Shown here: piece by piece, positions 1 through 64,000 of the stretch | How the letters are laid out: each line of letters starts with the position of its first letter | Numbering within the stretch: the stretch's first letter is position 1 | DNA from: Cordylochernes scorpioides | Lineage: Eukaryota > Arthropoda > Arachnida > Pseudoscorpiones > Chernetidae | DNA length: 64,000 bases | Direction: 5' to 3' | NCBI GenBank assembly: GCA_030710605.1 | Contig: CP092863.1 | Span: 109,282,087 to 109,346,086 of the forward strand | Made by a program: the position numbers and the translations under genes | The notes under the pieces: generated by a model | The model's input: only the letters and a program-made list of their open reading frames with translations | Database searches by the model: none | What the model was told of the DNA's origin: nothing

Positions 1-744
1 AAACACCTTTCAACAAACAAATGATATTGAAAAAAAAGAAGATTCTATTATGTTAAAAAAAAAGGTAAAAATCTTCCATTGATTGCTATTTATAAACCAA
101 TAAATCAATCATTTATATAAAAAAAGAAAATTACACAAATAATTTTACATAAAGAAAACACATAAAAATTCATTTCACGAGAACTTGAAAAAAAAAAGTT
201 TTAAATTCATCGACATGTATGAATAACAAGGCTTACAAGGGCACCTAAACATCGTCTGGTATATAAATCATGCTAGACTGGGTGTGAAAAAGTCAACAAA
301 GGTCCTATTGTTTGCCATCATCATTTATCATTGAACAATTCCCTTTTTGTCATTGAATATTCTATGATTAAAATTACTAACAAGAAAATATCTGGCAACA
401 CTTGACCTTATTCATTGTTGGGGTTTTTTTTTTCTTCCTTCCTGATCTATTTCAAACGTTTTTCTATGGATTTCCATTCAATCTTTTGACACAAAAGTTT
501 GAAAAAATATAATTTATGTAAATTAATTAAAGATATTATGCGTCATTTGATTTTTTTAAACATCATTATATGCAAATATACTTTAGGAAAAAACCTTTAT
601 AAGTATATCAGAACAAAAGAGAGTTAACAGGCGAGTTTTTTAGTAATATATCAAAATGAATGGTAAACTGATATTTGTTACGCTTTTCTCCACCAAAACT
701 ACTGTATAAATCATCAAGACTTTTTACATGTAGGTGTGTAGATA
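1..744. other. AT-rich sequence without a recognisable gene
   Basis: Low-complexity A/T-rich DNA with many A-runs and T-runs. No reading frame resembles a known protein and no repeat shared with the rest of the window was seen. Confidence 0.6.
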
Positions 745-790
745 TACACTCATGGACAAAACTTAAGGAAGTTGTACCTTTTAGCATGTA
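745..790 (+). repeat. Fragment of a Tc1-like terminal repeat family
   Basis: This 46-bp block starts TACACTCATGGAC and ends GCATGTA. It matches the first half of the 75-bp tandem unit at 49418-49790. The Tc1 element at 791-2212 is inserted at its final TA. The TA + CAC + GGACAAAA start is typical of Tc1-like inverted repeats, so the block is probably an end of another Tc1-type element. Confidence 0.55.
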
Positions 791-2212
791 CACTGCGTGA
801 CATTGAAAATGGAACACCAAGAAATAGTGGCCAGAAAGTGATGAAACTCGGCAGACAGAGAGAGACAGGGACGAACAATAAGTGATCTTTATATAAAAAT
901 GATAGTCATAATACAGAGAGCGAGAACGGCGTCGGCTTAGTAGCAAGTAGGACCACCGCGGACGGCGATGCACGCAGCAACAAGTCTAGGTAGAGAGTCA
1001 ATCAGAGTACGGATGGCGCCCCTGAGGGATGGCTCTCCATTCCCTCTCAACCATTTGCCACAGTTCGTCTTCTGAACGCGGCTGTGGCAAGGCATGCAAA
1101 CGGCGTCCAATGATGTCCCAGACGTGCTCGATTGGTGAGAGATCAGGAGAGTACGGTGGCCAGGGAAGCATCTGTACATCTTGCAGAGCTTGTTGGCTAA
1201 TGCGAGCAGTGTGCGGTCGGGCGTTATCCTGCTGCTAAAGGGCATTGGGTACCCCCTGAAGGTAGGGGAGTGTCACCGGTCGCAGCACATCATCAACGTA
1301 TCGTTGTGCCGTCATAGTGCCCTGAATACGAAGTAAAGGTGACCTGGAATCATACGCGATTGCGCCCCAAACCATGATTCCACGTTGTCGCACGGTGGGG
1401 CGTTCCACAATTGCTGCCGGATTGGACCTTTCTCCACGTCGACGCCACACGCGTACACGGCGACTATCACTGGACAAGCAGAAACGCGACTCATCTGAGA
1501 ACACGACCCTGTGCCATTCCGTCATCCACGTCGATCTAGCCCGGCACCATTCCAAACGTTGGCGCCTATTCTGTGGGGTCAATGGCAGTCTTCTTAGCGG
1601 ACGGCATGAGTGCAAGCCATTAGCAACCAATCGACGGGAAATGGTTCTGGTCGAGATGGAATGATCTAGGGTGTCTTGCACATGTTGCAGGATGGCGGTA
1701 CAAGTGGCTTGTGGGGCCGCCACTGCTTGTCGAAGGATACGCCGATCCACACGTGCTGACGTCACTCTGGTTGCACCGAAATTCCTATAAATTGCCACAT
1801 TTCCTTGTTCCAACCATCTTCTCCACAGTCGGTGCACCGTGGACGCACCAAGGTGTGTATCAGCTGCGATTTGACGTATGGACCAACCTGCCCTTTTCAG
1901 TCCGATCACCATGCCCCTCGTAAAAGCGCCTGTCTGCTTGAACTGCCTCCGTTTACGATGACCTGGCATTCTCTGTTATTACACGTGTCTTTTGACACAA
2001 GAACGAAATTTCTACAATGATTTTCCTTGAAGAAATAACGACACGAATACTGTCCTTTCTACAAGTTCCTTCCCTTATATCTTACTCCATGTGCACACGA
2101 GAGCTGCGCATTTTACATCATTTGCATAACTCGGTTAGGCGCGTCTACCCTGAAATTTGCATAATTTTCTGGCCACTATTTCTTGGTGTTCCATTTTCAA
2201 TGTCACGCAGTG
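791..2212 (-). mobile_element. Tc1-type DNA transposon, complete ends, dead transposase
   Basis: The element is bounded by 47-bp inverted repeats (791-837 and 2166-2212, starting CACTGCGTGACATTG) that match perfectly by eye. A TA dinucleotide lies on each side (789-790 and 2213-2214), the normal Tc1/mariner target duplication. The length of 1422 bp is typical of Tc1 elements with one transposase gene. The transposase is on the minus strand and is broken. It is inserted in an older Tc1-like repeat fragment. Confidence 0.9.
937..1969 (-). pseudogene. Tc1 transposase, interrupted by a stop and a frameshift
   Basis: The frame starts at an ATG at 1969 and gives about 244 residues. It holds an N-terminal helix-turn-helix region (GWSIRQIAADT, STVHRLWRRW) and then the catalytic core: VFSDESRF carries the first Asp, QQDNARPHTA the second, and PYSPDLSPIEHVWD the final Glu, so it belongs to the DD34E class of cut-and-paste transposases. 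A TAG codon near 1235 falls just before QQDN, exactly where these proteins have an aromatic residue. A second lesion near 1020 shifts the frame before the last 30 or so residues, which end RGGPTCY and a TAA at 937-939. With the N-terminal domain, catalytic block and C-terminus all still present, the gene looks recently dead. It is the only gene of the Tc1 element. Confidence 0.88.
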
Positions 2213-2279
2213 TACATTCTGTATAACCTTTCCTAATTATAAATAAGGGATAGTCACAATACTTTGTGTTCTAATATAT

Positions 2280-2457
2280 TGTCGCAAAGTATTTATTATT
2301 TTATTAACAGAGTATCATTTTTGATGTTTATATTTTGCTACTCTGTAAACTTCTCTCGTGGCTTATCTTTTGTTTACCATTCATAGTTTGTTCTTGCCTG
2401 AAATAAATTGCTGTCTCATCCTGAAGTTTTTGGTCTTCCCTAATTTTCCACGTGGCA
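2280..2457 (+). mobile_element. Solo LTR of a short-LTR retroelement
   Basis: The 178-bp block starts TGTCGCAAAG and ends CACGTGGCA, the usual TG...CA form of an LTR. It is flanked by a perfect 4-bp duplication ATAT (2276-2279 and 2458-2461). Related LTRs are seen at 32091-32572, 50756-50883 plus 61209-61245, and 61727-61897; the last is followed by a primer binding site. This copy is therefore a recombination product of a once longer element. It has no coding capacity. Confidence 0.8.
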
Positions 2458-2560
2458 ATATAATTAAATTACAACAAGGTTAATCATAATATATAAACAA
2501 ACAAAACAAACTTAATTAAACGAAAAAACATGGTGAAGGAAGACGAGTTTCTTTTATTAA

Positions 2561-2653
2561 AAATCAACGAGAATAGTTGATATATATTCCGATAAATGGC
2601 GCAAGCCATCAGCAACTTTCAGTTGCACGATAAGGAGATGCCTTTTTTCATAA
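2561..2653 (+). repeat. Single arm of a palindromic MITE family
   Basis: The block is nearly identical to the right arm of the palindromic MITE at 27319-27614 (AAATCAACGAGAATAG ... GATGCCTTTTTCATA). A shorter relative lies at 23041-23079. Only one arm is present here, so this is a truncated copy. Confidence 0.7.
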
Positions 2654-2723
2654 CTATGCACCCTACAATATCACATTTGTACTATTTTTTCATAAGAATT
2701 AAATATTTACAAATTTACATGCA

Positions 2724-3212
2724 TTGGTGTTTCTAAAAGACTTCTTTTATGTAAGTATTTCTGGCCGTGTGATGTGACAAATTGGGTGGCTATAAAATTT
2801 GGATGGAACTGTGTAGGAATTTCGTTTGGAAAAATATTGAGAATAGTCGTAGATAAGGTGAAGAGCAGTTTGTTCGGTTTCTCCGCAGGAACAATTTGGT
2901 GTTTCTAAAAGACTTCTTTTATGTAAGTATTTCTGGCCGTGTGATGTGACAAATTGGGTGGCTATAAAATTTGGATGGAACTGTGTAGGAATTTCGTTTG
3001 GAAAAATATTGAGAATAGTCGTAGATAAGGTGAAGAGCAGTTTGTTCGGTTTCTCCGCAGGAACAATTTGGTGTTTCTAAAAGACTTCTTTTATGTAAGT
3101 ATTTCTGGCCGTGTGATGTGACAAATTGGTTGACTATAAAATTTGGATGGAACTGTGTAAGAATTTCATTTGGAAAAATAGTGTAAATTGTATAATTAGC
3201 ATTATAAAGCAT
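2724..3212 (-). pseudogene. LINE C-terminal fragment, tandemly repeated (172-bp period)
   Basis: Three copies of a 172-bp unit begin at 2724, 2896 and 3068; the third diverges after about 3185. On the minus strand the unit encodes a Cys/His block, CSCGETEQTALHLIYDY, typical of the extreme C-terminus of non-LTR retrotransposon polyproteins. As 172 is not a multiple of three, each repeat shifts frame, so no long protein can be made. The unit is a duplicated scrap of a LINE open reading frame, not a gene. Reverse transcriptase motifs are absent. Confidence 0.7.
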
Positions 3213-3467
3213 CTCGTATTTTAGAAAATCATGTATGCAAATAAGTATGAATTAGATTCAAAACAATCATTCCCCTGAGGAGAGTATCAAAGAGTCTCTG
3301 AAACATCAGGAATTAAATAAACAATTAGATGATGTAGCTATATTTTTTCCCAAACAAACTTCCAACCAAAAAAATCTATGAAATCAATCAGAAATTACTT
3401 TCTAGATATAATTTAGAGATAACTGTGATTTTATCAATAATAATATTGTAACGTAGAAATCAAGCTA

Positions 3468-3736
3468 CACCAATACCTCGCTTTGCGTCGTTTCGTTTTT
3501 TTTTTTTTTTTCGAAGTTGCGTCGCTGCTTAATTTTTACTGATTTTCACTGTGCGTCGTTAGATTTTCGAAGTTGCGTTGTTTTGGATTCGAGTCTTTAA
3601 TTTTTTTTTTTGTTTCCTAAAATATGGCAACACCTTTGATTTTGATTACGCCTTCACATATTTTCACTTTGCGTCGTTTCAATTTGCGTCGTGTTTTTTT
3701 GGAACGTAACCCCGACGCAAAGCGAGGTATTGGGTG
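3468..3736. mobile_element. MITE with 'GCGTCG' rich inverted repeats
   Basis: A 20-bp perfect inverted repeat (3471-3490 and 3713-3732, CAATACCTCGCTTTGCGTCG) lies within slightly longer imperfect ends, and TA dinucleotides flank both sides (3466-3467, 3737-3738). The interior repeats GCGTCGTT-like and TTCGAAGTTGCG motifs with long T-runs and has no coding capacity. This is a non-autonomous Tc1/mariner-type element. Confidence 0.75.
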
Positions 3737-3738
3737 TA

Positions 3739-4368
3739 TTTGTATATCTGGAGATGTGAATGTATTTATTAATGACGTCACCACGACCAGTCGACAATTA
3801 TTAACAAACCAACCAAACTATCTACAGCTAGAGAATATCGAGCAAGCAAGCTAGGCAACTAAATGATGATTTTACAAATAATAAATCTGTTTCCAAATAA
3901 AAAAAAAAAAACTTTCAACCAATAAGAGAGCTTCAAAACTTTCTTTTTTTTTTTTTATAAAATCCCAATAAAGAATCCAGGGCTAAGTTTCTCTAGCTTT
4001 CTCTGGCTTAAAGTTGATGTAGTGTACAACTTAAATTAATCAAAATTCAACTTACAATTATGGTCTATTCTCTATATTATGTCATTAATATGAAATCTTT
4101 ATTTCCAGATAGGCTTTCTGAATTTAACAAAACTGGTGTTTTGTCTTTATTCTAATAAATTAAATCATTATTAATACACCTCTCTATTTGTTAAGTAATT
4201 CCTTTCTCTACAATTTAATATTTTCAATTTAAAGGAAATAGAATGATAACAGAATGGAATTCTTTGTAAATAAGTTATAAAGTGGACACAAACCTAAGTG
4301 ACGTCTTTGTTATGGAGTGAAAAGCTTGGAGAAGAATTATCAGATTGAGCTTCCGAACAGTATAAGGT
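3739..4368. other. AT-rich intergenic sequence with one repeat scrap
   Basis: No gene is recognisable. Around 3965-4012 there is a short match (AATAAAGAATCCAGGGCTAAG) to the end of the inverted-repeat element at 23846-24024. The rest is A/T-rich. Confidence 0.5.
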
Positions 4369-4938
4369 GTAAAGAGACAAGGGTCGCCTCTCCCGTCAAA
4401 ATAGACGTCTAAAACCAGACGCTATCTATTGACCGTCGCCTCAACTAGCGGCCTCGGGTCGGTGACAAAGCCACAACACCAACTTTGACAAACTGAAAAG
4501 CGTCCACCTAGAGATCATGGCTTCGGGCTAATGGCCCTCGTCAGTCTAGGGCGGACTTTATTCCATGAGATCCACACGGAATCTAATGGAATCTTCACAA
4601 TCTACCAAAGAGGTGTTTAGCTGGCAAAGTGGCTGAGCCATATCTATGGCTAAAATATAGATAGAAATCTTGCCGAGAGGAAATTGATCTAAAGAGACAA
4701 GGGTCGCCTCTCCCGTCAAAATAGACGTCTAAAACCAGACGCCATCATTATCCCGAAACCATGGTCTCTAGGTGGACGTTTTTCAGTTTGCCTGTTGTGG
4801 CTTTGTCACCGACCCGAGGCCGCTAGTTGCGGCGACGGTCAATAGATGGCGTCTGGTTTTAGAGGTCTATTTTGACGGGAGAGGCGACCCTTGTCTCTTT
4901 AGATCAATTTCCTCCCTGCAAAATTTCCATCTATAGTA
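4369..4938. repeat. Nested inverted-repeat elements (AGAGACAAGGGTCGCC family)
   Basis: One TIR element spans about 4653-4938: its left end (4653-4744) is the reverse complement of its right end (4848-4938), both carrying AAATTGATCTAAAGAGACAAG. A second end of the same family starts at about 4369. Together they make a larger palindrome in which about 4370-4530 pairs with about 4752-4912. Another single end lies at 47365-47440. The interior is GC-richer than its surroundings and non-coding. The arrangement looks like one family copy inserted into, or rearranged with, another. Confidence 0.65.
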
Positions 4939-5233
4939 TAAGGTGTATTACTTAGTTTGTATTTGTCTAAACAGCATCTTAGGACTCTTTCTGAAGCTGT
5001 TTGTTGAACTTCTGGAAGTATTAGGTACACTTGTACCATCAGACAATGTAAGCAGACAATTGATTTCTACATGTTACCAAAAGGGAAGGCTTAATTCTAA
5101 GATGATCCAAATACTGTTGTATTCACGATGTGGTTTCACAATTGCTAAGGGATATTTGTTAAAGAAAGTCTATAAAAGTGTTAAGATATTTCTTCCATAT
5201 AATTACTATTGACTCGATTTATATCTTCTAAAT

Positions 5234-5830
5234 ATACACATAAAGCTTTATTAAGACCACCGGTCTTATACAGATTCACCACAGGATGAAAGGTATCAAA
5301 GATGAAGCTCTTGTTTATATATAGACTAGCCGAATGACCCGGGCAACGCCCGTGTTTTACCCGATTGAATGTTTTTATTCAAATACTATTTGTTACAATT
5401 ATAAATTGGCGCCTTAAATAAATGCATATATTAGTTAATAACTATAGCCTATGTGCTTTATCTGTCTATGTACTGTTGGCTTCCGTAGGCGTCTCTTACT
5501 GGGTAAAAGAAAGAGAGGATTCCATTTAGTTATTAACTAATATATGCATTTATTTAAGGAGCGATCCGCTCCAACACAATAGTTACAAAAACAACAAAAC
5601 GAGTGGGGGGGGGGGGCAAAGGTGGCGTGATCGTAGCCAACCAATAGGAGAGCGCCATTCCAAAAAAAAAAGCAAACGGTGACAGAGATGAAAAAGAATT
5701 GATGACGCTCGTAACTGTATATAGAATTATACACACACAAAGCTTTATTTAGACCACTGGTCTTATACAGATTCACCACAGGAAGATATGATTCATAGAT
5801 GGAGCTCCTGTTAAATCTTCTAAATATAAA
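5234..5830. repeat. Cluster of dispersed repeats and a 30-bp hairpin
   Basis: Two copies of one repeat (5234-5325 and 5729-5830; CTTTATTAAGACCACCGG, then TTATACAGATTCACCACAGGA) bracket other repeat pieces. A third copy is at 32129-32222. Between them lie a Helitron-like end (5326-5413, minus), an inverted repeat (AAATAAATGCATATATTAG near 5416 with its complement near 5530-5561), and a block (5665-5725, GCAAACGGTGACAGA) that recurs at 18363-18415. No gene is visible. Confidence 0.55.
5326..5413 (-). mobile_element. Helitron-like 3' end
   Basis: Read on the minus strand, the block ends with a GC-rich hairpin (CGGGCGTTGCCCGGG), about ten bases, then CTAG followed by T. A short hairpin and CTRR terminus are hallmarks of Helitron 3' ends. 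It is closely similar to 18270-18346 and has the same type of terminus as 29566-29909. No Rep or helicase coding is present, so this is a non-autonomous fragment. Confidence 0.5.
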
Positions 5831-6048
5831 TTAAAGTAATATACAACAGGTTTGTGGAGATGGAGATTTAAAACGGCGTTTATTATTTGTTTTATGTAGT
5901 CCTGTAGAAGGGCAGGAATGCCTGAAAACTTGAGATTACATTAATAAAAAGAAATCCTTCTAAAAAAACTGTTGCATTACTTTAACAATTACTATTTGTC
6001 TATCTATTTAAAGGGTGTTGTTTTGTATTTAAGAAGATAAGACAAATA

Positions 6049-7285
6049 AGGCTATCTGGACAGCACTTTCGTAAATGTACGTACAAGGAACGCGAACTAC
6101 GGCCAGGAGACGGCTGTCTGGACAGCACTTACGTAAATGTACGTACAAGGAACGCCAACTCACTACTGCCAGGAGACGGCTGTCTGGACAGAACTTTCGT
6201 AAACGTACGTACAAGGAACGCCAACTCACTACTGCCAGGAGACGGCTGTCTGGACAGCACTTACGTAAATGTACGTACAAGGAACGCCAACTCACTACTG
6301 CCAGGAGACGGCTGTCTGGACAGCACTTACGTAAATGTACGTACAAGGAACGCCAACTCACTACTGCCAGGAGACGGCTGTCTGGACAGAACTTACGTAA
6401 ATGTACGTACAAGGAACGCCAACTCACTACTGCCAGGAGACGGCTGTCTAGACAGAACTTACGTAAATGTACGTACAAGGAACGCCAACTCACTACTGCC
6501 AGGAGACGGCTGTCTGGACAGCACTTTCGTAAATTTACGTACAAGGAACGCCAACTCACTACTGCCAGGAGACGGCTGTCTTGACAGAACTTACGTAAAT
6601 GTACGTACAAGGAACGCCAACTCACTACTGCCAGGAGACGGCTGTCTGGACAGAACTTACGTAAATGTACGTACAAGGAACGCCAACTCACTACTGCCAG
6701 GAGACGGCTGTCTGGACAGCACTTACGTAAATGTACGTACAAGGAACGCCAACTCACTACTGCCAGGAGACGGCTGTCTGGACAGAACTTACGTAAATGT
6801 ACGTACAAGGAACGCCAACTCACTACTGCCAGGAGACGGCTGTCTGGACAGCACTTTCGTAAATTTACGTACAAGGAACGCCAACTCACTACTGCCAGGA
6901 GACGGCTGTCTTGACAGAACTTACGTAAATGTACGTACAAGGAACGCCAACTCACTACTGCCAGGAGACGGCTGTCTGGACAGCACTTACGTAAACGTAC
7001 GTACAAGGAACGCAATCTCACTACTGCCAGGAGACGGCTGTCTGGACAGCACTTACGTAAATGTACGTACAAGGAACGCGAACTCACTACGGCCAGGAGG
7101 CGGCTGTCTGGACAGCACTTACGTAAATGTACGTACAAGGAACGCGAACTCACTACTGCCCGGAGACGGCTGTCTGGACAGAACTTACGTAAATGTACGT
7201 ACAAGAAACGCGAACTCACTACTGCCAGGAGACGGCTGTCTGGACAGCACTTACGTAAACGCACGTACAAGGAACGCGAAATCAC
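6049..7285. repeat. 66-bp minisatellite, about 18.7 copies, higher-order structure
   Basis: A 66-bp unit (containing GTCTGGACAGCACTTACGTA and GTACGTACAAGGAACGCC) repeats almost without indels. Sixty-six is a multiple of three and several frames lack stops, so both strands give long open frames. The minus strand has a 434-codon frame with a 22-residue repeat containing LRKCCPDSRLLAVV; the plus strand has a 169-codon frame. These are probably by-products of the repeat: no promoter, signal or homologous protein is evident. Two variant units, marked by TTTCGTAAATTTACG at 6525 and 6855, lie exactly 330 bp (five units) apart, which shows a higher-order duplication. Confidence 0.9.
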
Positions 7286-7950
7286 CATAGTCCATAAATA
7301 CAAGGCTATACACTTCCACGAACTACAGATCAACCCTCAGTTAGAGAATAGACCAATCTGAGCAACACAGCAGACTAAATACATATATACAGACTACAAG
7401 AGAAACACAGAATATCACCACCTGGAGAAGCACGCATGTCAAAATTAAATTAAAACACGAAGGTTTAATTAAAGCCATAGCGACAAAGAAGGAGTGGCAG
7501 TCAGCCCGCGGCAGGATCGGACAATGTTGGAGTTAATGAGCAAGCGGGGGAGGGAGGGAGGATAACCTCGCCCCCACTCTTCATGCAGGTCGCCGCAGCT
7601 GTAATTACAGGTAGGGGGGGACGACAACCCTTAAGGAGGCTGCTACAGTGCGCCACAGTCTTCGTGAATCTGGGTTGAAATGGGCGGAATCATCTTCTAA
7701 ATTGCCATACTTGACAGAGTCTTTATCTTCCGAGGATAAAAATATATCTCGCTCTCTGTAAACTTGGTTCTTATTAATGCTCTATGTAATTATATCTCCA
7801 TATTTACATATTCTATGTAATTTACATCCTTATTTGCATATTGTCCGTAGAAATCTATTGATATTTCTCGGTTAGTTAAAGAGGTTTCGTGTAGCTCATT
7901 TAAAACTTGTAAACAAAAATAAAGTCAAATATTTTGACGTCGGCACGCAG
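7286..7950. other. Non-coding sequence with a GC-rich patch
   Basis: No gene was recognised. The stretch 7490-7640 is clearly GC-richer than its surroundings and contains G-runs (GGGGGAGGGAGGGAGG). It may be the 5' part of the LINE fragment that follows, but nothing proves this. Confidence 0.4.
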
Positions 7951-7965
7951 CTGAGACTGGTATGT

Positions 7966-9004
7966 ATGAAAGGTGTTCAAGCTTCATTTCGTGGAAGTCT
8001 CAACGCCTACTTTTGGCTCACTGATAGTGGGGCCTGGTTAACTCCTCTTCCATCCGGGACATGGCTTCCACCTCGACGTCGTAGACTCTTGAATATATGG
8101 GAAGCAGTTTCGGACTTCCTTGTGCTGGACCACCGGATAGCTCCAACACAACAGCTGAGGGACCTCGCCATAATCGGAGGATGCAGGTTCCTCCGGCCAC
8201 CTGACCTCCTAGCCGCTGCACGGTGGATGGGAGCACGTATCGGGGTATTCGATGGCCCTGTGTCACCGCTCACTCGTCCGACCCGATGCGCTCTTGCAGA
8301 CGCCACAGCGTTGGCCAACTTCTGCAATAGGCTGATTGAAGAAAACCTCCTAGGGTCCCACCGGGCGGACAACCTAGGCGAAGCTGTGGTGCTGCGCGGG
8401 ACGGTGACTCCGCTCATGCGCCTAACTACCCGCACTATCCGCCGTACACTTGAGCGACCACGTCTGCCCATCGCCCAGCTTCGGTACCGTTGGCAAGACT
8501 TTGTCAACATTCCTCTCACCGTCGGCTGGCCATCGCTTCGACGTTGCGCCTTTTCAGGGCACAATGCCGACATTGCAGTACAGCTGGCCCTGCACGCTCT
8601 TCCCCATCCTGCACATCCGGCCTCTGCTCGAGAGACCTGCATCGCCTGTGGTTCTAGTGACCTGACGTTGGCCCACCGGTCCTGCAGCTCCATCAGGCCC
8701 CTCATACGGGTGACCTTCAGCATCATAAACCTGACCTGCAGGAGAGGGATGACAACCCCATTCTCGCGTCTGCCAAGTCATCAATACACAGGCTCTTTCT
8801 GAGCCTTGAGATGAGGTGAGAGTCTCCTTACTGTCTGGAGGAGGACTCTTTGTCTTTGGGGGAACCTCCTGGACTGTACATAACTGTAAATAGTCGCCTC
8901 TTTTATTTTATCTTTTACTATTTTTTTTTAATATTCTATCTTTTTTATATATATATTTTATTTTATCTATGCTACCATTGACTTGTATGATTTTAAATAA
9001 AATA
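7966..9004 (+). pseudogene. LINE polyprotein C-terminus and 3' UTR
   Basis: An open frame at 7966-8802 (278 codons) is GC-rich against an AT-rich background. It ends with an ALPHPAHPASARETCIACGS block followed by SDLTLAHRSC, a Cys/His motif found near the C-terminus of arthropod non-LTR retrotransposon polyproteins. Reverse transcriptase motifs are absent, so only the last part of the protein is here. The frame degrades after about 8720. A tail with an AATAAA signal at about 8996 ends where the gypsy LTR begins at 9009. The first ATG is only the first Met of a 5'-truncated fragment. The family assignment (LINE) is moderately sure; the exact clade is not. Confidence 0.6.
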
Positions 9005-9008
9005 TATT

Positions 9009-9327
9009 GAGACGTTACAAAAAAACAATTTTCAATTGTACATAAATTCCTTTAAGGTGTTACTTTAATTTTTCATATGTTTATTTTCAATTTCTTTTTC
9101 TCATTCATTAAAAGTCAATGATGTACATCCAAATTTAGTAAAAACTCAATAAAAACGATATGTAAAAATAGATATAAAAACAAATGGCTTAAAAACGAAG
9201 GCGGCAATAAAATGAGTTGAGGTAAAATGTCTATTCCATTAACAAACATTTCACTTTTAAAATAATGAACTTTAAAATTAAAGTTTTACAAAACAGAAAA
9301 TTAGCGTTTTAAAATAAAAACGTGGCA
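9009..9327 (+). repeat. 5' LTR of the gypsy element
   Basis: About 320 bp, starting TGAGACGTTAC and ending AAAACGTGGCA. It is repeated almost exactly at 13016-13337. Promoter and polyadenylation signals should lie here by analogy with the family; none was dissected. Confidence 0.93.
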
Positions 9328-9329
9328 TT

Positions 9330-9346
9330 TGGCGCAGTCGAAAAGG
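9330..9346 (+). promoter_or_regulatory. Primer binding site
   Basis: TGGCGCAGTCGAAAAGG lies two bases after the 5' LTR. The TGG start is the complement of a tRNA CCA end, as expected for tRNA-primed minus-strand synthesis. Confidence 0.75.
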
Positions 9347-9361
9347 ATACGGAAAGAAAAA

Positions 9362-10192
9362 ATGGCGGAAAATCCAAACAACCGGTTGCAAAAATTCAAC
9401 GGCTCGAAGTCGGCAATTAGGCCTGAGTCATGGATCAAATTATATGATTTTGAAAATAATTCTTTAAAGGAAGATGAAAAAATCAAAAATCTTATGTACT
9501 ACTTGACAGATTCAGCACTTGAATGGTATGCAGACGAGATTATTTCAAATCCTGCAATAAAAAGATGGGAAGTTGTAAAGGAAAAGTTGATTCAAAGATT
9601 TGGTTCATACAACGCAAATCCAATTGTCTCAGCATCACATTGAAGATTAAAACGAGAAGAATCAATAGAAAATTATTTTCAAGATAAAATTCGCCTGTTA
9701 AATCAAACCCATCTAACGAAGGAGGAAAAATTCATTTATTAACAGACGGACTTCCAAATGATTTGGAAAGATTTAATTGTGGCTGCACAGCTAACTGACG
9801 CCACAAAATGGTTTCATATCGCAGCTTCAATTGAACAAAATAGGGCTTCAATTCAGTTTAAGCCTAAAAACAAAATACATCTCGCGACAAAAAATAATGA
9901 TAATAGAAAAAATGTTTGCCCATTCTGGTGTCCAATATGTTCGAAAAAGGGAATAAAAATTAAACATTGGGTCACAGATTGTGAGGATTATGATCCTAAT
10001 TATAAAAAGGATAGGCCTAATCAAAACACTTCAGTGAAACAAGTATGCGGAGCCCCGGAATTGTTGAATGTAAGTACTTTGACAAATACCCCTACACAAG
10101 GAGCTTTCAAGCTTATCAACATAAGTGTTGAAGTAAATGGAATTCCTGCGCAAGCATTTGTGGATACTGAGCAACAGTATCAATAATCAATT
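9362..10192 (+). pseudogene. gag: gypsy gag and protease region, broken
   Basis: The first in-frame ATG is at 9362; a TTG at 9329 overlaps the primer binding site and is unlikely to start the protein. The capsid-like part includes the SALEWYADEI motif. A TGA at 9641 and a shift near 9755 break it. The next segment (9758-10186) holds a Cys/His knuckle, CPICSKKGIKIKHWVTDC, with spacing C-x2-C-x8-H-x4-C, longer than the usual x4. It is followed by the aspartic protease start, AFVDT. The protease active-site triplet is hit by a one-base loss near 10173, so DTG is not read through. The next frame continues in 10199-10560. Function of the intact family: particle assembly and polyprotein processing. 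Confidence 0.75.
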
Positions 10193-10198
10193 GGCGAT

Positions 10199-12995
10199 TG
10201 TTCAAGCGAACCCGTCTTCAACTTCAACCAAATTCAGACATTCACATCAGCCAAGCGGATGGTGTTACCAGGATATGTGGAAGCCTTCAGACCAAGGTAA
10301 GAATAGATAAACTAATTAAACCTGTAACTCTCCATGTAATGAAGAACTTTAAATATCCACTCTTGATCGTATTAGATGTTGCATCTCTTTTTAATCTTTT
10401 AATAGATGTCAAAGACAGAACAATTTACACCAAATTTGATGGATTACAAAATTCAATTCTTGTAAATCATCTAGAAGAGATAAGAGAACATGAATTAAAA
10501 AAATACTTGAACACAATAGGAATGTATTTTGTCAGCATGCCATTGATTTGGGAAAAGTAGCTATACAACATAAGATCATCACGAAAAGTGAACAACCAAT
10601 TTCTCTTAGACCCTATCGTCGTCCTCTAAAAGAGTATGAAGAGATAGCTGAACAAGTTAAAGAACTTCTCGAACACAAGTTAATAAGAACTTCAGATTCT
10701 CCTTGGGCATTTCCTGTTGTTATGGTTCCCAAGAAGGATGGAAATAAAAGGATGTGCATTGATTACAGACGTCTTAATGAGATCACGCTGGATGACAGGC
10801 AACCCCTACCTCACATACAGGACATGTTTGATCGATTGCATGGATCCAGATTCTTCTCTACCCTTGATGTTGCATGGGGTTATTGGCAGATCGAAATGGA
10901 CCCGCAATCTATTCAAAAAACTGCATTCGTCACAAACGATGGTCATTATGAGTTTTTAGTGATGCCATTTGGTTTAAAAAATGTTGCTTCAACGTTTCAA
11001 AGGATAATCCAACATATTCTAGGTGAATTATTATGGAAAGGAACTTGCTCTTTCCAAGATGACATATTGGTGTACACGAAAACATGGCAAGAGCACATAG
11101 AGCTTCTTAGTAAAGTTTTTGACAAATTAAGACAGTACAACATGAAATTAAAATTGTCGAAATGTATTTTTGGAAGAACTGAAGTAAAATACCTCGGACA
11201 TATCATCAGTCACAATCAATTAAAACCTGATCCAGGAAAAGTAAAATCTATTCAAGACTTTCCAAGACCTGATACTGTAAAGAAAGTTCGTCAGTTCATG
11301 GGATTGGCAAATTATTACAGAAAATTTGTGAAGGACTTTTCTAAAATTTCATTCCCCTTGGTTCGACTCACTCGGAAGAATCAGCCCTTCATCTGGAATG
11401 AGGAAGTAGAGGAGTCGTTCGCTAAACTTAAAATGGCACTATCTACAAAACCTCTCCTTGCTATTTACAACCCGGACTACCCCTCTAAAGTTTATACAGA
11501 TGCCTCCAAATATGGAATTGGAGCAATCCTAACACAAATTGGTCCAGACAATGAGGAACATGTAATTGCTTATTACTCCAAAACACTGCAACCACACCAA
11601 GAGAATTATTCTGCTTATGAGATGGAATGCCTAGCCGTAATACAAGCAACTGATCACTTTCATGTATACATAGAAAACCAACCATTTGAAATCATCACTG
11701 ATCATGCGGCGCTCCAATGGCTTTTCACCATGAAGAAACCGAAACCTAAGTATTTTAGATGGATTCTTAGTTTATCCTCGAAATCATGTAACATCGTTCA
11801 TCGTTCTGGAAAGCAACAAACTCATGTTGACGCCCTATCAAGACTCCCAGTTGTTAACATTGCAACTCAAGAACTTCAAGAACACCAACAAAATTCAGAT
11901 TTGAGTTTCTTGAAAAATTCCCACACTCACGACGGTGTGATAATGATCAAACAAAAAGGAGTTTTTAAAGCAGTTGTCCCAAACTCGCTTACCAAAAAAA
12001 TATTGGAAGAATATCACGATTCATTGAGTCACCCATCAATAACCAAAACATGCAAACTTATAACTCAATGTTATTGGTGGAAAGGAATAACAACTGATAT
12101 CAAGAATTATGTTCGATCTTGTAAATCTTGTCAACAAGTGAAGGTCAGACATGAACCAACTTTAGGAGAAATGATCACTCCAACGTCAAATATCCAACCA
12201 TTACAAATGATCGGTTGTGACACTATTGTACTGGGAACAGCAGCAGCTAACACAAAGCATAAATTCATTCAAGTTTTTGTTGATCACGCAACTCGTTATC
12301 TATGGGCATATCCCACAATAACAAACACTGCTCAAGCTGTCACTCAATGTCTTGATAAGATAATCAAATCTGTTAATTCGATCAATACTATCTTAACAGA
12401 AAATGGCAAAAATTTTATATCAAAAGAGTTCAACAAATTTCTTTCTTTACAAGGAATTAAACACACATATACTTCGCCTTATCATCCTCAGTGCAATGGC
12501 ATTTGTGAGAAATTAAATGATACGATAATGACAAAACTGAGAATAGCTGTTCTAGAGAAACCTAGATGTAAATGGAGCTTATTGTTACCGCAAGTTGTCA
12601 AAAATTATAATTCCACACCACATGACGTGACTGGTTTTTCACCGCTTTTCTTAATGTATGGAATCGGTAATGTACCCGAATTTGCCGACCAAACTCCAAT
12701 TACAATTGAAGAAGCCAGGAAGAAAGCTAGCCTGCGGACAGAACAAATTAGAAGTAAGTGGAAGATTAAACACGATAGCCATCACCCCAAGTATGTCTTT
12801 AAAGAAGGAGACTTAGTCATAAGAAAAATTGCCTTCAACGACCCTCGTCTCATCAAGACATCACCAAAATATGAAGGACCATTTGTCATTCAAAAAAAGA
12901 TATCTGATGTAACCTACGATATCTCTCTGAAAGACCAAAAGCAAGCAAGACGCGTTCACATATCTCAACTTCGACCATTTATTACCCGAGAATAA
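10199..12995 (+). pseudogene. pol: gypsy pol polyprotein (RT, RNase H, integrase)
   Basis: After a protease tail at 10199-10560, an 815-codon frame runs from 10548 to 12995; the two are out of phase near 10520. By position in the long frame: reverse transcriptase fingers MCIDYRRLNE (69-78) and STLDVAWGYWQIE (104-116); the catalytic box reads FQDD (169-172) instead of YxDD; RNase H has YTDAS (316-320) and TDHAAL (384-389); the integrase zinc finger has H490, H495, C525 and C528; the integrase catalytic residues are D558, E618 (LTENG, where families have LTDNG) and E654. The RT box change and the D-to-E change probably reduce activity. No chromodomain was seen. The long frame is intact over three domains, consistent with a young insertion. 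Confidence 0.88.
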
Positions 12996-13002
12996 ATGCT
13001 TC

Positions 13003-13013
13003 AAGAAGGGGAA
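13003..13013 (+). promoter_or_regulatory. Polypurine tract
   Basis: AAGAAGGGGAA lies just upstream of the 3' LTR, where plus-strand DNA synthesis is primed in LTR retrotransposons. Confidence 0.75.
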
Positions 13014-13015
13014 TA

Positions 13016-13337
13016 TGAGACGTTACAAAAAAAAACAATTTTCAATTGTACATAAATTCCTTTAAGGTGTTACTTTAATTTTTCATATGTTTATTTTCAA
13101 TTTCTTTTTCTCATTCATTAAAAGTCAATGATGTACATCCAAATTTAGTAAAAACTCAATAAAAACGATATGTAAAAATAGATATAAAAACAAATGGCTT
13201 AAAAACGAAGGCGGCAATAAAATGAGTTGAGGTAAAATATCTATTCCATTAACAAACATTTCACTTTTAAAATAATGAACTTTAAAATTAAAGTTTTACA
13301 AAACAGAAAATTAGCGTTTTAAAATAAAAACGTGGCA
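13016..13337 (+). repeat. 3' LTR of the gypsy element
   Basis: Nearly identical to 9009-9327. It ends GTGGCA and is followed by the ATAT duplication. Confidence 0.93.
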
Positions 13338-13341
13338 ATAT

Positions 13342-16300
13342 ATTTTTAACGTATTTGGTACGACATAAAGAAAAGGTTTGAAGGATCTCTAGAAAATAAA
13401 AGGATAGACCTCATGTTGGATCTAGCCAAACTAAAATTGAACCCAAATGAAAATGTTAACATGTATATTGTACGAGCACAGAAACTGGCACAAGAGATCA
13501 CCCAGCTAGGAAAGACTGTAACAGAAAGAGAACTTGTACGATACATTGTTGAAGGACTCACACCTAACTTTGACACGATCACAGCAGCACTGTCAATAAA
13601 CAGAGAAATCTCCTTACCAGACTTGAGACAAACTCTACTGGATTTCGAGAAGAAAAGACAGGACAGAAGCAAAAATCATGAAAATGCTTTCAGATCATCA
13701 GGCAACCAATTTAAAGAAAAGTCATGCTACATTTGCAAAAGAAAAGGACATTTTAAGAAAGACTGTTGGTTCAACCCTAACAACAAAGGAAATCAAAATA
13801 ATACAACAAACAAAAATAACATGGCCAGTACAAGGAACTACCATAAAGGACCAAAACTAAACAAAGACACGGCCAGATCAGCAATCCAAGAACGAACGGA
13901 GAAACCATCCCAACGAAGAGACTCCACTTCAGAATACGCACTGCATGTAAACACAAGGGAGGAACGCCCGACGACTCAGGACGTGTGGATAATTGATTCT
14001 GCGTGCACAAGCCACATGACTTCCCATGGTGAATGGATCGAGCACAAGACGGAGGAGAGAAGAAGCATACAAGTGGCGGAAGAAGGGAGACACATCGAAT
14101 CTGCCTCATCAGGATCAATCCAAGCTACTGTACAAGGTAAGGACAAACTTAACAACGCTGTAACCCTGCATAATGTCCTCCATGTACCACACCTGAAAGG
14201 AAATATAATGTCCATTCCAAGCGTGGTAAGAAGAGGGAACTCTGTTCTTTTGAATTCTGAAGGAGCATACACATACTCTTCAGATGACAAGCTAATAGGA
14301 ACAGGCAACTTTGATGGTAACATGTACACATTGAACCTATCACGTTTATATGAAGCAACTCATGTTCCAAATGAACATTGCTTGATTTCAAAGGACAATT
14401 CTAGGACTGCATGGCACAGAAGGTTAGGACATCCTAGTGACAACAAATTAGACCTGATTTTGAAGAACAATCTTCTAAAAGGCTTGGACTCTATAAATGG
14501 TACCCTTGATCAATGTGATGCTTGCTCCTTGGGAAAAATGACCAAAGTACCCTATGTTCACACAGATAGCAATCAGGAAAGCTACCCCTTTGAAGCCATT
14601 TATGTCGATCTCTGTGGTCCAATGAGAATAAACTCCTTGGGCGGTAGTAAATATTTCTTGACCATCGTAGATGGATTTTCTAGGAGAATATTTGTAGAAT
14701 TTCTCAAAGATAAACTCTCAGCAGCAGAAGTTTTGAAGAAGTATATTGTAAAGAGAGAAAACGAGCTAAACTCAAAACTAAAACGACTTAGAACAGATAA
14801 CGGAACAGAATTTATCAATAAAAACCTTGAAGCCTTCATAGAATCCAGAGGAATTAAACATGATCTAACTACACCGTACACCCCAAGAAGCAATGGGAGA
14901 GTTGAAAGAGCTAACAGAACACTATTAGACAAAGGCCGAACACTTCTGGCAGACTCCCAATTACCCCTACACTTCTGGGCAGAAGCTGTGAATACAGCTG
15001 CATATCTGTACAATCTAACTCCTACAACCAATGACCCAAACACTACCCCTATGGAAAAATGGAAAGGTAAAAAGCCATCCGTCTCTCACATCATTAGATT
15101 TGGTTCTGAAGTCTTCTATAAACTCGAGAATCATCAAAGACACAAACTAGAAGCTAAATCTAAGAGAGGAATATTTGTAGGCTATTCAAGATGCAGAAGA
15201 GCTTATCGAGTATTTGATATCACAGCGAGAGTCATCTTGAAACCGCAGACATTCACTTCAGAGAGAACAATAATGTCATCTCGGAAGAAAAACAAAGTGA
15301 TAATAATACGGACACTGACACATATTTCTTCATTCAGGAGGATGAACAACTGGACAATCATGTTCTATCAGATGTTGATATTGAAGAGCCAGCACCAGAT
15401 ACCATGATCAACAGACAGACAGAGTCAAGTGGATCAGACAGACCACAAAGAACTCGAACAATACCTAAAATATTTGATGACTACGTTCTGGCTACTACGA
15501 ATGAAACCATTCCGAAAGACTATGATGAAGCCATCGCATGCGAAGACAAGAAACATTGGGAGAGCGCAATGCTTGAGGAAATACAGAACATGTACTCGCA
15601 TCAAGTATGGGAACTGATACCTAGACCTGTAAACGCTAAAGTTGTCAAAAGTAAATGGGTGTTCAAAATATCTAAAGACCAAGAAAACAAAAACAAAACT
15701 TACAAAGCTAGACTTGTTGCAATGGGATACAACCAAATCCCAGGAAGAGATTACAACGAAAGTTTCAGCCCTGTAATTAAAAATGGCCACCCTCAGGACT
15801 ATTTTGTCAATAGCAGCAACAAAAGATTCAGTCATTAAACTATTTGATGTGAAAGCAGCCTATCTAAATGGAAACATTGAAAATACAATATTCATGGAAC
15901 AACCTGCTGGATTTGTTCAAGACAGAACAAAGTTTGCAAACTCAACAAAAGTATTTACGGTCTACCTCAATCCGGAAGATCGTGGTATGAGAAATTCAGT
16001 CAAGTACTTCATGACTGTGGACTGGAAAAAACTTAAATCTGATCCTTGCCTATTTAAATGGAAGAATGAAGACAAATACTTCTATGTAGGGATATATGTT
16101 GATGACTTTGTCACTGTCTCAGATTCTGAAGATACCTCAAACAGATTCATCAATAAACTGAGACATCACCTGGAAATAAAGGATGTAACATGTAAAGGCA
16201 TGTTTTTGGGAATCAAGATCATACAAGACAAGGAGGGGAATTTCGCTACAGCAAAGCCACTATGTACAACAAATATTACAGAAATATAGAATGGAAAATT

Positions 16301-17102
16301 GTAAGGAAGTTCCAACACCAGGTTCCAAAGAAATCAATTTGGACAATCATATTGAAGATGACAATTGTGATCAGCACACTTACCAAGAAGCCCTTGGAAT
16401 GCTAATGTTTCTAGCTGTTAACACCACACCCGACATCGCTTACATCACTAGCAAACTTTCACAGTACTCCAGACAACCAAACAGATGCACTGGACAGCAA
16501 TCAAAAGAGTGATGAGATACCTACGAGTAACAATTGACCTAGGAGTGAAATTTGAAAGAGGGAAGACTGGAATCCTGAAGTCCTATACCGATGCCAGCTG
16601 GTCGAACACCCATGATGGAAAATCCTACGGCGGATATGTATTGAAGCTCGGCGAAGCAACTATAGACTGGAAAAGTAGTAAACAACCACTCGTCGCCCTC
16701 TCCACAATGGAAGCGGAAATGATAGCCGCTTGTGAAAGCTGCTGTCAAATCAAGTGGATAATAAACCTGTTACGAGAGCTGGAAGAATGGAATTTCATGG
16801 AAAAACCAACTGCGATCTATACAGACAGTCAGTCATTGATCAACTGGATCTCCAGCCCTAAACAAAGCAGTCGCTGTAGACATATCAACAGAAAGTACCA
16901 CTTCTTGAGAGACTGTTATGAATCCAGAGACATCTGCCTTCTGTACAAGCCATCTCAGGACCTAGAGGCGGATATCTTCACAAAGGACCTATCCCGAGAC
17001 CAGATGAAGAAACACCTGGAGAACCTCAGCATCGTGGGAATAAAGACAAAGCAAGGAAGGAATTGTTACGCAAACTTTGTCTTTTATCATCATCAATGCT
17101 GA
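13342..17102 (+). pseudogene. Ty1/copia polyprotein, 5'-truncated and frameshifted
   Basis: The domain order gag, protease, integrase, RT, RNase H identifies Ty1/copia. The first frame (13413-15407, 664 codons) has a gag remnant; a zinc knuckle CYICKRKGHFKKDC (residues 105-118); a protease site WIIDSACTSHM (DSA where DSG is usual); the pre-integrase HRRLGHPSDNKLD; and integrase residues in VDLCGP, LRTDNGTEF and GRVERANRTLL. Later frames (15404-15838, 15783-16289, 16291-16512, 16485-17102) carry RT motifs (KARLVAMGY, FDVKAAYLNG, YVDD at about 16095-16106) and RNase H (YTDASW, STMEAE, YTDSQSL), ending in LEADIFTKDL. Frameshifts lie near 15250, 15780, 15950, 16020, 16280 and 16495. The start of gag and the 5' LTR are missing; the left border is the gypsy insertion. 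Confidence 0.9.
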
Positions 17103-17240
17103 CGTCACTTACTTCTACGCTTCATGACTTTTCTGTTTGATTCTTTGCTCGCTTGTTTACAACAATTGTATTGGAACAAGTCGTTCCTTAAATAAATATA
17201 TATTTGTTTTTATCTAAAGGGATGTCCTCGTTACTACAAC
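17103..17240 (+). repeat. Possible copia 3' non-coding or LTR sequence
   Basis: After the copia stop comes a stretch that ends ACTACAACA, a plausible LTR end. With no 5' LTR in the window the boundaries cannot be proved. Confidence 0.35.
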
Positions 17241-17289
17241 ATACGTGAGTACAAAAAACCAACTTGAAATCCTTAAAAAGAAACATCGT

Positions 17290-17700
17290 ATTTTTGCTAA
17301 GCCTATATCACATATAATATAAATATTTATATAATAACTGCTCTAATTTGAAATATTTGGTTGGTTTTATTTATTTATATATTTTCATTTTTAGATATAA
17401 CTGATCTAATTCGCCGTTTAAAATAACTAATAATAGTTCGCTTAATAACACATATAATATAAAATATATTATATAATAACTGCTCTAATTTGGAAATATT
17501 TGGTAGGTTTTATTTATTTATATATTTTCATTTTCAGATATACCTGATCTAATTCGCTGTTTAAAATAACTGTTCTTGAAATATTTGATATGTTTTATTT
17601 ATTTATATATTTTCATTTTTTTGATATAACTGATCTAATTCGCCGTTTAAAATAACTGCTCTAATTCGAAATATTTGGTATGTTTTATTTGTGTTCACTC
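17290..17700. repeat. Diverged AT-rich tandem repeat
   Basis: Three to four imperfect copies of a 115-160 bp unit share TATATATTTTCATTTTT, GATCTAATTCGC and TTTAAAATAACT. Similar words occur inside the Helitron-like block that follows, so this may be an internal expansion of that element. No coding was seen. Confidence 0.6.
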
Positions 17701-17809
17701 TATTTCTATTTATTTGAAGTATTATAATTTCCATGTTTCAAAAACCTATTTCAAAAAGGTCGTTAGAAATATGTGATGCCTGAAATAGCTTTGCATGCGA
17801 ATATTTATG

Positions 17810-17900
17810 ATGCGAAACGTAGCTTAATGGTTAGGTGTGCGGCTTCGTATTTCCATAATCTGGGTTCGAAACTTAGCCTGGGTTTTTTTTTTTTTTTTTT
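17810..17900 (+). mobile_element. tRNA-derived SINE head
   Basis: An A-box-like TAGCTTAATGGTTAGG and a B-box-like GGTTCGAAACT are spaced as in tRNA genes, followed by a long T-run. The cloverleaf is poor, so this is an RNA polymerase III-type SINE rather than a tRNA gene. Confidence 0.6.
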
Positions 17901-17924
17901 ATTATTGACGCAAAGTTTTTTTTT

Positions 17925-18346
17925 TACAGTACCAAGATTTCCATACATAGGTAAAAAAAAGTACGAGGAAAACGATAGGCTATTTTAAATTATATATAAA
18001 TTAAATATTAAAAATATATATTCAAATTATTCTACTTAGCTCACGAACAGCGCCCCTCTATCAAGGTTATAAATACGTTTAAAATCGATATCTTCTCAAA
18101 ATTTTATTAATAATAGTGTTCGCTTAATAATTATAATACTTGATCTAAATCGAGATATTTATAGACGCTCGCTCGATTTGAAGATTTACACATGTGTATA
18201 TCATAACTAATCTGACTGTAAAGTTTGGAGCGGGAACGTTTCACAAGAGTGACATCCACGGCGCCAAATTTATAATTTTAACGAATAGTGTTTGAATAAA
18301 ACATTTAATCGGGTAAAACCGGGTGTTGCCCGGGTCATTCGTCTAG
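17925..18346 (+). mobile_element. Helitron-like non-autonomous element, 3' end intact
   Basis: The sequence shares CATACATAGGTAAAA, CGATAGGCTATTTTAAA and CTTAGCTCACGAACAGCG with 29640-29760. It ends with hairpin CCGGGTGTTGCCCGG, TCATTCGT and CTAG (18343-18346) before T. The 5' end is not clear. There is no coding capacity. Confidence 0.55.
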
Positions 18347-18479
18347 TAATCTATAATCAAAAGCAAACGGTGACAGAATTAAGAAAGAATGCATGATGCT
18401 GATAACTGTATATATTAATTATTATTATATATTTTTGTATAATATGTTTATTACTCTTCCTGTTTAATTTTTTTTGCTT

Positions 18480-18774
18480 ATCCCTAGTACACGTGGTACA
18501 GGCCATTATAATCATGATAGGTAGAAGAAGGCGACTGCTTTTACTGTAAGTGCACCACATGTTCACACATGTGAAAAGAAGTTCGACTTTGCACTTACAA
18601 ATGTGCCAGAGTCCCGTTTGGTTACTTGCACTCGCTGGTGGGGGTTGGACTTTTGCAAGAATCGGAGGCCATTGGAGCATTTTTTAAAACAGAAAAACAT
18701 GCCCAATGCGGGAATCGAACCCGGGTCGTAGAGGTCGAAAACCAACGGTTTAGACCATCCTTCCACCGACCCCT
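18480..18774 (-). mobile_element. tRNA-derived SINE, nearly complete
   Basis: On the minus strand the head starts GGGGTCGGTGGAAGGATGG and contains the B box GGTTCGATTCCCGC. It is followed by a conserved body (CCAATGGCCTCCGATTC-type, AGTCCAACCCCCACCAGC) and a tail (TAAAAGCAGTCGCC). The same order is found on the plus strand at 27686-27966, interrupted at 23640-24130, and as tails at 31014-31138. Several dispersed copies with the same head and body define a family. Confidence 0.75.
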
Positions 18775-18902
18775 ATAAATGTGATAATATTATAAAATGT
18801 AAATCGACGCAATTATCGCTAGCCGAGATATCGCGTTTTTGTGTTCAAATAAATAAACTACTGTGTCTTATTATTATCTCCGTTTTAATATTTTAATAAT
18901 AT

Positions 18903-19119
18903 TGTCGCGGAGATAAATAAAGCAAGGGCAAGTTTGGGGCTAATTAATTTATTATAAGGGGTATTTATAGGGAGAGAGAGAGAAAGTACCACTTACCCTC
19001 AGTTAAAACTAATCCTGAATGAACGGCCTTAGCCACCGTCCCGTTTTCCTTATTTACAGATCAGCTTCCAGAAGCCCCCATGATTGACAGTTGTCCCATC
19101 TGGATAGAGCTACTTGACA
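18903..19119 (-). repeat. 3' LTR of the minus-strand gypsy element
   Basis: Read on the minus strand it starts TGTCAAGTAGCTC and ends CTCCGCGACA, 217 bp. It is bordered by a purine tract inside (19120-19136, AAAGAGGGGG) and by ATAT outside. Confidence 0.7.
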
Positions 19120-19155
19120 TTACCCCCTCTTTAAAAAAAAACAGCGACCCGCTGA

Positions 19156-22059
19156 TTAGCTTGTCTCAGCCCTTGTTCTGGAAGGAAATCTTTCACGGCC
19201 TGTGTTCCCTAGCAGAATGGAATGTTGTTCTTCAGGGTCCAGGTAGGGCTTCATCCGAATGACATGAACGATATCCTTGGATTTCCGTGATCGGGGAGAC
19301 GGGTCCACGGGCTCTACTTCATACGTAACTTCTGAAAGCTTCTTGGTCACCTTGTAGGGACCGAAGTATCTATTCAGTAGCTTTTCTGAGAGCCCTACTT
19401 TTCGGATGGGAGTAAAAACCCACACAAGATCATCCTTCTGGTAATAGACTGGAGTATGTTTCTGGTCGTAAAGTCTACGGTCTTTCGCCTGTGGTTGTAG
19501 AAGGCGTGATCGGGAGAGTTGACGCGCTTCCTCAGCTCTGGTCACAAGTTCCCCAACGTAGTCGTCAGAGATCTCATCTGGTAGGTAGGGTAGTACGGCA
19601 TCGATGTAGATCTCGGCCTCGCGGGCGTGGACAAGAAAGAACGGAGTGTAGCCGGTCGCCTCCTGTTTAGCAGTGTTGTAAGCAAAAGTCACGTAGGGTA
19701 AAACTTGGTCCCAGTCCTTCTGCTCGACACCTGTGTACATGGACAACATGTCTCCCAGAGTTTTGTTGAACCTTTCAGTCAGGCCGTTGGTCTGAGGATG
19801 GTAGGCCCGTTGTAAATCTGTGCACAATTCCGCACAGAGCATTGATCTCTTTTATTACTTGAGAAATGAAATTTCTTCCGCGATCTGTTATCATTCTCTA
19901 GGAGCTCCATGCTTCAAGATAACATCTTCAACCAGGAACTTAGCTGTTTCGATTGCTCCTCCGTCTGGGATCGCTTTCGTTTATGGCATACCTTGTCATA
20001 TAATCGGTGCACACAATGATCCAACGGTTTCCATCTTTAGAAACTGGAAATCTTCCAAGGAGATCGACCCCGACCTTATAGAATGGCTTTTCTACGGGCG
20101 GTATGGATACAAGTTGTCCAGCCGGACGTCGAGGTAATTTCTTCCTTCGTTGACACTCCCGACAATGGCTTACATATTGGCGAACAGTTCTATAAAGGCC
20201 AGGCCAATAGAATCGTTTCTTGACTTTGTCATACGTTCGGGCGAAACCCAAATGCCCAGCTGTAGGAGCGTCATGTAAATCTGCCATAACTTCCGATCTT
20301 AAGTGCTTAGGGATCATCATAAGCCAGGGTCTTCCAGTTGTGCTATAGTTTTTCTTGTATAAGATGCCGTCGATAATGCTGAATTCCTTTCTGGTGTAGA
20401 CCGAGTTTAAATTATCGATTATTTTAGCTAAATCCGGGTCTTTAGTCTGCTCTATATCGACGTTGGTTAGTGACATCACAGCACTTGGTGGATCGTTCTC
20501 AAGCGGGCTCCGTGACAGACAATCGGCATCCTTATGTTTGCGTCCGCTCTTGTAAATAACGGTCACGTCAAATTCTTGCAACTTCAGCGCCCATCTTGCC
20601 AAACGGCCAGAAGGATCTTTCTGTCCTACCAACCAACATAGAGAATGATGGTCAGTGACAACCGTGAATGGTCGACCAAACAAATATGGGCGGAATTTGC
20701 TAATAGACCAGACTACAGCAAGGCATTATTTTTCCGTTGTAGAATAGTTATTTTCAGCCTTTGTCAAGCTTCTAGATGCATAAGCTATAGGCCGCTCCTT
20801 TCCACCTTGTATTTGTAGAAGAACAGCTCCAATACCATGTCCGCTTGCATCCGTGTGTAGATGGGTATCAGCGGATTCATCAAAGTGTCCTAAGACAGGC
20901 TCTGAAATTAGAGCTGTTTTAAGGACTTCAAACGCTTTCTCTTGAGCTGCATCCAATAAAATTGTTTTTCAGTATTCAGTAGGTCATGCAAAGATCTAGC
21001 TTTGTCGGCAAAGTTCTTAATAAATCTTCGGTAATAGGAACATAATCCAAGAAAGCTCTCAGTTCAGAGATATTCCTTGGCCTCGGAAATTTAGAGACGG
21101 CTTCAACTTTATCTGGATCTGGATGAATTCCATTGGCGTCAACAAGGTGTCCCAAAATCTTTATCCTCCTTGATCCAAAAAGACACTTTTTGTGGTTCAA
21201 GCTTAGTCCAGCTTTCTGGATGCAGCTTAATACAAGTTGTAGACGACGTAGATGTTCCTCAAAGGTAGGTGCGTAAACTACGATGTCGTCCAGGTAGCAA
21301 AGGCACATGTTCCATTTAAGACTGCCCCAGAACACTATCTATCATCCTTTCAAACGTTGCTGGAGCGTTACAAAGACCGAAAGGCATTACTTGGAATTCA
21401 TACAACCCATCTGGAGTGATGAAAGCAGTTTTCTCCCTGTCTTTTTCGTCCACTTCAATCTGCCAATACCCGGACCGAAGATCCATCGTGGAGAAGTAAC
21501 TAGAGCCGGCTAAACTATCCAAGGCATCGTCAATGCGTGGCAGCGGGTAAACATCTTTTTTTGTTATCTTATTTAATCGACGGTAATCTGCGCAGAATCT
21601 CCAGGTCCCGTCTTTCTTTCGAACTAGAATAACTGGAGATGACCAAGGACTTTCAGAAGGCTTCACGATGTGAATTTCAATCATCTTGTTCACTTCATCT
21701 TGAATTAGTCGTCGTTCACTTGGTGCTACTCTATAGGGCCTCTGTTTGATAGGAGAGTGGTCTCCTGTGTTTATCTTGTGCTTCACAGTACTGGTGGGCT
21801 TAAAAGGAGTACTCCCAAAGTCAAATATGTCGATAAACTCGTCAAGGCATGAAACAAGCTGTAACCTTTGAATTTCAGACAGCCCTGGATCTAGAGTAAG
21901 GTTTATCTTCTGTGACCATTCACGTGACTTTAGCTGCGTTTCTTGTAACTTATCGCTGGATTCAATGAGACTGCAGATATTCCCATTCTCATAACTTGCC
22001 ATGATGCACATATTCATTCCTGATGGAATCAGTTGCGGCCAAGACGCTCCATTCGCCAC
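19156..22059 (-). pseudogene. pol: gypsy pol, frameshifted (RT, RNase H, integrase)
   Basis: Read on the minus strand: 22059-21316 has RT fingers and palm (FCADYRRLNKIT, FSTMDLRSGYWQIE, FQVMPFGLCNAPATF); 21335-20976 has the catalytic box YLDD in CYLDDIVVY; 20956-20726 has the RNase H start (LHTDASGHGIGAVL); 20683-19940 has the RNase H end (VVTDHHSLCWL), the integrase zinc finger (H-x3-H in APTAGHLGFAR, CRECQRRK) and the first catalytic Asp (VGVDLLG); 19842-19156 has HPQTNGLTERFN with the catalytic Glu and the C-terminal domain (YFGPYKVTKKL). At least four frame breaks separate these pieces, and the integrase stretch with the second Asp is damaged. All key residues that can be seen are canonical, unlike the element at 9009-13337. 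Confidence 0.88.
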
Positions 22060-22062
22060 CCA

Positions 22063-22472
22063 AATGCTGCCTCAATAAATGACGAAGAAATTATTGTAAC
22101 ACTGAAAGAAGATGAGAAAAATGCTTGGCTTGCACTCATCGACGTTGTCAAACGCTTTTTAGGCAATAATAAGTCACCGAATTATGCGAGAATCGTAGAA
22201 AATATGATTTCCAAATTCCATAAGCTAGTGGTAACGAATCTAAAGTTTCATTTTATGGATTCACATTTAAACTTTTCCCCTCATAATCTCGGTGCAGAGA
22301 GCGAAGAACAAGGTGAACGCTTCCACCAAGATATTAAAATCAATGAGCAACGATACAATGGTCTTTGGAATCAACATATGGTGGCGGAAAATGTTGTAAT
22401 CTGATGCGTGATGACGAGCAAAATATAATAGACTTCACAGAAAAATCTTTAAATCCGGAATATAATTTTTAA
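22063..22472 (+). pseudogene. C-terminal fragment of an uncharacterised multicopy family
   Basis: The frame runs to 22404; after a one-base shift near 22393 the expected tail (NLMRDDEQ ... NPEYNF) continues to a TAA at 22470-22472. The block FHFMDSHLNFSPHNLG followed by GERFHQDI matches, from memory, the C-terminus of a large family of uncharacterised proteins found in many copies in aphids, other arthropods and Hydra. Their biochemical role is unknown to me; the copy number suggests a mobile origin. The fragment starts exactly where the minus-strand gypsy ends. The N-terminus of the same family appears at 28540-28824. Confidence 0.6.
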
Positions 22473-23284
22473 TTACTTCCTAAATATTACTGTAACTTTA
22501 TAAATAATGTTATTAAACCAAATAAAATGTTTTTACGCATACACTGTTTTTTTTTTAAAGATTTTCCATCTTATATATATATAAAAATTCTCCTGATAAT
22601 TTTGAAAAAGAAAGGGAAAGAAATTAGATTTTTAAATGAAAATTTATAGGGATATAGAGTAAGTAGTTTGATAAATACTGTATATATATATCTAAGGGCA
22701 GTTATTGAAGTAAAAATATATACACATGCATATATGTATAATATTGTTTCTTCATTTGCACTATCTTCGGCGCATTTATTTATATAGTAATAAATTTAAT
22801 GTCATAACTTTTCCTCCAATAGATGAATATCATGGGTAAAAGGCATTATATCCATAACTTGAAAATTGAGCTAGTCGAAAAATATATATATATAAAATAT
22901 TGATGCCACGTTAATCAGCACAAAAAGTTAACCCAGAAAATGTTTTGTTTATTTGAGGAGGAGAAATTATTTTCATTTTGTGTACTAGTGTAATCAACGA
23001 ATTGTTGATTTAAAAAATATATATTAACAATTTAGGATTAATTGATATTTATTCCGATAGATGGCGTAAGCCATCAGCAGCGTTCATTTTCATGATCAGT
23101 AAATGTATTTTTCTCTTGAATATAAAATGAGAATTAAGAATGAATAAATGAAAACTGTATCTGAAGATACTTGCAAATACGTAATAAAACTCAAAAGACG
23201 ATTTGTACAATGTGTTTCTGTATTAAATATTCGGCAGGCTTTCGAGCATTAACTCTTTCTCAGTTGTATGGAAGAAAGGTATTT
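22473..23284. other. AT-rich sequence, no gene
   Basis: Long A/T runs and short (TA) runs. A scrap of the palindromic MITE family (TTATTCCGATAGATGGCG) lies at 23041-23079. Nothing else was recognised. Confidence 0.5.
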
Positions 23285-23420
23285 TTCAAAGACGACCCGC
23301 GATGTCTAAACCTCCCAAGGAATCCTAACAATAAGTGGACATTAAGTGGCCCTGTCATCACCTATCAGATAAGAGATCCGGGATCGAATCCGCCCCGTAC
23401 AGAGAAAAAAAAAAAAAAAG
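23285..23420 (+). mobile_element. Degenerate tRNA-like SINE head
   Basis: GGGATCGAATCCGCCCC resembles a B box with a T-arm, followed by an A-run. The A box is weak. It could be a decayed SINE, or chance. Confidence 0.3.
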
Positions 23421-23639
23421 ATGAAATAAATGTCCAGCCTCATCACCCCCTCATATTATACGGAGTCAACTGAGAGAGCGTCGTGACTTCAACCTACCAA
23501 TTCTCTCTTGACACATTTCTGCTCCAGCTGCCTTTACCCACGTTTTCTACCTCCATGTCTCCATTCTTACATTTCTTTCACCCATTTTAATCATTTTTTA
23601 TCAATATATCAACTTATTATTGTAATTAGAGGGAGGAAG

Positions 23640-24130
23640 GGTGTAAACCGCCGATTTTCGACAGCCACGACCGAATCCCGCATTAGTCACTTTTTTTTTT
23701 TTCTGGAAAAAAAATTGCTTCAATGGCCCCCGATTCTTGCAAAAGTCCACCCTACCAGTGAATGCAAGTAATCAAACGGTGCTCTGGCACACTTGTAAAT
23801 GCAAAAGTCGAAGTAAACTTTCTTCCTCTGACTTATAATTGAATACAATCAATAAAGCATTCAGAGCTAAGTTTATTGTACACTTTTATTTTTCTAACTT
23901 TCAAGTTGACATTTCCTTCAACAGGAGCAACTAGGAGTTTCTCCTGTTGAAGCATGTTAGCTCGAAAGCTAGAGAAATAAAATTCTCAAAGAAACTTAGC
24001 TCTGGATGCTTTATTGATTATATTAAAAAGTTGAACTGCTTTCTACATATGTAGACATGTGGTGTACTTACAGTAAAGGTAGTTGCTTACTACCCATCAT
24101 GATTATCATGGCGTACTTAGGATAAGTACC
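23640..24130 (+). mobile_element. SINE copy interrupted by a TIR element
   Basis: A head remnant (CACGACCGAATCCCGCATT) and the body (AATGGCCCCCGATTCTTGC, AATGCAAGTAATCAAACGG) lie at 23640-23822. The tail (GTAGACATGTGGTGTACTTA, CAGTAAAGGTAGTTGC) resumes at about 24035-24130. The gap is filled by the inverted-repeat element at 23846-24024. The intact order is seen at 27686-27966. Confidence 0.65.
23846..24024. mobile_element. Short inverted-repeat element inside the SINE
   Basis: Left AATCAATAAAGCATTCAGAG and right CTCTGGATGCTTTATTGATT are inverted. The interior has a second hairpin (CAACAGGAG ... CTCCTGTTG) followed by TTAGCTCGAAAGCTAGAG. It is non-coding. Confidence 0.6.
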
Positions 24131-24779
24131 TCTACTACCATTATTATAATTCCAGATAAGTTAGTTCTAAGACAGCTGTGACTGTCTCCTTACTCAATGC
24201 TTCTTCAAGATGATCAATCTACAGCTATAGTCTGATGGTAAGACTTGGTTCATTCATTGCGGATTTTCGTGGGAAAAATAACGCAGTGGTTTATTACAGC
24301 CTTCCACATATATATATATATATACCACTGACCTAATAGTGAATTTATCTTCCTTTTGAAGCCGTTTCCAACTTCAAGGTCAAGAGAAAACTTTTCCTAT
24401 AAGAAAAAAAAACCCTAGTCTACAAGTATATATAATCAGTTGAACTTTTTTTTTACACTTATAAGAAGCCAGAGCCCTGTTTGGTGTTATTTGCATTCAC
24501 TGCTGAGGTTGGATTTAATAATTTCCATCATTGCAGAGTAATGTGTCTGTAGAGATAATATTTAGCATAATTAACTCATTGCCGGAAAAATAATTATTAC
24601 AAATTTTAACGATAGATGGCAGTTGAATTTAAATTTGTAATTTGCTAATAAAAGAACATTTACTTATAATTTCAACATAAAGCGCATTATAAAATGCCAT
24701 CTATGATCAATAAATAAAACTACAAGGTAATAAGACCAAATCCAAATAGAGAGTGTGTGATGTTTCGGTAACAGCGTTG
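24131..24779. other. AT-rich sequence with a SINE scrap
   Basis: A decayed piece of SINE body in minus orientation lies at 24464-24520 (CAGAGCCCTGTTTGG). A (TA)n run lies at about 24308-24325. No gene was seen. Confidence 0.45.
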
Positions 24780-25110
24780 TTACCATAAAAAAAAAAACTC
24801 CGCCTTTGCCGGTCTTAAGCCCGGATGAAAAAGGAGGAGGAGCAGTAACAAGCTCACTAAAAAACCTGGGTTCAGCTGGCCCGGCTAATAGTACCCTGTA
24901 AGGGCTCCAGGGATACAGGATGGGCAGCGTTTTTACTCCATGTTAGGAGCGGCTGCACATGGCGTCTGTTCCTCATGTCAGAGGCGGCCATTTCTTTTGG
25001 AGCTAAGTCGACCTGCCACTGAGTAGTACTTCCAGTCTTAATGACAAAGGCAGACGCATTCTACTTCACCCAGTCATGATGGTTGTCAAAGCTTGATACC
25101 CTAATATGAT
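24780..25110. repeat. GC-rich block, probable retroelement fragment
   Basis: A GC-rich stretch (CTCCGCCTTTGCCGGTCTTA, GCCCGGATGAAAAAGGAGGA) stands out from AT-rich flanks. It resembles 5' sequences of arthropod non-LTR retrotransposons as I remember them. No reading frame supports a protein, so the call is an inference from base composition and memory. Confidence 0.3.
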
Positions 25111-25204
25111 TAAGTGGAGATAAGAAAGAAGAAGAGACCATCATCAAACAAAAGTGGCAATGATAAAAATATCACAATGTCTTATCAAGAAATGAAACTG
25201 TTTA

Positions 25205-25850
25205 TTGTATATAGATGTAGTTGTATATAGATGTAGTTTTATCTTAGTTGTATATAGATGTAGTTTTATCTTAGTTGTATATAGATGTAGTTTTATCTTA
25301 GTTGTATATAGATGTATTTTTATCTTAGTTGTATATAGATGTAGTTTTATCTTAGTTGTATATAGATGTAGTTTTATCTTAGTTGTATATAGATGTAGTT
25401 TTATCTTAGTTGTATATAGATGTATTTTTATCTTAGTTGTAAATAGATGTAGTTTTATCTTAGTTGTATATAGATGTAGTTTTATCTTAGTTGTATATAG
25501 ATGTAGTTTTATCTTAGTTGTATATAGATGTAGTTTTATCTTAGTTGTATATAGATGTAGTTTTATCTTAGTTGTATATAGATGTATTTTTATCTTAGTT
25601 GTATATAGATGTAGTTTTATCTTAGTTGTATATAGATGTAGTTTTATCTTAGTTGTAAATAGATGTAGTTTTATCTTAGTTGTATATAGATGTAGTTTTA
25701 TCTTAGTTGTATATAGATGTAGTTTTATCTTAGTTGTATATAGATGTAGTTTTATCTTAGTTGTATATAGATGTAGTTTTATCTTAGTTGTATATAGATG
25801 TAGTTTTATCTTAGTTGTATATAGATGTAGTTTTATCTTAGTTGTATATA
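25205..25850. repeat. 27-bp minisatellite, 24 copies
   Basis: The unit TTGTATATAGATGTAG + TTTTATCTTAG repeats with few substitutions. As 27 is a multiple of three, the array is open in frames of both strands: a 235-codon plus frame with a VVYRCSFIL repeat and a 296-codon minus frame with a LYTTKIKLH repeat. Nothing suggests either is translated. Confidence 0.9.
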
Positions 25851-26344
25851 GGAGAGAAAGAGGGTCACATGACATGTTTCGACCAATCAGACAAAAGAGG
25901 GGGCAGAAGTAGGGGACAGACGTGAAGAGGTGTGCGGTGTGGGGAGTTGATAATCCATTTGTGAGATGGAAGTCCAGGGGACTCTGGAGAGAATCCAGAG
26001 CAGGAGAGCTAACTAGATTACACTCCATGATCACACAGCTGTCGTGATAAAAACAGCTGCGACTTCTTGTGATGAGCTAGGGGGGACTTTGATTTACGAC
26101 AATGTGTGGTGACACTATTGATCCTGGCTCCCAGTGACTCGATTGTGTCATCTCAATTATAAGAATCATTCTTTGAACTAGTATAGAAACTTTCTTATAA
26201 AACATATACAATAACATTGCAATGTAATAGATTTCGATTTATATATATATACTATTATGAAATCTTTTTAAATATTATTTTTTTTATACTTATTTTTGTT
26301 TATAATTTCTCATTATATATATGTATATATGTATTAAAAATAAA
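25851..26344. other. No gene seen
   Basis: Moderately GC-rich to 26100, then A/T-rich. No motif or shared repeat was recognised. Confidence 0.45.
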
Positions 26345-26527
26345 TAAGGCATCTCCTGACCACGAGCACATGTGCTTTTTAGATGGCAGAGCGCCATCTA
26401 GTGGAGCAAAAATAAACTAAGCGTTTATTTAACTTGCTCCGTGATATTTGGCCAATCCAATTTCTTGATAAATCAAGAAAAGCTATCCACGAACGCGTTT
26501 CGCGCTGTTGGCGCTCGTCAACGTGGA
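26345..26527. repeat. MITE-family relative carrying a ribozyme-like core
   Basis: It starts GGCATCTCCTGACC, like the ends of the MITE at 27319-27614, and shares with that element's centre (in opposite orientation) TTTGGCCAAT, TGATAAATCAAGAA, AGCTATCCACG and CGCGTTTCG. A short palindrome (TAGATGGC ... GCCATCTA) lies at about 26380-26400. Only one end is clear. Confidence 0.5.
26486..26527 (-). ncRNA. Minimal hammerhead-ribozyme-like motif
   Basis: On the minus strand the order is: stem I TCCACG (26527-26522); core TTGACGA (26521-26515); stem II GCGC-CAACA-GCGC (26514-26502); GAAAC (26501-26497); GCGTT; stem I return CGTGGA (26491-26486). The family core is CUGANGA ... GAAA, with cleavage after NUH. 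Here only the first core base differs (U for C). Stem III would be the very short AC/GU pair within the palindrome ACGCGT, as described for minimal hammerheads of Penelope-like elements and retrozymes. Activity is unproven; the C-to-U change would weaken it. Confidence 0.5.
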
Positions 26528-26690
26528 GTATATTATAATTTATTTCAAAGATCATAGTCTTCTGTGAGTTAAATATTTATTTTTGACTCGTGCTTTAGAT
26601 GTTATACAAAAATTGAAATATGGCGTGAGAACGCTCTTTGAATTTTAGAATGATTTTTAACACTTTGCTAAATGTTTTAATTTTTGTTTG

Positions 26691-26729
26691 CTCCTGACGA
26701 GGACAAAAGAATTTTGTCGAAACGTCGAG
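26691..26729 (+). ncRNA. Second, imperfect hammerhead-like motif
   Basis: CTC, the exact core CTGACGA (26694-26700), one extra G, stem II GACAAAA-GAA-TTTTGTC (26702-26718), GAAAC, GTC and GAG (26727-26729). The core and stem II are good. The extra G and a three-pair stem I are faults. It may be a relic. Confidence 0.3.
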
Positions 26730-26839
26730 GATTACCTCGCCGATTTACTGGCCGAAGTATCTTTATTTTCAAGAAATACATGCAAGTTGTATGTTAGTAT
26801 TCATGATAAAATTGTGAAAAAAGTATTAAAATTACAAAT

Positions 26840-27006
26840 ATATTCTCACAATGAGTATCTTTTTTTATTTAAAAAACGCTAGCTTTCAAGCGTTAATCGC
26901 TTTTCTGGTAGGATAAAGTCGATATTATAGTAAGCCCGTTGAAGAGCGATTTAACGCTTGAAAGCTAGCGTTTTTTAAATAAAAAAGATACTCATTGTGA
27001 GAATAT
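26840..27006. mobile_element. Hairpin MITE with about 65-bp arms
   Basis: ATATTCTCACAATGAGTATC at the left is the exact complement of the right end (GATACTCATTGTGAGAATAT). The arms continue through AAAACGCTAGCTTTCAAGCG. The centre is short and non-coding. Confidence 0.75.
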
Positions 27007-27318
27007 AATTGTATGTTAGTAGTATATACTAAGTAGTATACAAGAATAATATAATAATATACTAGTTTGAGTCAAAATCTACACACAAGAATTTGCAAAT
27101 TAAGTTTACTGTGCAATAAATTGATAAAGAGGGAGCAATCTCTCGAAACATTTTGAGGAAAATATTGTTTTTTTTTTTGACAGGTCCAGGTACGCCCTTG
27201 TATATAAAAATAATATAATAATATAATACAAGAATACTTGTATACTAGAATTACATACTTGTATATAAGGTGAAAAACAGTACAAATGTGATATTGTACT
27301 GGGATAAGGTGCATAAAT
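27007..27318. other. AT-rich sequence
   Basis: (TA)- and ATAATA-rich, with no gene or recognised repeat. Confidence 0.45.
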
Positions 27319-27614
27319 TATGAAAAAGGCATCTCCTTATCGTGCAACTGAAAGTTGCTGATGGTTTGCGCCATCTATCGGAATAAATATCAACTATTCT
27401 CGTTGATTTCTAATTATTCCAGAATTGAGGGCCAACATGAGAGCCAACAGCCCGAAACGCGTACGTGGTTAGCTTTTCATGATTAATCAAGAATGGGTAT
27501 TTGGCCAATTCTGGAATAATTAGAAATCAACGAGAATAGTTTATATTTATTCCGATAGATGGCGCAAACCATCAGCAACTTTCAGTTGCACGATAAGGAG
27601 ATGCCTTTTTCATA
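27319..27614. mobile_element. Palindromic MITE with 108-bp arms
   Basis: The left arm (27319-27426) and right arm (27507-27614) are nearly perfect complements (outer ends TATGAAAAAGGCATCTCC). The 80-bp centre contains GAAACGCGTACGTGG, the 3' half of a hammerhead-like motif, but the CUGANGA half is lost. Single arms are found at 2561-2653 and 23041-23079. Confidence 0.8.
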
Positions 27615-27685
27615 ATACTTGTATACAGTTTGATTTATTTGTGAAAAGAAACATTCGCGTCTTAATGTTTTCATTTAAATATATA

Positions 27686-27966
27686 GGGGGTCGGTGGAAG
27701 GATGGTCTGAACCATTGGTGTTCGACCGCTACGACCCGGGTTTGATTCCCGCATTGGGTACTTTTTCCTGATTAAAAAATATAAATAAAAAAATGCTCCC
27801 CAATGGCCCCCGTTTCTTGCAAAAGTCCAACCCCACCAGCGAGTGCAAGTAACCAAACGAGGCTCGGGCACATTTGTAAGTGCAAAGTCGAACTGCTTTT
27901 CACATGTGTAGACATGTGGTGCACTTACAGTAAAAGCAGTCGCCTACTTCTACTCACCATGATTAC
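27686..27966 (+). mobile_element. tRNA-derived SINE, complete copy
   Basis: The head is GGGGGTCGGTGGAAGGATGG with the B-box-like GGTTTGATTCCCGC (27730-27760), then an AT-rich link. The body is CCCCAATGGCCCCCGTTTC, AAGTCCAACCCCACCAGCG; the tail is ATGTGTAGACATGTGG, AGTAAAAGCAGTCGCC. This is the clearest copy of the SINE family in the window. Confidence 0.78.
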
Positions 27967-28539
27967 ACAGGTCTACAAAAAAAACTTTTTTTTTTTTTGC
28001 CGGAGAAAACCTGATGTTGGTTCTAATGTAACTTTTCATGCTGAATTCAAAAATGAAATCAGAAGTTTCCATCACCCTTAGTTCTTGCAGGGAGAACCAT
28101 TTTTTCTATAAATTGGTATATACAGTAATAATGCCGAAAATGTTATGTAAGCATTTTTTAAGTAAACATCATTACATTAGCTAGCGCTTTATTTTTGACA
28201 TAAAGAGTTGATATGTGAAGCCAAAAGCTTTATTTTATTTGTTATTAATTAAATTTTGCTCTTTAATAATCACAAATATTAATTTAAATAACAAATTATT
28301 GAATTTTTAATTAAATATGTTTTCATTTTATAATGCAACTGTTTTGCTCTCAACTCAAAAATAACGACAAGCTCTGGAATGCTATTTGCTGAATAACAGT
28401 GTTAATATATATATATTTGAATTGAACCTAACAATTTGTTTAATAGATTTGCATCAGAAGTGACGTAAATTTGAAGTAATCAGTTTATTCTTCTCTATCG
28501 ATTTGCTTTTATAAATCGTGTGCACTAGACTGTGTCAAT

Positions 28540-28824
28540 ATGCCGAGGCGTTGCATTAATATTCCTGATATTTTCTGTTACATTTGTGGAGAATTAACTT
28601 TCAAAGTTCAAAGGCGAAACTTTACACCGCTCATCAGAAAGTGCTATCAACTTTATTTTGGCTGTAAAGTCGGTGACCAAGATAAGACTTGGGCTCCTCC
28701 TCATTGTTGTGAAATTTGTGCTCGACGTCTTACAGGGTGGATTAAAGGTGAACGTCATATGCCTTTTGCGGTTCCAATGATATGGAAGGAACCTGAAGAC
28801 CATTCTTCAGACTGTTATTTTTAA
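28540..28824 (+). pseudogene. N-terminal fragment of the same uncharacterised family
   Basis: The frame starts MPRRCINIPDIFCYICGE and contains paired Cys motifs (FCYICGE, CCEICARRL) and VPMIWKEPEDHSSDCYF, which from memory is the zinc-binding N-terminus of the aphid/Hydra-type multicopy protein whose C-terminus lies at 22063-22472. The family continues with another Cys after CYF; here a TAA follows at once, at the point where a TIR element (TTCAAAACTATTTTAAAGG, compare 31420-31448) begins. The stop codon is therefore probably created by that insertion. The ATG and the first 94 codons are intact. Function of the family is unknown. Confidence 0.6.
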
Positions 28825-28870
28825 AATTCAAAACTATTTTAAAGGCGTAAGATTTTTTTTGAAAATAAAC

Positions 28871-29092
28871 AATTTCTAAATAGTTATAAAACGAAGAGAA
28901 TTTTTTTTTTATTAAAATGCATGGGCTACAAGCTTTCGGGCTTCACGCCCTTCGACGGGTACAACATATTGAGAGAAAAAAAGTTTTTTCTCTCAATATG
29001 TTGTACCCGTCGAAGGGCGTGAAGCCCGAAAGCTTGTAGCCCATGCATTTTAATAAAAAAAAAATTTTTCTCTTCGTTTTATAACTATTTAC
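28871..29092. repeat. Near-perfect palindrome with about 105-bp arms
   Basis: The left arm (AATAGTTATAAAACGAAGAG ... CTCAATATG-type complement) and right arm pair over nearly their whole length, with almost no spacer around 28980-28986. The arms contain GGGCTACAAGCTTTCGGGC. It interrupts a TIR-element sequence (AAAATAAACAATTTCT) that is continuous at 31455-31475. Confidence 0.8.
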
Positions 29093-29125
29093 AATTCTAT
29101 AAGAGAAATTTTCATGATTCATGTT

Positions 29126-29400
29126 AAAACAATTTCTACTGCCCTTACTGCAATGGAAAAATTAAAGGGAGGGCCTGGCTCATCAGTGGTGAACCCTCCC
29201 AGCGGTTTCGCCAGTTTAATCTACCATACCGCTGTTATATTGCATTTTTGAAACTTCCTTTTATAGTGATACTGTTGGTAGACTCTTGGAATAGGTATTT
29301 TAGAAGAACTATGGACATAAGCTTTGAGGGCAGTAGAATTACATACATTTATAAATATATAATATGCTTCGAGCAATCGCTCTTCCGCAAATATCAAATT
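29126..29400 (+). mobile_element. MITE family copy (CTACTGTCCTTA ends), partial
   Basis: It shares AATTTCTACTGCCCTTACTG, CTCATCAGTGGTGAACCCTC and GACATAAGCTTTGAGGGCAG with copies at 29924-30322, 30365-30780, 31464-31640 and 48937-49250. Its right end (GAGCAATCGCTCTTCCGC) matches the arm of the 29924 copy. It is non-coding. Confidence 0.6.
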
Positions 29401-29437
29401 GTGTCTTTCGGAAGAGCGCCCTCAAAGCTAATGTTGG

Positions 29438-29563
29438 CACCGTTGGCACAAGTGTATAATATCTCATGGGGATTACTTTGAAGGGGACAAAATAGGTATT
29501 CATGAATAAATAAATAATTTTTGAAAAAACACAAAAGTCGCGATACTTTTAGAACACACCTCG
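29438..29563 (-). mobile_element. Deleted mariner, one end only
   Basis: The block matches the C-terminal end of the mariner at 47447-48769 (GCACAAGTGTATAATATCTC) through its inverted repeat (AAAGTCGCGATACTTTTAG ... CACCTCG), followed by TA at 29564. Everything upstream is deleted. Confidence 0.75.
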
Positions 29564-29565
29564 TA

Positions 29566-29909
29566 TATATATAAAAATCAATGTTTGTATGTATGTATGT
29601 CCGGTATACAAATTCGCAGTAGTTCACTAATTCAAACCAAAATTTCCATACATAGGTAAAAGAATACGGAGAAGACGATAGGCTATTTTAAAAAATATAT
29701 AAATGAATTATTAAAACTATATATTCAGATTATTCTACTTAGCTCACGAACAGCGCCCTCTATCAAAGATTAGCTTAAATTATGCTGATGCAAACATATC
29801 TATAATGCTAATAACAAACAATTATAAAAAAATCTTATCTAAATATATATCACTTGGGTATATATGCACACGGGTCAATCCCGGGGCGAAGCCCGGGTCA
29901 CCCGTCTAG
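29566..29909 (+). mobile_element. Short Helitron-like element
   Basis: The start, TATATATAAAAATCAATG with TGTATGTATGTATG, has the look of arthropod Helitron 5' ends. The end has a GC hairpin (CCGGGGCGAAGCCCGG), then TCACCCGT and CTAG (29906-29909) before T. The interior matches 17930-18080. It has no Rep or helicase. Confidence 0.55.
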
Positions 29910-29923
29910 TATATAATAAAATA

Positions 29924-30322
29924 TAGATGGCGCGTTATTGCTTTGTGTTAATTTATGCCTAACTGGCCATGTCTTTATTGTTTGCGGAAGAGTATTGCTC
30001 GATGCAAATATTTAAATGTAATTCTACTGTCCTATAAGCTTATGTCCATAGTTTGCTTAAATGCCATTTCTAAGATTCCAAACTTCAGTGGTGAACTCTC
30101 CCAGCCGCTTTGCTAATTTAATCTACCAGATCGCTTTTCAGAGCTCTAATACTGTATCGGACCATTCTGTCTTTATATACGAAAACAAAGGATGGAATCT
30201 CAGTTACGATGTTCAAGTAAACTATGGACATAAGCTTTTAGGACAGTAGAATGACATTTAAATATTTGTATCGAGCAATGTTAGGCTTATGTTAAATATA
30301 AGGCAATAACACGCCATTTATA
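29924..30322. mobile_element. MITE with about 110-bp inverted ends
   Basis: The left end (TAGATGGCGCGTTATTGC ... GTAATTCTACTGTCC) is inverted at the right (GGACAGTAGAATGACATT ... GGCAATAACACGCCAT), with a small deletion in the right arm. The interior has GGTGAACTCTCCCAGCCG. It belongs to the family named at 29126-29400. Confidence 0.65.
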
Positions 30323-30364
30323 TATCAGAAATAAAAATATAAATCTCAACAAAACCAACTTTCT

Positions 30365-30780
30365 ACTGTCCTTAATGCGATGAGAAAATATTGGGAAGGC
30401 TTGGCTCATCAGTGGTGAACCCTCCCAGCGGTTTCGTCAATTTAATCCACTAGTCCAGGAGTTGGCAAACTGCGGCTCTTTGGATGTGAAGCTGCGGTTC
30501 TTTATATAGTTCCATACGAAAATATTATTTATGCGAGTACTATTTATTGTTAGCAAGAAAAAAATTATGGCTCTTTAAAAACTTTATATTCTGTAAATTG
30601 TAATTTTTGGCTCTTCAGACTCAAAAGTTTTCCGACATCTGGTTTAGACCACTTTTTTTTTTAGAGATCTAATACTGTATTGGACGATTCTGCTTATATA
30701 GGCAACACTGAAGTGTGGAATCTCAGAAATGGTATTTGAAGTAAACAATGAACATAAGATTTTAGGACAGTAGAATTACA
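30365..30780 (+). mobile_element. MITE family copy split by a hAT-type MITE
   Basis: The left part (TTCTACTGTCCTTAATGCG ... AATTTAATCCAC) and right part (ATCTAATACTGTATTGG ... TTAGGACAGTAGAATTAC) form one family member. The hAT-like element at 30456-30641 lies between them. Confidence 0.6.
30456..30641 (+). mobile_element. hAT-type MITE, 186 bp
   Basis: The ends CAGGAGTTGGCAAACTGCGG and AAAGTTTTCCGACATCTG are imperfect inverted repeats of the form seen in hAT elements. The flanking 8-mers (CACTAGTC, GTTTAGAC) share TAG and the last C only, so the 8-bp duplication has decayed or the boundary is off by a base or two. Confidence 0.55.
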
Positions 30781-31419
30781 TATATAAACTATCCAATACC
30801 AAAGATTCCTGACAGCTATTACATAGGAATGCACATAGGAATCTTTAATCTAAGTCTGACATCTCTGAATAAGCTTCCAAAAGAATCAAATCTTCATAGC
30901 GTCGCCCCAAGAATTCGATATACACTTACCTTTTAATTAAAGAAAGAAGACTTAGATCTATAAAGAAGAAGCGAGGAAGATACCCACATATCGCATGTAG
31001 TTTCTAAGAACTATGTGTCGAACTGCTTTTCACATGTGTAGATATGTGGTGTACTTACAGTAAAAGCAGTCGTCAACCTCTACCCACCATGATTATCATA
31101 ACCTGTACCACGTGTACTGGGGATGAGCAAAAAAAAATATAATAATTAATAATTAAAAGAACCTATGTGTGAGTGAGAGAGAGATTTAACCAAATAAATA
31201 ATATTGTCACTGTATAAAATTTGCATAGTTTTATGTTTGCATAGTTTTATCTATTTTCCAATTTGCTATATGAATTTCTTATAATAATCTTATATGTAAA
31301 TTTTGGACGGGTAAGGTCAATAAAGTTTATAGAGAAAACAGCACCTCGCGTGATTGTTTCTGTTAGCGTTAATCCTATTAACCGTTGACACAATGAATAT
31401 CTGTGATAATAAATATATA
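30781..31419. other. AT-rich sequence with a SINE tail
   Basis: A SINE 3' part lies at 31014-31138 (GAACTGCTTTTCACATGTG, CAGTAAAAGCAGTCGTC), ending in an A-run. No gene was seen. Confidence 0.5.
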
Positions 31420-31671
31420 TCAAAATTCGAAACTATTATAGACGCGTATGATTCTTTTTAAAAATAAACAATTTCTACTGTCCTTACTGCAATGGAAGAA
31501 TTATTGGGAGGGCCTGGCTCATCAGTGGTGAACCCTCCAGCGGTTTCGCCAGGTTAATCTACCATACCGCTGTTATATTGCATTTTTCGATCTTCCTTTT
31601 TTAAGTGATACTGATGCTAGACTCTTGGAATGGTTATTTTATTACGCGTCTATAATAGTTTCGAATTTTGA
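31420..31671. mobile_element. TA-flanked MITE with 29-bp inverted repeats
   Basis: TCAAAATTCGAAACTATTAT at the left is exactly inverted at the right (ATAATAGTTTCGAATTTTGA). TA lies at 31418-31419 and 31672-31673. Inside is a piece of the CTACTGTCCTTA family. A related left end interrupts the gene fragment at 28822. Confidence 0.75.
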
Positions 31672-31716
31672 TAACAGATGGCGCGCTAATGCATCATAAT
31701 AAATGTAAATAAACAC

Positions 31717-32060
31717 ATGCGGGATAATTTTCAAATGTAGTTTTACAATCACAAGCCGCATTATATTATATTGTATTATAAATTACTTTAGGTATTATTT
31801 ACGAACGGAAAATATGTCCAGGGTAGCCTACTGGACATGGCATATGCCCGGTAAGCGGAACACTGTGGGTTCGATTCCCATCCCTGGACACTTTTATTTT
31901 TCCGTTCATCATTACTCTTTACAATTCATCCTTTCATACTTCATCTCTAAAGTTAGAAATTGTCGTTTTTTCTCTTTGAGATAAATTTTGATTTTTCGTT
32001 TAAAAGAAACACATGCGGAATGATTTTCAAATGTCGTTTTTACAATCACAAGCCGCATTA
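31717..32060 (+). mobile_element. tRNA-like repeat element with direct-repeat flanks
   Basis: Direct repeats (ATTTTCAAATGT ... TACAATCACAAGCCGCATTA) at about 31717-31760 and 32015-32060 enclose a tRNA-like unit at 31816-31890. The unit itself lies inside a short inverted repeat (GAACGGAAAA / TTTTCCGTTC). The same layout occurs at 62250-62580. Confidence 0.6.
31816..31890 (+). tRNA. tRNA-like sequence, SINE-type, GGT in the anticodon loop
   Basis: The 5' GTCCAGGG pairs with 3' CCCTGGAC (8 bp). U8-A9 and a D-arm GCC/GGC follow; the anticodon loop CCGGTAA would place GGT (threonine) at 34-36. The T-arm is GTGGG-TTCGATT-CCCAT. The A box TAGCCTACTGG and B box GGTTCGATTCC are good. The anticodon stem has a mismatch and position 33 is C, not U. 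As it is part of a repeated element it is probably a SINE promoter rather than a working tRNA gene. Confidence 0.5.
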
Positions 32061-32090
32061 TATTGTATTATATAATATATATAAATATAT

Positions 32091-32572
32091 TGTAGCAAAG
32101 TATATATTAATAATATTTTATATACAGATAATACACACAAAGCTTTATTAAGACCACCGGTCTTATACATATTCACCACAGGAAGAAAGGAATCATAGAT
32201 GGAGCTCTTGTTTATATACAAATTATCAAATTTTTAAATATTTATATGATTGTATAACGAAGTTTGACAATTATACCGCAAATGTTTCTTTTGAAAGAAA
32301 AATAGAAATTTATTTTAAGGAGAAATAACGATTATTTCTCCTTGAAATAAATTTCGATCTTTCGTTCAAAAGAAACATTTGCGGTAAAATTGTTAAATTT
32401 CGTTCTACAATCATAAGCCGTATTATATTGTATTATAAATTATTTTATATTATTCATATTTTGTTACTCTGGAAACATCCCTCATTGCTTATCTTGTATC
32501 TTATAAATTTTGTTTTTGCCTTAAATTGCTGTATCATTCTGAAGTTTGTCTTCCCTAATTTTCTACGTGACA
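32091..32572 (+). mobile_element. LTR of the 2280-2457 family with a nested insertion
   Basis: The LTR start TGTAGCAAAGTATATATT lies at 32091 and the end CTTCCCTAATTTTCTACGTG+ACA at 32572, flanked by ATAT on both sides (32087-32090, 32573-32576). About 300 bp of other repeats (a CTTTATTAAGACCACCGG copy at 32129-32222 and the hairpin at 32262-32412) split it. Confidence 0.7.
32262..32412. repeat. Palindrome of the AAGAAACATTTGCGG family
   Basis: CCGCAAATGTTTCTTTTGAA and its complement TTCAAAAGAAACATTTGCGG bracket ATTTATTTTAAGGAGAAATA. Relatives with the same centre occur at 62097-62288, and with different arms at 48827-48936. Confidence 0.7.
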
Positions 32573-32724
32573 ATATGTCATACAAGTATGTACATATATA
32601 AAAGAAAGAAATACTATATTCATTGCTTAACTTGAAGATAATAGAAAAAAAAGGAGGTCACATTATAATAAACAAAACCCATAAATTCTTCAAAAATTGC
32701 AATACTTGATGTATAGGGAATACA

Positions 32725-32880
32725 ATGGGTGAAATGTATTTGGGAATGGTTCATATGCCAAAAGAGAAATTTATGAAGGACATAGGCGACCGTGGGAACA
32801 TGGCTATTTCCGACATCTCGACCCTTAGACAATTGAAGGACAGAGTAACCATTCTGGTGGACTCATTAATGGACGCTTAG
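32725..32880 (+). other. Small open frame of unknown meaning
   Basis: A 51-codon frame from an ATG at 32725 to a TAG at 32878 encodes a hydrophilic sequence (MGEMYLGMVHMPKEKF ... LRQLKDRVTILVDSLMD). It is not repeat-like and its composition is protein-like, but no homologue comes to mind and no promoter or splice site was identified. It may be an exon or element fragment, or chance. Confidence 0.2.
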
Positions 32881-33739
32881 GAATTCACATGGGACAAAAA
32901 AAGGTCCATAACTCAGCCTCGTTTGGTATTCAGGTCCAACTCCAAGAAACAATCTTGCAGACGATGTTTCTCTAATTGATTTGTGAAATTGGAAGAAGAA
33001 TGGTAACCTATATCTTATTTTAAACATGGCAGAATTTTATATTTTTGAAACCTTCATTTATTACCGATATATTTTAATATAGTTTAAAATTTATATCAAA
33101 TATTGAAAACGTTATTAGAAAAAATATATATAATATCAATAGTTTTTAAACTTTGGTCAAAAACGATGCGTTTTATTTATTTATTTATTACCAGTTAATA
33201 ATACATGCTATATCCGATCTGGATAATTGCGCGTAAAGCTATTTACAATAATTGTCGTAGAGTAGGTAACAGAATTGTCAAAAAGAAGATAAACAATTAA
33301 GAAAAAGATCATTGAATAAACATATACATTAAACAAATAAGCAACAACATAAGCAGATAGAAGAAACCACAAGGTAGTTATTTACAGTATGTTAAGCAAT
33401 GATGGAAGTTGATGAAGTTATCTGTAATAATTAGTATCGTGGAAAGAGAAAGTTGATCAAGTTGAGCTATTTACAATGAGTTATATTCTAAAGTAACTTA
33501 TTAATTATTGCATTATATATGCGTTTTAACGTTAAATCTATTTTTAGTGACATAATAACATTTAAAGAAAAATATCAGAGAGTAAGTATATAAAATGTAT
33601 TATTAAATATAATAGAAAATATATTTTAAAATAATAAAATAAAAGAGTTTTATAATGTAATACCTTTATGTCTAAATAACTGAAATGCAAGCACCAACAT
33701 CTCGCCTACAAATTGGTACGAATTAATTTAAAGCAAGAG
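32881..33739. other. AT-rich sequence, no gene
   Basis: No motif, repeat or reading frame of note. Confidence 0.45.
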
Positions 33740-34245
33740 TATAGAATAAACAATGGACTAAATGTATCAAACCCGTTTGATCTAATTTCAACAAAAGACA
33801 AATATATAAAATTCAACTCATTTTGCAGATTTATTTTGAATTTTATAAAAAAAACTACTAAATTCCATTGGAATGCTTTTATTTAGAAATTAACTCTTTT
33901 TAGTATTGTTTTAATTGAATAATTCTCTAATATCTAGCATATTTTCATTCTAAAATATTCCTTAAAACCTTTTTTTTTTAAATCTGTAAATTGCTTTTAT
34001 CGAAAATACACACAATACTTTACAATTTGATTTCATTTAACTAAATTTGCATACCAACCTTTTGTACATATATCAATTGTGTTGAAATTTTTTTTATCTT
34101 TTCATCTAACTAACTTGCATACTAATTCTTGTACATATTTCAAATATCTTTCTTTATTTTCTTTCAAAATGTTTGTTTATGTTTAAAGTGCAAGTGTCCC
34201 TAGGGGGACATGGCGCTCTAAGTCGAAATAAAGAAATTTAAAGCA
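33740..34245 (+). pseudogene. LINE C-terminus and 3' UTR, older copy
   Basis: A translated stretch KDKYIKFNSFCRFI matches the last residues of the copy at 34400-34860 (KDTYVKFNIFCKFI). The 3' UTR ends with GTGTCCCTAGGGGGACATGG then GTCGAAATAAAG, a short hairpin plus A-rich tail. Upstream coding is lost. Confidence 0.5.
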
Positions 34246-34399
34246 AACGTACTTAATTTAGAGTATGTTTTTTTTTCTTAGATATTGAAAATTTCAGCAT
34301 TATAGATTATGTTTTATTTAGTTTTAATAAATAAACATTTAATAAAAACTAACCTTCAATATTTTTACGTCCTTATCCCTTGGGAAAAACATTATTTAA

Positions 34400-34860
34400 T
34401 TATTTTAATCTTTAGAACTCCTTACTATTTCCGTTCCATTTTTTTACAACGCACAATTCATTACAAATCATAGTAATTTTGGAGAATTTCTGGCGAAAAT
34501 CGGGGCAACGGATGATCCTAGCTGCTTCTGTGGAAAAGAAAACCAAGGGGCTCAATACATTTATTATTAGAATGTCCGATATTTCACAGCTACAGAAGTA
34601 ATCACTTTTATCCCATTGAAGCAATGTGTAAAATTGTATATAACAAAGACACCTATGTAAAATTCAATATTTTTTGTAAATTTATTTAATATTTTCTTTT
34701 CTGTTTGAGAAAACCAACCTTTCAAATTAATTTTGTTTTTAGTCTTGTTTATTGAATTGTATATAAAATGAATTGTATATAAGCTGCTAAAATGTATTTA
34801 GGCACAAGTATCCCAAGCTGGGATATCGCGTCCGATATGTCAAATAAAAATGTTCCTCAA
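34400..34860 (+). pseudogene. LINE C-terminus and 3' UTR, second copy
   Basis: The plus strand reads FLAKIGATDDPSCFCGKENQ and, after a one-base shift near 34568, LLECPIFHSYRSNHFYP: a C-x-C ... H ... C end motif of non-LTR polyproteins. The 3' UTR ends AAGTATCCCAAGCTGGGATA ... GTCAAATAAAA, the same hairpin-plus-tail design as the copy before it. No RT domain is present. Confidence 0.6.
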
Positions 34861-35056
34861 CTTTTATTTTTTAATTGTTTAAAGTGAAATTAAAAAGAAG
34901 AAACTTTTTAAAAAGTTTAAATATAGAAGTATAATACGGAATACATTATAGAGACCTATCTAAAAATATGTGTGAGCATAATTTTAAAAAGAAAGAAAGA
35001 GAAACAAAAATAAATACATTCCGCGAAATTCCCGCCAAAATATTTCGATATATATA

Positions 35057-35453
35057 CAGGGTGATCCAAAAGTCCCGCACTATTTTAAAAATTAATAACT
35101 CCGCGAATATTTGCGCAAGAGCAATGCGGTAAACACCATTGTATTCAGGATGCAATGGGAATTTTTATGGCAAATAATGAAAAATTCGAAATTGATTTTA
35201 GTTACAATTTTATTCGCCAGATGGCGCTCTACCAGAATAAGAGATTCAGCGGCCAAATTGTTTGATAAATTGAAAAATATAACTGATCGACACGTATTTT
35301 TCCTTTTGGAATACCAGGAAAGAACCCTAATAATATCAAATAACAAATTAATAAAACACCACTTCGCCAAAAGTATGAAGAATTGTTTAACGATTTTAAA
35401 TACAATCAGAGATATGTAAAATAGGTAAATGCAAATTAAAACATGTAGCAAAA
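35057..35453 (+). repeat. Left terminal inverted repeat, copy 1
   Basis: 397 bp from CAGGGTGATCC to ACATGTAGCAAAA. It is the complement of 45828-46225 with only scattered differences. Its inner part reads like the start of the transposase (see 45834-46061). Confidence 0.88.
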
Positions 35454-36214
35454 TATTTATTTTTATATGAGGTTTTGTGAAATAGATTGAATGTTTGAAA
35501 AACACTGCTGATATCAATACACGAATTTTTGAAAAAAAATATGATAGCACTATTAATTGGATTTCTTGCTATAAGAAATGTGTAGTTTCTTGACTGATTG
35601 GCGACCCTTGACTATTTAACTGGATATTTGTCATGATCCAACAAATGAAATATAGAGGGAAGTGACAAAATATATTTGTCGTACTTTATTCCAAATATCC
35701 TATGGGCTTGTCAAATGTTATCATTGTTTATTATACTGTACACAATTTTAAAAATGTGTCCCCTCAAATAAAAATAAATTTTAAATCGACCTTTTGCGTT
35801 GAAAAACGTGGTAGTAAAATCATTTTGTATTATTTTTTTTCACAAAATTTCTAAAGTTATTGATGTACAGAAAATATTCCTTATTCTACATGTATTTCTT
35901 ATGTATGTATTTCTATGTTATCTATTATCTATGTATTTCTTCTAATGAGCGAAAAGCGAAAAACTAAACATAAGGGGTAAAATTGTGTGTACCAGTGTTA
36001 TTCGAGAAGTTATAACACTCTGGTTTGCACGACATAATATGTGAGCAAATGACAAACAAAATATTACTGTTCACAAAAAAGAAGAGTCAAGATGTGAGGA
36101 CAGCATTTATTATCCCCATATCCCAACACAAAGAGCTGCAAAATATTGATAGATAATATAATACATGGCGGCTTATACAACACATGAGGTAACTGCTTTC
36201 TCTCTTGTATTAGG

Positions 36215-36937
36215 TCACAATCCTTGCTCAATGTGGCACCCTCATTCTCAATCACCGCCTGCAGACGATAAATGACAGAATGGACAGCATTAAATAACAT
36301 ATCTGTTAAATTGATAAAGCGTGCCATCTGATAGAAGCCTTCAACATGGCTAATGTGGTAGGCCAGCATCGATAAACACACGATTTAATGTATCCCCATA
36401 AACAAAAATCGCAAGGCGTTAAGTCTGTTGATCTTGGAGGCCACTGGTATATAAAGTGGCGACCTATCACACGATTTTCACCGAAAGTATCCTTCAGCAA
36501 TTGTTTGGCACCTCGGGAGATATGAGGAGGTCCTCCATCTTTCATGAATGTTATTTCGCTTAGTGCTTTTACCCTGCAATATGGGAATACCCTTTTCTCA
36601 TAACGTTCACCAGTTACAAAAACGGTTTTAAAAAGTTCTTCCATTGATTTTTCAAAGAAAAATGACCCAATAATAAAAGAAGTGAACTCACACAAAACTG
36701 TAACTCTAGGCTGGTAAAGTGGCATTTCTGTGAAAATCCTAGGGTTTTCTGTTGCCCAAATGCGGCTGTTTTGAATGTTAAATTCTCCGTTTAGAGAAAA
36801 GTGAGCATCATCTGTCCACAGAACATTCGACAGCCAGTTTTCATCAATATCAATTTGCCGAAAACCCATGCAGCGAATTCTTGACGCATCTCAAAATCGC
36901 AAACTTTCAGCTCGTGAAATCTTTGCATTTTGTATGG
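36215..36937 (-). pseudogene. DD41D-like mariner-superfamily transposase, body (copy 1)
   Basis: Motifs on the minus strand: MQRFHELKVCDFEMRQEFA; NVLWTDDAHFSLNGE with the first Asp; FMKDGGPPHISRGAKQLL with the second; and PRSTDLTPCDFCLWGYIKS with the third. About 42 residues separate the last two Asp, nearest to the DD41D (rosa-like) group rather than DD34D mariners. The frame is broken near 36380-36310 and the C-terminus is shifted. The N-terminal part is missing here because LINE A begins at about 36941; it should continue in the right terminal repeat. The transposase would act on the CAGGGTGATCC ends. Copy 2 is at 59336-60078. Confidence 0.8.
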
Positions 36938-36940
36938 GCA

Positions 36941-39266
36941 CACACAATAGAGGACATTAAGTGAAGCGTATTCGGATATCACAATCATACTTCGGCGAAT
37001 TTAACGCCAAAAGTTCAATTCGGGGATCACCTGTCCAGGATAACAAAAGTCAGTAGGTTGAGGACATGCTAACCGACCTCGACCTTACACCGTTAAATAA
37101 CGGAGAGAACACCTATCTATCTAAGTCCACAGGCACAGAATCCGCAATAGACATCACAGCGATAAATTACAACATCGCACCCACAACACAATGGAAAATC
37201 CTGAGAGGTGCAATCAGTGACCACAGACCAATTTTAACAACCCTAAACTTCAAAATTGAGAATGTCCATTAGAATAAAAGAACATGGAACTTTAGGAAAG
37301 CCGACTTGAAAAAAATTCACAGAAAAGCTTGAAGAACTGTGCAGCGAAAAAATGAATTACAGAACGCTTGACAAAAGCTTGGAAAAATTCTCTTCGAACA
37401 TTTAAAAAGCTGCAAAGAGCATCGATAACTAGAGGTAGACGTAAAGACCTGTGGATAAATTACTGGAAGGACCACAACATCGAGGCAATGATTTCAAAGA
37501 GAGAGACAATATCAATGGACTTCTTAAAACAAATAAAACAGAAAGGAACTTATTGAAATTATTCACAAAATATAACAAGAAATTTGGATATTCAAACAAG
37601 AAAAATGGCAGAATTCTGCGAAAAAAATGGATCCAAGAAAGGACAGCCAACACTGTAATATAATTAGAGTGTTAGAGAACAATCAAACCAACACCAATCC
37701 TCCAATACTCTAACCGATATGAATAGAACAGCGAGAACGAGAACAAACAGATGGCTGACATAATTGCTGAATATTTTTCAAGCACTTCCATTCTCAACTA
37801 TACGAATGAAGACAGGAATCTAAAAATAATATAAACCAGTTAGTTAAACAAGCAAGAAACTTCCATCAACAAGATATTTTCTCGAGAGACTTCACTCTGA
37901 ATGAGCTAAACTCATCAATAAAAAAATCCAAGAGGTCACCAAGAGATAATCTAATCTTTGGTCAAATGATTAATACTTTGTAAAATACCAGAACGAATTA
38001 TCCACTCTAGGCTCATAGTCTGGCTCACAAAAAATAATAAAATAAACCTCTACCAAACGGCCTATAGATCCCAGCACTGTACAACTGATAAACTGTTCTA
38101 CTTCTGTCAATCAATAATAGATTCTTTCCGGGAAAAACCGCCAAAGAAGACCACGGCTATATTCCTTGATATGACCTCAGCTTTTGATCGAGTGTGGAGG
38201 GAGAAATTACGTGAAAAGCTGCACAACATCGGAGTAAGAGGAAAAACCTTAATCTGGATTGCAGACTTCTTAAGGGGAAGAAGGTTAAAGGTTCGGGTCA
38301 ATGGAGAATTTTCCAAGGAAGGAAGAACATGGGCTGGTGTACCTCAGGGATCTTTGCTCAGTCCTCTACTCTATCTGCTATATATTAACGACATACATCC
38401 TTACCTCACTGAAGACACAAAGGTTGCCTGTTATGCAGATGATAAAGCCATATGGCACACAAGTAGCAGCATAGAAAAATCGTAAAAGATACTGAAGACA
38501 TCAATGAGAGGACTGGAGAAGTGGGCAATGGAACTCCAAATGACCATAAACCCAATAAAACCAAACCTATGCGTCTTCTCCACTCCCAGGGAAAAAGGCA
38601 TAAATATAACCACAAAATAAGCATAAACAAACAAATAATTGATAAAATTTGAAATCCATAATACCTAGGTGTGATACTGCAGTCCTGGATCTTTCCAGTT
38701 GGTCTCGAGGACCACGCCATCACCATCTCCTAAGCGGCGAAGTACGCGATCTACGTATTCATCGTAGATCGCAAAATGCGTGGTGTCGCTGGAGACCCAC
38801 TGGCGATTCTCCACCAAACTCTGCAGCGCTGGCAGAGGCGCCATATTCATTGTACATAGTGTGTATAATGCATATTATCTTTTTTTTAATAGTGCAGACT
38901 GTGTATGTATTGACAAGATGTCAACAAAATTATTTTAATTATTATTTATGAGGAATTTTAATTTTCATAGCACATAATTAGCACCTCAAATGGAGCTATC
39001 AGAAAACTAAACATTCTGAGAAGGCTATGTGGAACAAATTGGGGAGCAAAACCCAGAATTCTTAGAACAACATATACCACCTTAATAAACCGATAATGGA
39101 ATATGCAACACCGGTCTGGGCTCCCTCAAGCTCATCACTAAAAGTAAGACTAAACAGTGTTCAAGCAAAAGCGGCCAAAATAATCACTGGTGCAGTTTCA
39201 TCCATCAACAATGAGAAAATTCAGAGAGAATGTGTTCTAGACCTACTCGCTCGAAAGCAGAAGACA
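36941..39266 (+). pseudogene. LINE A endonuclease and reverse transcriptase (copy 1)
   Basis: It begins inside the endonuclease domain (the copy 2 counterpart reads ITIILGEFNAKSSIWGS; then SAIDITAI, ISDHRPILTT at 37100-37272). A decayed linker follows, then reverse transcriptase: MTSAFDRVWREKL at 38170, GVPQGSLLSPLLY, CYADDKAIW (38420-38450). The thumb PRYLGV-type stretch is cut at 38680 by a 268-bp foreign segment and resumes at 38947 (AIRKLNILRRLCGTNWG). It ends at LLARKQKTK, where LINE B begins. The C-terminal RNase H part continues at 44885. Stops and shifts are frequent. The domain order fits the I/Jockey superfamily. Confidence 0.82.
38665..38850 (-). CDS. 61-codon frame in a captured GC-rich segment (copy 1)
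   Basis: A 268-bp foreign insert (38680-38947) interrupts LINE A. On the minus strand it has an AT-rich leader and then an ATG-initiated frame starting MNMAPLPALQSLVENRQWVS and continuing with THFAIYDEYVDRVLRRLGDG. Its last codons run into LINE A sequence, so the source protein is cut after about NWKDPG. The coding stretch is GC-rich, unlike its surroundings, and is identical at every base to copy 2 (57251-57436), although the leader and the LINE flanks differ. It contains a 10-bp stem, GCGATCTACG. I do not recognise the protein; it looks like a first coding exon taken from a host gene, but that is an inference. Confidence 0.45.
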   Translation of the reverse strand: MNMAPLPALQSLVENRQWVSSDTTHFAIYDEYVDRVLRRLGDGDGVVLETNWKDPGLQYHT

Positions 39267-41613
39267 AAATAAAAACAACTTGGATCGGCACTTCGGAAAC
39301 GAGGAACCAGAGGACGAGATCTCTCTGACCACTTGTGGTTTGGTGGATCCGCCCTTTTCTGAGAATGAGGTGAAACTGACGGCTTTCAGGTTCGGGAAAA
39401 GGAAATCTCTGGTCCCGAAGGGATCGATAACACGGTCGTGAAAGCCCTGGTAAGAATGCAACCCATCGCTTCTTTCCAGGTTATTCAATATGTGCCTGGA
39501 CACTGGTACATTTCCTGAGGCATTGAAGGTTGCCCGAGTAGTGCTTCTCGAAAAGTCTGGTAGAAAGGGTAATTCTCCTAATGATTATCGTCCGTTTTCT
39601 TTACTAGTGTGTCTAGGTAAGGTCCTGGATAGCCTACTAGCTCAGCGACTGAAGCACTGGCTAGAGAGTAATGAGCTCCTTTCCTCTTTCCAACATGGTT
39701 TTAGGGAAGGGAAGTCCACAACCACAGCTCTGAACGAGGTGTTAGAGGGGGTTGAGATGGGCTTAAATAAGGGTGCTTGGGTTCTTTTCGTGGCCCTGGA
39801 CATTGATGGCGCGTTCAACTCCATGAGCTGGAACAAGTTGATGAGAAATTTGATGGACATGGGTTGTCCTGATAATTTGTGCAGCTTGATTCGTGACTTC
39901 CTGAGGGATAGACGGATTAGCCTCAGTTTTGGTGGGCGGAAGTTGGAAAGAAACTGTGCTAGGGGTTGCCCCCAGGGCTCTTGCTGCGGACCTATTCTGT
40001 GGAATATCCTGGTAAACACCGTTTTCCAGGAGGAGCTCCATGAGGGAGCCAGGCTGGTTCTCTATGCTGACGACCAGTTCCTCATCATTGAGGCTGTTTC
40101 GAGAGCGAAGGCTGAGAAGTGTGTTTGAAACTTCTCTCCAAATTTTCTCGATCTGGGCCCATGACTCTGGCCTTAAGTTCAATGTCTCCAAAACTAAAGC
40201 CCTCAGCTTTAAGCCTAGGGACATAAGAACTAAAAGGAAAGGGATCAAATGGGAACACAAGCCGGCTATCGGGATCGAAGGACAGAGGGTAGCGTTAGTC
40301 AATAGGATGACCATCCTGGGGGTGGTCATTGATGACAAGATGGGTTGGCAATACCAGGCGGAGGAGATGGTGGCGAGAGGCAGGGGAGGCGTTGTGCAGG
40401 CCTGTCCTGGTTGGCCCTCAACAGGGGGGGGGGGAGAGAGAAGGAGGGTACTTTTTTAGGAACCTCTGCCTCTCCTGTGTCGAGCCAATCTTGCTATATG
40501 CTTCCGGGGCTTGGTAGCGCCGAAACAGGGATCAGAAGGTGGCAACAACTCTAGAGAGAGTGCAGAGGACAGCGGGTACTCAGAATCACAGGGGGATATC
40601 GTACTACCAGCAGTGAGGGCCTTTTTGGTCTCGCTCGGCTTATTCCCTGGGATTGAAACTAGAGGAGGAGACCATCAGACAGAAGATCTGGGAGAAAAGG
40701 GAAGATGCCCTGGGACTTTAAGCGGGGGCCCTGGAATCGAAGAGGGGACACAAGGAAAGCCTCCGCAGTGGTTGCCAAAGTGGAATTGGAGTCCTAGAGG
40801 GCCGACAGGAATTGGCACGGAGGTTTTCACTGATGGTAGTAAGTCTGGAACCAATACTGGAGCTGGGGTAGTGATATACACTAATGGAGAGCTGATCTTC
40901 CAAGAAGGTTTAGCACTCAGAGTGGACGAATTGGTCTTTTCAGCCGAGCTGGTTGCGATCAGGGTAGCCCTCAGAGTGTGTGCCGAGAAGAACTTCAGCC
41001 CGGACCGCCTCTATTCAGATTGTATGTCGGCCCTCGTCGTTATCAATCTGGAGAAAGGGCAACTCGCGTATCAAATAATCCAGGAGCTGGAGATGATGAC
41101 GCGGGCTCCGGAGCTCCCTTGGTTTAGGAGACACAGCCTCATCGAAGGTAATGAGTTCGCAGACAGGATCGCTAAGGCCGATGCTTTAGAGGTAGATCAC
41201 TGAGGACCCCAGTGACCAAGAAAGAAGTTTATAGGAGGATCAGGGGTCACGTCCAGGACTTATGGTTGGACAGATGGAGGAACAGTGTGAAGGGGAGAGA
41301 GGTATTCAATTGGGTAACAACACCCAAGTACCTCGGTAAGGTAATGTCCCACAAACTCATTAGGGTAGTTCGGGACATGGGCTCTTCCCCAAGTCTCCAC
41401 AGATTTAAAATTAAGAGAAACCCTGATTGCGTCTATGGAGACAGGGATGTGAATGCACGCCACTACGTCTTGGATTGTCCAAGGGTAGTGGGTGTGCAGG
41501 AAGAGAGAAGGAGGGCGAGGGGCGCGATCGAGAGTAAGCTGCTGAGAAATCACAGCAAGCTTCTTGAGAAAGCCCACGACGTGGCAGCTGAGCTTTTCCT
41601 CAGCTGTGAGTGA
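39267..41613 (+). pseudogene. LINE B, R1-like, RT plus RNase H (copy 1)
   Basis: Motifs in order: GTFPEALKVARVVLLEKSG and YRPFSLLVCLGKVLD; FVALDIDGAFNSM (39795-39830); GCPQGSCCGPILWNIL; LYADDQFLI (40060-40085); thumb ILGVVIDDKMGW. After a G-run and frame break comes RNase H with FTDGS (40830), ELVAIRVALR, LYSDCMSAL and EGNEFADRIA. The C-terminal Cys/His end has CVYGDRDVNARHYVLDC. GCPQGS followed by GP is typical of the R1/I group. Frames break at about 40128, 40459 and 41205. The 3' UTR probably runs to about 41860, where it meets the 3' end of LINE C. Copy 2 has lost two internal blocks. Confidence 0.82.
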
Positions 41614-41879
41614 ACAGAGTCGACCGGGGCTGCCTCCCCGCGGTCCCTGCTGGACACAGTAGATAGTTTCCTATTTTGCTGTGATTAAAGGCCACCGGTA
41701 TAGAAATCCTTCCAGACACGTTGTCTGGGAGGTGGTGTTTCCAGGTACAATGTCCAAGCACTAGCTTGGATACCGTTACTTTGCTTATGAGTTGAACAGA
41801 ATAGCAGCGAAGGGCATGCTTCGCATGCCGGTTTGTGGACTGAAAGGTCTGGGTGGCCATCTGCTTCTAGGGTGTACCA

Positions 41880-44800
41880 ACTGTGCTCAGGTGGGATCCT
41901 CCAGTTCTTGTTTATTTTGGCTACTGTTTCTATTTCTTTAAAAGTAAGTTTATTTTTCTGTAGCAAGGGTTCTTTTGTGCCTTTTTTCGCTAGCGCATCA
42001 GCAGCTTCATTGCCTTCAATGCTAACGTGTAAGGGTATCCATTGAAGGTGAATTTTTGAGGTATTGAGAGTTTTTGGAGATAACCAATTATGTTCCTGCT
42101 TACTTCTCTCTAAGTTCCCCTGTGTGACTCAAGTGTTGTATGGCACTTCTACTATGAGTAAGAATCCATATATCGTGATGTTTAGTATTTCTGATGGATT
42201 TTAAGACTTCATAGATGGCTATAAGTTTTGATCTGAAGATTGAGCAAAAACTGGGTTTCTTCTGTTCATTTTCTCATTGCCATTTGTGGTTTTAATGAGA
42301 GAGCCACTGCCAGTTTGTCCCAACTCGTCTCTGCTACCATCGTATAGATAGTTATTGCATTTTTAGGAATTTTATTAATTATTTCTAATGATAATTGTTT
42401 TAAGTATTCTGGATTTTGGTATTGTTTGTTGGTGGGTTCGTTTAAAGTGGCATTAAAAATAACATTTTGTTAGTGGTTCGCATGTAGATATTTTTTCAGC
42501 TAAATAATATTTTTCCACTTTATATTTTAAAAATCCATTTCTTTTGGCCAGGTGGAGAGGGCCTTCTTTTTTGAGTCTTATATTGGGTTCCCAAATAAGT
42601 ATGTAATTGAAAGTTCTGTGTTTATTTTCATAACTCTTGATTTTGTTTATATATTTTGGTAGATTGTGCTTATTCTATCCTTTAAGGGCATAATGTCTGC
42701 CTCGCAAAGTACAATATTATTAGGGCAGGTATTTCGAAGACCTGTAATAATTCTAAGTGCATTTAGTTGTATCCTTTCCAGTGTTTTTATATTTGTTTCA
42801 GATGCTGTACCATAGATTTGATATCCATATTCCAAGATAGGTCTCATTAGAGATGTGTAAGTTAATTTTAGTGTTGTTGCTTCAGCTCTCTACTCTTCCT
42901 GAAATATATTTCAAGATTTTTAGTCGGTTTCTTCCTTTTCTAACAACTCCTTCAATATGTTTACTGGAGTTAATTTCTGGATCCAGGGTGTAGCCGAGAT
43001 ATTTAGGATGTTTATTATATTGCAATTGTTGTTCTTTCAGAATAATATTTGGTCTTATTTTGTATAGTTTCTTATCTGTAGTAAAAAGACAGGTTTCAGA
43101 TTTTTGGGGGTTAAATTCTAATTTATGTTTATTAGCAAATTTTTCTAGGTGGAGGAATAGTCTTGTTCAAATCTCTTTCAGCTTTTTTCCAGTTAGTGTG
43201 CTGCTCCATAGAATAATGTCATCATATATTTTTAAGGGAATCATTTATCCAAGTGATAGCTTTTCCATCAATTTTGAAATGTTTGTATAATTTTGTAATT
43301 AACTTGTTTTTCCATACCTTATCAAAAGCTTGTGTAAGGTCTAAAAAGCAGCTATGGTGTGGTTAGTTGGCTTTTTGTTTTGTGCATCTTTTACCTTTTG
43401 TGTGAAAAATAGAGTTGGACTATTGTCCCATGTCCTTTCCTAAATCCATATTGTTTCTTCTGTTAAGAGATTTCTTGTGTCGGGGAGGTAGGTGAGTCGT
43501 CTGAATATATTTTTTTCCATTAATTTAAGCAAATATTTGTGAGGGAGATAGGTCGGTAGTTTTTTGGGTCATCAGCAGATTTGTCAAGTTTTTTAATGGG
43601 AATTATTGTTACATTTTTACAGTCTTGAGGCAATTTTCTAGTTTTCCAGGAGTTATTGAAAATATTAAGAAGTCTTTCTTTGCCAATTTTGCCCAAGTTT
43701 GATATCATTCGGCCATGGATTCCATCTGGCCCAGGAGTCTTGTTTTAGGTCAGTGTTTTCTAATGCATAAGCTAGCTCTTTCATATTGATTTTTTTCATG
43801 GAAAATATTATGAGTGCTGGTGACATTTTTACAGTCATGAATAATCTTTCGGGCCTTTTTTCAACCTTGATTTTACTACTTATTTGATATGAATTACCTA
43901 AAAGATTGGCAGCAATTTTGTCATTAGTTGCTGGTGTACCATCTGTATTCTCAATCATATTTGTGTTTTCAGTTTGTGGCTGGACTCTGTCAATTTGTTT
44001 TGCCAAATTCCAAAGTTTTGTATTTGGGTTTCTTGGGTTCAGGTTTTCACAAGTTTGTTTCCATTTTTCCCTTTTTCACATTTACGTATAATATTTTTAT
44101 TTTTGCAATCACAATGTTCAGTTCAGTTCTACAATTTGTTTGGTTTTGGGTGCACTTTTTTGTAGTTCATTTCTTTTAGTTATAAGTGTTTGAATATTTT
44201 TTGCCTGGTGTGTATAATTTGGAATCCATTTCTTAATATAACCTCTTGGTATTGAAACTTTGGCTGCTTTAATAATGGTGTTTTCGAAAGATATCATATT
44301 AGCCTTTTTGAAGTTCCATAATTTTTCTTAATTGAGCTAGTTTTGGTCTTGGTGCTAATTTCTATCAAATAGGCAAATGATCACTTTCAAAACCTTTTAA
44401 TATTTTGCTATTTGCATTTGTGGAAAATGTCAGGATAGTAAAAACTTATATATAAAGTTGGAATCCTCTGATAAGTATAAGTAACATAATACTTATAGTA
44501 AAAACTTATATCAAGGGCTTGTGCAGTATTATAGCTGTAGGAATGATGGGTAGGATTCCCATCATTTAAGCACATGAAGGCATTGTCGTCAAATATGTTT
44601 GATAGTATTTTGCCTCTTGGGTTTGGCGTAGAACATCCCCATAGTTTATGCTTGGCATTAAGGTCACCTAAAATAATAGTGTTGTCTGTAAGAAATTGAG
44701 CCATTGTTCCATCGTCAATAAATGTATTGTTTGGAGGGTGATACATATTGTATATGTTGATGGCTTTGTTTTGATTGAGGTAGACTTTGATACCTTGGGT

Positions 44801-44880
44801 TTCGAGGTCTAATGTGTTTGGAATATTAACGGCTATGTCCTCATAGTACAAATTCTTGATTAAAAATGCTAGGCCACGCC
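41880..44880 (-). pseudogene. LINE C, opposite strand (copy 1)
   Basis: Read on the minus strand from 44880: endonuclease (NIYNMYHPPNNTF, ILGDLNAKHKLWGC, 44850-44408), a decayed linker, RT fingers (CKNVTIIPIKKLDKS, NYRPISLTNIC near 43620-43520), palm and thumb pieces (FDKVWKNKL region near 43320; RPILEYGYQIYGTASE at 42840), and RNase H (TDGSRDELG near 42330; GNEAADALAKKGTKEP near 42020). The frame has many stops. It is inserted in LINE A's RNase H coding region, splitting it at a TAYTD motif near 44885. Copy 2 (52210-55330, plus strand) is better preserved. Confidence 0.8.
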
Positions 44881-44884
44881 CTTT

Positions 44885-45695
44885 AACAGCATATACAGAT
44901 GATCTTCAGACCTTACCCTGAGTAATGGAGGGGCCGGAATTAACATAATACTGCAAGATGGAACAAACATCAAAATCAAAGAAGGAGCAGGACAGATTTC
45001 GTCAAACTTCACTTGTGAACTGACAGCTATCTGGAAAGCCCTTGATGTATGCCTTAACCAACCATCCCTGCATCAAGCAGAAGGAATTTTAATATACAGC
45101 GACTCCATATCCGCTCTAGAAGCAATTCAGAAGGGCAATACTAAAATCACACAGAAAATACACTCGTTACTTACCCAACTGGAACCATTGGAGAATAACT
45201 GCATTCTAACATTGGATCCCTGTCCATGCTGGGATCGGGAGTAATGAAATGGCATTTGAATTGGCAAAGGAAGCCAGAAAGTTGAGCCAAAGGAAAGAAC
45301 AAATGCCATTATTTGACGCTGATTCTTTGTCAGAATACAAGATAATTAAACAAAAAAACAAGAAAAGATCAAAATGCTAAATAAACTCTGAGAGAAAAAT
45401 GACAAAAACTATAACAAGACTTAGAACAAAACACTATAAAGGAATGACAATACATCCAGATGGCACAAGAACTTATAGGGCATGCAACAATTGTCCTGGG
45501 GTGGAACTTACACCTACCCACATATTCTCATGTCCAGCAATGGCCGCAGCCTTGCAGAAATTTGACATAGACCCAGAGCAGCAGCTTTACACACCCAAGA
45601 TAGTGGACATTGCTGCTGATGTGATGGAGACGCATGGTACATCTGAGGCTCTTTATTGGACACGACAACAACAACGGCATTCCAGAGTAAAATAA
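44885..45695 (+). pseudogene. LINE A RNase H and C-terminus (copy 1)
   Basis: An RNase H remnant (TAYTD, SSNFTCELTAIWKAL, IYSDSISALEAIQKG, frames shifting) is followed by a clean 98-codon frame at 45399-45695 with a Cys/His end, ACNNCPGVELTPTHIFSCPA. This is the continuation of LINE A, which stops at 39266. The TAA at 45693-45695 is followed by AT-rich 3' sequence and then the right terminal repeat. Confidence 0.72.
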
Positions 45696-45827
45696 ATTAT
45701 CAGAGATAGATACATATTTTTCAAATGAATTAAAATAAATATAATCGATACTGAGTGAGAGTTGAATTAAAAATATTAGAAATTTATTATCTTCGGAAAC
45801 AAACCGTATCTAAAATATCAATTTTCT

Positions 45828-46225
45828 TTTTGCTACATGTTTTAATTTGCATTTACCTATTTTACATATCTCTGATTGTATTTGAAAATCGTTAACCAAT
45901 TCTTCATACTTTTGGCGAAGTGGTGTTTTATTAATTTGTTATTTGATATTATTATGGTTCTTTCCTGGTATTCAAAAAGGAAAAATACGTGTCGATCAGT
46001 TATATTTTTCAATTTATCAAACAATTTGGCCGATGAATCTCTGATTCTGGTAGAGCGCCATCTGGCGAATAAAATTGTAACTAAAATCAATTTCGAATTT
46101 TACATTATTTGCCATAAAAAATCCCATTGCATCCTGAACACAATGGTGTTTACCGCATTGCTCTAGCGCGAATAATCGCGGAGTTATTAATTTTTAAAGT
46201 TGTGCGGGACTTTTGGATCACCCTG
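45828..46225 (-). repeat. Right terminal inverted repeat, copy 1 (holds transposase start)
   Basis: Complement of 35057-35453. On the minus strand an ATG at 46061 opens MALYQNQRF, and later frames read KYEEL and NDFKYNQRY. This is probably the N-terminus of the transposase whose body is at 36215-36937, separated by LINE A. The frame is broken. That the repeat is long enough to include transposase coding is an inference. Confidence 0.7.
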
Positions 46226-47364
46226 TATATATATCAATATCGTCTGCTTTAAAAATAAACAGAATGTAACACGGGTAAATGAATTTTGATTATGTTTTCC
46301 TTAAATAGATATTTCTACACCCTTAGCTTCATTATGAATATAAATAGATCAAATTAAACATTAAAGATCATTTACTCTCGCTACTCTATTTCCAATCAAA
46401 CGAACCTATAATTTCCAAATTACCAATCATATTTTACGGCAAATTTATTATTATCAAAATAATTCACCTTTATTGATTTTTTTAAAATCCATTAGCAGCC
46501 GTGTGTTACATAATGAGGTAATTATACGCACGATTTTTCTAGCCAAAAGATCTCTTTAGGAAAGATGATTATCTCGCCAAACGATAGCTTTAATTGGTCG
46601 CTTACAATTATCCCCCTCTTTTTTTGTCGTTGTAGAGGGGTCGTTTGATTAGTTTAATTGTGTCAAATTTGTGTTTTTGTGCAATTTTATCCTTCTGATT
46701 TAATTGCAAAAGATTAGGTAAAAGGACACGATATAAATATATCAAAGTCATTTGGAGGCCCTTAATTGGCTAATATGTAAATACCCCTCTCTTTGTCGTG
46801 ACTGAGTCGTCGTTTGGCCTCTTTTAAGAAATGATGGTCATGTGGTCAATTTTATTTTTATCATTAATTTTCCATAGAATAGTTTTTTTTTTTTTGTTGA
46901 ATTATAAAATTTTAAAATTCTTCATAAGATACATTTTAATGTTTATTATAATTTCATTTTTTTATTATCTATATTACAGAGAGAATTTATTGAGGAATAA
47001 ATATTATATATATATAGATATATAAAAAACGCAAAATAATTGAAAATATTTCAGAAATATACCAAAAAGGAGACAATTTTTTCTATTTGAATTAATTTTA
47101 ATAATAAAATATTTTTACCACATATCTCAATAAGTATTTTCTATAATTTGAATATTAGTGTTGATATATCAAATTAACACATGAAGTTGGCTTCTGTCCG
47201 AATTTTCTGAAAATGGTGTTTTGGGCACTTTCTTTATTACTACATTACATTCTGTACTGGAATGACAATCCAAATTGTGCATTGTTTTAATGCATTTTTA
47301 AGGGAGAGGTGCCTCTTTTGGTGTATGAATATTATACTACCAGAAATCTATGCTATCTATATAT
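46226..47364. other. AT-rich spacer, no gene
   Basis: No coding, no shared repeat except simple A/T runs. Confidence 0.5.
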
Positions 47365-47440
47365 ATATGGAAATTTTGCCGGGAGGAAATTGATCTAAAA
47401 AAGCATAGGGCACCTCTCCCGTCAAAATAGACGTCAAAAC
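47365..47440. repeat. Single end of the AGAGACAAGGGTCGCC family
   Basis: AAATTTTGCCGGGAGGAAAT, TGATCTAAAAAAGCATAGGG and CACCTCTCCCGTCAAAATAG match the ends at 4653-4744 and 4848-4938. The other end is lost; the mariner begins seven bases further on. Confidence 0.65.
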
Positions 47441-47446
47441 TATATA

Positions 47447-48769
47447 CGAGGTGTGTTCAAAAAGTATCGCGACTTTTGTGGTTTTTTCAAAAATTATTTA
47501 TTTATTCATGAATACCTATTTTGTTCTCTTCAAAGTAATCCCCATGAGATATTATACACTTGTGCAAACGGTTATTCCAATCTTCGAAGCACTTCTAAAA
47601 TCATTTTTTAAAATCTTTTTCAGCTCCTCCTTCGATGCCGTCTTTATCTCGTCAAGCGTAGCGTAACATCGTCCTTTCATGGGCCTCTTCAGTTTAGGGA
47701 ACAAGAAAAAGTCACAGGGGGCCAGATCTGGGGAATACGGTGGCTGCGGCATCATTAGTGTGTTATTTTTGGCCAAAAAGTCGCGCACAAGCAACGATGT
47801 GTGAGCAGTGGCGTTATCGTGGTGCAAAAGCCAATTTTGTTCTTCCACAAATCCGGGCGTTTTCTGGCGGATTGCTTCGCGCAAATTGCGCATAACTTGC
47901 AGGTAATATTCCTTATTGACCGTTCCTACCCTGTGGCAAGAACTCAGATGCACCACGCCCCTGCAATCGAAGAAAACTGTCAGCAAAACTTTCACATTCG
48001 ACCGAACTTGGCGCGCTTTTTTCGGTCTTGGTTCGTGCGGCAGCTTCCATTGAGATGATTGAGCTTTGGTTTCCACGTCATAACCATGGACCCACGCTTC
48101 GTCACCAGTTATGACCCTCTGAAGCAAATTTGGGTCGTCGCGGACAGAGTCCAACATCTCATTAGCAATGTTCATGCGATGCTGTTTTTGGTCGCATTGA
48201 GCAATTTTGGTACGAATTTCGCGGGCGATCCGTCTCATGCCCAAATCATTGAAAAAAATAAAATGGCAAGAGCCAATCGATATGTTTAGGTCCTCAGCAA
48301 CTTCTTTAACGGTGATTCGACGATTGGCCAATATCATTTTCTCCACTTCATTAATTTTTTCGTCTGTTGTTGAAGTGCTCGGGCGTCCGGCACGCTCTTC
48401 GTCGTTCACATCTTCTCGGCCTTCTGAGAACATTTTGTACCACCGATAAACGTTGCTTCGGTCCAAGGTAGCTTCTCCGTATGCCACAGTCAACATTCGG
48501 AATGCATCCGCGCACTTAATTTCGCTTTTCACACAAAATTTGATAAGGTTCTTTGATCGATTTTTTTTTAATAGGTAAAAATCGAAGACGATCCAAAACA
48601 CCTGCAAGCAAAGCAGCTGTCAACAATTAAGTGAAAAATCAAAATGGCCGAGCTTGTCGGCATAAGTGAGAGACATGAGTACCAACATAAAGTCACAAAA
48701 AGATCGGAAATTCGAATTAACGTAACCCGCGAAAATTCAAAAATCGCGATACTTTTTGAACACACCTCG
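47447..48769 (-). mobile_element. mariner (DD34D) element, complete ends
   Basis: 26-bp inverted repeats (CGAGGTGTGTTCAAAAAGTA...) at both ends with TA on each side (47445-47446, 48770-48771). The length of 1323 bp is typical of mariners. One transposase gene fills it. A deleted relative lies at 29438-29563. Confidence 0.92.
47552..48607 (-). pseudogene. mariner transposase, frameshifted at the C-terminus
   Basis: A 351-codon frame has the N-terminal paired HTH region (KCADAFRMLTVAYGEATLD, NVYRWYKMFSEGREDV), the linker GRPSTSTTDEKI, and catalytic residues in ITGDEAWVHGYD, LLHHDNATAHTS and YSPDLAPCDFFLFPKLK; 34 residues lie between the second and third Asp, so DD34D. The last residues (ASKIGITVCTSV) are out of phase: the next frame gives the normal mariner end (EDWNNRLHKCIISHGDYF) up to a TAA near 47506. 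One lost base near 47600 explains this. Everything else needed for cut-and-paste transposition is present, so this copy died recently, or the base is an assembly error. Confidence 0.88.
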
Positions 48770-48826
48770 TATGTATATATAGTATTTTAACACAAAGCAA
48801 TGACGCGCGCGTCATCTATATATATA

Positions 48827-48936
48827 TAAAATAAAAGGTTTTAAAAGCGCGAATGTTTCTTTTATACATAAACGAAGTTCGTTTTATGTATAAAAGAAAC
48901 ATTCGCGCTTTTAAAACCTTTTATTTTATATATATA
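48827..48936. repeat. Near-perfect palindrome, about 50-bp arms
   Basis: AAATAAAAGGTTTTAAAAGC, GCGAATGTTTCTTTTATAC and their complements meet at ACGAAGTTCGT. A single arm recurs at 49250-49305, and a partial one near 27650. Confidence 0.75.
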
Positions 48937-49250
48937 GATGGCGCGTTATTGCTTTGTGTTAATTTATTCCTAACTGGCCTTGTCTTTATAGTTTGCTGAA
49001 GAGCATTGCTCGAAGCAAATATTTGAATGTAATTCTACTGTCCTATAAGCTTATGTCCATAGTTTACTTGAAAACCATTTCTAAGATTCCATCCTTCAGT
49101 GTAGCATATAAAAGCAGAATGATCCAATACAGTATTAGAGCTCTGAGAAGCGGTCTGGTAGATTAAATTGGCGAAACCGCTGGGAGGGTTCACCACTGAT
49201 GAGCCAAGCCCTCCCAATATATTTTTTTCATCGCAGTAAGGACAGTAGAA
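48937..49250 (-). mobile_element. CTACTGTCCTTA-family MITE copy
   Basis: It matches 29924-30322 at the left (GATGGCGCGTTATTGC) and, in the opposite strand sense, 29126-29400 (GGAGGGTTCACCACTGATGA). It ends at GGACAGTAGAAG, where the palindrome arm begins. Confidence 0.6.
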
Positions 49251-49417
49251 GTTCGTTTTATGTATTAAAGAAACATTCGCGCTTTTAAAACCTTTTATTA
49301 TATATATATATATATAGTATTTACATAACCAATATTTACATATATAACACGTGACTTAAGATCTTTCTATTTGTCTGATACTGTTAGATTGATAAAGAGT
49401 GATAGTCACAATCCATA

Positions 49418-49790
49418 TACACTCATGGACAAAACTTAAGGAGTTGTACCTTTTACCATGTATATCGGGATTCAGACAATAACTCTGAAAGATACACTCA
49501 TGGACAAAACTTAAGGAGTTGTACCTTTTACCATGTATATCGGGATTCAGACAATAACTCTGAAGATACACTCATGGGCAAAACTTAAGGAAGTTGTACC
49601 TTTTAGCATGTATATCGGGATTCAGACAATAACTCTGAAAGATACACTCATGGACAAAACTTAAGGAGTTGTACCTTTTAGCATGTATATCGGGATTCAG
49701 ACAATAACTCTGAAAGATACACTCATGGACAAAAATTAAGGAAATTGTACCTTTTACCATGTATATCAGGATTCAACCAATAACTCTCAA
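49418..49790 (+). repeat. 75-bp tandem repeat, five copies, made of Tc1-like ends
   Basis: Units start at 49418, 49493, 49567, 49643 and 49718, each beginning TACACTCATGGAC and ending AATAACTCTGAAAGA. The first 46 bp matches the sequence into which the Tc1 element at 791-2212 is inserted. The open frames here are by-products. Confidence 0.8.
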
Positions 49791-50755
49791 AGTTATTACA
49801 GTGACCTTTATTGAAGACACAGGAGATAACAAGATGTGAACAAAATTGTCTGTCTTCTTCTTCTTAAAAAAAATACGAACTTTTGTCGACATTTTTCATG
49901 AGTGTAAATGGATAATGAAAGAAATGGAAAGCTACATGAATGGACAGCATCAGGGATTGTCTGAACTAACCATTCGTACAGATATACGTTTTATACAACG
50001 TATTGAAGAATTCAAAAGAGAATCGCATACGTCTCATAGTACTATTTATTAAAGAAGCAGAAGATAGAAAACAAGGCAGCAAAATCGCCATTAAAGAATT
50101 CAATTTCCACTCAAATTATTGAATATTCGACAGAAAGCCAAACCGATATTTCCCCAGAAGCCGTGCGTCTGACATTCAGGAAAATTTTTAAAAAGACTAA
50201 TAGTCCACAGAGGGGAGGGATGTTCGGCCGTGGGTTCGAAACCCGCTTATTGTCGATTTGCCAATAGTTTAGTTAATGATTGGGGAAGTTTTTGTCAACA
50301 TTTGACCCTGTGTGCGCACCACATTGCATGCACTATGTGATTACACCTAATCTACTTTCTTGCCAGGGGGGGGTTCGCTACACATGCCACGATGGGAACA
50401 CACACTGACCGTTTTTTTAAAACTATAAATCATCGGATGTCTTCACATGTCTTCAGTTGTTGAGGCCATCTTTAGTCACTTTGTCCGAAACCATAATTGT
50501 CTCTATAAAATCACTCGAGTTTGATCTTTCTCAAAGTTTCTGGAAAGATTCGTGTAATGGTCTTCTTTGTTCTTAAACTATAAAAAGACCATCGGAAAGA
50601 TTTGAGCACCTTCGTCTTATGTTTTAAACATAGTTCTGAGTACAATTTTTGTAATTTATCATACACATTGTAATGGCAAAATATTCTTAGAATAATTGGA
50701 AAATTAGAAACACAATTTATCAGTCAGAGAGAGAATATTGCACACAATACATTTA
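49791..50755. other. Non-coding sequence with a tRNA T-arm-like motif
   Basis: GTGGGTTCGAAACCCGC at 50223-50241 forms a T-arm, but no A box or acceptor stem is convincing, so at best this is a decayed SINE. No gene was seen. Confidence 0.35.
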
Positions 50756-50883
50756 TTAATATTGTAACATTAGGAAAGACAAACTTCAGGATGACACGGC
50801 AATTTATTTAATGCAAGAACAAACTAAAATTGATAAAATACAAGAGAAAGCAATGAGGGAAGTTTACGCAGAGTTATAAAATA
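50756..50883 (-). repeat. LTR, left half, split by the composite element
   Basis: The sequence (TGTAACATTAGGAAAG ... GAAGTTTACGCAGAGTTATA) matches the LTR at 61727-61897 up to its ..AAAATA. It stops at the start of the composite element copy 2; the missing part resumes at 61209. ATAT lies just outside (50752-50755). Confidence 0.75.
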
Positions 50884-51283
50884 CAGGGTGATCCAAAAGT
50901 CCCGCACAACTTTAAAAATTAATAACTCCGCGAATATTCGCGCTAGAGCAATGCGGTAAACACCATTGTGTTCAGGATGCAATGGGATTTTTTTATGGCA
51001 AATAATGTAAAATTGGATATTGATTTTAGTTACAATTTTATTCGCCAGATGGCGCTCTACCAGAATCAGAGATTCAGCGGCCAAATTGTTTGATAAATTG
51101 AAAAATATAACTGATCGACACGTATTTTTCCTTTTTGAATACCAGGAAAGAACCCTAATAATATCAAATAACAAATTAATAAAACACCACTTCGCCAAAA
51201 GTATGAAGAATTGGTTAACGATTTTCAAATACAATCAGAGATATGTAAAATAGGTAAATGCAAATTAAAACATGTAGCAAAAA
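50884..51283 (+). repeat. Left terminal inverted repeat, copy 2 (holds transposase start)
   Basis: Matches 35057-35453 and the complement of 60811-61208. An ATG at 51049 opens MALYQNQRF on the same strand as the transposase body at 59336-60078. Confidence 0.8.
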
Positions 51284-51414
51284 GAAAATTGATATTTTAG
51301 ATACGGTTTGTTTCCGAAGATAATAAATTTCTAATATTTTTAAATCAACCCTCACTCAGTATCGATTATATTTATTTTAATTCATTTGAAAAATATGTAT
51401 CTATCTCTGATAAT

Positions 51415-52200
51415 TTATTTTACTCTGGAATGCCGTTGTTGTTGTCGTGTCCAATAAAGAGCCTCAGATGTACCATGCATCTCCATCACATCAACAGCAA
51501 TGTCCACTATCTTGGGTGTGTAAAGCTGCTGCTCTGGGTCTATGTCAAATTTCTGCAAGGCTGCGGCCATTGCTGGACATGAGAATATGTGGGTAGGTGT
51601 AAGTTCCACACCAGGACAATTGTTGCATGCCCTATAGGTTCCTGTGCCATCTGGATGTATTGTCATTCCTTTATAGTGTTTTGTTCTAAGTCTTGTTATA
51701 GTTTTTATCATTTTTCTCTCAGAGTTTATTTCGCATTTTGATCTTTTCCTATTTTTTGTTTAATTATCTTGTATTTTGACAAAGAATCAGCGTCAAATAA
51801 TGACATTTGTTCTTTCCTTTGGCTCAACTTTCTGGCTTCCTTTGCCAATTCAAATGCCATTTCATTACCCCTGATCCCAGCATGGGCAGGGATCCAATGT
51901 AGATTGCAGTTATTCTCCAATGGTTCCAGTTGCGTAAGTAACGAGTGTATTTTCTGTGTGATTTTAGTATTGCCCTTCTGAATTGCTTCTAGAGCGGATA
52001 TGGAGTCGCTGTATATTAAAATTCCTTCTGCTTGATGCAGGGATGGTTGATTAAGGCATACATCAAGGGCTTTCCCAGATAGCTGTCAGTTCACAAGTGA
52101 AGTTTGACGAAATCTGTCCTGCTCCTTCTTTGATTTTGATGTTTGTTCCATCTTGCAGTATTATGTTAATTCGGCCCCTCCATTACTCAGGGTAAGGTCT
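51415..52200 (-). pseudogene. LINE A RNase H and C-terminus (copy 2)
   Basis: Counterpart of 44885-45695. The 98-codon end frame (51711-51415) keeps ACNNCPGVELTPTHIFSCPA. Upstream at 51920-51726 the RNase H end reads WIPAHAGIRGNEMAFELAKE, better preserved than in copy 1. The start of RNase H is decayed. Confidence 0.72.
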
Positions 52201-52209
52201 GAAGAACCA

Positions 52210-55200
52210 TCTGTATATGCTGTTAAAGGGCGTGGCCTAGCATATTTAATCAAGAATTTGTACTATGAGGACATAGCCATTAATATTCCAAACACATTAG
52301 ACCTCGAAGCCCAAGGTATCAAAGTCTACCTCAATCTAAACAAAGCCATCAACATATACAATATGTATCACCTTCCAAACAATACATTTATTGACGATGG
52401 AACAATGGCTCAATTTCTTACAGACAACACTATTATTGTAGGTGACCTTAATGGCAAACATCAACTATGGGGATGTTCTACGTCAAACCCAAGAGGCAAA
52501 ATACTATCAAACATATTTGACGACAATGTCTTCATTTGCTTAAATGATGGGAATCCTACCCATCATTCCTACAAGCTATAATACTGCACAAGCCCTTGAT
52601 ATAAGTTTTTACTATCCTGACATTTTCCAAAAATGCAAATAGCAAATATTAAAAAGTTTTGGAAGTGATAATTTGCCTAATTTGATAGAAATTAGCACCA
52701 AGACCAAAACTAGCTCAATTAAGAAAAATTATGGAACTTCAAAAAGGCTAATATGATATCTTTCGAAAACACCATTATTAAAGCAGTCAAAGTTTCAATA
52801 CCAAGAGGTAATATTAAGAAATGGATTCCAAATTATACACACAAGGCAAAAAATATTCAAACACTTATAACTAAAAGAAATGAACTACAAAAAAAGTGCA
52901 CCCAAAACCAAACAAATTGTAGAACTGAACTGAACATTGTGATTGCAAAAATAAAAAGATTATAGGTAAATGTGAAAAGGGAAAAATGGAAACAAACCTG
53001 TGAAAACCTGAACCCAAGAAACCCAAATACAAAACTTTGGAATTTGGCAAAACAAATTGACAGAGTCCAGCCACAAACTGAAAACGCAAATATGATTAAG
53101 AATACAGATGGTACACCAGCAACTAATGACAAAATTGCTGCCAATCCTTTAGGTAATTCATATCAAATAAGTAGTAAATTCAAGGTTGAAAAAGGCCCGA
53201 AAGATTATTCATGACTGTAAAAATGTCACCAGCACTCATAATATTTTCCACGAAAAAAATCAATATGAAAGAGCTAGCTTATGCATTAGAAAACACTGAC
53301 CTAAACAAGACTCCTGGGCCAGATGGAATCCATGGCCGAATGATATCAAACTTGGGCAAAATTGGCAAAGAAAGACTTCTTAATATTTTCAATAACTCCT
53401 GGAAAAATGGAAAATTGCCTCAAGACTGTAAAAATGCAACAATAATTCCCATTAAAAAACTTGACAAATCTGCTGATGACCCAAAACACTACCGACCTAT
53501 CTCCCTCACAAATATTTGCTGCAAATTAATGGAAAAAATTATACTCAGACGACTCACCTACCACCCCGACACAAGAAATCTCTTACCAGAAGAACAATAT
53601 AGATTTAGGAAAGGACATGGGACAATAGACCAACTCTTATTTTTCAAACAAAAGGTAAAAGATGCACAAACAAAAACCAACTAACCACACCATAGCTGCT
53701 TTTTAGACCTTACACAAGCTTTTGATAAGGTATGGAAAAACAAGTTAATTACAAAATTATACAAACATTTCAAAATTGATGGAAAATCTATAACTTGGAT
53801 AAATGATTCCCTTAAAAATATATACATCAGGGTCGAATATAATGGCACTCTATCTAAAACCTTCAAATTGTACCAAGGATTACCACAAGGATCAGTCCTT
53901 AGCCCAACTCTCTTCACCCTATTTATTGCAGGCATAGAAGAAAATTTTCACATAAAACCAATATTGGACTTTTCGCTGATGACATTATTCTATGGAGCAG
54001 CAACACTAACTGGAAAAAAGCTGAAAGAGATTTGAACAAGACTCTTCTCCACCTGAAAAATTTTCTAATAAACATAAATTAGAATTTAACCCCCAAAAAT
54101 CTGAAACCTGTCTTTTTACTACCGATAAGAAACTATACAAAATAAGACCAAATATTATTCTGAAAGAACAACAATTGCAATATAATAAACATCCTAAATA
54201 TCTCGGCTACACCCTGGATCCAGAAATCAACTCCAGTAAGCATATTGAAGGAGTTGTTAGAAAAGGAAGAGACCGACTAAAAATATTGAAATATATTTCA
54301 GGAAGAGTGGGGAGCTGAAGCAACAACACTAAAATTAACTTACACATCTCTAATGAGACCTATCTTGGAATATGGATATCAAATCTATGGTACAGCATCT
54401 GAAACAAATCTAAAAACACTGGAAAGGATACAACTAAATGCAACTAGAATTATTACAGGTCTTCGAAATACCTGCCCTGATAATATTGTACTTTACGAGG
54501 CAGACATTATGCCCTTAAAGGATAGAATAAGCTACAATCTGCCAAATGTATAAACAAAATCAAGAGTTATGAAAACAAACACAGAACTTTCAATTACATA
54601 CTTAATTGGGAACCCAATATAAGCCTAAAAAAAGAAGGCCCTCTCCACCTGGCCAAAAGAAATGGATTTTTAAAATATAAAGTGGAAAAATATTATTTAG
54701 CTGAAAAAATATCTCCATGCAAACCACTAACAAAATGTTATTTTTAATGCCACTTTAAATGAACCCACCAACAAACAATACCAAAATCCAGAATACTTAA
54801 AACAATTATCATTAGAAATAATAAATACAATTCCTTAAAAAATGCAATAACTATCTATACCGATGGTAGCAGAGACGAGTTGGGACACACTGGCAGTGGC
54901 TCTCTCATTAAAACCACAAATGGCAATGAGAAAATAAACAGAAGAAACCCAGAATTTTGCTCAGTCTTCAGATCAGAACTTATAGCCATCTATGAAGTCT
55001 CAAAATCCATCAGAAACACTAAACATCATGATATATGGATTTTTACTGATAGTAGAAGTGCCATACAACACTTGAGTCACACAGGGGAACTTAGAGACAA
55101 AGTAAGCAGGAACATAATTGGTTATCTCCAAAAACTCTCAATACCTCAAAAATTCACCTTCAATGGATACCCTTACATGTTAGCATTGAAGGCAATGAAG

Positions 55201-55330
55201 CTGCTGATGCGCTAGCGAAAAAAGGCACAAAAGAACCCTTGCTACAGAAAAATAAACTTACTTTTAAAGATATAGAAACAGTAGCCAAAATAAACAAGAA
55301 CTGGAGGATCCCACTTAAGCACAGTTAGTA
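52210..55330 (+). pseudogene. LINE C, endonuclease-RT-RNase H (copy 2)
   Basis: In order on the plus strand: endonuclease (INIYNMYHLPNNTF, IVGDLNGKHQLWGC, 52153-52581); linker with KTPGPDGIHGRMISNLGKI (53290); RT fingers CKNATIIPIKKLDKS and HYRPISLTNICCKLME (53211-53684); palm FDKVWKNKL (53720), GLPQGSVLSPTLF (53880) and a broken FADDIILW (53970); thumb ILEYGYQIYGTASETN (54353-54553); RNase H TDGSRDELGHTGSGSL (54860), FTDSRSAIQHL (55035), GNEAADALAKKG (55180-55220). The catalytic motifs can nearly all be found, but stops and shifts divide the frame into at least eight pieces. It is inserted on the opposite strand to LINE A. Confidence 0.82.
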
Positions 55331-55344
55331 CACCCTAGAAGCAG

Positions 55345-56828
55345 GTGGCCACCCAGACCTTTCGGTCCACAAGCCGGCATGCGGAGCATGCCCTTCGCTG
55401 CTATTCTGTTCAACTCATAAGCCAAGTAACGGTATCCAAGCTAGTGCTTGGAGATTGTACCTGGAAACACCACCTCCCAGACAACGTGTCTGGAAGGATT
55501 TCTATACCCGTGGCCTTTAATCACAGCAAAATAGGAAACTATCTACTGTGTCCAGCAGGGACCGCGGGGAGGCAACCCCCGGTCGACTCTGTTCACTCAC
55601 AGCTGAGGAAAAGCTCAGCTGCCACGTCGTGGGCTTTCTCAAGAAGCTTGCTGTGATTTCTCAGCAGCTTACTCTCGATCGCGCCCCTCGCCCTCCTTCT
55701 CTCTTCCTGCACACCCCACTACCCTTGGACAATCCAAGACGTAGTGGTGTGCATTCACATCCCTTTCTAAAATAGACGCAATCAGGGTTTCTCTTAAGAA
55801 GGTTCCTAAAAATATTACCCTCCTTCCCCCCCCCCCCCCCCCCCCCTGTTGAGAGCCAACCAGGACAGGCCTGCACAACGCCTCTCTGCCTCTCGCCACC
55901 ATCTCCTCCGCCTGGTATTGCCAACCCATCTTGTCATCAATGACCACCCCCAGGATGATCATCCTATTGACCAACGATACCCTCCGTCCTTCCATCCGGA
56001 TAGCCGGCTTGAGTTCCGATTTGATCCCTTTCCTTTTAGTTCTTATGTCTCTAGGCTTAAAGCTGAGGGCTTTAGTTTTGGAGACATTGAACTTAAGGCC
56101 AGAGTCATGGGCCCAGATCGAGAGAATTTGGAGAGAAGTTTCAACACACTTCTCAGCCTTCGCTCTCGAAGCAGCCTCAATGATGAGGAACTGGTCGTCA
56201 GCATAGAGAACCAGCCAGGCTCCCTCAGGTAGCTCCTCCTGGAAAACGGAAATTTCTCATCAGCTTGTTCCAGCTCATGGAGTTGAACACGCCATCAATG
56301 TCCAGGGCCACGAAAAGAACCCAATCACCCTTATTTAAGCCCATTTCAACCCCCTCTAACACCTCGTTCAGAGCTGTGGTTGTGGACTTCCCTTCCTTAA
56401 AACCATGTTGGGAAGAGGAAAGGAGCTCATTACTCTCTAGCCAGTGCTTCAGTCGCTGAGCTAGTACACTATCCAGGATCTTACCTAGACACACTAGTAA
56501 AGAAAACGGACGATAATCATTAGGAGAATTACCCTTTCTACCAGACTTTTCGAGAAGCACTACTCGGGCAACCTTCCATGCCTCAGGAAATGTACCAGTG
56601 TCCAGGCACCTATTGAATAACCTGGAAAGAAGCGATGGGTGCATCCTTACCAGGGCTTTCACGACCGTGTTATCGATCCCTTCGGGACCAGGAGATTTCC
56701 TTTTCCCGAACTTGAAAGCCGTCAGTTTCACCTCATTCTCAGAAAAGGGCGGATCCACCAAACCACAAGTGGTCAGAGAGATCTCGTCCTCTGGTTCCTC
56801 GTTTCCGAAGTGCCGATCCAAGTTGTTT
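55345..56828 (-). pseudogene. LINE B, internally deleted (copy 2)
   Basis: Minus strand: 56821-56225 has GNEEPEDEISLT, SPGPEGIDNTVVKALV and YRPFSLLVCLGKILDSV, then FVALDIDGVFNSM; a deletion joins NKLMRN to a later part of RT, removing the GCPQGS and neighbouring motifs. Then come ILGVVIDDKMGW (55990-55920), a long C-run, and a second join that drops the RNase H domain and lands on NPDCVYF, VNAHHYVLDC. The 3' UTR lies at 55660-55345. Compare the full version at 39267-41613. Confidence 0.8.
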
Positions 56829-59333
56829 TTATTTTGTCTTCTGCTTTCGAGCGAGTAGGTCTAGAACACATTCTCTCTGAATTTTCTCATTGTTGGTGGA
56901 TGAAACAGCACCAGTGATTATTTTGGCCGCTTTTGCTTGAACACTGTCTAGTCTTACTTTTAGTGATGAGCTTGAGGGAGCCCAGACCGGTGTTGCATAT
57001 TCCATTATCGGCCTTATTAAGGTGATATATGTTGTTCTGAGAATTCTGGGTTTTGCTCCCCAATTTGTTCCACATAGCCTTCTCAGAATGTTTAGTTTTC
57101 TGATAGCTCTATTTGAGGTGCTAATTAAGTGTTCTGAAAATTCCAATTCCTCATCAATAATAATTAAAATAATTTTGTTGACATATTGTCAATACATGCA
57201 AAGTCTGCACTATTAAAAAAAGATAATATGCATTATATACACGATGTACAATGAATATGGCGCCTCTGCCAGCGCTGCAGAGTTTGGTGGAGAATCGCCA
57301 GTGGGTCTCCAGCGACACCACGCATTTTGCGATCTACGATGAATACGTAGATCGCGTACTTCGCCGCTTAGGAGATGGTGATGGCGTGGTCCTCGAGACC
57401 AACTGGAAAGATCCAGGACTGCAGTATCACACCTAGGTATTTTGGATTTCTATTTTATCAATTAATTGGTTGTTTATGCTCATTTTGGGGTTATATTTAA
57501 GCCTTTTTTTCCCTGTCAGTGGAGAAGACGCATAGGTTTGGTTTTATTGGGTTTATGGTCATTTGGAGTTCCATTGCCCACTTCTCCAGTCCTCTCATTG
57601 ATGTGTTCAGTATTTTTTACGATTTTTCTATACTGCTACTTGTGTGCCATATGGCTATATCATCTGCATAACAGGCAACCTTTATGTCTTCAGTGAGGTA
57701 AGGATGGATGTCGTTAATATATAGCAGATAGAGTAGCGGACTGAGCACAGATCCCTGAGGTACACCAGCCCATGTTCTTCCTTCCTTGGAAAATTCTCCA
57801 TTGACCCGAACCTTTAACCTTCTTCCCCTTAAGAAGTCTGCAATCCAGATTAAGGTTTTTATTCTTACTCCGATGTTGTGCAGCCTTTCACGTAATTTCT
57901 CCCTCCACACTCGATCAAAAGCTGAGGTCATATCAAGGAATATAGCCGTGGTCTTCTTTGGCGGTTTTTCCTGGAAAGAATCTATTATTGATTGACAGAA
58001 GTAGAACAGTTGATCAGTCGTACAGTGCTGGGATCTATAGGCAGTTTGGTAGAAGTTTATTTTATTATTTTTAGTGAGCCAGACTATGAGCCTAGAGTGG
58101 ATAATTCGTTCTGGTATTTTAAAAAGTATGCAGGTGAGAGCAATTGGCCGATAGTTCTTGTATTCCTTGGCATCTTTGTTTGGCTTCAGTATTGGCACTA
58201 TAATTGATATCTTCCAATTCTTTGGTAGTTTACCAGTTTGCCATGAAATGTTCAGTATTCGTAGGAATTGAATATCAGCTTTGTCTTCAAAGTGTTTAAT
58301 CATTTGACCAAAGATTAGATTATCTCCTGGTGACCTCTTGGATTTTTTTATTGATGAGTTTAGCTCATTCAGTGTGAAGTCTCTCTCGAGAAATTATCTT
58401 GTTGATGGAAGTTTCTTGCTTGTGTTTAACTAACTGGTTTATATTATTTCAAAGTCCTGTCTTCATTCGTATAGTTGAGTATGGAAGTGCTTGAAAGATA
58501 TTCGGCAATTATGTCAGCCATCTGTTTGTTCTCGTTCTCGCTGTTCTATTCATATCGGTTAAAGTATTGGAGGATTGGTGTTGGTTTTGATTGTTCTCTA
58601 ACACTCTAATCATATTCCAGTGTTGGCTGTCCTTTCTTGGATCCATTTTTTCGCAGAATTCTGCCATTTTTCTTGTTTGCATATCTAAATTTCTTGTTCT
58701 ATTTTGTGACTAATTTCAATGAATTCTTTTATGTTTTCTTCTATTTTATTTGTTTTAAGAAGTTCATTGATATTGTCTCTCTCTCTGAAATCATTGCCTC
58801 GATGTTGTGGTCCTTCCAGTAAGGTATCCACAGGTCTTTAAGTCTACCTCTAGGTATCGATGCTTTTGCAGCTTTTGAAATGTTCGAAGAGAATTTTTTC
58901 AAGTTTTTGTCAAGCGTTCTGTAATTCAATTTTTCGTTGCACAGTTCTTCAAGCTTTTCTGTGAATTTTTTTCAAGTCGGCTTTCCTAAAGTTCCATGTT
59001 CTTTTATTCTAGTGGACATTCTCAATTTTGAAGTTTAGGGTTGTTAAAATTGGTCTGTGGTCACTAATTGCACCTCTCAGGATTTTCCATTGTGTTGTGG
59101 GTGCGATGTTGTAATTTATCGCTGTGATGTCTATTGCGGATTCTGTGCCTGTGGACTTAGATAGATAGCTGTTCTCTCCGTTATTTAACGGTGTAAGGTC
59201 GAGGTCGGTTAGCATGTCCTCAACCTGCTGACTTTTGTTATCCTGGACAGGTGATCCCCAAATTGAACTTTTGGCGTTAAATTCGCCGAGTATGATTGTG
59301 ATATCCGAAGACGCTTCATTTAATGTCTCTATT
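56829..59333 (-). pseudogene. LINE A endonuclease and RT (copy 2)
   Basis: Minus strand: endonuclease ASSDITIILGEFNAK (59300), ITAINYNIAPTTQW, ISDHRPILTTLN (59479-59009); linker; RT in a clean 228-codon frame (58303-57617) with YRPIALTCILFKIPERI, TAIFLDMTSAFDRVW, GVPQGSVLSPLLYLLY and CYADDIAIW; the foreign 266-bp segment at 57156-57421; thumb AIRKLNILRRLCGTNWGAK (57146-56829). This is the best preserved LINE A RT in the window; YADD and GVPQGS are intact. Confidence 0.83.
57251..57436 (+). CDS. 61-codon frame in a captured GC-rich segment (copy 2)
   Basis: Identical over the coding part to 38665-38850. The leader (57156-57250) differs from copy 1 at several positions. It lies between LINE A's conserved thumb words LGVI and ELEFSEHL, so the insertion point is exact. 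The frame begins with two ATGs three codons apart, MNM. The origin is unknown. Confidence 0.45.
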   Translation: MNMAPLPALQSLVENRQWVSSDTTHFAIYDEYVDRVLRRLGDGDGVVLETNWKDPGLQYHT

Positions 59334-59335
59334 GT

Positions 59336-60078
59336 GTGTACCCATACAAAATTCAAAGATTTCACGAGCTGAAAGTTGGCGATTTTGAGATGCGTCAAGA
59401 ATTCGCTGCATGGGTTTTCCGGCAAATTGATATTGATGAAAACTGGCTGTCGAATGTTCTGTGGACAGATAATGCTCACCTTTCTCTAAACGGAGAATAT
59501 AACATTCAAAACAGCCGCATTTGGGCAACAGAAAACCCTAGGAATTTTACAGAAATGCCACTTTACCAGCCTAGAGTTAAAGTTTTGTGTGGGTTCACTT
59601 CTTTTATTATTAAGCCATTTTTCTTTGAAAAATCAATGGAAAAACTTTTAAAACCGTTTTTGTAACTGGTGAACGTTATGTTCAACTTTTGAGAGAAAAG
59701 AGTATTCCCATATTGCAGGACAAAAGCACTAAGCGAAATAACATTCATGAAAGATGGAGGACCTCCTCATATCTCCCGAGGTGCCAAAAAATTGCTGAAG
59801 GATACGTTCGGTGAAAATCGTGTGATAAATCGCCACTTTATATACCAGTGGCCAAAAGATCACCAGACTTGACGCCTTGCGATTTTTGTTTATAGGGGTA
59901 CATTAAATCGTGTGTTTGTCGATGCTGGCCTACCACATTGGCCATGTTGAAGGCTTCTATCAGATGGCACGTTTTATCAATTTCAACAGATATGTTATTT
60001 AATGCTGTCCATTCTGTCATTTATCGTCTGCAGGCGGTGATTGAGAATGAAGGGTGCCACATTGAGCAAGGATTGTGA
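59336..60078 (+). pseudogene. DD41D-like transposase body (copy 2)
   Basis: It starts at YPYKIQRFHELKVGDFEMRQ right at the end of LINE A and runs through NVLWTDNAHLSLNGE (first Asp), a shifted stretch near 59665, MKDGGPPHISRGAKKLL (second Asp, 59752-59800), SPDLTPCDFCL (third Asp, about 59860-59885), to the normal family end IENEGCHIEQGL and TGA at 60076-60078. The C-terminus is intact here, whereas in copy 1 it is shifted. The N-terminus lies across LINE A in the terminal repeat at 51049-51283. Confidence 0.78.
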
Positions 60079-60810
60079 CCTAATACAAGAGAGAAGGCAG
60101 TTACCTCATGTGTTATATAAGCCGCCATGTATCATATTATCTACCAATATTTTGCAGCTCTTTATGTTGGGATATGGGGATAATAAATGCTGTCCTCACA
60201 TCTTAACTATTTTTTTTTTGTGAACAGTAATATTTTGTTTGTCATTTGCTCACATATTATGTCGTGCAAACCAGAGTGCTATAACTTCTCGAATAACACT
60301 GGTACACACAACTTTTCCCCTTATGTTTAGTTTTTCGCTTTTCGCTCATTAGAAGAAATAGCATAAGGAATATTTTCTGTACACTAATAACTTTAGAAAT
60401 TTTGTGAAAAAAATAATACAAAATGATTTTACTACCAAGTTTTTCAACGCAAAAGGTCGATTTAAAAATTATTTTTATTTGAGGGGACACATTTTTTAAA
60501 ATAGTGTACAGTATAATAAACAATGATAACATTTGACAAGCCCATAGGATATTTGGAATAAAGTACGACAAATATATTTTGTCACTCCCCTCTATATTTT
60601 ATTTGTTGGATCATGACAAATATCCAGTTAAATAGTCAAGTGTCGCCAATCAGTCAAGAAACTACACATTTTTTATAGCAAGAAATCTTATTAATAGTGC
60701 CATCATAATTTTTGGCACTATATTAACATTTCGAAAATCGTGTATTGATATCAGCAGTATTTTTCAAACATTCAATCTATTTCACAAAACCCCATATAAA
60801 ATATAAATAT

Positions 60811-61208
60811 TTTTGCTACATGTTTTAATTTGCATTTACCTATTTTACATATCTCTGATTGTATTTGAAAATCGTTAACCAATTCTTCATACTTTTGGCG
60901 AAGTGGTGTTTTATTAATTTGTTATTTTATATTATTAGGGTTCTTTCCTGGTATTCAAAAAGGAAAAATACGTGTCGATCAGTTACATTTTTCAATTTAT
61001 CAAACAATTTGGCCGCTGAATCTCTGATTCTGGTAGAGCGCCATCTGGCGAATAAAATTGTAACTAAAATCAATTTCGAATTTTTCATTATTTGCCATAA
61101 AAAATCCCATTGCATCCTGAATACAATGGTGTTTACCGCATTGTTCTAGCGCAAATATTCGTGGAGTTATTAATTTTTAAAATAGTGCGGGACTTTTGGA
61201 TCACCCTG
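60811..61208 (-). repeat. Right terminal inverted repeat, copy 2
   Basis: Complement of 50884-51283; ends GGATCACCCTG, then TA. Confidence 0.88.
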
Positions 61209-61245
61209 TATATAAACATCGAAAGTAATAATTGGTACATTTTAT
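61209..61245 (-). repeat. LTR, right half, displaced by the composite element
   Basis: TATATAAACATCGAAAGTAA corresponds to TATATAAAATCAAAAGTAAT of the LTR at 61727-61897 and continues the half at 50756-50883. The shared TA is the target duplication. Confidence 0.6.
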
Positions 61246-61359
61246 TTTATTATTACAGAAGCACGTTGTGCTATATTAGAATTATTTACATATATATCTT
61301 TAATTATTTACACGATGAATTAGTAGTGATTTATAAACCTGTGTACAAATAGCTCTAAA

Positions 61360-61897
61360 CTTGCCAAAGTTCATAAAATATAATAAATACTTTGCTACAT
61401 AGCTCTTTCCCTATGGGGGCAGCGACCCACAGCCAGCAATTATTGTAGTTACAGACATGCACTGAGGTGCTTCTGCCAAGGCTTATCTCTGAGATTTGGA
61501 ATTCTGTCTCTAGTAGCTTTGCGCCCTTTTTTGCGGCGTGAAGAGCGGCTTTGTCGTCGTATCGTCTATAGGGACATCGTCATCTTGGAGGGAAGTCTTG
61601 ACTTTGACATGGCCGTGAAATCCTGAAGCCAGTCTCCGAAAATGTAGATCACAGCACCCATGGCCTCAAGGTCTTCTCGACGATATTCAGTTTGTCTTCC
61701 CTAATCTACCCAGCATCTCCACCAAATGTCAAGTAGAAAATTAGGAAAGAAACTTCAGAATGACGCAGCAATTTAATTAAGACACAAACACAAACTAAAA
61801 TTGATAAAATACAAGAGAAGCAATGAGGGAAGTTTAGGCAGAGTAATAAAATATATAAAATCAAAAGTAATAATAGGTTAATAAATACTTTACTTCA
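61360..61897 (-). mobile_element. Miniature LTR element (TRIM-like)
   Basis: On the minus strand: 5' LTR (61897-61727, 171 bp, TGAAGTAAAG ... CTACTTGACA), then after two bases a primer binding site TGGTGGAGATGCTGGGTA (61724-61707), about 300 bp of interior without a long frame, a purine-rich GGGAAAGAG (61411-61401), and the start of a 3' LTR (TGTAGCAAAGTATTTATT, from 61399), which is then truncated. ATAT lies outside the 5' LTR (61898-61901). The short LTRs and tiny interior fit a non-autonomous element depending on a relative. Confidence 0.65.
61707..61724 (-). promoter_or_regulatory. Primer binding site of the TRIM-like element
   Basis: On the plus strand TACCCAGCATCTCCACCA reads like the 3' end of a tRNA including CCA; its complement adjoins the LTR. 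Confidence 0.6.
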
Positions 61898-62096
61898 ATA
61901 TTCCTAAATAAAAACCTATTGCAAAATTTTCAATTGATAAATTGCGACAAAATGTTTCATATAATAAAAATACAGATAAAATTGATATGCAATAAAATAA
62001 ATATAAATAGTCGATTATATTTATTTGAAAAGTAAGAATTAAACTTTAACCGATTCCGTTTTTAAAGTTCAATAATACAATATAATATATAATGCG

Positions 62097-62288
62097 ACTT
62101 GTGATTGTAAAACGACATTTGAAAATTATCTCGCAAGTGTTTCTTTTCAACGAAAAATCAAAATTTATTTTAAGGAGAAATAACGATTATTTCTAACCTT
62201 AGGGATGAGGTATGAAAGGGATTGATTTTTCGTTGAAAAGAAACACTTGCGGGATAATTTTCAAATGTCGTTTTACAATCACAAGTCG
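62097..62288. repeat. Palindrome related to 32262-32412
   Basis: TTGTGATTGTAAAACGACAT and TTTTCAACGAAAAATCAAAA are mirrored by their complements at 62220-62288, around ATTTATTTTAAGGAGAAATA. A third partial arm is at 62505-62575. Confidence 0.7.
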
Positions 62289-62345
62289 TATTATATTATA
62301 TTGTTTTATAAATTACTTTATGTATTATTTACGAACGGAAAATAT

Positions 62346-62420
62346 GTCCAGGGTAGCCTAGTGGACATGGCATCTGCCCGGTAAGCGGAACAATGAGGGT
62401 TCGATTCCCATCCCTTGACA
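62346..62420 (+). tRNA. tRNA-like sequence, second copy
   Basis: Same unit as 31816-31890: GTCCAGGG / CCCTTGAC acceptor, A box TAGCCTAGTGG (a better match to consensus than copy 1), loop CCGGTAA, B box GGTTCGATTCC. It lies inside GAACGGAAAA / TTTTTCCGC. A repeated SINE-type element is the likeliest reading. Confidence 0.5.
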
Positions 62421-62580
62421 CTTTTATTTTTCCGCTTACCATTACTCTTCACAATTCACCCTTTTATACCTTATCCCTAAGGTTAGAAATAATCGTTATT
62501 TCTCCTTGGGATAAATTTTGATTTTTCGTTGAAAAGAAACACTTGCGGGATAATTTTCAAATGTCGTTTTACAAAGTTCA

Positions 62581-63236
62581 ATAATATTAATTGAACATTT
62601 AAGCCAAAAGTTTTTTCTTCAATTCCCAATTTATCCTATTAGAATCATGAAGAAAAAACCTTTGAATTCACCCAGTTTTATCGAACTTATCAAACAATTC
62701 GTTTATCGTGTTTTAGTTGATGACTGTCATTAATACAGAGTGAAATCATTTTTCTAAAAGTTGCTTGCATTGGATGTTTCATCCCTGAATTACCATCAGA
62801 TCCGAAATCAAAATACAAAAAGAGTAAATGATATTATTCCTCAAAATCCACTATTCAGTTTCTAAAAATAAAAAAATCAAAGCCATCAACAAATCTTTCA
62901 GAACTATTATGATCCCACATTACATATTTCCCAATAAATATGGTAGGGGCCATGACATGAATGTTGGGTATGGATTTATATCAAGTTACACCTTTAACAG
63001 TTAGCATTTTCTATTCTTAGAACACGCAAAATTGCTAAAAAAATAGAAAGCAGTAATGATCTTATTTGTAAAATACACAAAGGGTACTAGGAAGGTTTTA
63101 TAATACGCTCCAAGCCGTGCGCCCACCTGGGCACGAGTTCGAACTTGATGAGCCCTGCTTTTATTTGAACTGCAGACAAAATTCCATTTGCTAGCTGTTA
63201 GTATTTTTTGAACTGTGGAGTGATAACATATTAAGA
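62581..63236. other. AT-rich sequence, no gene
   Basis: A weak B-box-like GAGTTCGAACTTGA at about 63131-63145, with GGGC / GCCC around it, may be a decayed SINE. Nothing else was seen. Confidence 0.4.
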
Positions 63237-64000
63237 ATGTCTACCTGGCGCAAAATTGAATATCGAGACATTTTACGATATATTTTTGAACGCGGTCTGG
63301 GCATTGATAAATGTTTGCAAGAAACTATTCCTGTACTGGGAAATGATTGTCCACATCGTACTACCATATTCAGGTGGTTTCGTGAGTTTCAGTGAGAAAA
63401 CTATGGCATAAGAGACGCGCCAAGGTTAGGACGTCCAGCTTCGTCAGTTAATGAGGAAAACATCGCCGCTGTCAAGATATTATTGGAGACTTATCGACAT
63501 ATAACTTATCGCCAGATAGAGGAGAGTTTAGACATTCCTGAACCAGCAATTCATTCCATTCTGCACGACCATCTAAAAGTGAGAGTAAAGTGGGTTTCCT
63601 ATGGATTCCCCAACTGATGAGCAGATGACTCGACGTGTTTCATGGTGCCGAGAGTTACTCAAAAGGTTTGATAATGCATCATCTCGTTATGTCAAATAGC
63701 ATCATAACAGGTGATGAAACTTGGCTTCATTTTTTTATGTGCTTGCTGAAGCCCAGAACGAAGTATGAATATTTGAAGGTCAAAGCACGCCTGTGTCTGT
63801 AGGAAAATAAAGATCCATTAAGAAGAAAATGTTTACCATATTTTTACTACCAGAGAAGTTGTGAGTCGCGCGGCACTGGATAATCAAAAAACAGTCACTG
63901 CCAAGTGGTACACTAAGGAATGCCTCCCTAAAGTTGTTCAAACTATCAAAAAGTTAAGACCAAACACAAGGACTGACACATGGTTTTTCCACCATGACAA
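63237..64000 (+). pseudogene. mariner-type transposase, broken, cut by window end
   Basis: From ATG 63237: MSTWRKIEYRDILRYIFERG, TTIFRWFREFQ then a stop; RDAPRLGRPASSVNEENIAA (linker); YRQIEESLDIPEPAIHSIL (second HTH); after shifts SIITGDETWLHFF with the first catalytic Asp; FTIFFTTRGVVSR-type block; and WFFHHDN, with the second Asp at the window edge. The third Asp would lie beyond 64000. It is a DD34D-type mariner different from the one at 47447-48769. At least three frame breaks are visible. No inverted repeat was identified upstream. Confidence 0.8.

Follow-up and report, generated by a model that had tools for sequence, protein, structure and literature searches.

Retroelement-laden composites of a Tc1/mariner-type transposon in Cordylochernes scorpioides and their probable mobilisation in trans

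Two long composite elements lie in inverted orientation within a 64,000-nucleotide stretch of the Cordylochernes scorpioides genome (the window), and they very probably belong to a retroelement-laden, non-autonomous subfamily of a Tc1/mariner-type transposon, termed type I here, that was copied after loading and moved in trans. The two composites, E1 and E2, are not a special pair; they are ordinary members of a huge transposon family.

Two composites in the window

E1 (35057..46225, forward strand, 11169 bp) and E2 (50884..61208, reverse strand, inverted relative to E1, 10325 bp) each have TA on both sides. A sequence-only reading had proposed that the two intervals share one set of blocks in reverse order, and BLASTN and global alignment of E1 against the reverse complement of E2 uphold this with a collinear match that is 93-99% identical per 250-base window inside the element, the biggest differences being indels of 943, 167, 167, 154, 60 and 47 bp. 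The identical termini and flanking TAs described in that reading were likewise found on inspection of all four ends: within the window the 11-bp terminus CAGGGTGATCC occurs solely at 35057 and 50884; the complement is confined to 46215 and 61198. What had been called long terminal repeats are real repeats of about 0.4 kb, but they are terminal inverted repeats (TIRs), 95-98% complementary, and not direct LTRs. In E1 they occupy 35057..35453 (forward, about 397 bp) and 45829..46225 (reverse), and in E2 50884..51280 (forward) and 60812..61208 (reverse).

The type I order runs from TIR through transposase remnant, LINE A, captured segment, LINE B, reversed LINE C and the rest of LINE A to the second TIR. 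By tblastn, the remnant in E1 (36238..36970, reverse strand) is in three pieces that correspond approximately to residues 111-361 of an intact 368-aa relative, P0001; the first piece, 60% identical, overruns a deletion junction and is marginal, and the DNA-binding N-terminus is missing. That in E2 (59339..60075, forward strand, tblastn) is in two pieces, residues 121-368. The deletion junction, common to type I and with 13 bp between aligned blocks, lies at 36934..36946 in E1 and is followed by the 5' part of LINE A (36947..39278, forward), which bears endonuclease and reverse transcriptase pieces and encloses the captured segment (38679..38944, 266 bp between aligned blocks). Beyond it lie LINE B (39279..41650, forward; reverse transcriptase and RNase H; border with LINE C approximate), LINE C (41651..44881, reversed), the 3' part of LINE A ending in a (CAA)n tail (44882..45675, forward) and GGCATTCC (45676..45683, forward), one of the two target-site duplicates that flank LINE A in the transposase start, its counterpart being retained in type II copies. 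The corresponding blocks of E2 are the 3' part of LINE A (51435..52227, reverse), LINE C (52228..55557, forward), LINE B with the 943-bp deletion (55558..56822, reverse), the inner borders of both being approximate, and the 5' part of LINE A (56823..59332, reverse) with its captured segment at about 57158-57422. Domain scoring placed the LINE A reverse transcriptase on E1 and E2 and its endonuclease on E2; RNase H in the LINE A 3' part, and reverse transcriptase and RNase H in LINE C, were scored by Pfam on the E2 copy, and an endonuclease-like frame in LINE C was recognised by eye.

Copy number, ends and target sites

Genome-wide abundance was estimated from pattern counts at ≤3 mismatches, their sensitivity being gauged on 25 copies: E1, E2 and 23 copies fetched from 45 end pairs, which were assembled manually from the first 100 end matches listed and lie within the initial 18 Mb of contig C1. 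The 26-bp terminus has 15,145 matches (control 0), enough for about 7,570 elements, which together would make up roughly 3% of the genome of 2.62 Gb. Two junctions that are specific to type I and lie about 8 kb apart have 3,022 matches (the deletion junction) and 3,152 matches, with controls of 0, and each pattern fits 8 of the 9 type I copies and none of the 16 others. A composite described as present twice is thus correctly counted for the window, but the genome has about 3,000 copies of this architecture, so that the proposed search for further copies with the same ends and internal LINE junctions yielded thousands. The type II junction has 2,375 matches, a low count because just 9 of 14 type II copies fit the pattern; the LINE A 3' junction has 6,412 (control 0), with a pattern that fits 20 of 23 type I and II copies and neither of two type III copies. 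Median element length over the 45 end pairs is 11,345 bp, and none of these pairs delimits an element of unloaded size (2.5-3.5 kb). In a tree built from 23 copies, the short copies C7451k and C7691k being excluded from it and from the between-type distances, types I, II and III each separate with support 1.0.

Given the proximity of E1 and E2, only 4.7 kb apart and in opposite orientation, one copy might be thought to derive from the other by local duplication, whether inverted or segmental, or to be an artefact duplicated in assembly, and dispersed repeats are indeed common to some flanks of different copies. This is highly improbable. The likeness of E1 and E2 ends at the element termini and the flanks outside the TAs do not align, as the earlier reading, which named aligning flanks as the sign of a segmental duplication, had also stated; among the 25 copies there is no pair whose flanks align on both sides. 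E1 differs from C10397k and C6163k, about 100 Mb distant, by 1.7-2.0%, and from E2 by 3.2%, and the tree joins it to those two copies (support 0.996), apart from E2. An assembly duplicate is excluded because of this 3.2% divergence and the different nearest relatives. The thousands of copies genome-wide and the repeat in which E2 appears to have inserted also speak against duplication. Joined across the element, the E2 flanks align at 87% to 61737..61878 (reverse strand), a copy of the repeat apparently targeted, with a single TA, although the alignment spans only 27 bp on one side; the earlier reading had proposed a look for such empty sites. Three of the 25 copies (E2, C7515k and C8813k) have joined flanks for which the available sequence holds a match across the junction, the matches of the latter two being weaker than that of E2.

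The loaded composite, as had been suggested, moved as one unit, because the two type I junctions about 8 kb apart have near-equal counts; TA bounds each side of 23 of 23 fetched copies (picked by exact 11-bp ends), and the flanks of E1 and E2 are unrelated. LINEs can favour certain targets, and a common order might in principle reflect a hotspot at which the LINEs entered every copy independently after transposition. The chance of this is close to nil, since identical junction sequences are repeated 3,000-6,400 times, one of them being a deletion junction with its 13 extra letters. Independent LINE insertion in each copy was accordingly rejected on the identical junctions and the common deletion.

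The 397-bp arms are 94.4-99.7% identical within each copy (n=25). Repeats of the terminus were also sought within the TIR by a loose scan, which found nothing better than matches with 9 of 20 letters changed. Elsewhere in the genome, the 100 TTAGG matches listed out of 748 fall in a single interstitial array, and a hemocyanin search had no match in the genome or in its controls. Between types I and II the TIRs diverge by 5.7-6.0% and the transposase body by 8.3%; the lower TIR divergence fits selection on transposase-binding ends, and it fits exchange between ends as well.

Retroelement cargo in three lineages

LINE A sits near the second codon of the carrier transposase with a target duplication, GGAATGCC or a one-letter variant flanking it on each side. 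On the transposase side, the sequence was seen in 13 of 14 type II copies (GGAATGCC in 12 rows, GAAATGCC in one), and the side with the (CAA)n tail and GGCATTCC was seen in 13 of 14 type II and 8 of 9 type I copies, one with a one-letter variant. Both type III copies have an uninterrupted transposase start, GGGATGCC, for which the genome holds 540 matches (control 0), possibly not all of type III. LINE A therefore has the marks of a LINE insertion: target duplication, simple 3' tail and uninterrupted site.

Type II contains LINE A without the captured segment, has thousands of copies and carries an LTR-type insert inside LINE A that type I is without. Short direct repeats lie near each end of this insert (91% over 96 bp), with TTAAC on each side compared with a single TTAAC in E2; its integrase matches stay below curated cut-offs (rve 26.4 against 32.6 bits), and two further frames of the insert have no profile match. 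Type I has in addition the captured segment of about 0.27 kb, LINEs B and C, and the loss of the transposase DNA-binding region, about 960 bp being gone relative to type II (transposase N-terminus and LINE A 5' end). At the site of LINEs B and C type II has neither, and about 308 bp of its own sequence instead; comparison of types I and II gave no clean target-site duplication for LINE B, LINE C or the captured segment. Type III consists of 2.2 kb inverted arms, each with its own transposase gene copy, and between them a LINE filling of another kind; by BLAST the arms are longer arms only, with the inner TIR absent. Different retroelements were thus acquired in sister lineages.

Whether the loaded element might instead be a single autonomous giant transposon, with its reverse transcriptase-bearing segments as working parts, deserves consideration, because a 789-codon frame spans LINE B in the majority of the 9 type I copies and reverse transcriptase-type genes occur in all three architectures examined. 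It is nonetheless very unlikely. The types hold different retroelements at different places, the type I majority (n=9) already shows disrupted frames in LINE A and LINE C, LINE A has both a target duplication and an uninterrupted relative, and the type I transposase is without its DNA-binding part. Going by the majority of the 9 copies, LINE B alone would still have contained a long open frame in the founder.

The transposase, its candidate source and comparison with known systems

The earlier reading took the transposase of the composite to be split, and it is, but more has been lost: the N-terminal 110-120 residues or so are missing in 9 of 9 type I copies, none of which extends N-terminal of residue 111 by tblastn with P0001. 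The intact relative has a DUF4817 helix-turn-helix (8.5e-7) with no Pfam DDE family listed, and its catalytic part resembles Sleeping Beauty SB100X (E 4.7e-10). Among the 111 P0001 matches scored, the best of 45,280 first-look candidates, all are 96-100% identical over residues 1-367 or 1-368 and 84 are stop-free by manual count. A stop-free transposase was present in one of the two type III copies examined, in a single arm, and this fetched element has the same 26-bp terminus as type I; defective transposase and intact source with the same ends are hence together in this genome, for one fetched source. The loss in all nine copies and the full-length stop-free frames support the earlier proposal of a transposase from elsewhere, for which such frames are the putative supplier.

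The spread of type I is probably best explained by mobilisation in trans. Each loaded founder would have been copied after cargo uptake, the transposase of type III-like elements recognising the shared ends in trans and moving composites of 11 kb by cut-and-paste; gap repair or replication timing would account for the rise in copy number, and the LINEs would be passengers. That type I was instead mobilised by the transposase of another family, undetected or host-domesticated, is unlikely, although several observations lean that way: over the 0.4 kb TIR, type III differs from type I by 7.3-7.7%, no 2.5-3.5 kb element appears in the 45 end pairs, and across the two type III copies one frame only is stop-free. 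On the other side, type III agrees with type I within 3 mismatches over the last 26 bp, and its transposase has many stop-free relatives. The TIR difference in itself leaves room for a donor other than type III.

A broader reading, doubtful but conceivable, is that members of this family normally carry retroelements and succeed in that state, separate lineages having been loaded and each having then multiplied in a burst to copies of 11-14 kb in their hundreds or thousands. If so, the transposase or the end structure (inverted arms that are long and were extended repeatedly, as in a natural 'sandwich') would be unusually length-tolerant, and dead LINEs would have multiplied via a DNA transposon. 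With several thousand elements, mostly 11-14 kb, the family offers stop-free transposase genes and matched ends for testing length tolerance, and it is a clear case of broken retroelements multiplied by DNA transposition. Annotation that counts LINE pieces would ascribe thousands of transposase-made LINE copies to retrotransposition.

By its sequence features the carrier is a Tc1/mariner-type transposon, with TA insertion, terminal inverted repeats and a DDE/D transposase with a helix-turn-helix. The excerpts of PMC5490172 give 1-5 kb as the length of Tc1/mariner elements, which the median here exceeds; insertions explain the excess, and membership therefore rests on ends and transposase. The same excerpts describe the aphid elements LTIR (DD40-41D) and rosa (DD41D), with 183 sequences over all groups in three aphid genomes. 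Both are likewise Tc1/mariner with D as third catalytic residue, and LTIR has a long TIR (460-466 bp, about 400 bp here) and a transposase of 351-370 aa (368 aa here), but LTIR measures 2.3-2.4 kb, whereas the copies here are abundant, retroelement-laden and 10-14 kb long. LTIR and rosa also have other terminal letters and a D spacing of 40-41, compared with 42 between the second and third D in four type III frames (residues by eye). The bee DD41D/VS elements are nearly equal in the spacing of the last two catalytic residues, but those with complete ORFs measure 1,024-2,258 bp and number 1-401 copies in the excerpts of PMC8472432, which give a CAGGG start for DD37D/maT.

Tc1/mariner integration efficiency falls with length, according to an excerpt of PMC4229213. 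For Sleeping Beauty, however, PMC8151067 lists a cargo capacity above 100 kb, so that long cargo as such is not excluded and length tolerance is less exceptional; it also describes the 'sandwich' vector pT/SA, which has extra inverted ends around its cargo and is reported to be three-fold more efficient for transgenes above 7 kb. Type III, with inverted transposase-bearing 2.2 kb arms round its cargo, resembles pT/SA as described there, but the vector is engineered and type III has no inner TIR.

Among open-licence papers, judged by titles and abstract starts, no equivalent of a nested or composite element amplified as a unit was described, and the matches listed for the 11-bp terminus concern unrelated subjects. 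In MITE-type derivatives, defective copies are moved in trans through shared ends, and retroelements can nest in transposons. Non-autonomous derivatives of DNA transposons are usually short deletion products, however, and nests are usually immobile, whereas here the long loaded nest is itself the amplified unit. The process is of a known kind, here on an unusually large scale.

Structure and insertion sites of the window pair

The two composite DNA transposons of the window, E1 (35057-46225, 11,169 bp) and E2 (50884-61208, 10,325 bp, inverted relative to E1), align collinearly in inverted orientation at 93-99% identity per 250-base window inside the element, with largest indels of 943, 167, 167, 154, 60 and 47 bp, and the similarity ends at the element termini. 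The sequence-only reading of two inverted 10-11 kb blocks is borne out by this match, save that its "long terminal repeat" ends are inverted repeats of ~0.4 kb. Its identical termini with TA on each side are likewise confirmed at both elements: the 11-bp terminus occurs in the window at the four expected positions only, and a looser 21-bp scan returns the identical four.

Joined with a single TA, the flanks of E2 match two window segments across the junction: 61878-61737 at 87%, and 2313-2450 at 78% with a gap where the flanks meet. To the left of the junction these alignments span just 27 and 21 bp, respectively. From this, E2 seems to have landed in a dispersed repeat of which unoccupied copies are available. 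Copies of this repeat, ~0.1-0.2 kb long and 78-87% like the right flank of E2, lie at 2313-2450, 32456-32562, 50684-50883 and 61737-61878. No comparable match across the joined flanks of E1 was found in the window or the fetched loci. E1 is closer to two copies from elsewhere in the genome, C10397k (1.7% difference) and C6163k (2.0%), than to E2 (3.2%), so the pair came from separate insertions.

Between E1 and E2, an open mariner transposase frame on the minus strand (47555-48619, 355 codons between stops; Transposase_1 match, 1.3e-13) is a second, different TA-type transposon. The captured segment inside LINE A (38679-38944) may be a short interspersed element.

Abundance and three architectures

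The genome holding the window (2.619 Gb, 24 contigs) contains 7,752 and 7,750 exact matches to the 11-mer terminus (reversed control, 267 and 290), and 7,593 and 7,552 to the 26-bp terminus at up to three mismatches (control, 0); half of the latter total gives an estimated ~7,570 elements. Among 45 end pairs formed by hand from the first 100 listed places (10 were left unpaired), element length has a median of 11,345 bp, a mean of 11,444 bp and a range of 1,420-18,344 bp, with 24 pairs at 10.5-12 kb, eight at 13-15 kb and none of the 45 at 2.5-3.5 kb. Element number multiplied by length puts the family at an estimated ~87 Mb, or some 3.3% of all genomic sequence. Two pairs 14,535 and 14,532 bp long, separated by only 5 kb (G000:C1:4754588-4769122 and 4774121-4788652), are perhaps a true segmental duplication, unlike E1 and E2. 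An interstitial (TTAGG)n array of more than 600 bp lies at G000:C1:4116714-4117352.

Twenty-three of the 45 pairs were read and typed by comparison with E1 and with another copy, C8248k. Type I, the architecture of the window, accounts for seven in addition to E1 and E2. Type II (14 of 23) has the carrier and LINE A in common with type I, bears an LTR-type insert of ~4.4 kb within LINE A, and has neither the captured segment nor LINEs B and C, with further deletions in several copies; C7451k, in which the insert was not seen, was assigned here on ~95% identity. By eye the insert is gypsy-like; its termini carry short direct repeats, TTAAC is duplicated, and Pfam gives sub-threshold integrase matches only. 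Type II transposase sequence is retained from residue 1-19 onward in 14/14 copies, but is broken. In type III (two of 23), inverted arms of 2.2 kb, 94-95% alike, flank ~10 kb of central sequence that holds different LINE pieces; in copy C7515k, Pfam detects endonuclease, RNase H and, in the opposite direction, reverse transcriptase (RT). At L027 (G000:C1:17991487-18000073), a 1,420-bp derivative formed by deletion, its ends intact, adjoins a larger type II element that lacks part of its own end, an arrangement either nested or end-sharing.

In a tree built for 23 of the 25 copies from the parts that they share, types I and III each form a group with support 1.0 and are separated from type II, also at 1.0; internal branches within types are mostly short. 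Between types, again over 23 of 25 copies, the difference is 8.3-8.4% for the transposase body, 5.7-7.7% for the terminal inverted repeats (TIRs) and, comparing I with II, 9.1% for LINE A; within types I and II it is 2.6-4.0%. Copies of type I diverge by 1.7-5.3% pairwise and by 1.4-3.6% from their own majority sequence. In a side branch of type I, represented by copies C9149k and C9748k, the right end in inverted form has taken the place of the left end and the TIR has grown to ~477 bp; with the type III arms, arm extension has thus occurred at least twice.

Probable order of loading and mobilisation in trans

LINE A lies where the transposase gene begins, near the second codon. Its 3' junction, in which GGCATTCC follows a (CAA)n tail, was recovered in 8/9 type I and 13/14 type II copies, with a letter changed in one of them; C6163k, outside that count, has the junction with an indel, and it was not found in C10173k. 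On the other side, GGAATGCC (12 copies) or GAAATGCC (one) precedes the transposase frame in 13/14 type II copies; among the 14 checked, this duplicated side was not found in C7691k. Both type III copies have an uninterrupted transposase start with GGGATGCC. Type I has lost ~960 bp including the transposase N-terminus, and 13 bp separate the aligned blocks there. Junction patterns, their sensitivities measured on the 25 copies and each with a control of 0, match genome-wide at 6,412 places for the LINE A 3' junction, 540 for the uninterrupted start, 3,022 for the type I deletion junction, 3,152 for the LINE C/LINE A junction ~8 kb from it, and at least 2,375 for the type II insert junction. Since the captured segment is absent from type II and the LTR-type insert from type I, lineages I and II were probably loaded separately, after LINE A.

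In the frames of E1 and E2, which are short and interrupted, Pfam detects endonuclease, RT and RNase H in the LINE A pieces and RT and RNase H in both LINE B and LINE C. The majority of the nine type I copies keeps a 789-codon frame across LINE B, with LINE A and C frames of at most 280 codons; LINE B is thus probably the latest arrival, and LINEs A and C were probably passengers already broken at the burst.

The transposase match of type I starts at residue 111-122 in 9/9 copies, so type I lacks the DNA-binding domain and hence cannot make a complete transposase; mobilisation in trans would be the natural reading. A 368-aa frame of C7515k, P0001, has a DUF4817 helix-turn-helix, similarity to the catalytic domain of the Sleeping Beauty transposase SB100X, and 42 residues between its second and third D (residues picked by eye). 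It is the one stop-free full-length frame among the two type III elements read, the frames in the second arm of C7515k and in each arm of C9620k being interrupted. Genome-wide, the best 111 of 45,280 first-look candidates were scored against P0001: all 111 are 96-100% identical to it across residues 1-367 or 1-368, and 84 were counted as stop-free candidate donors. The earlier proposal, that the loaded transposon moved as one unit with a transposase from elsewhere, is supported and extended; its donor part, while still inferential, is backed by the missing N-terminus in all nine type I copies and by these candidates.

Comparison with known systems

What sets the family apart is its scale, the differing cargo of its sister lineages and the presence of stop-free candidate donors. 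Among the titles and abstract openings listed from open-licence PMC literature on nested and composite elements, none mentions a Tc1/mariner composite that carries retroelements and has reached thousands of copies. The closest described carriers found, the long-TIR DD40-41D elements of aphids (PMC5490172) and the DD41D/VS elements of bees (PMC8472432), are, in excerpts of those reports, short and low in copy number. For Sleeping Beauty, an excerpt describes a sandwich arrangement for large cargo and lists a capacity above 100 kb (PMC8151067).
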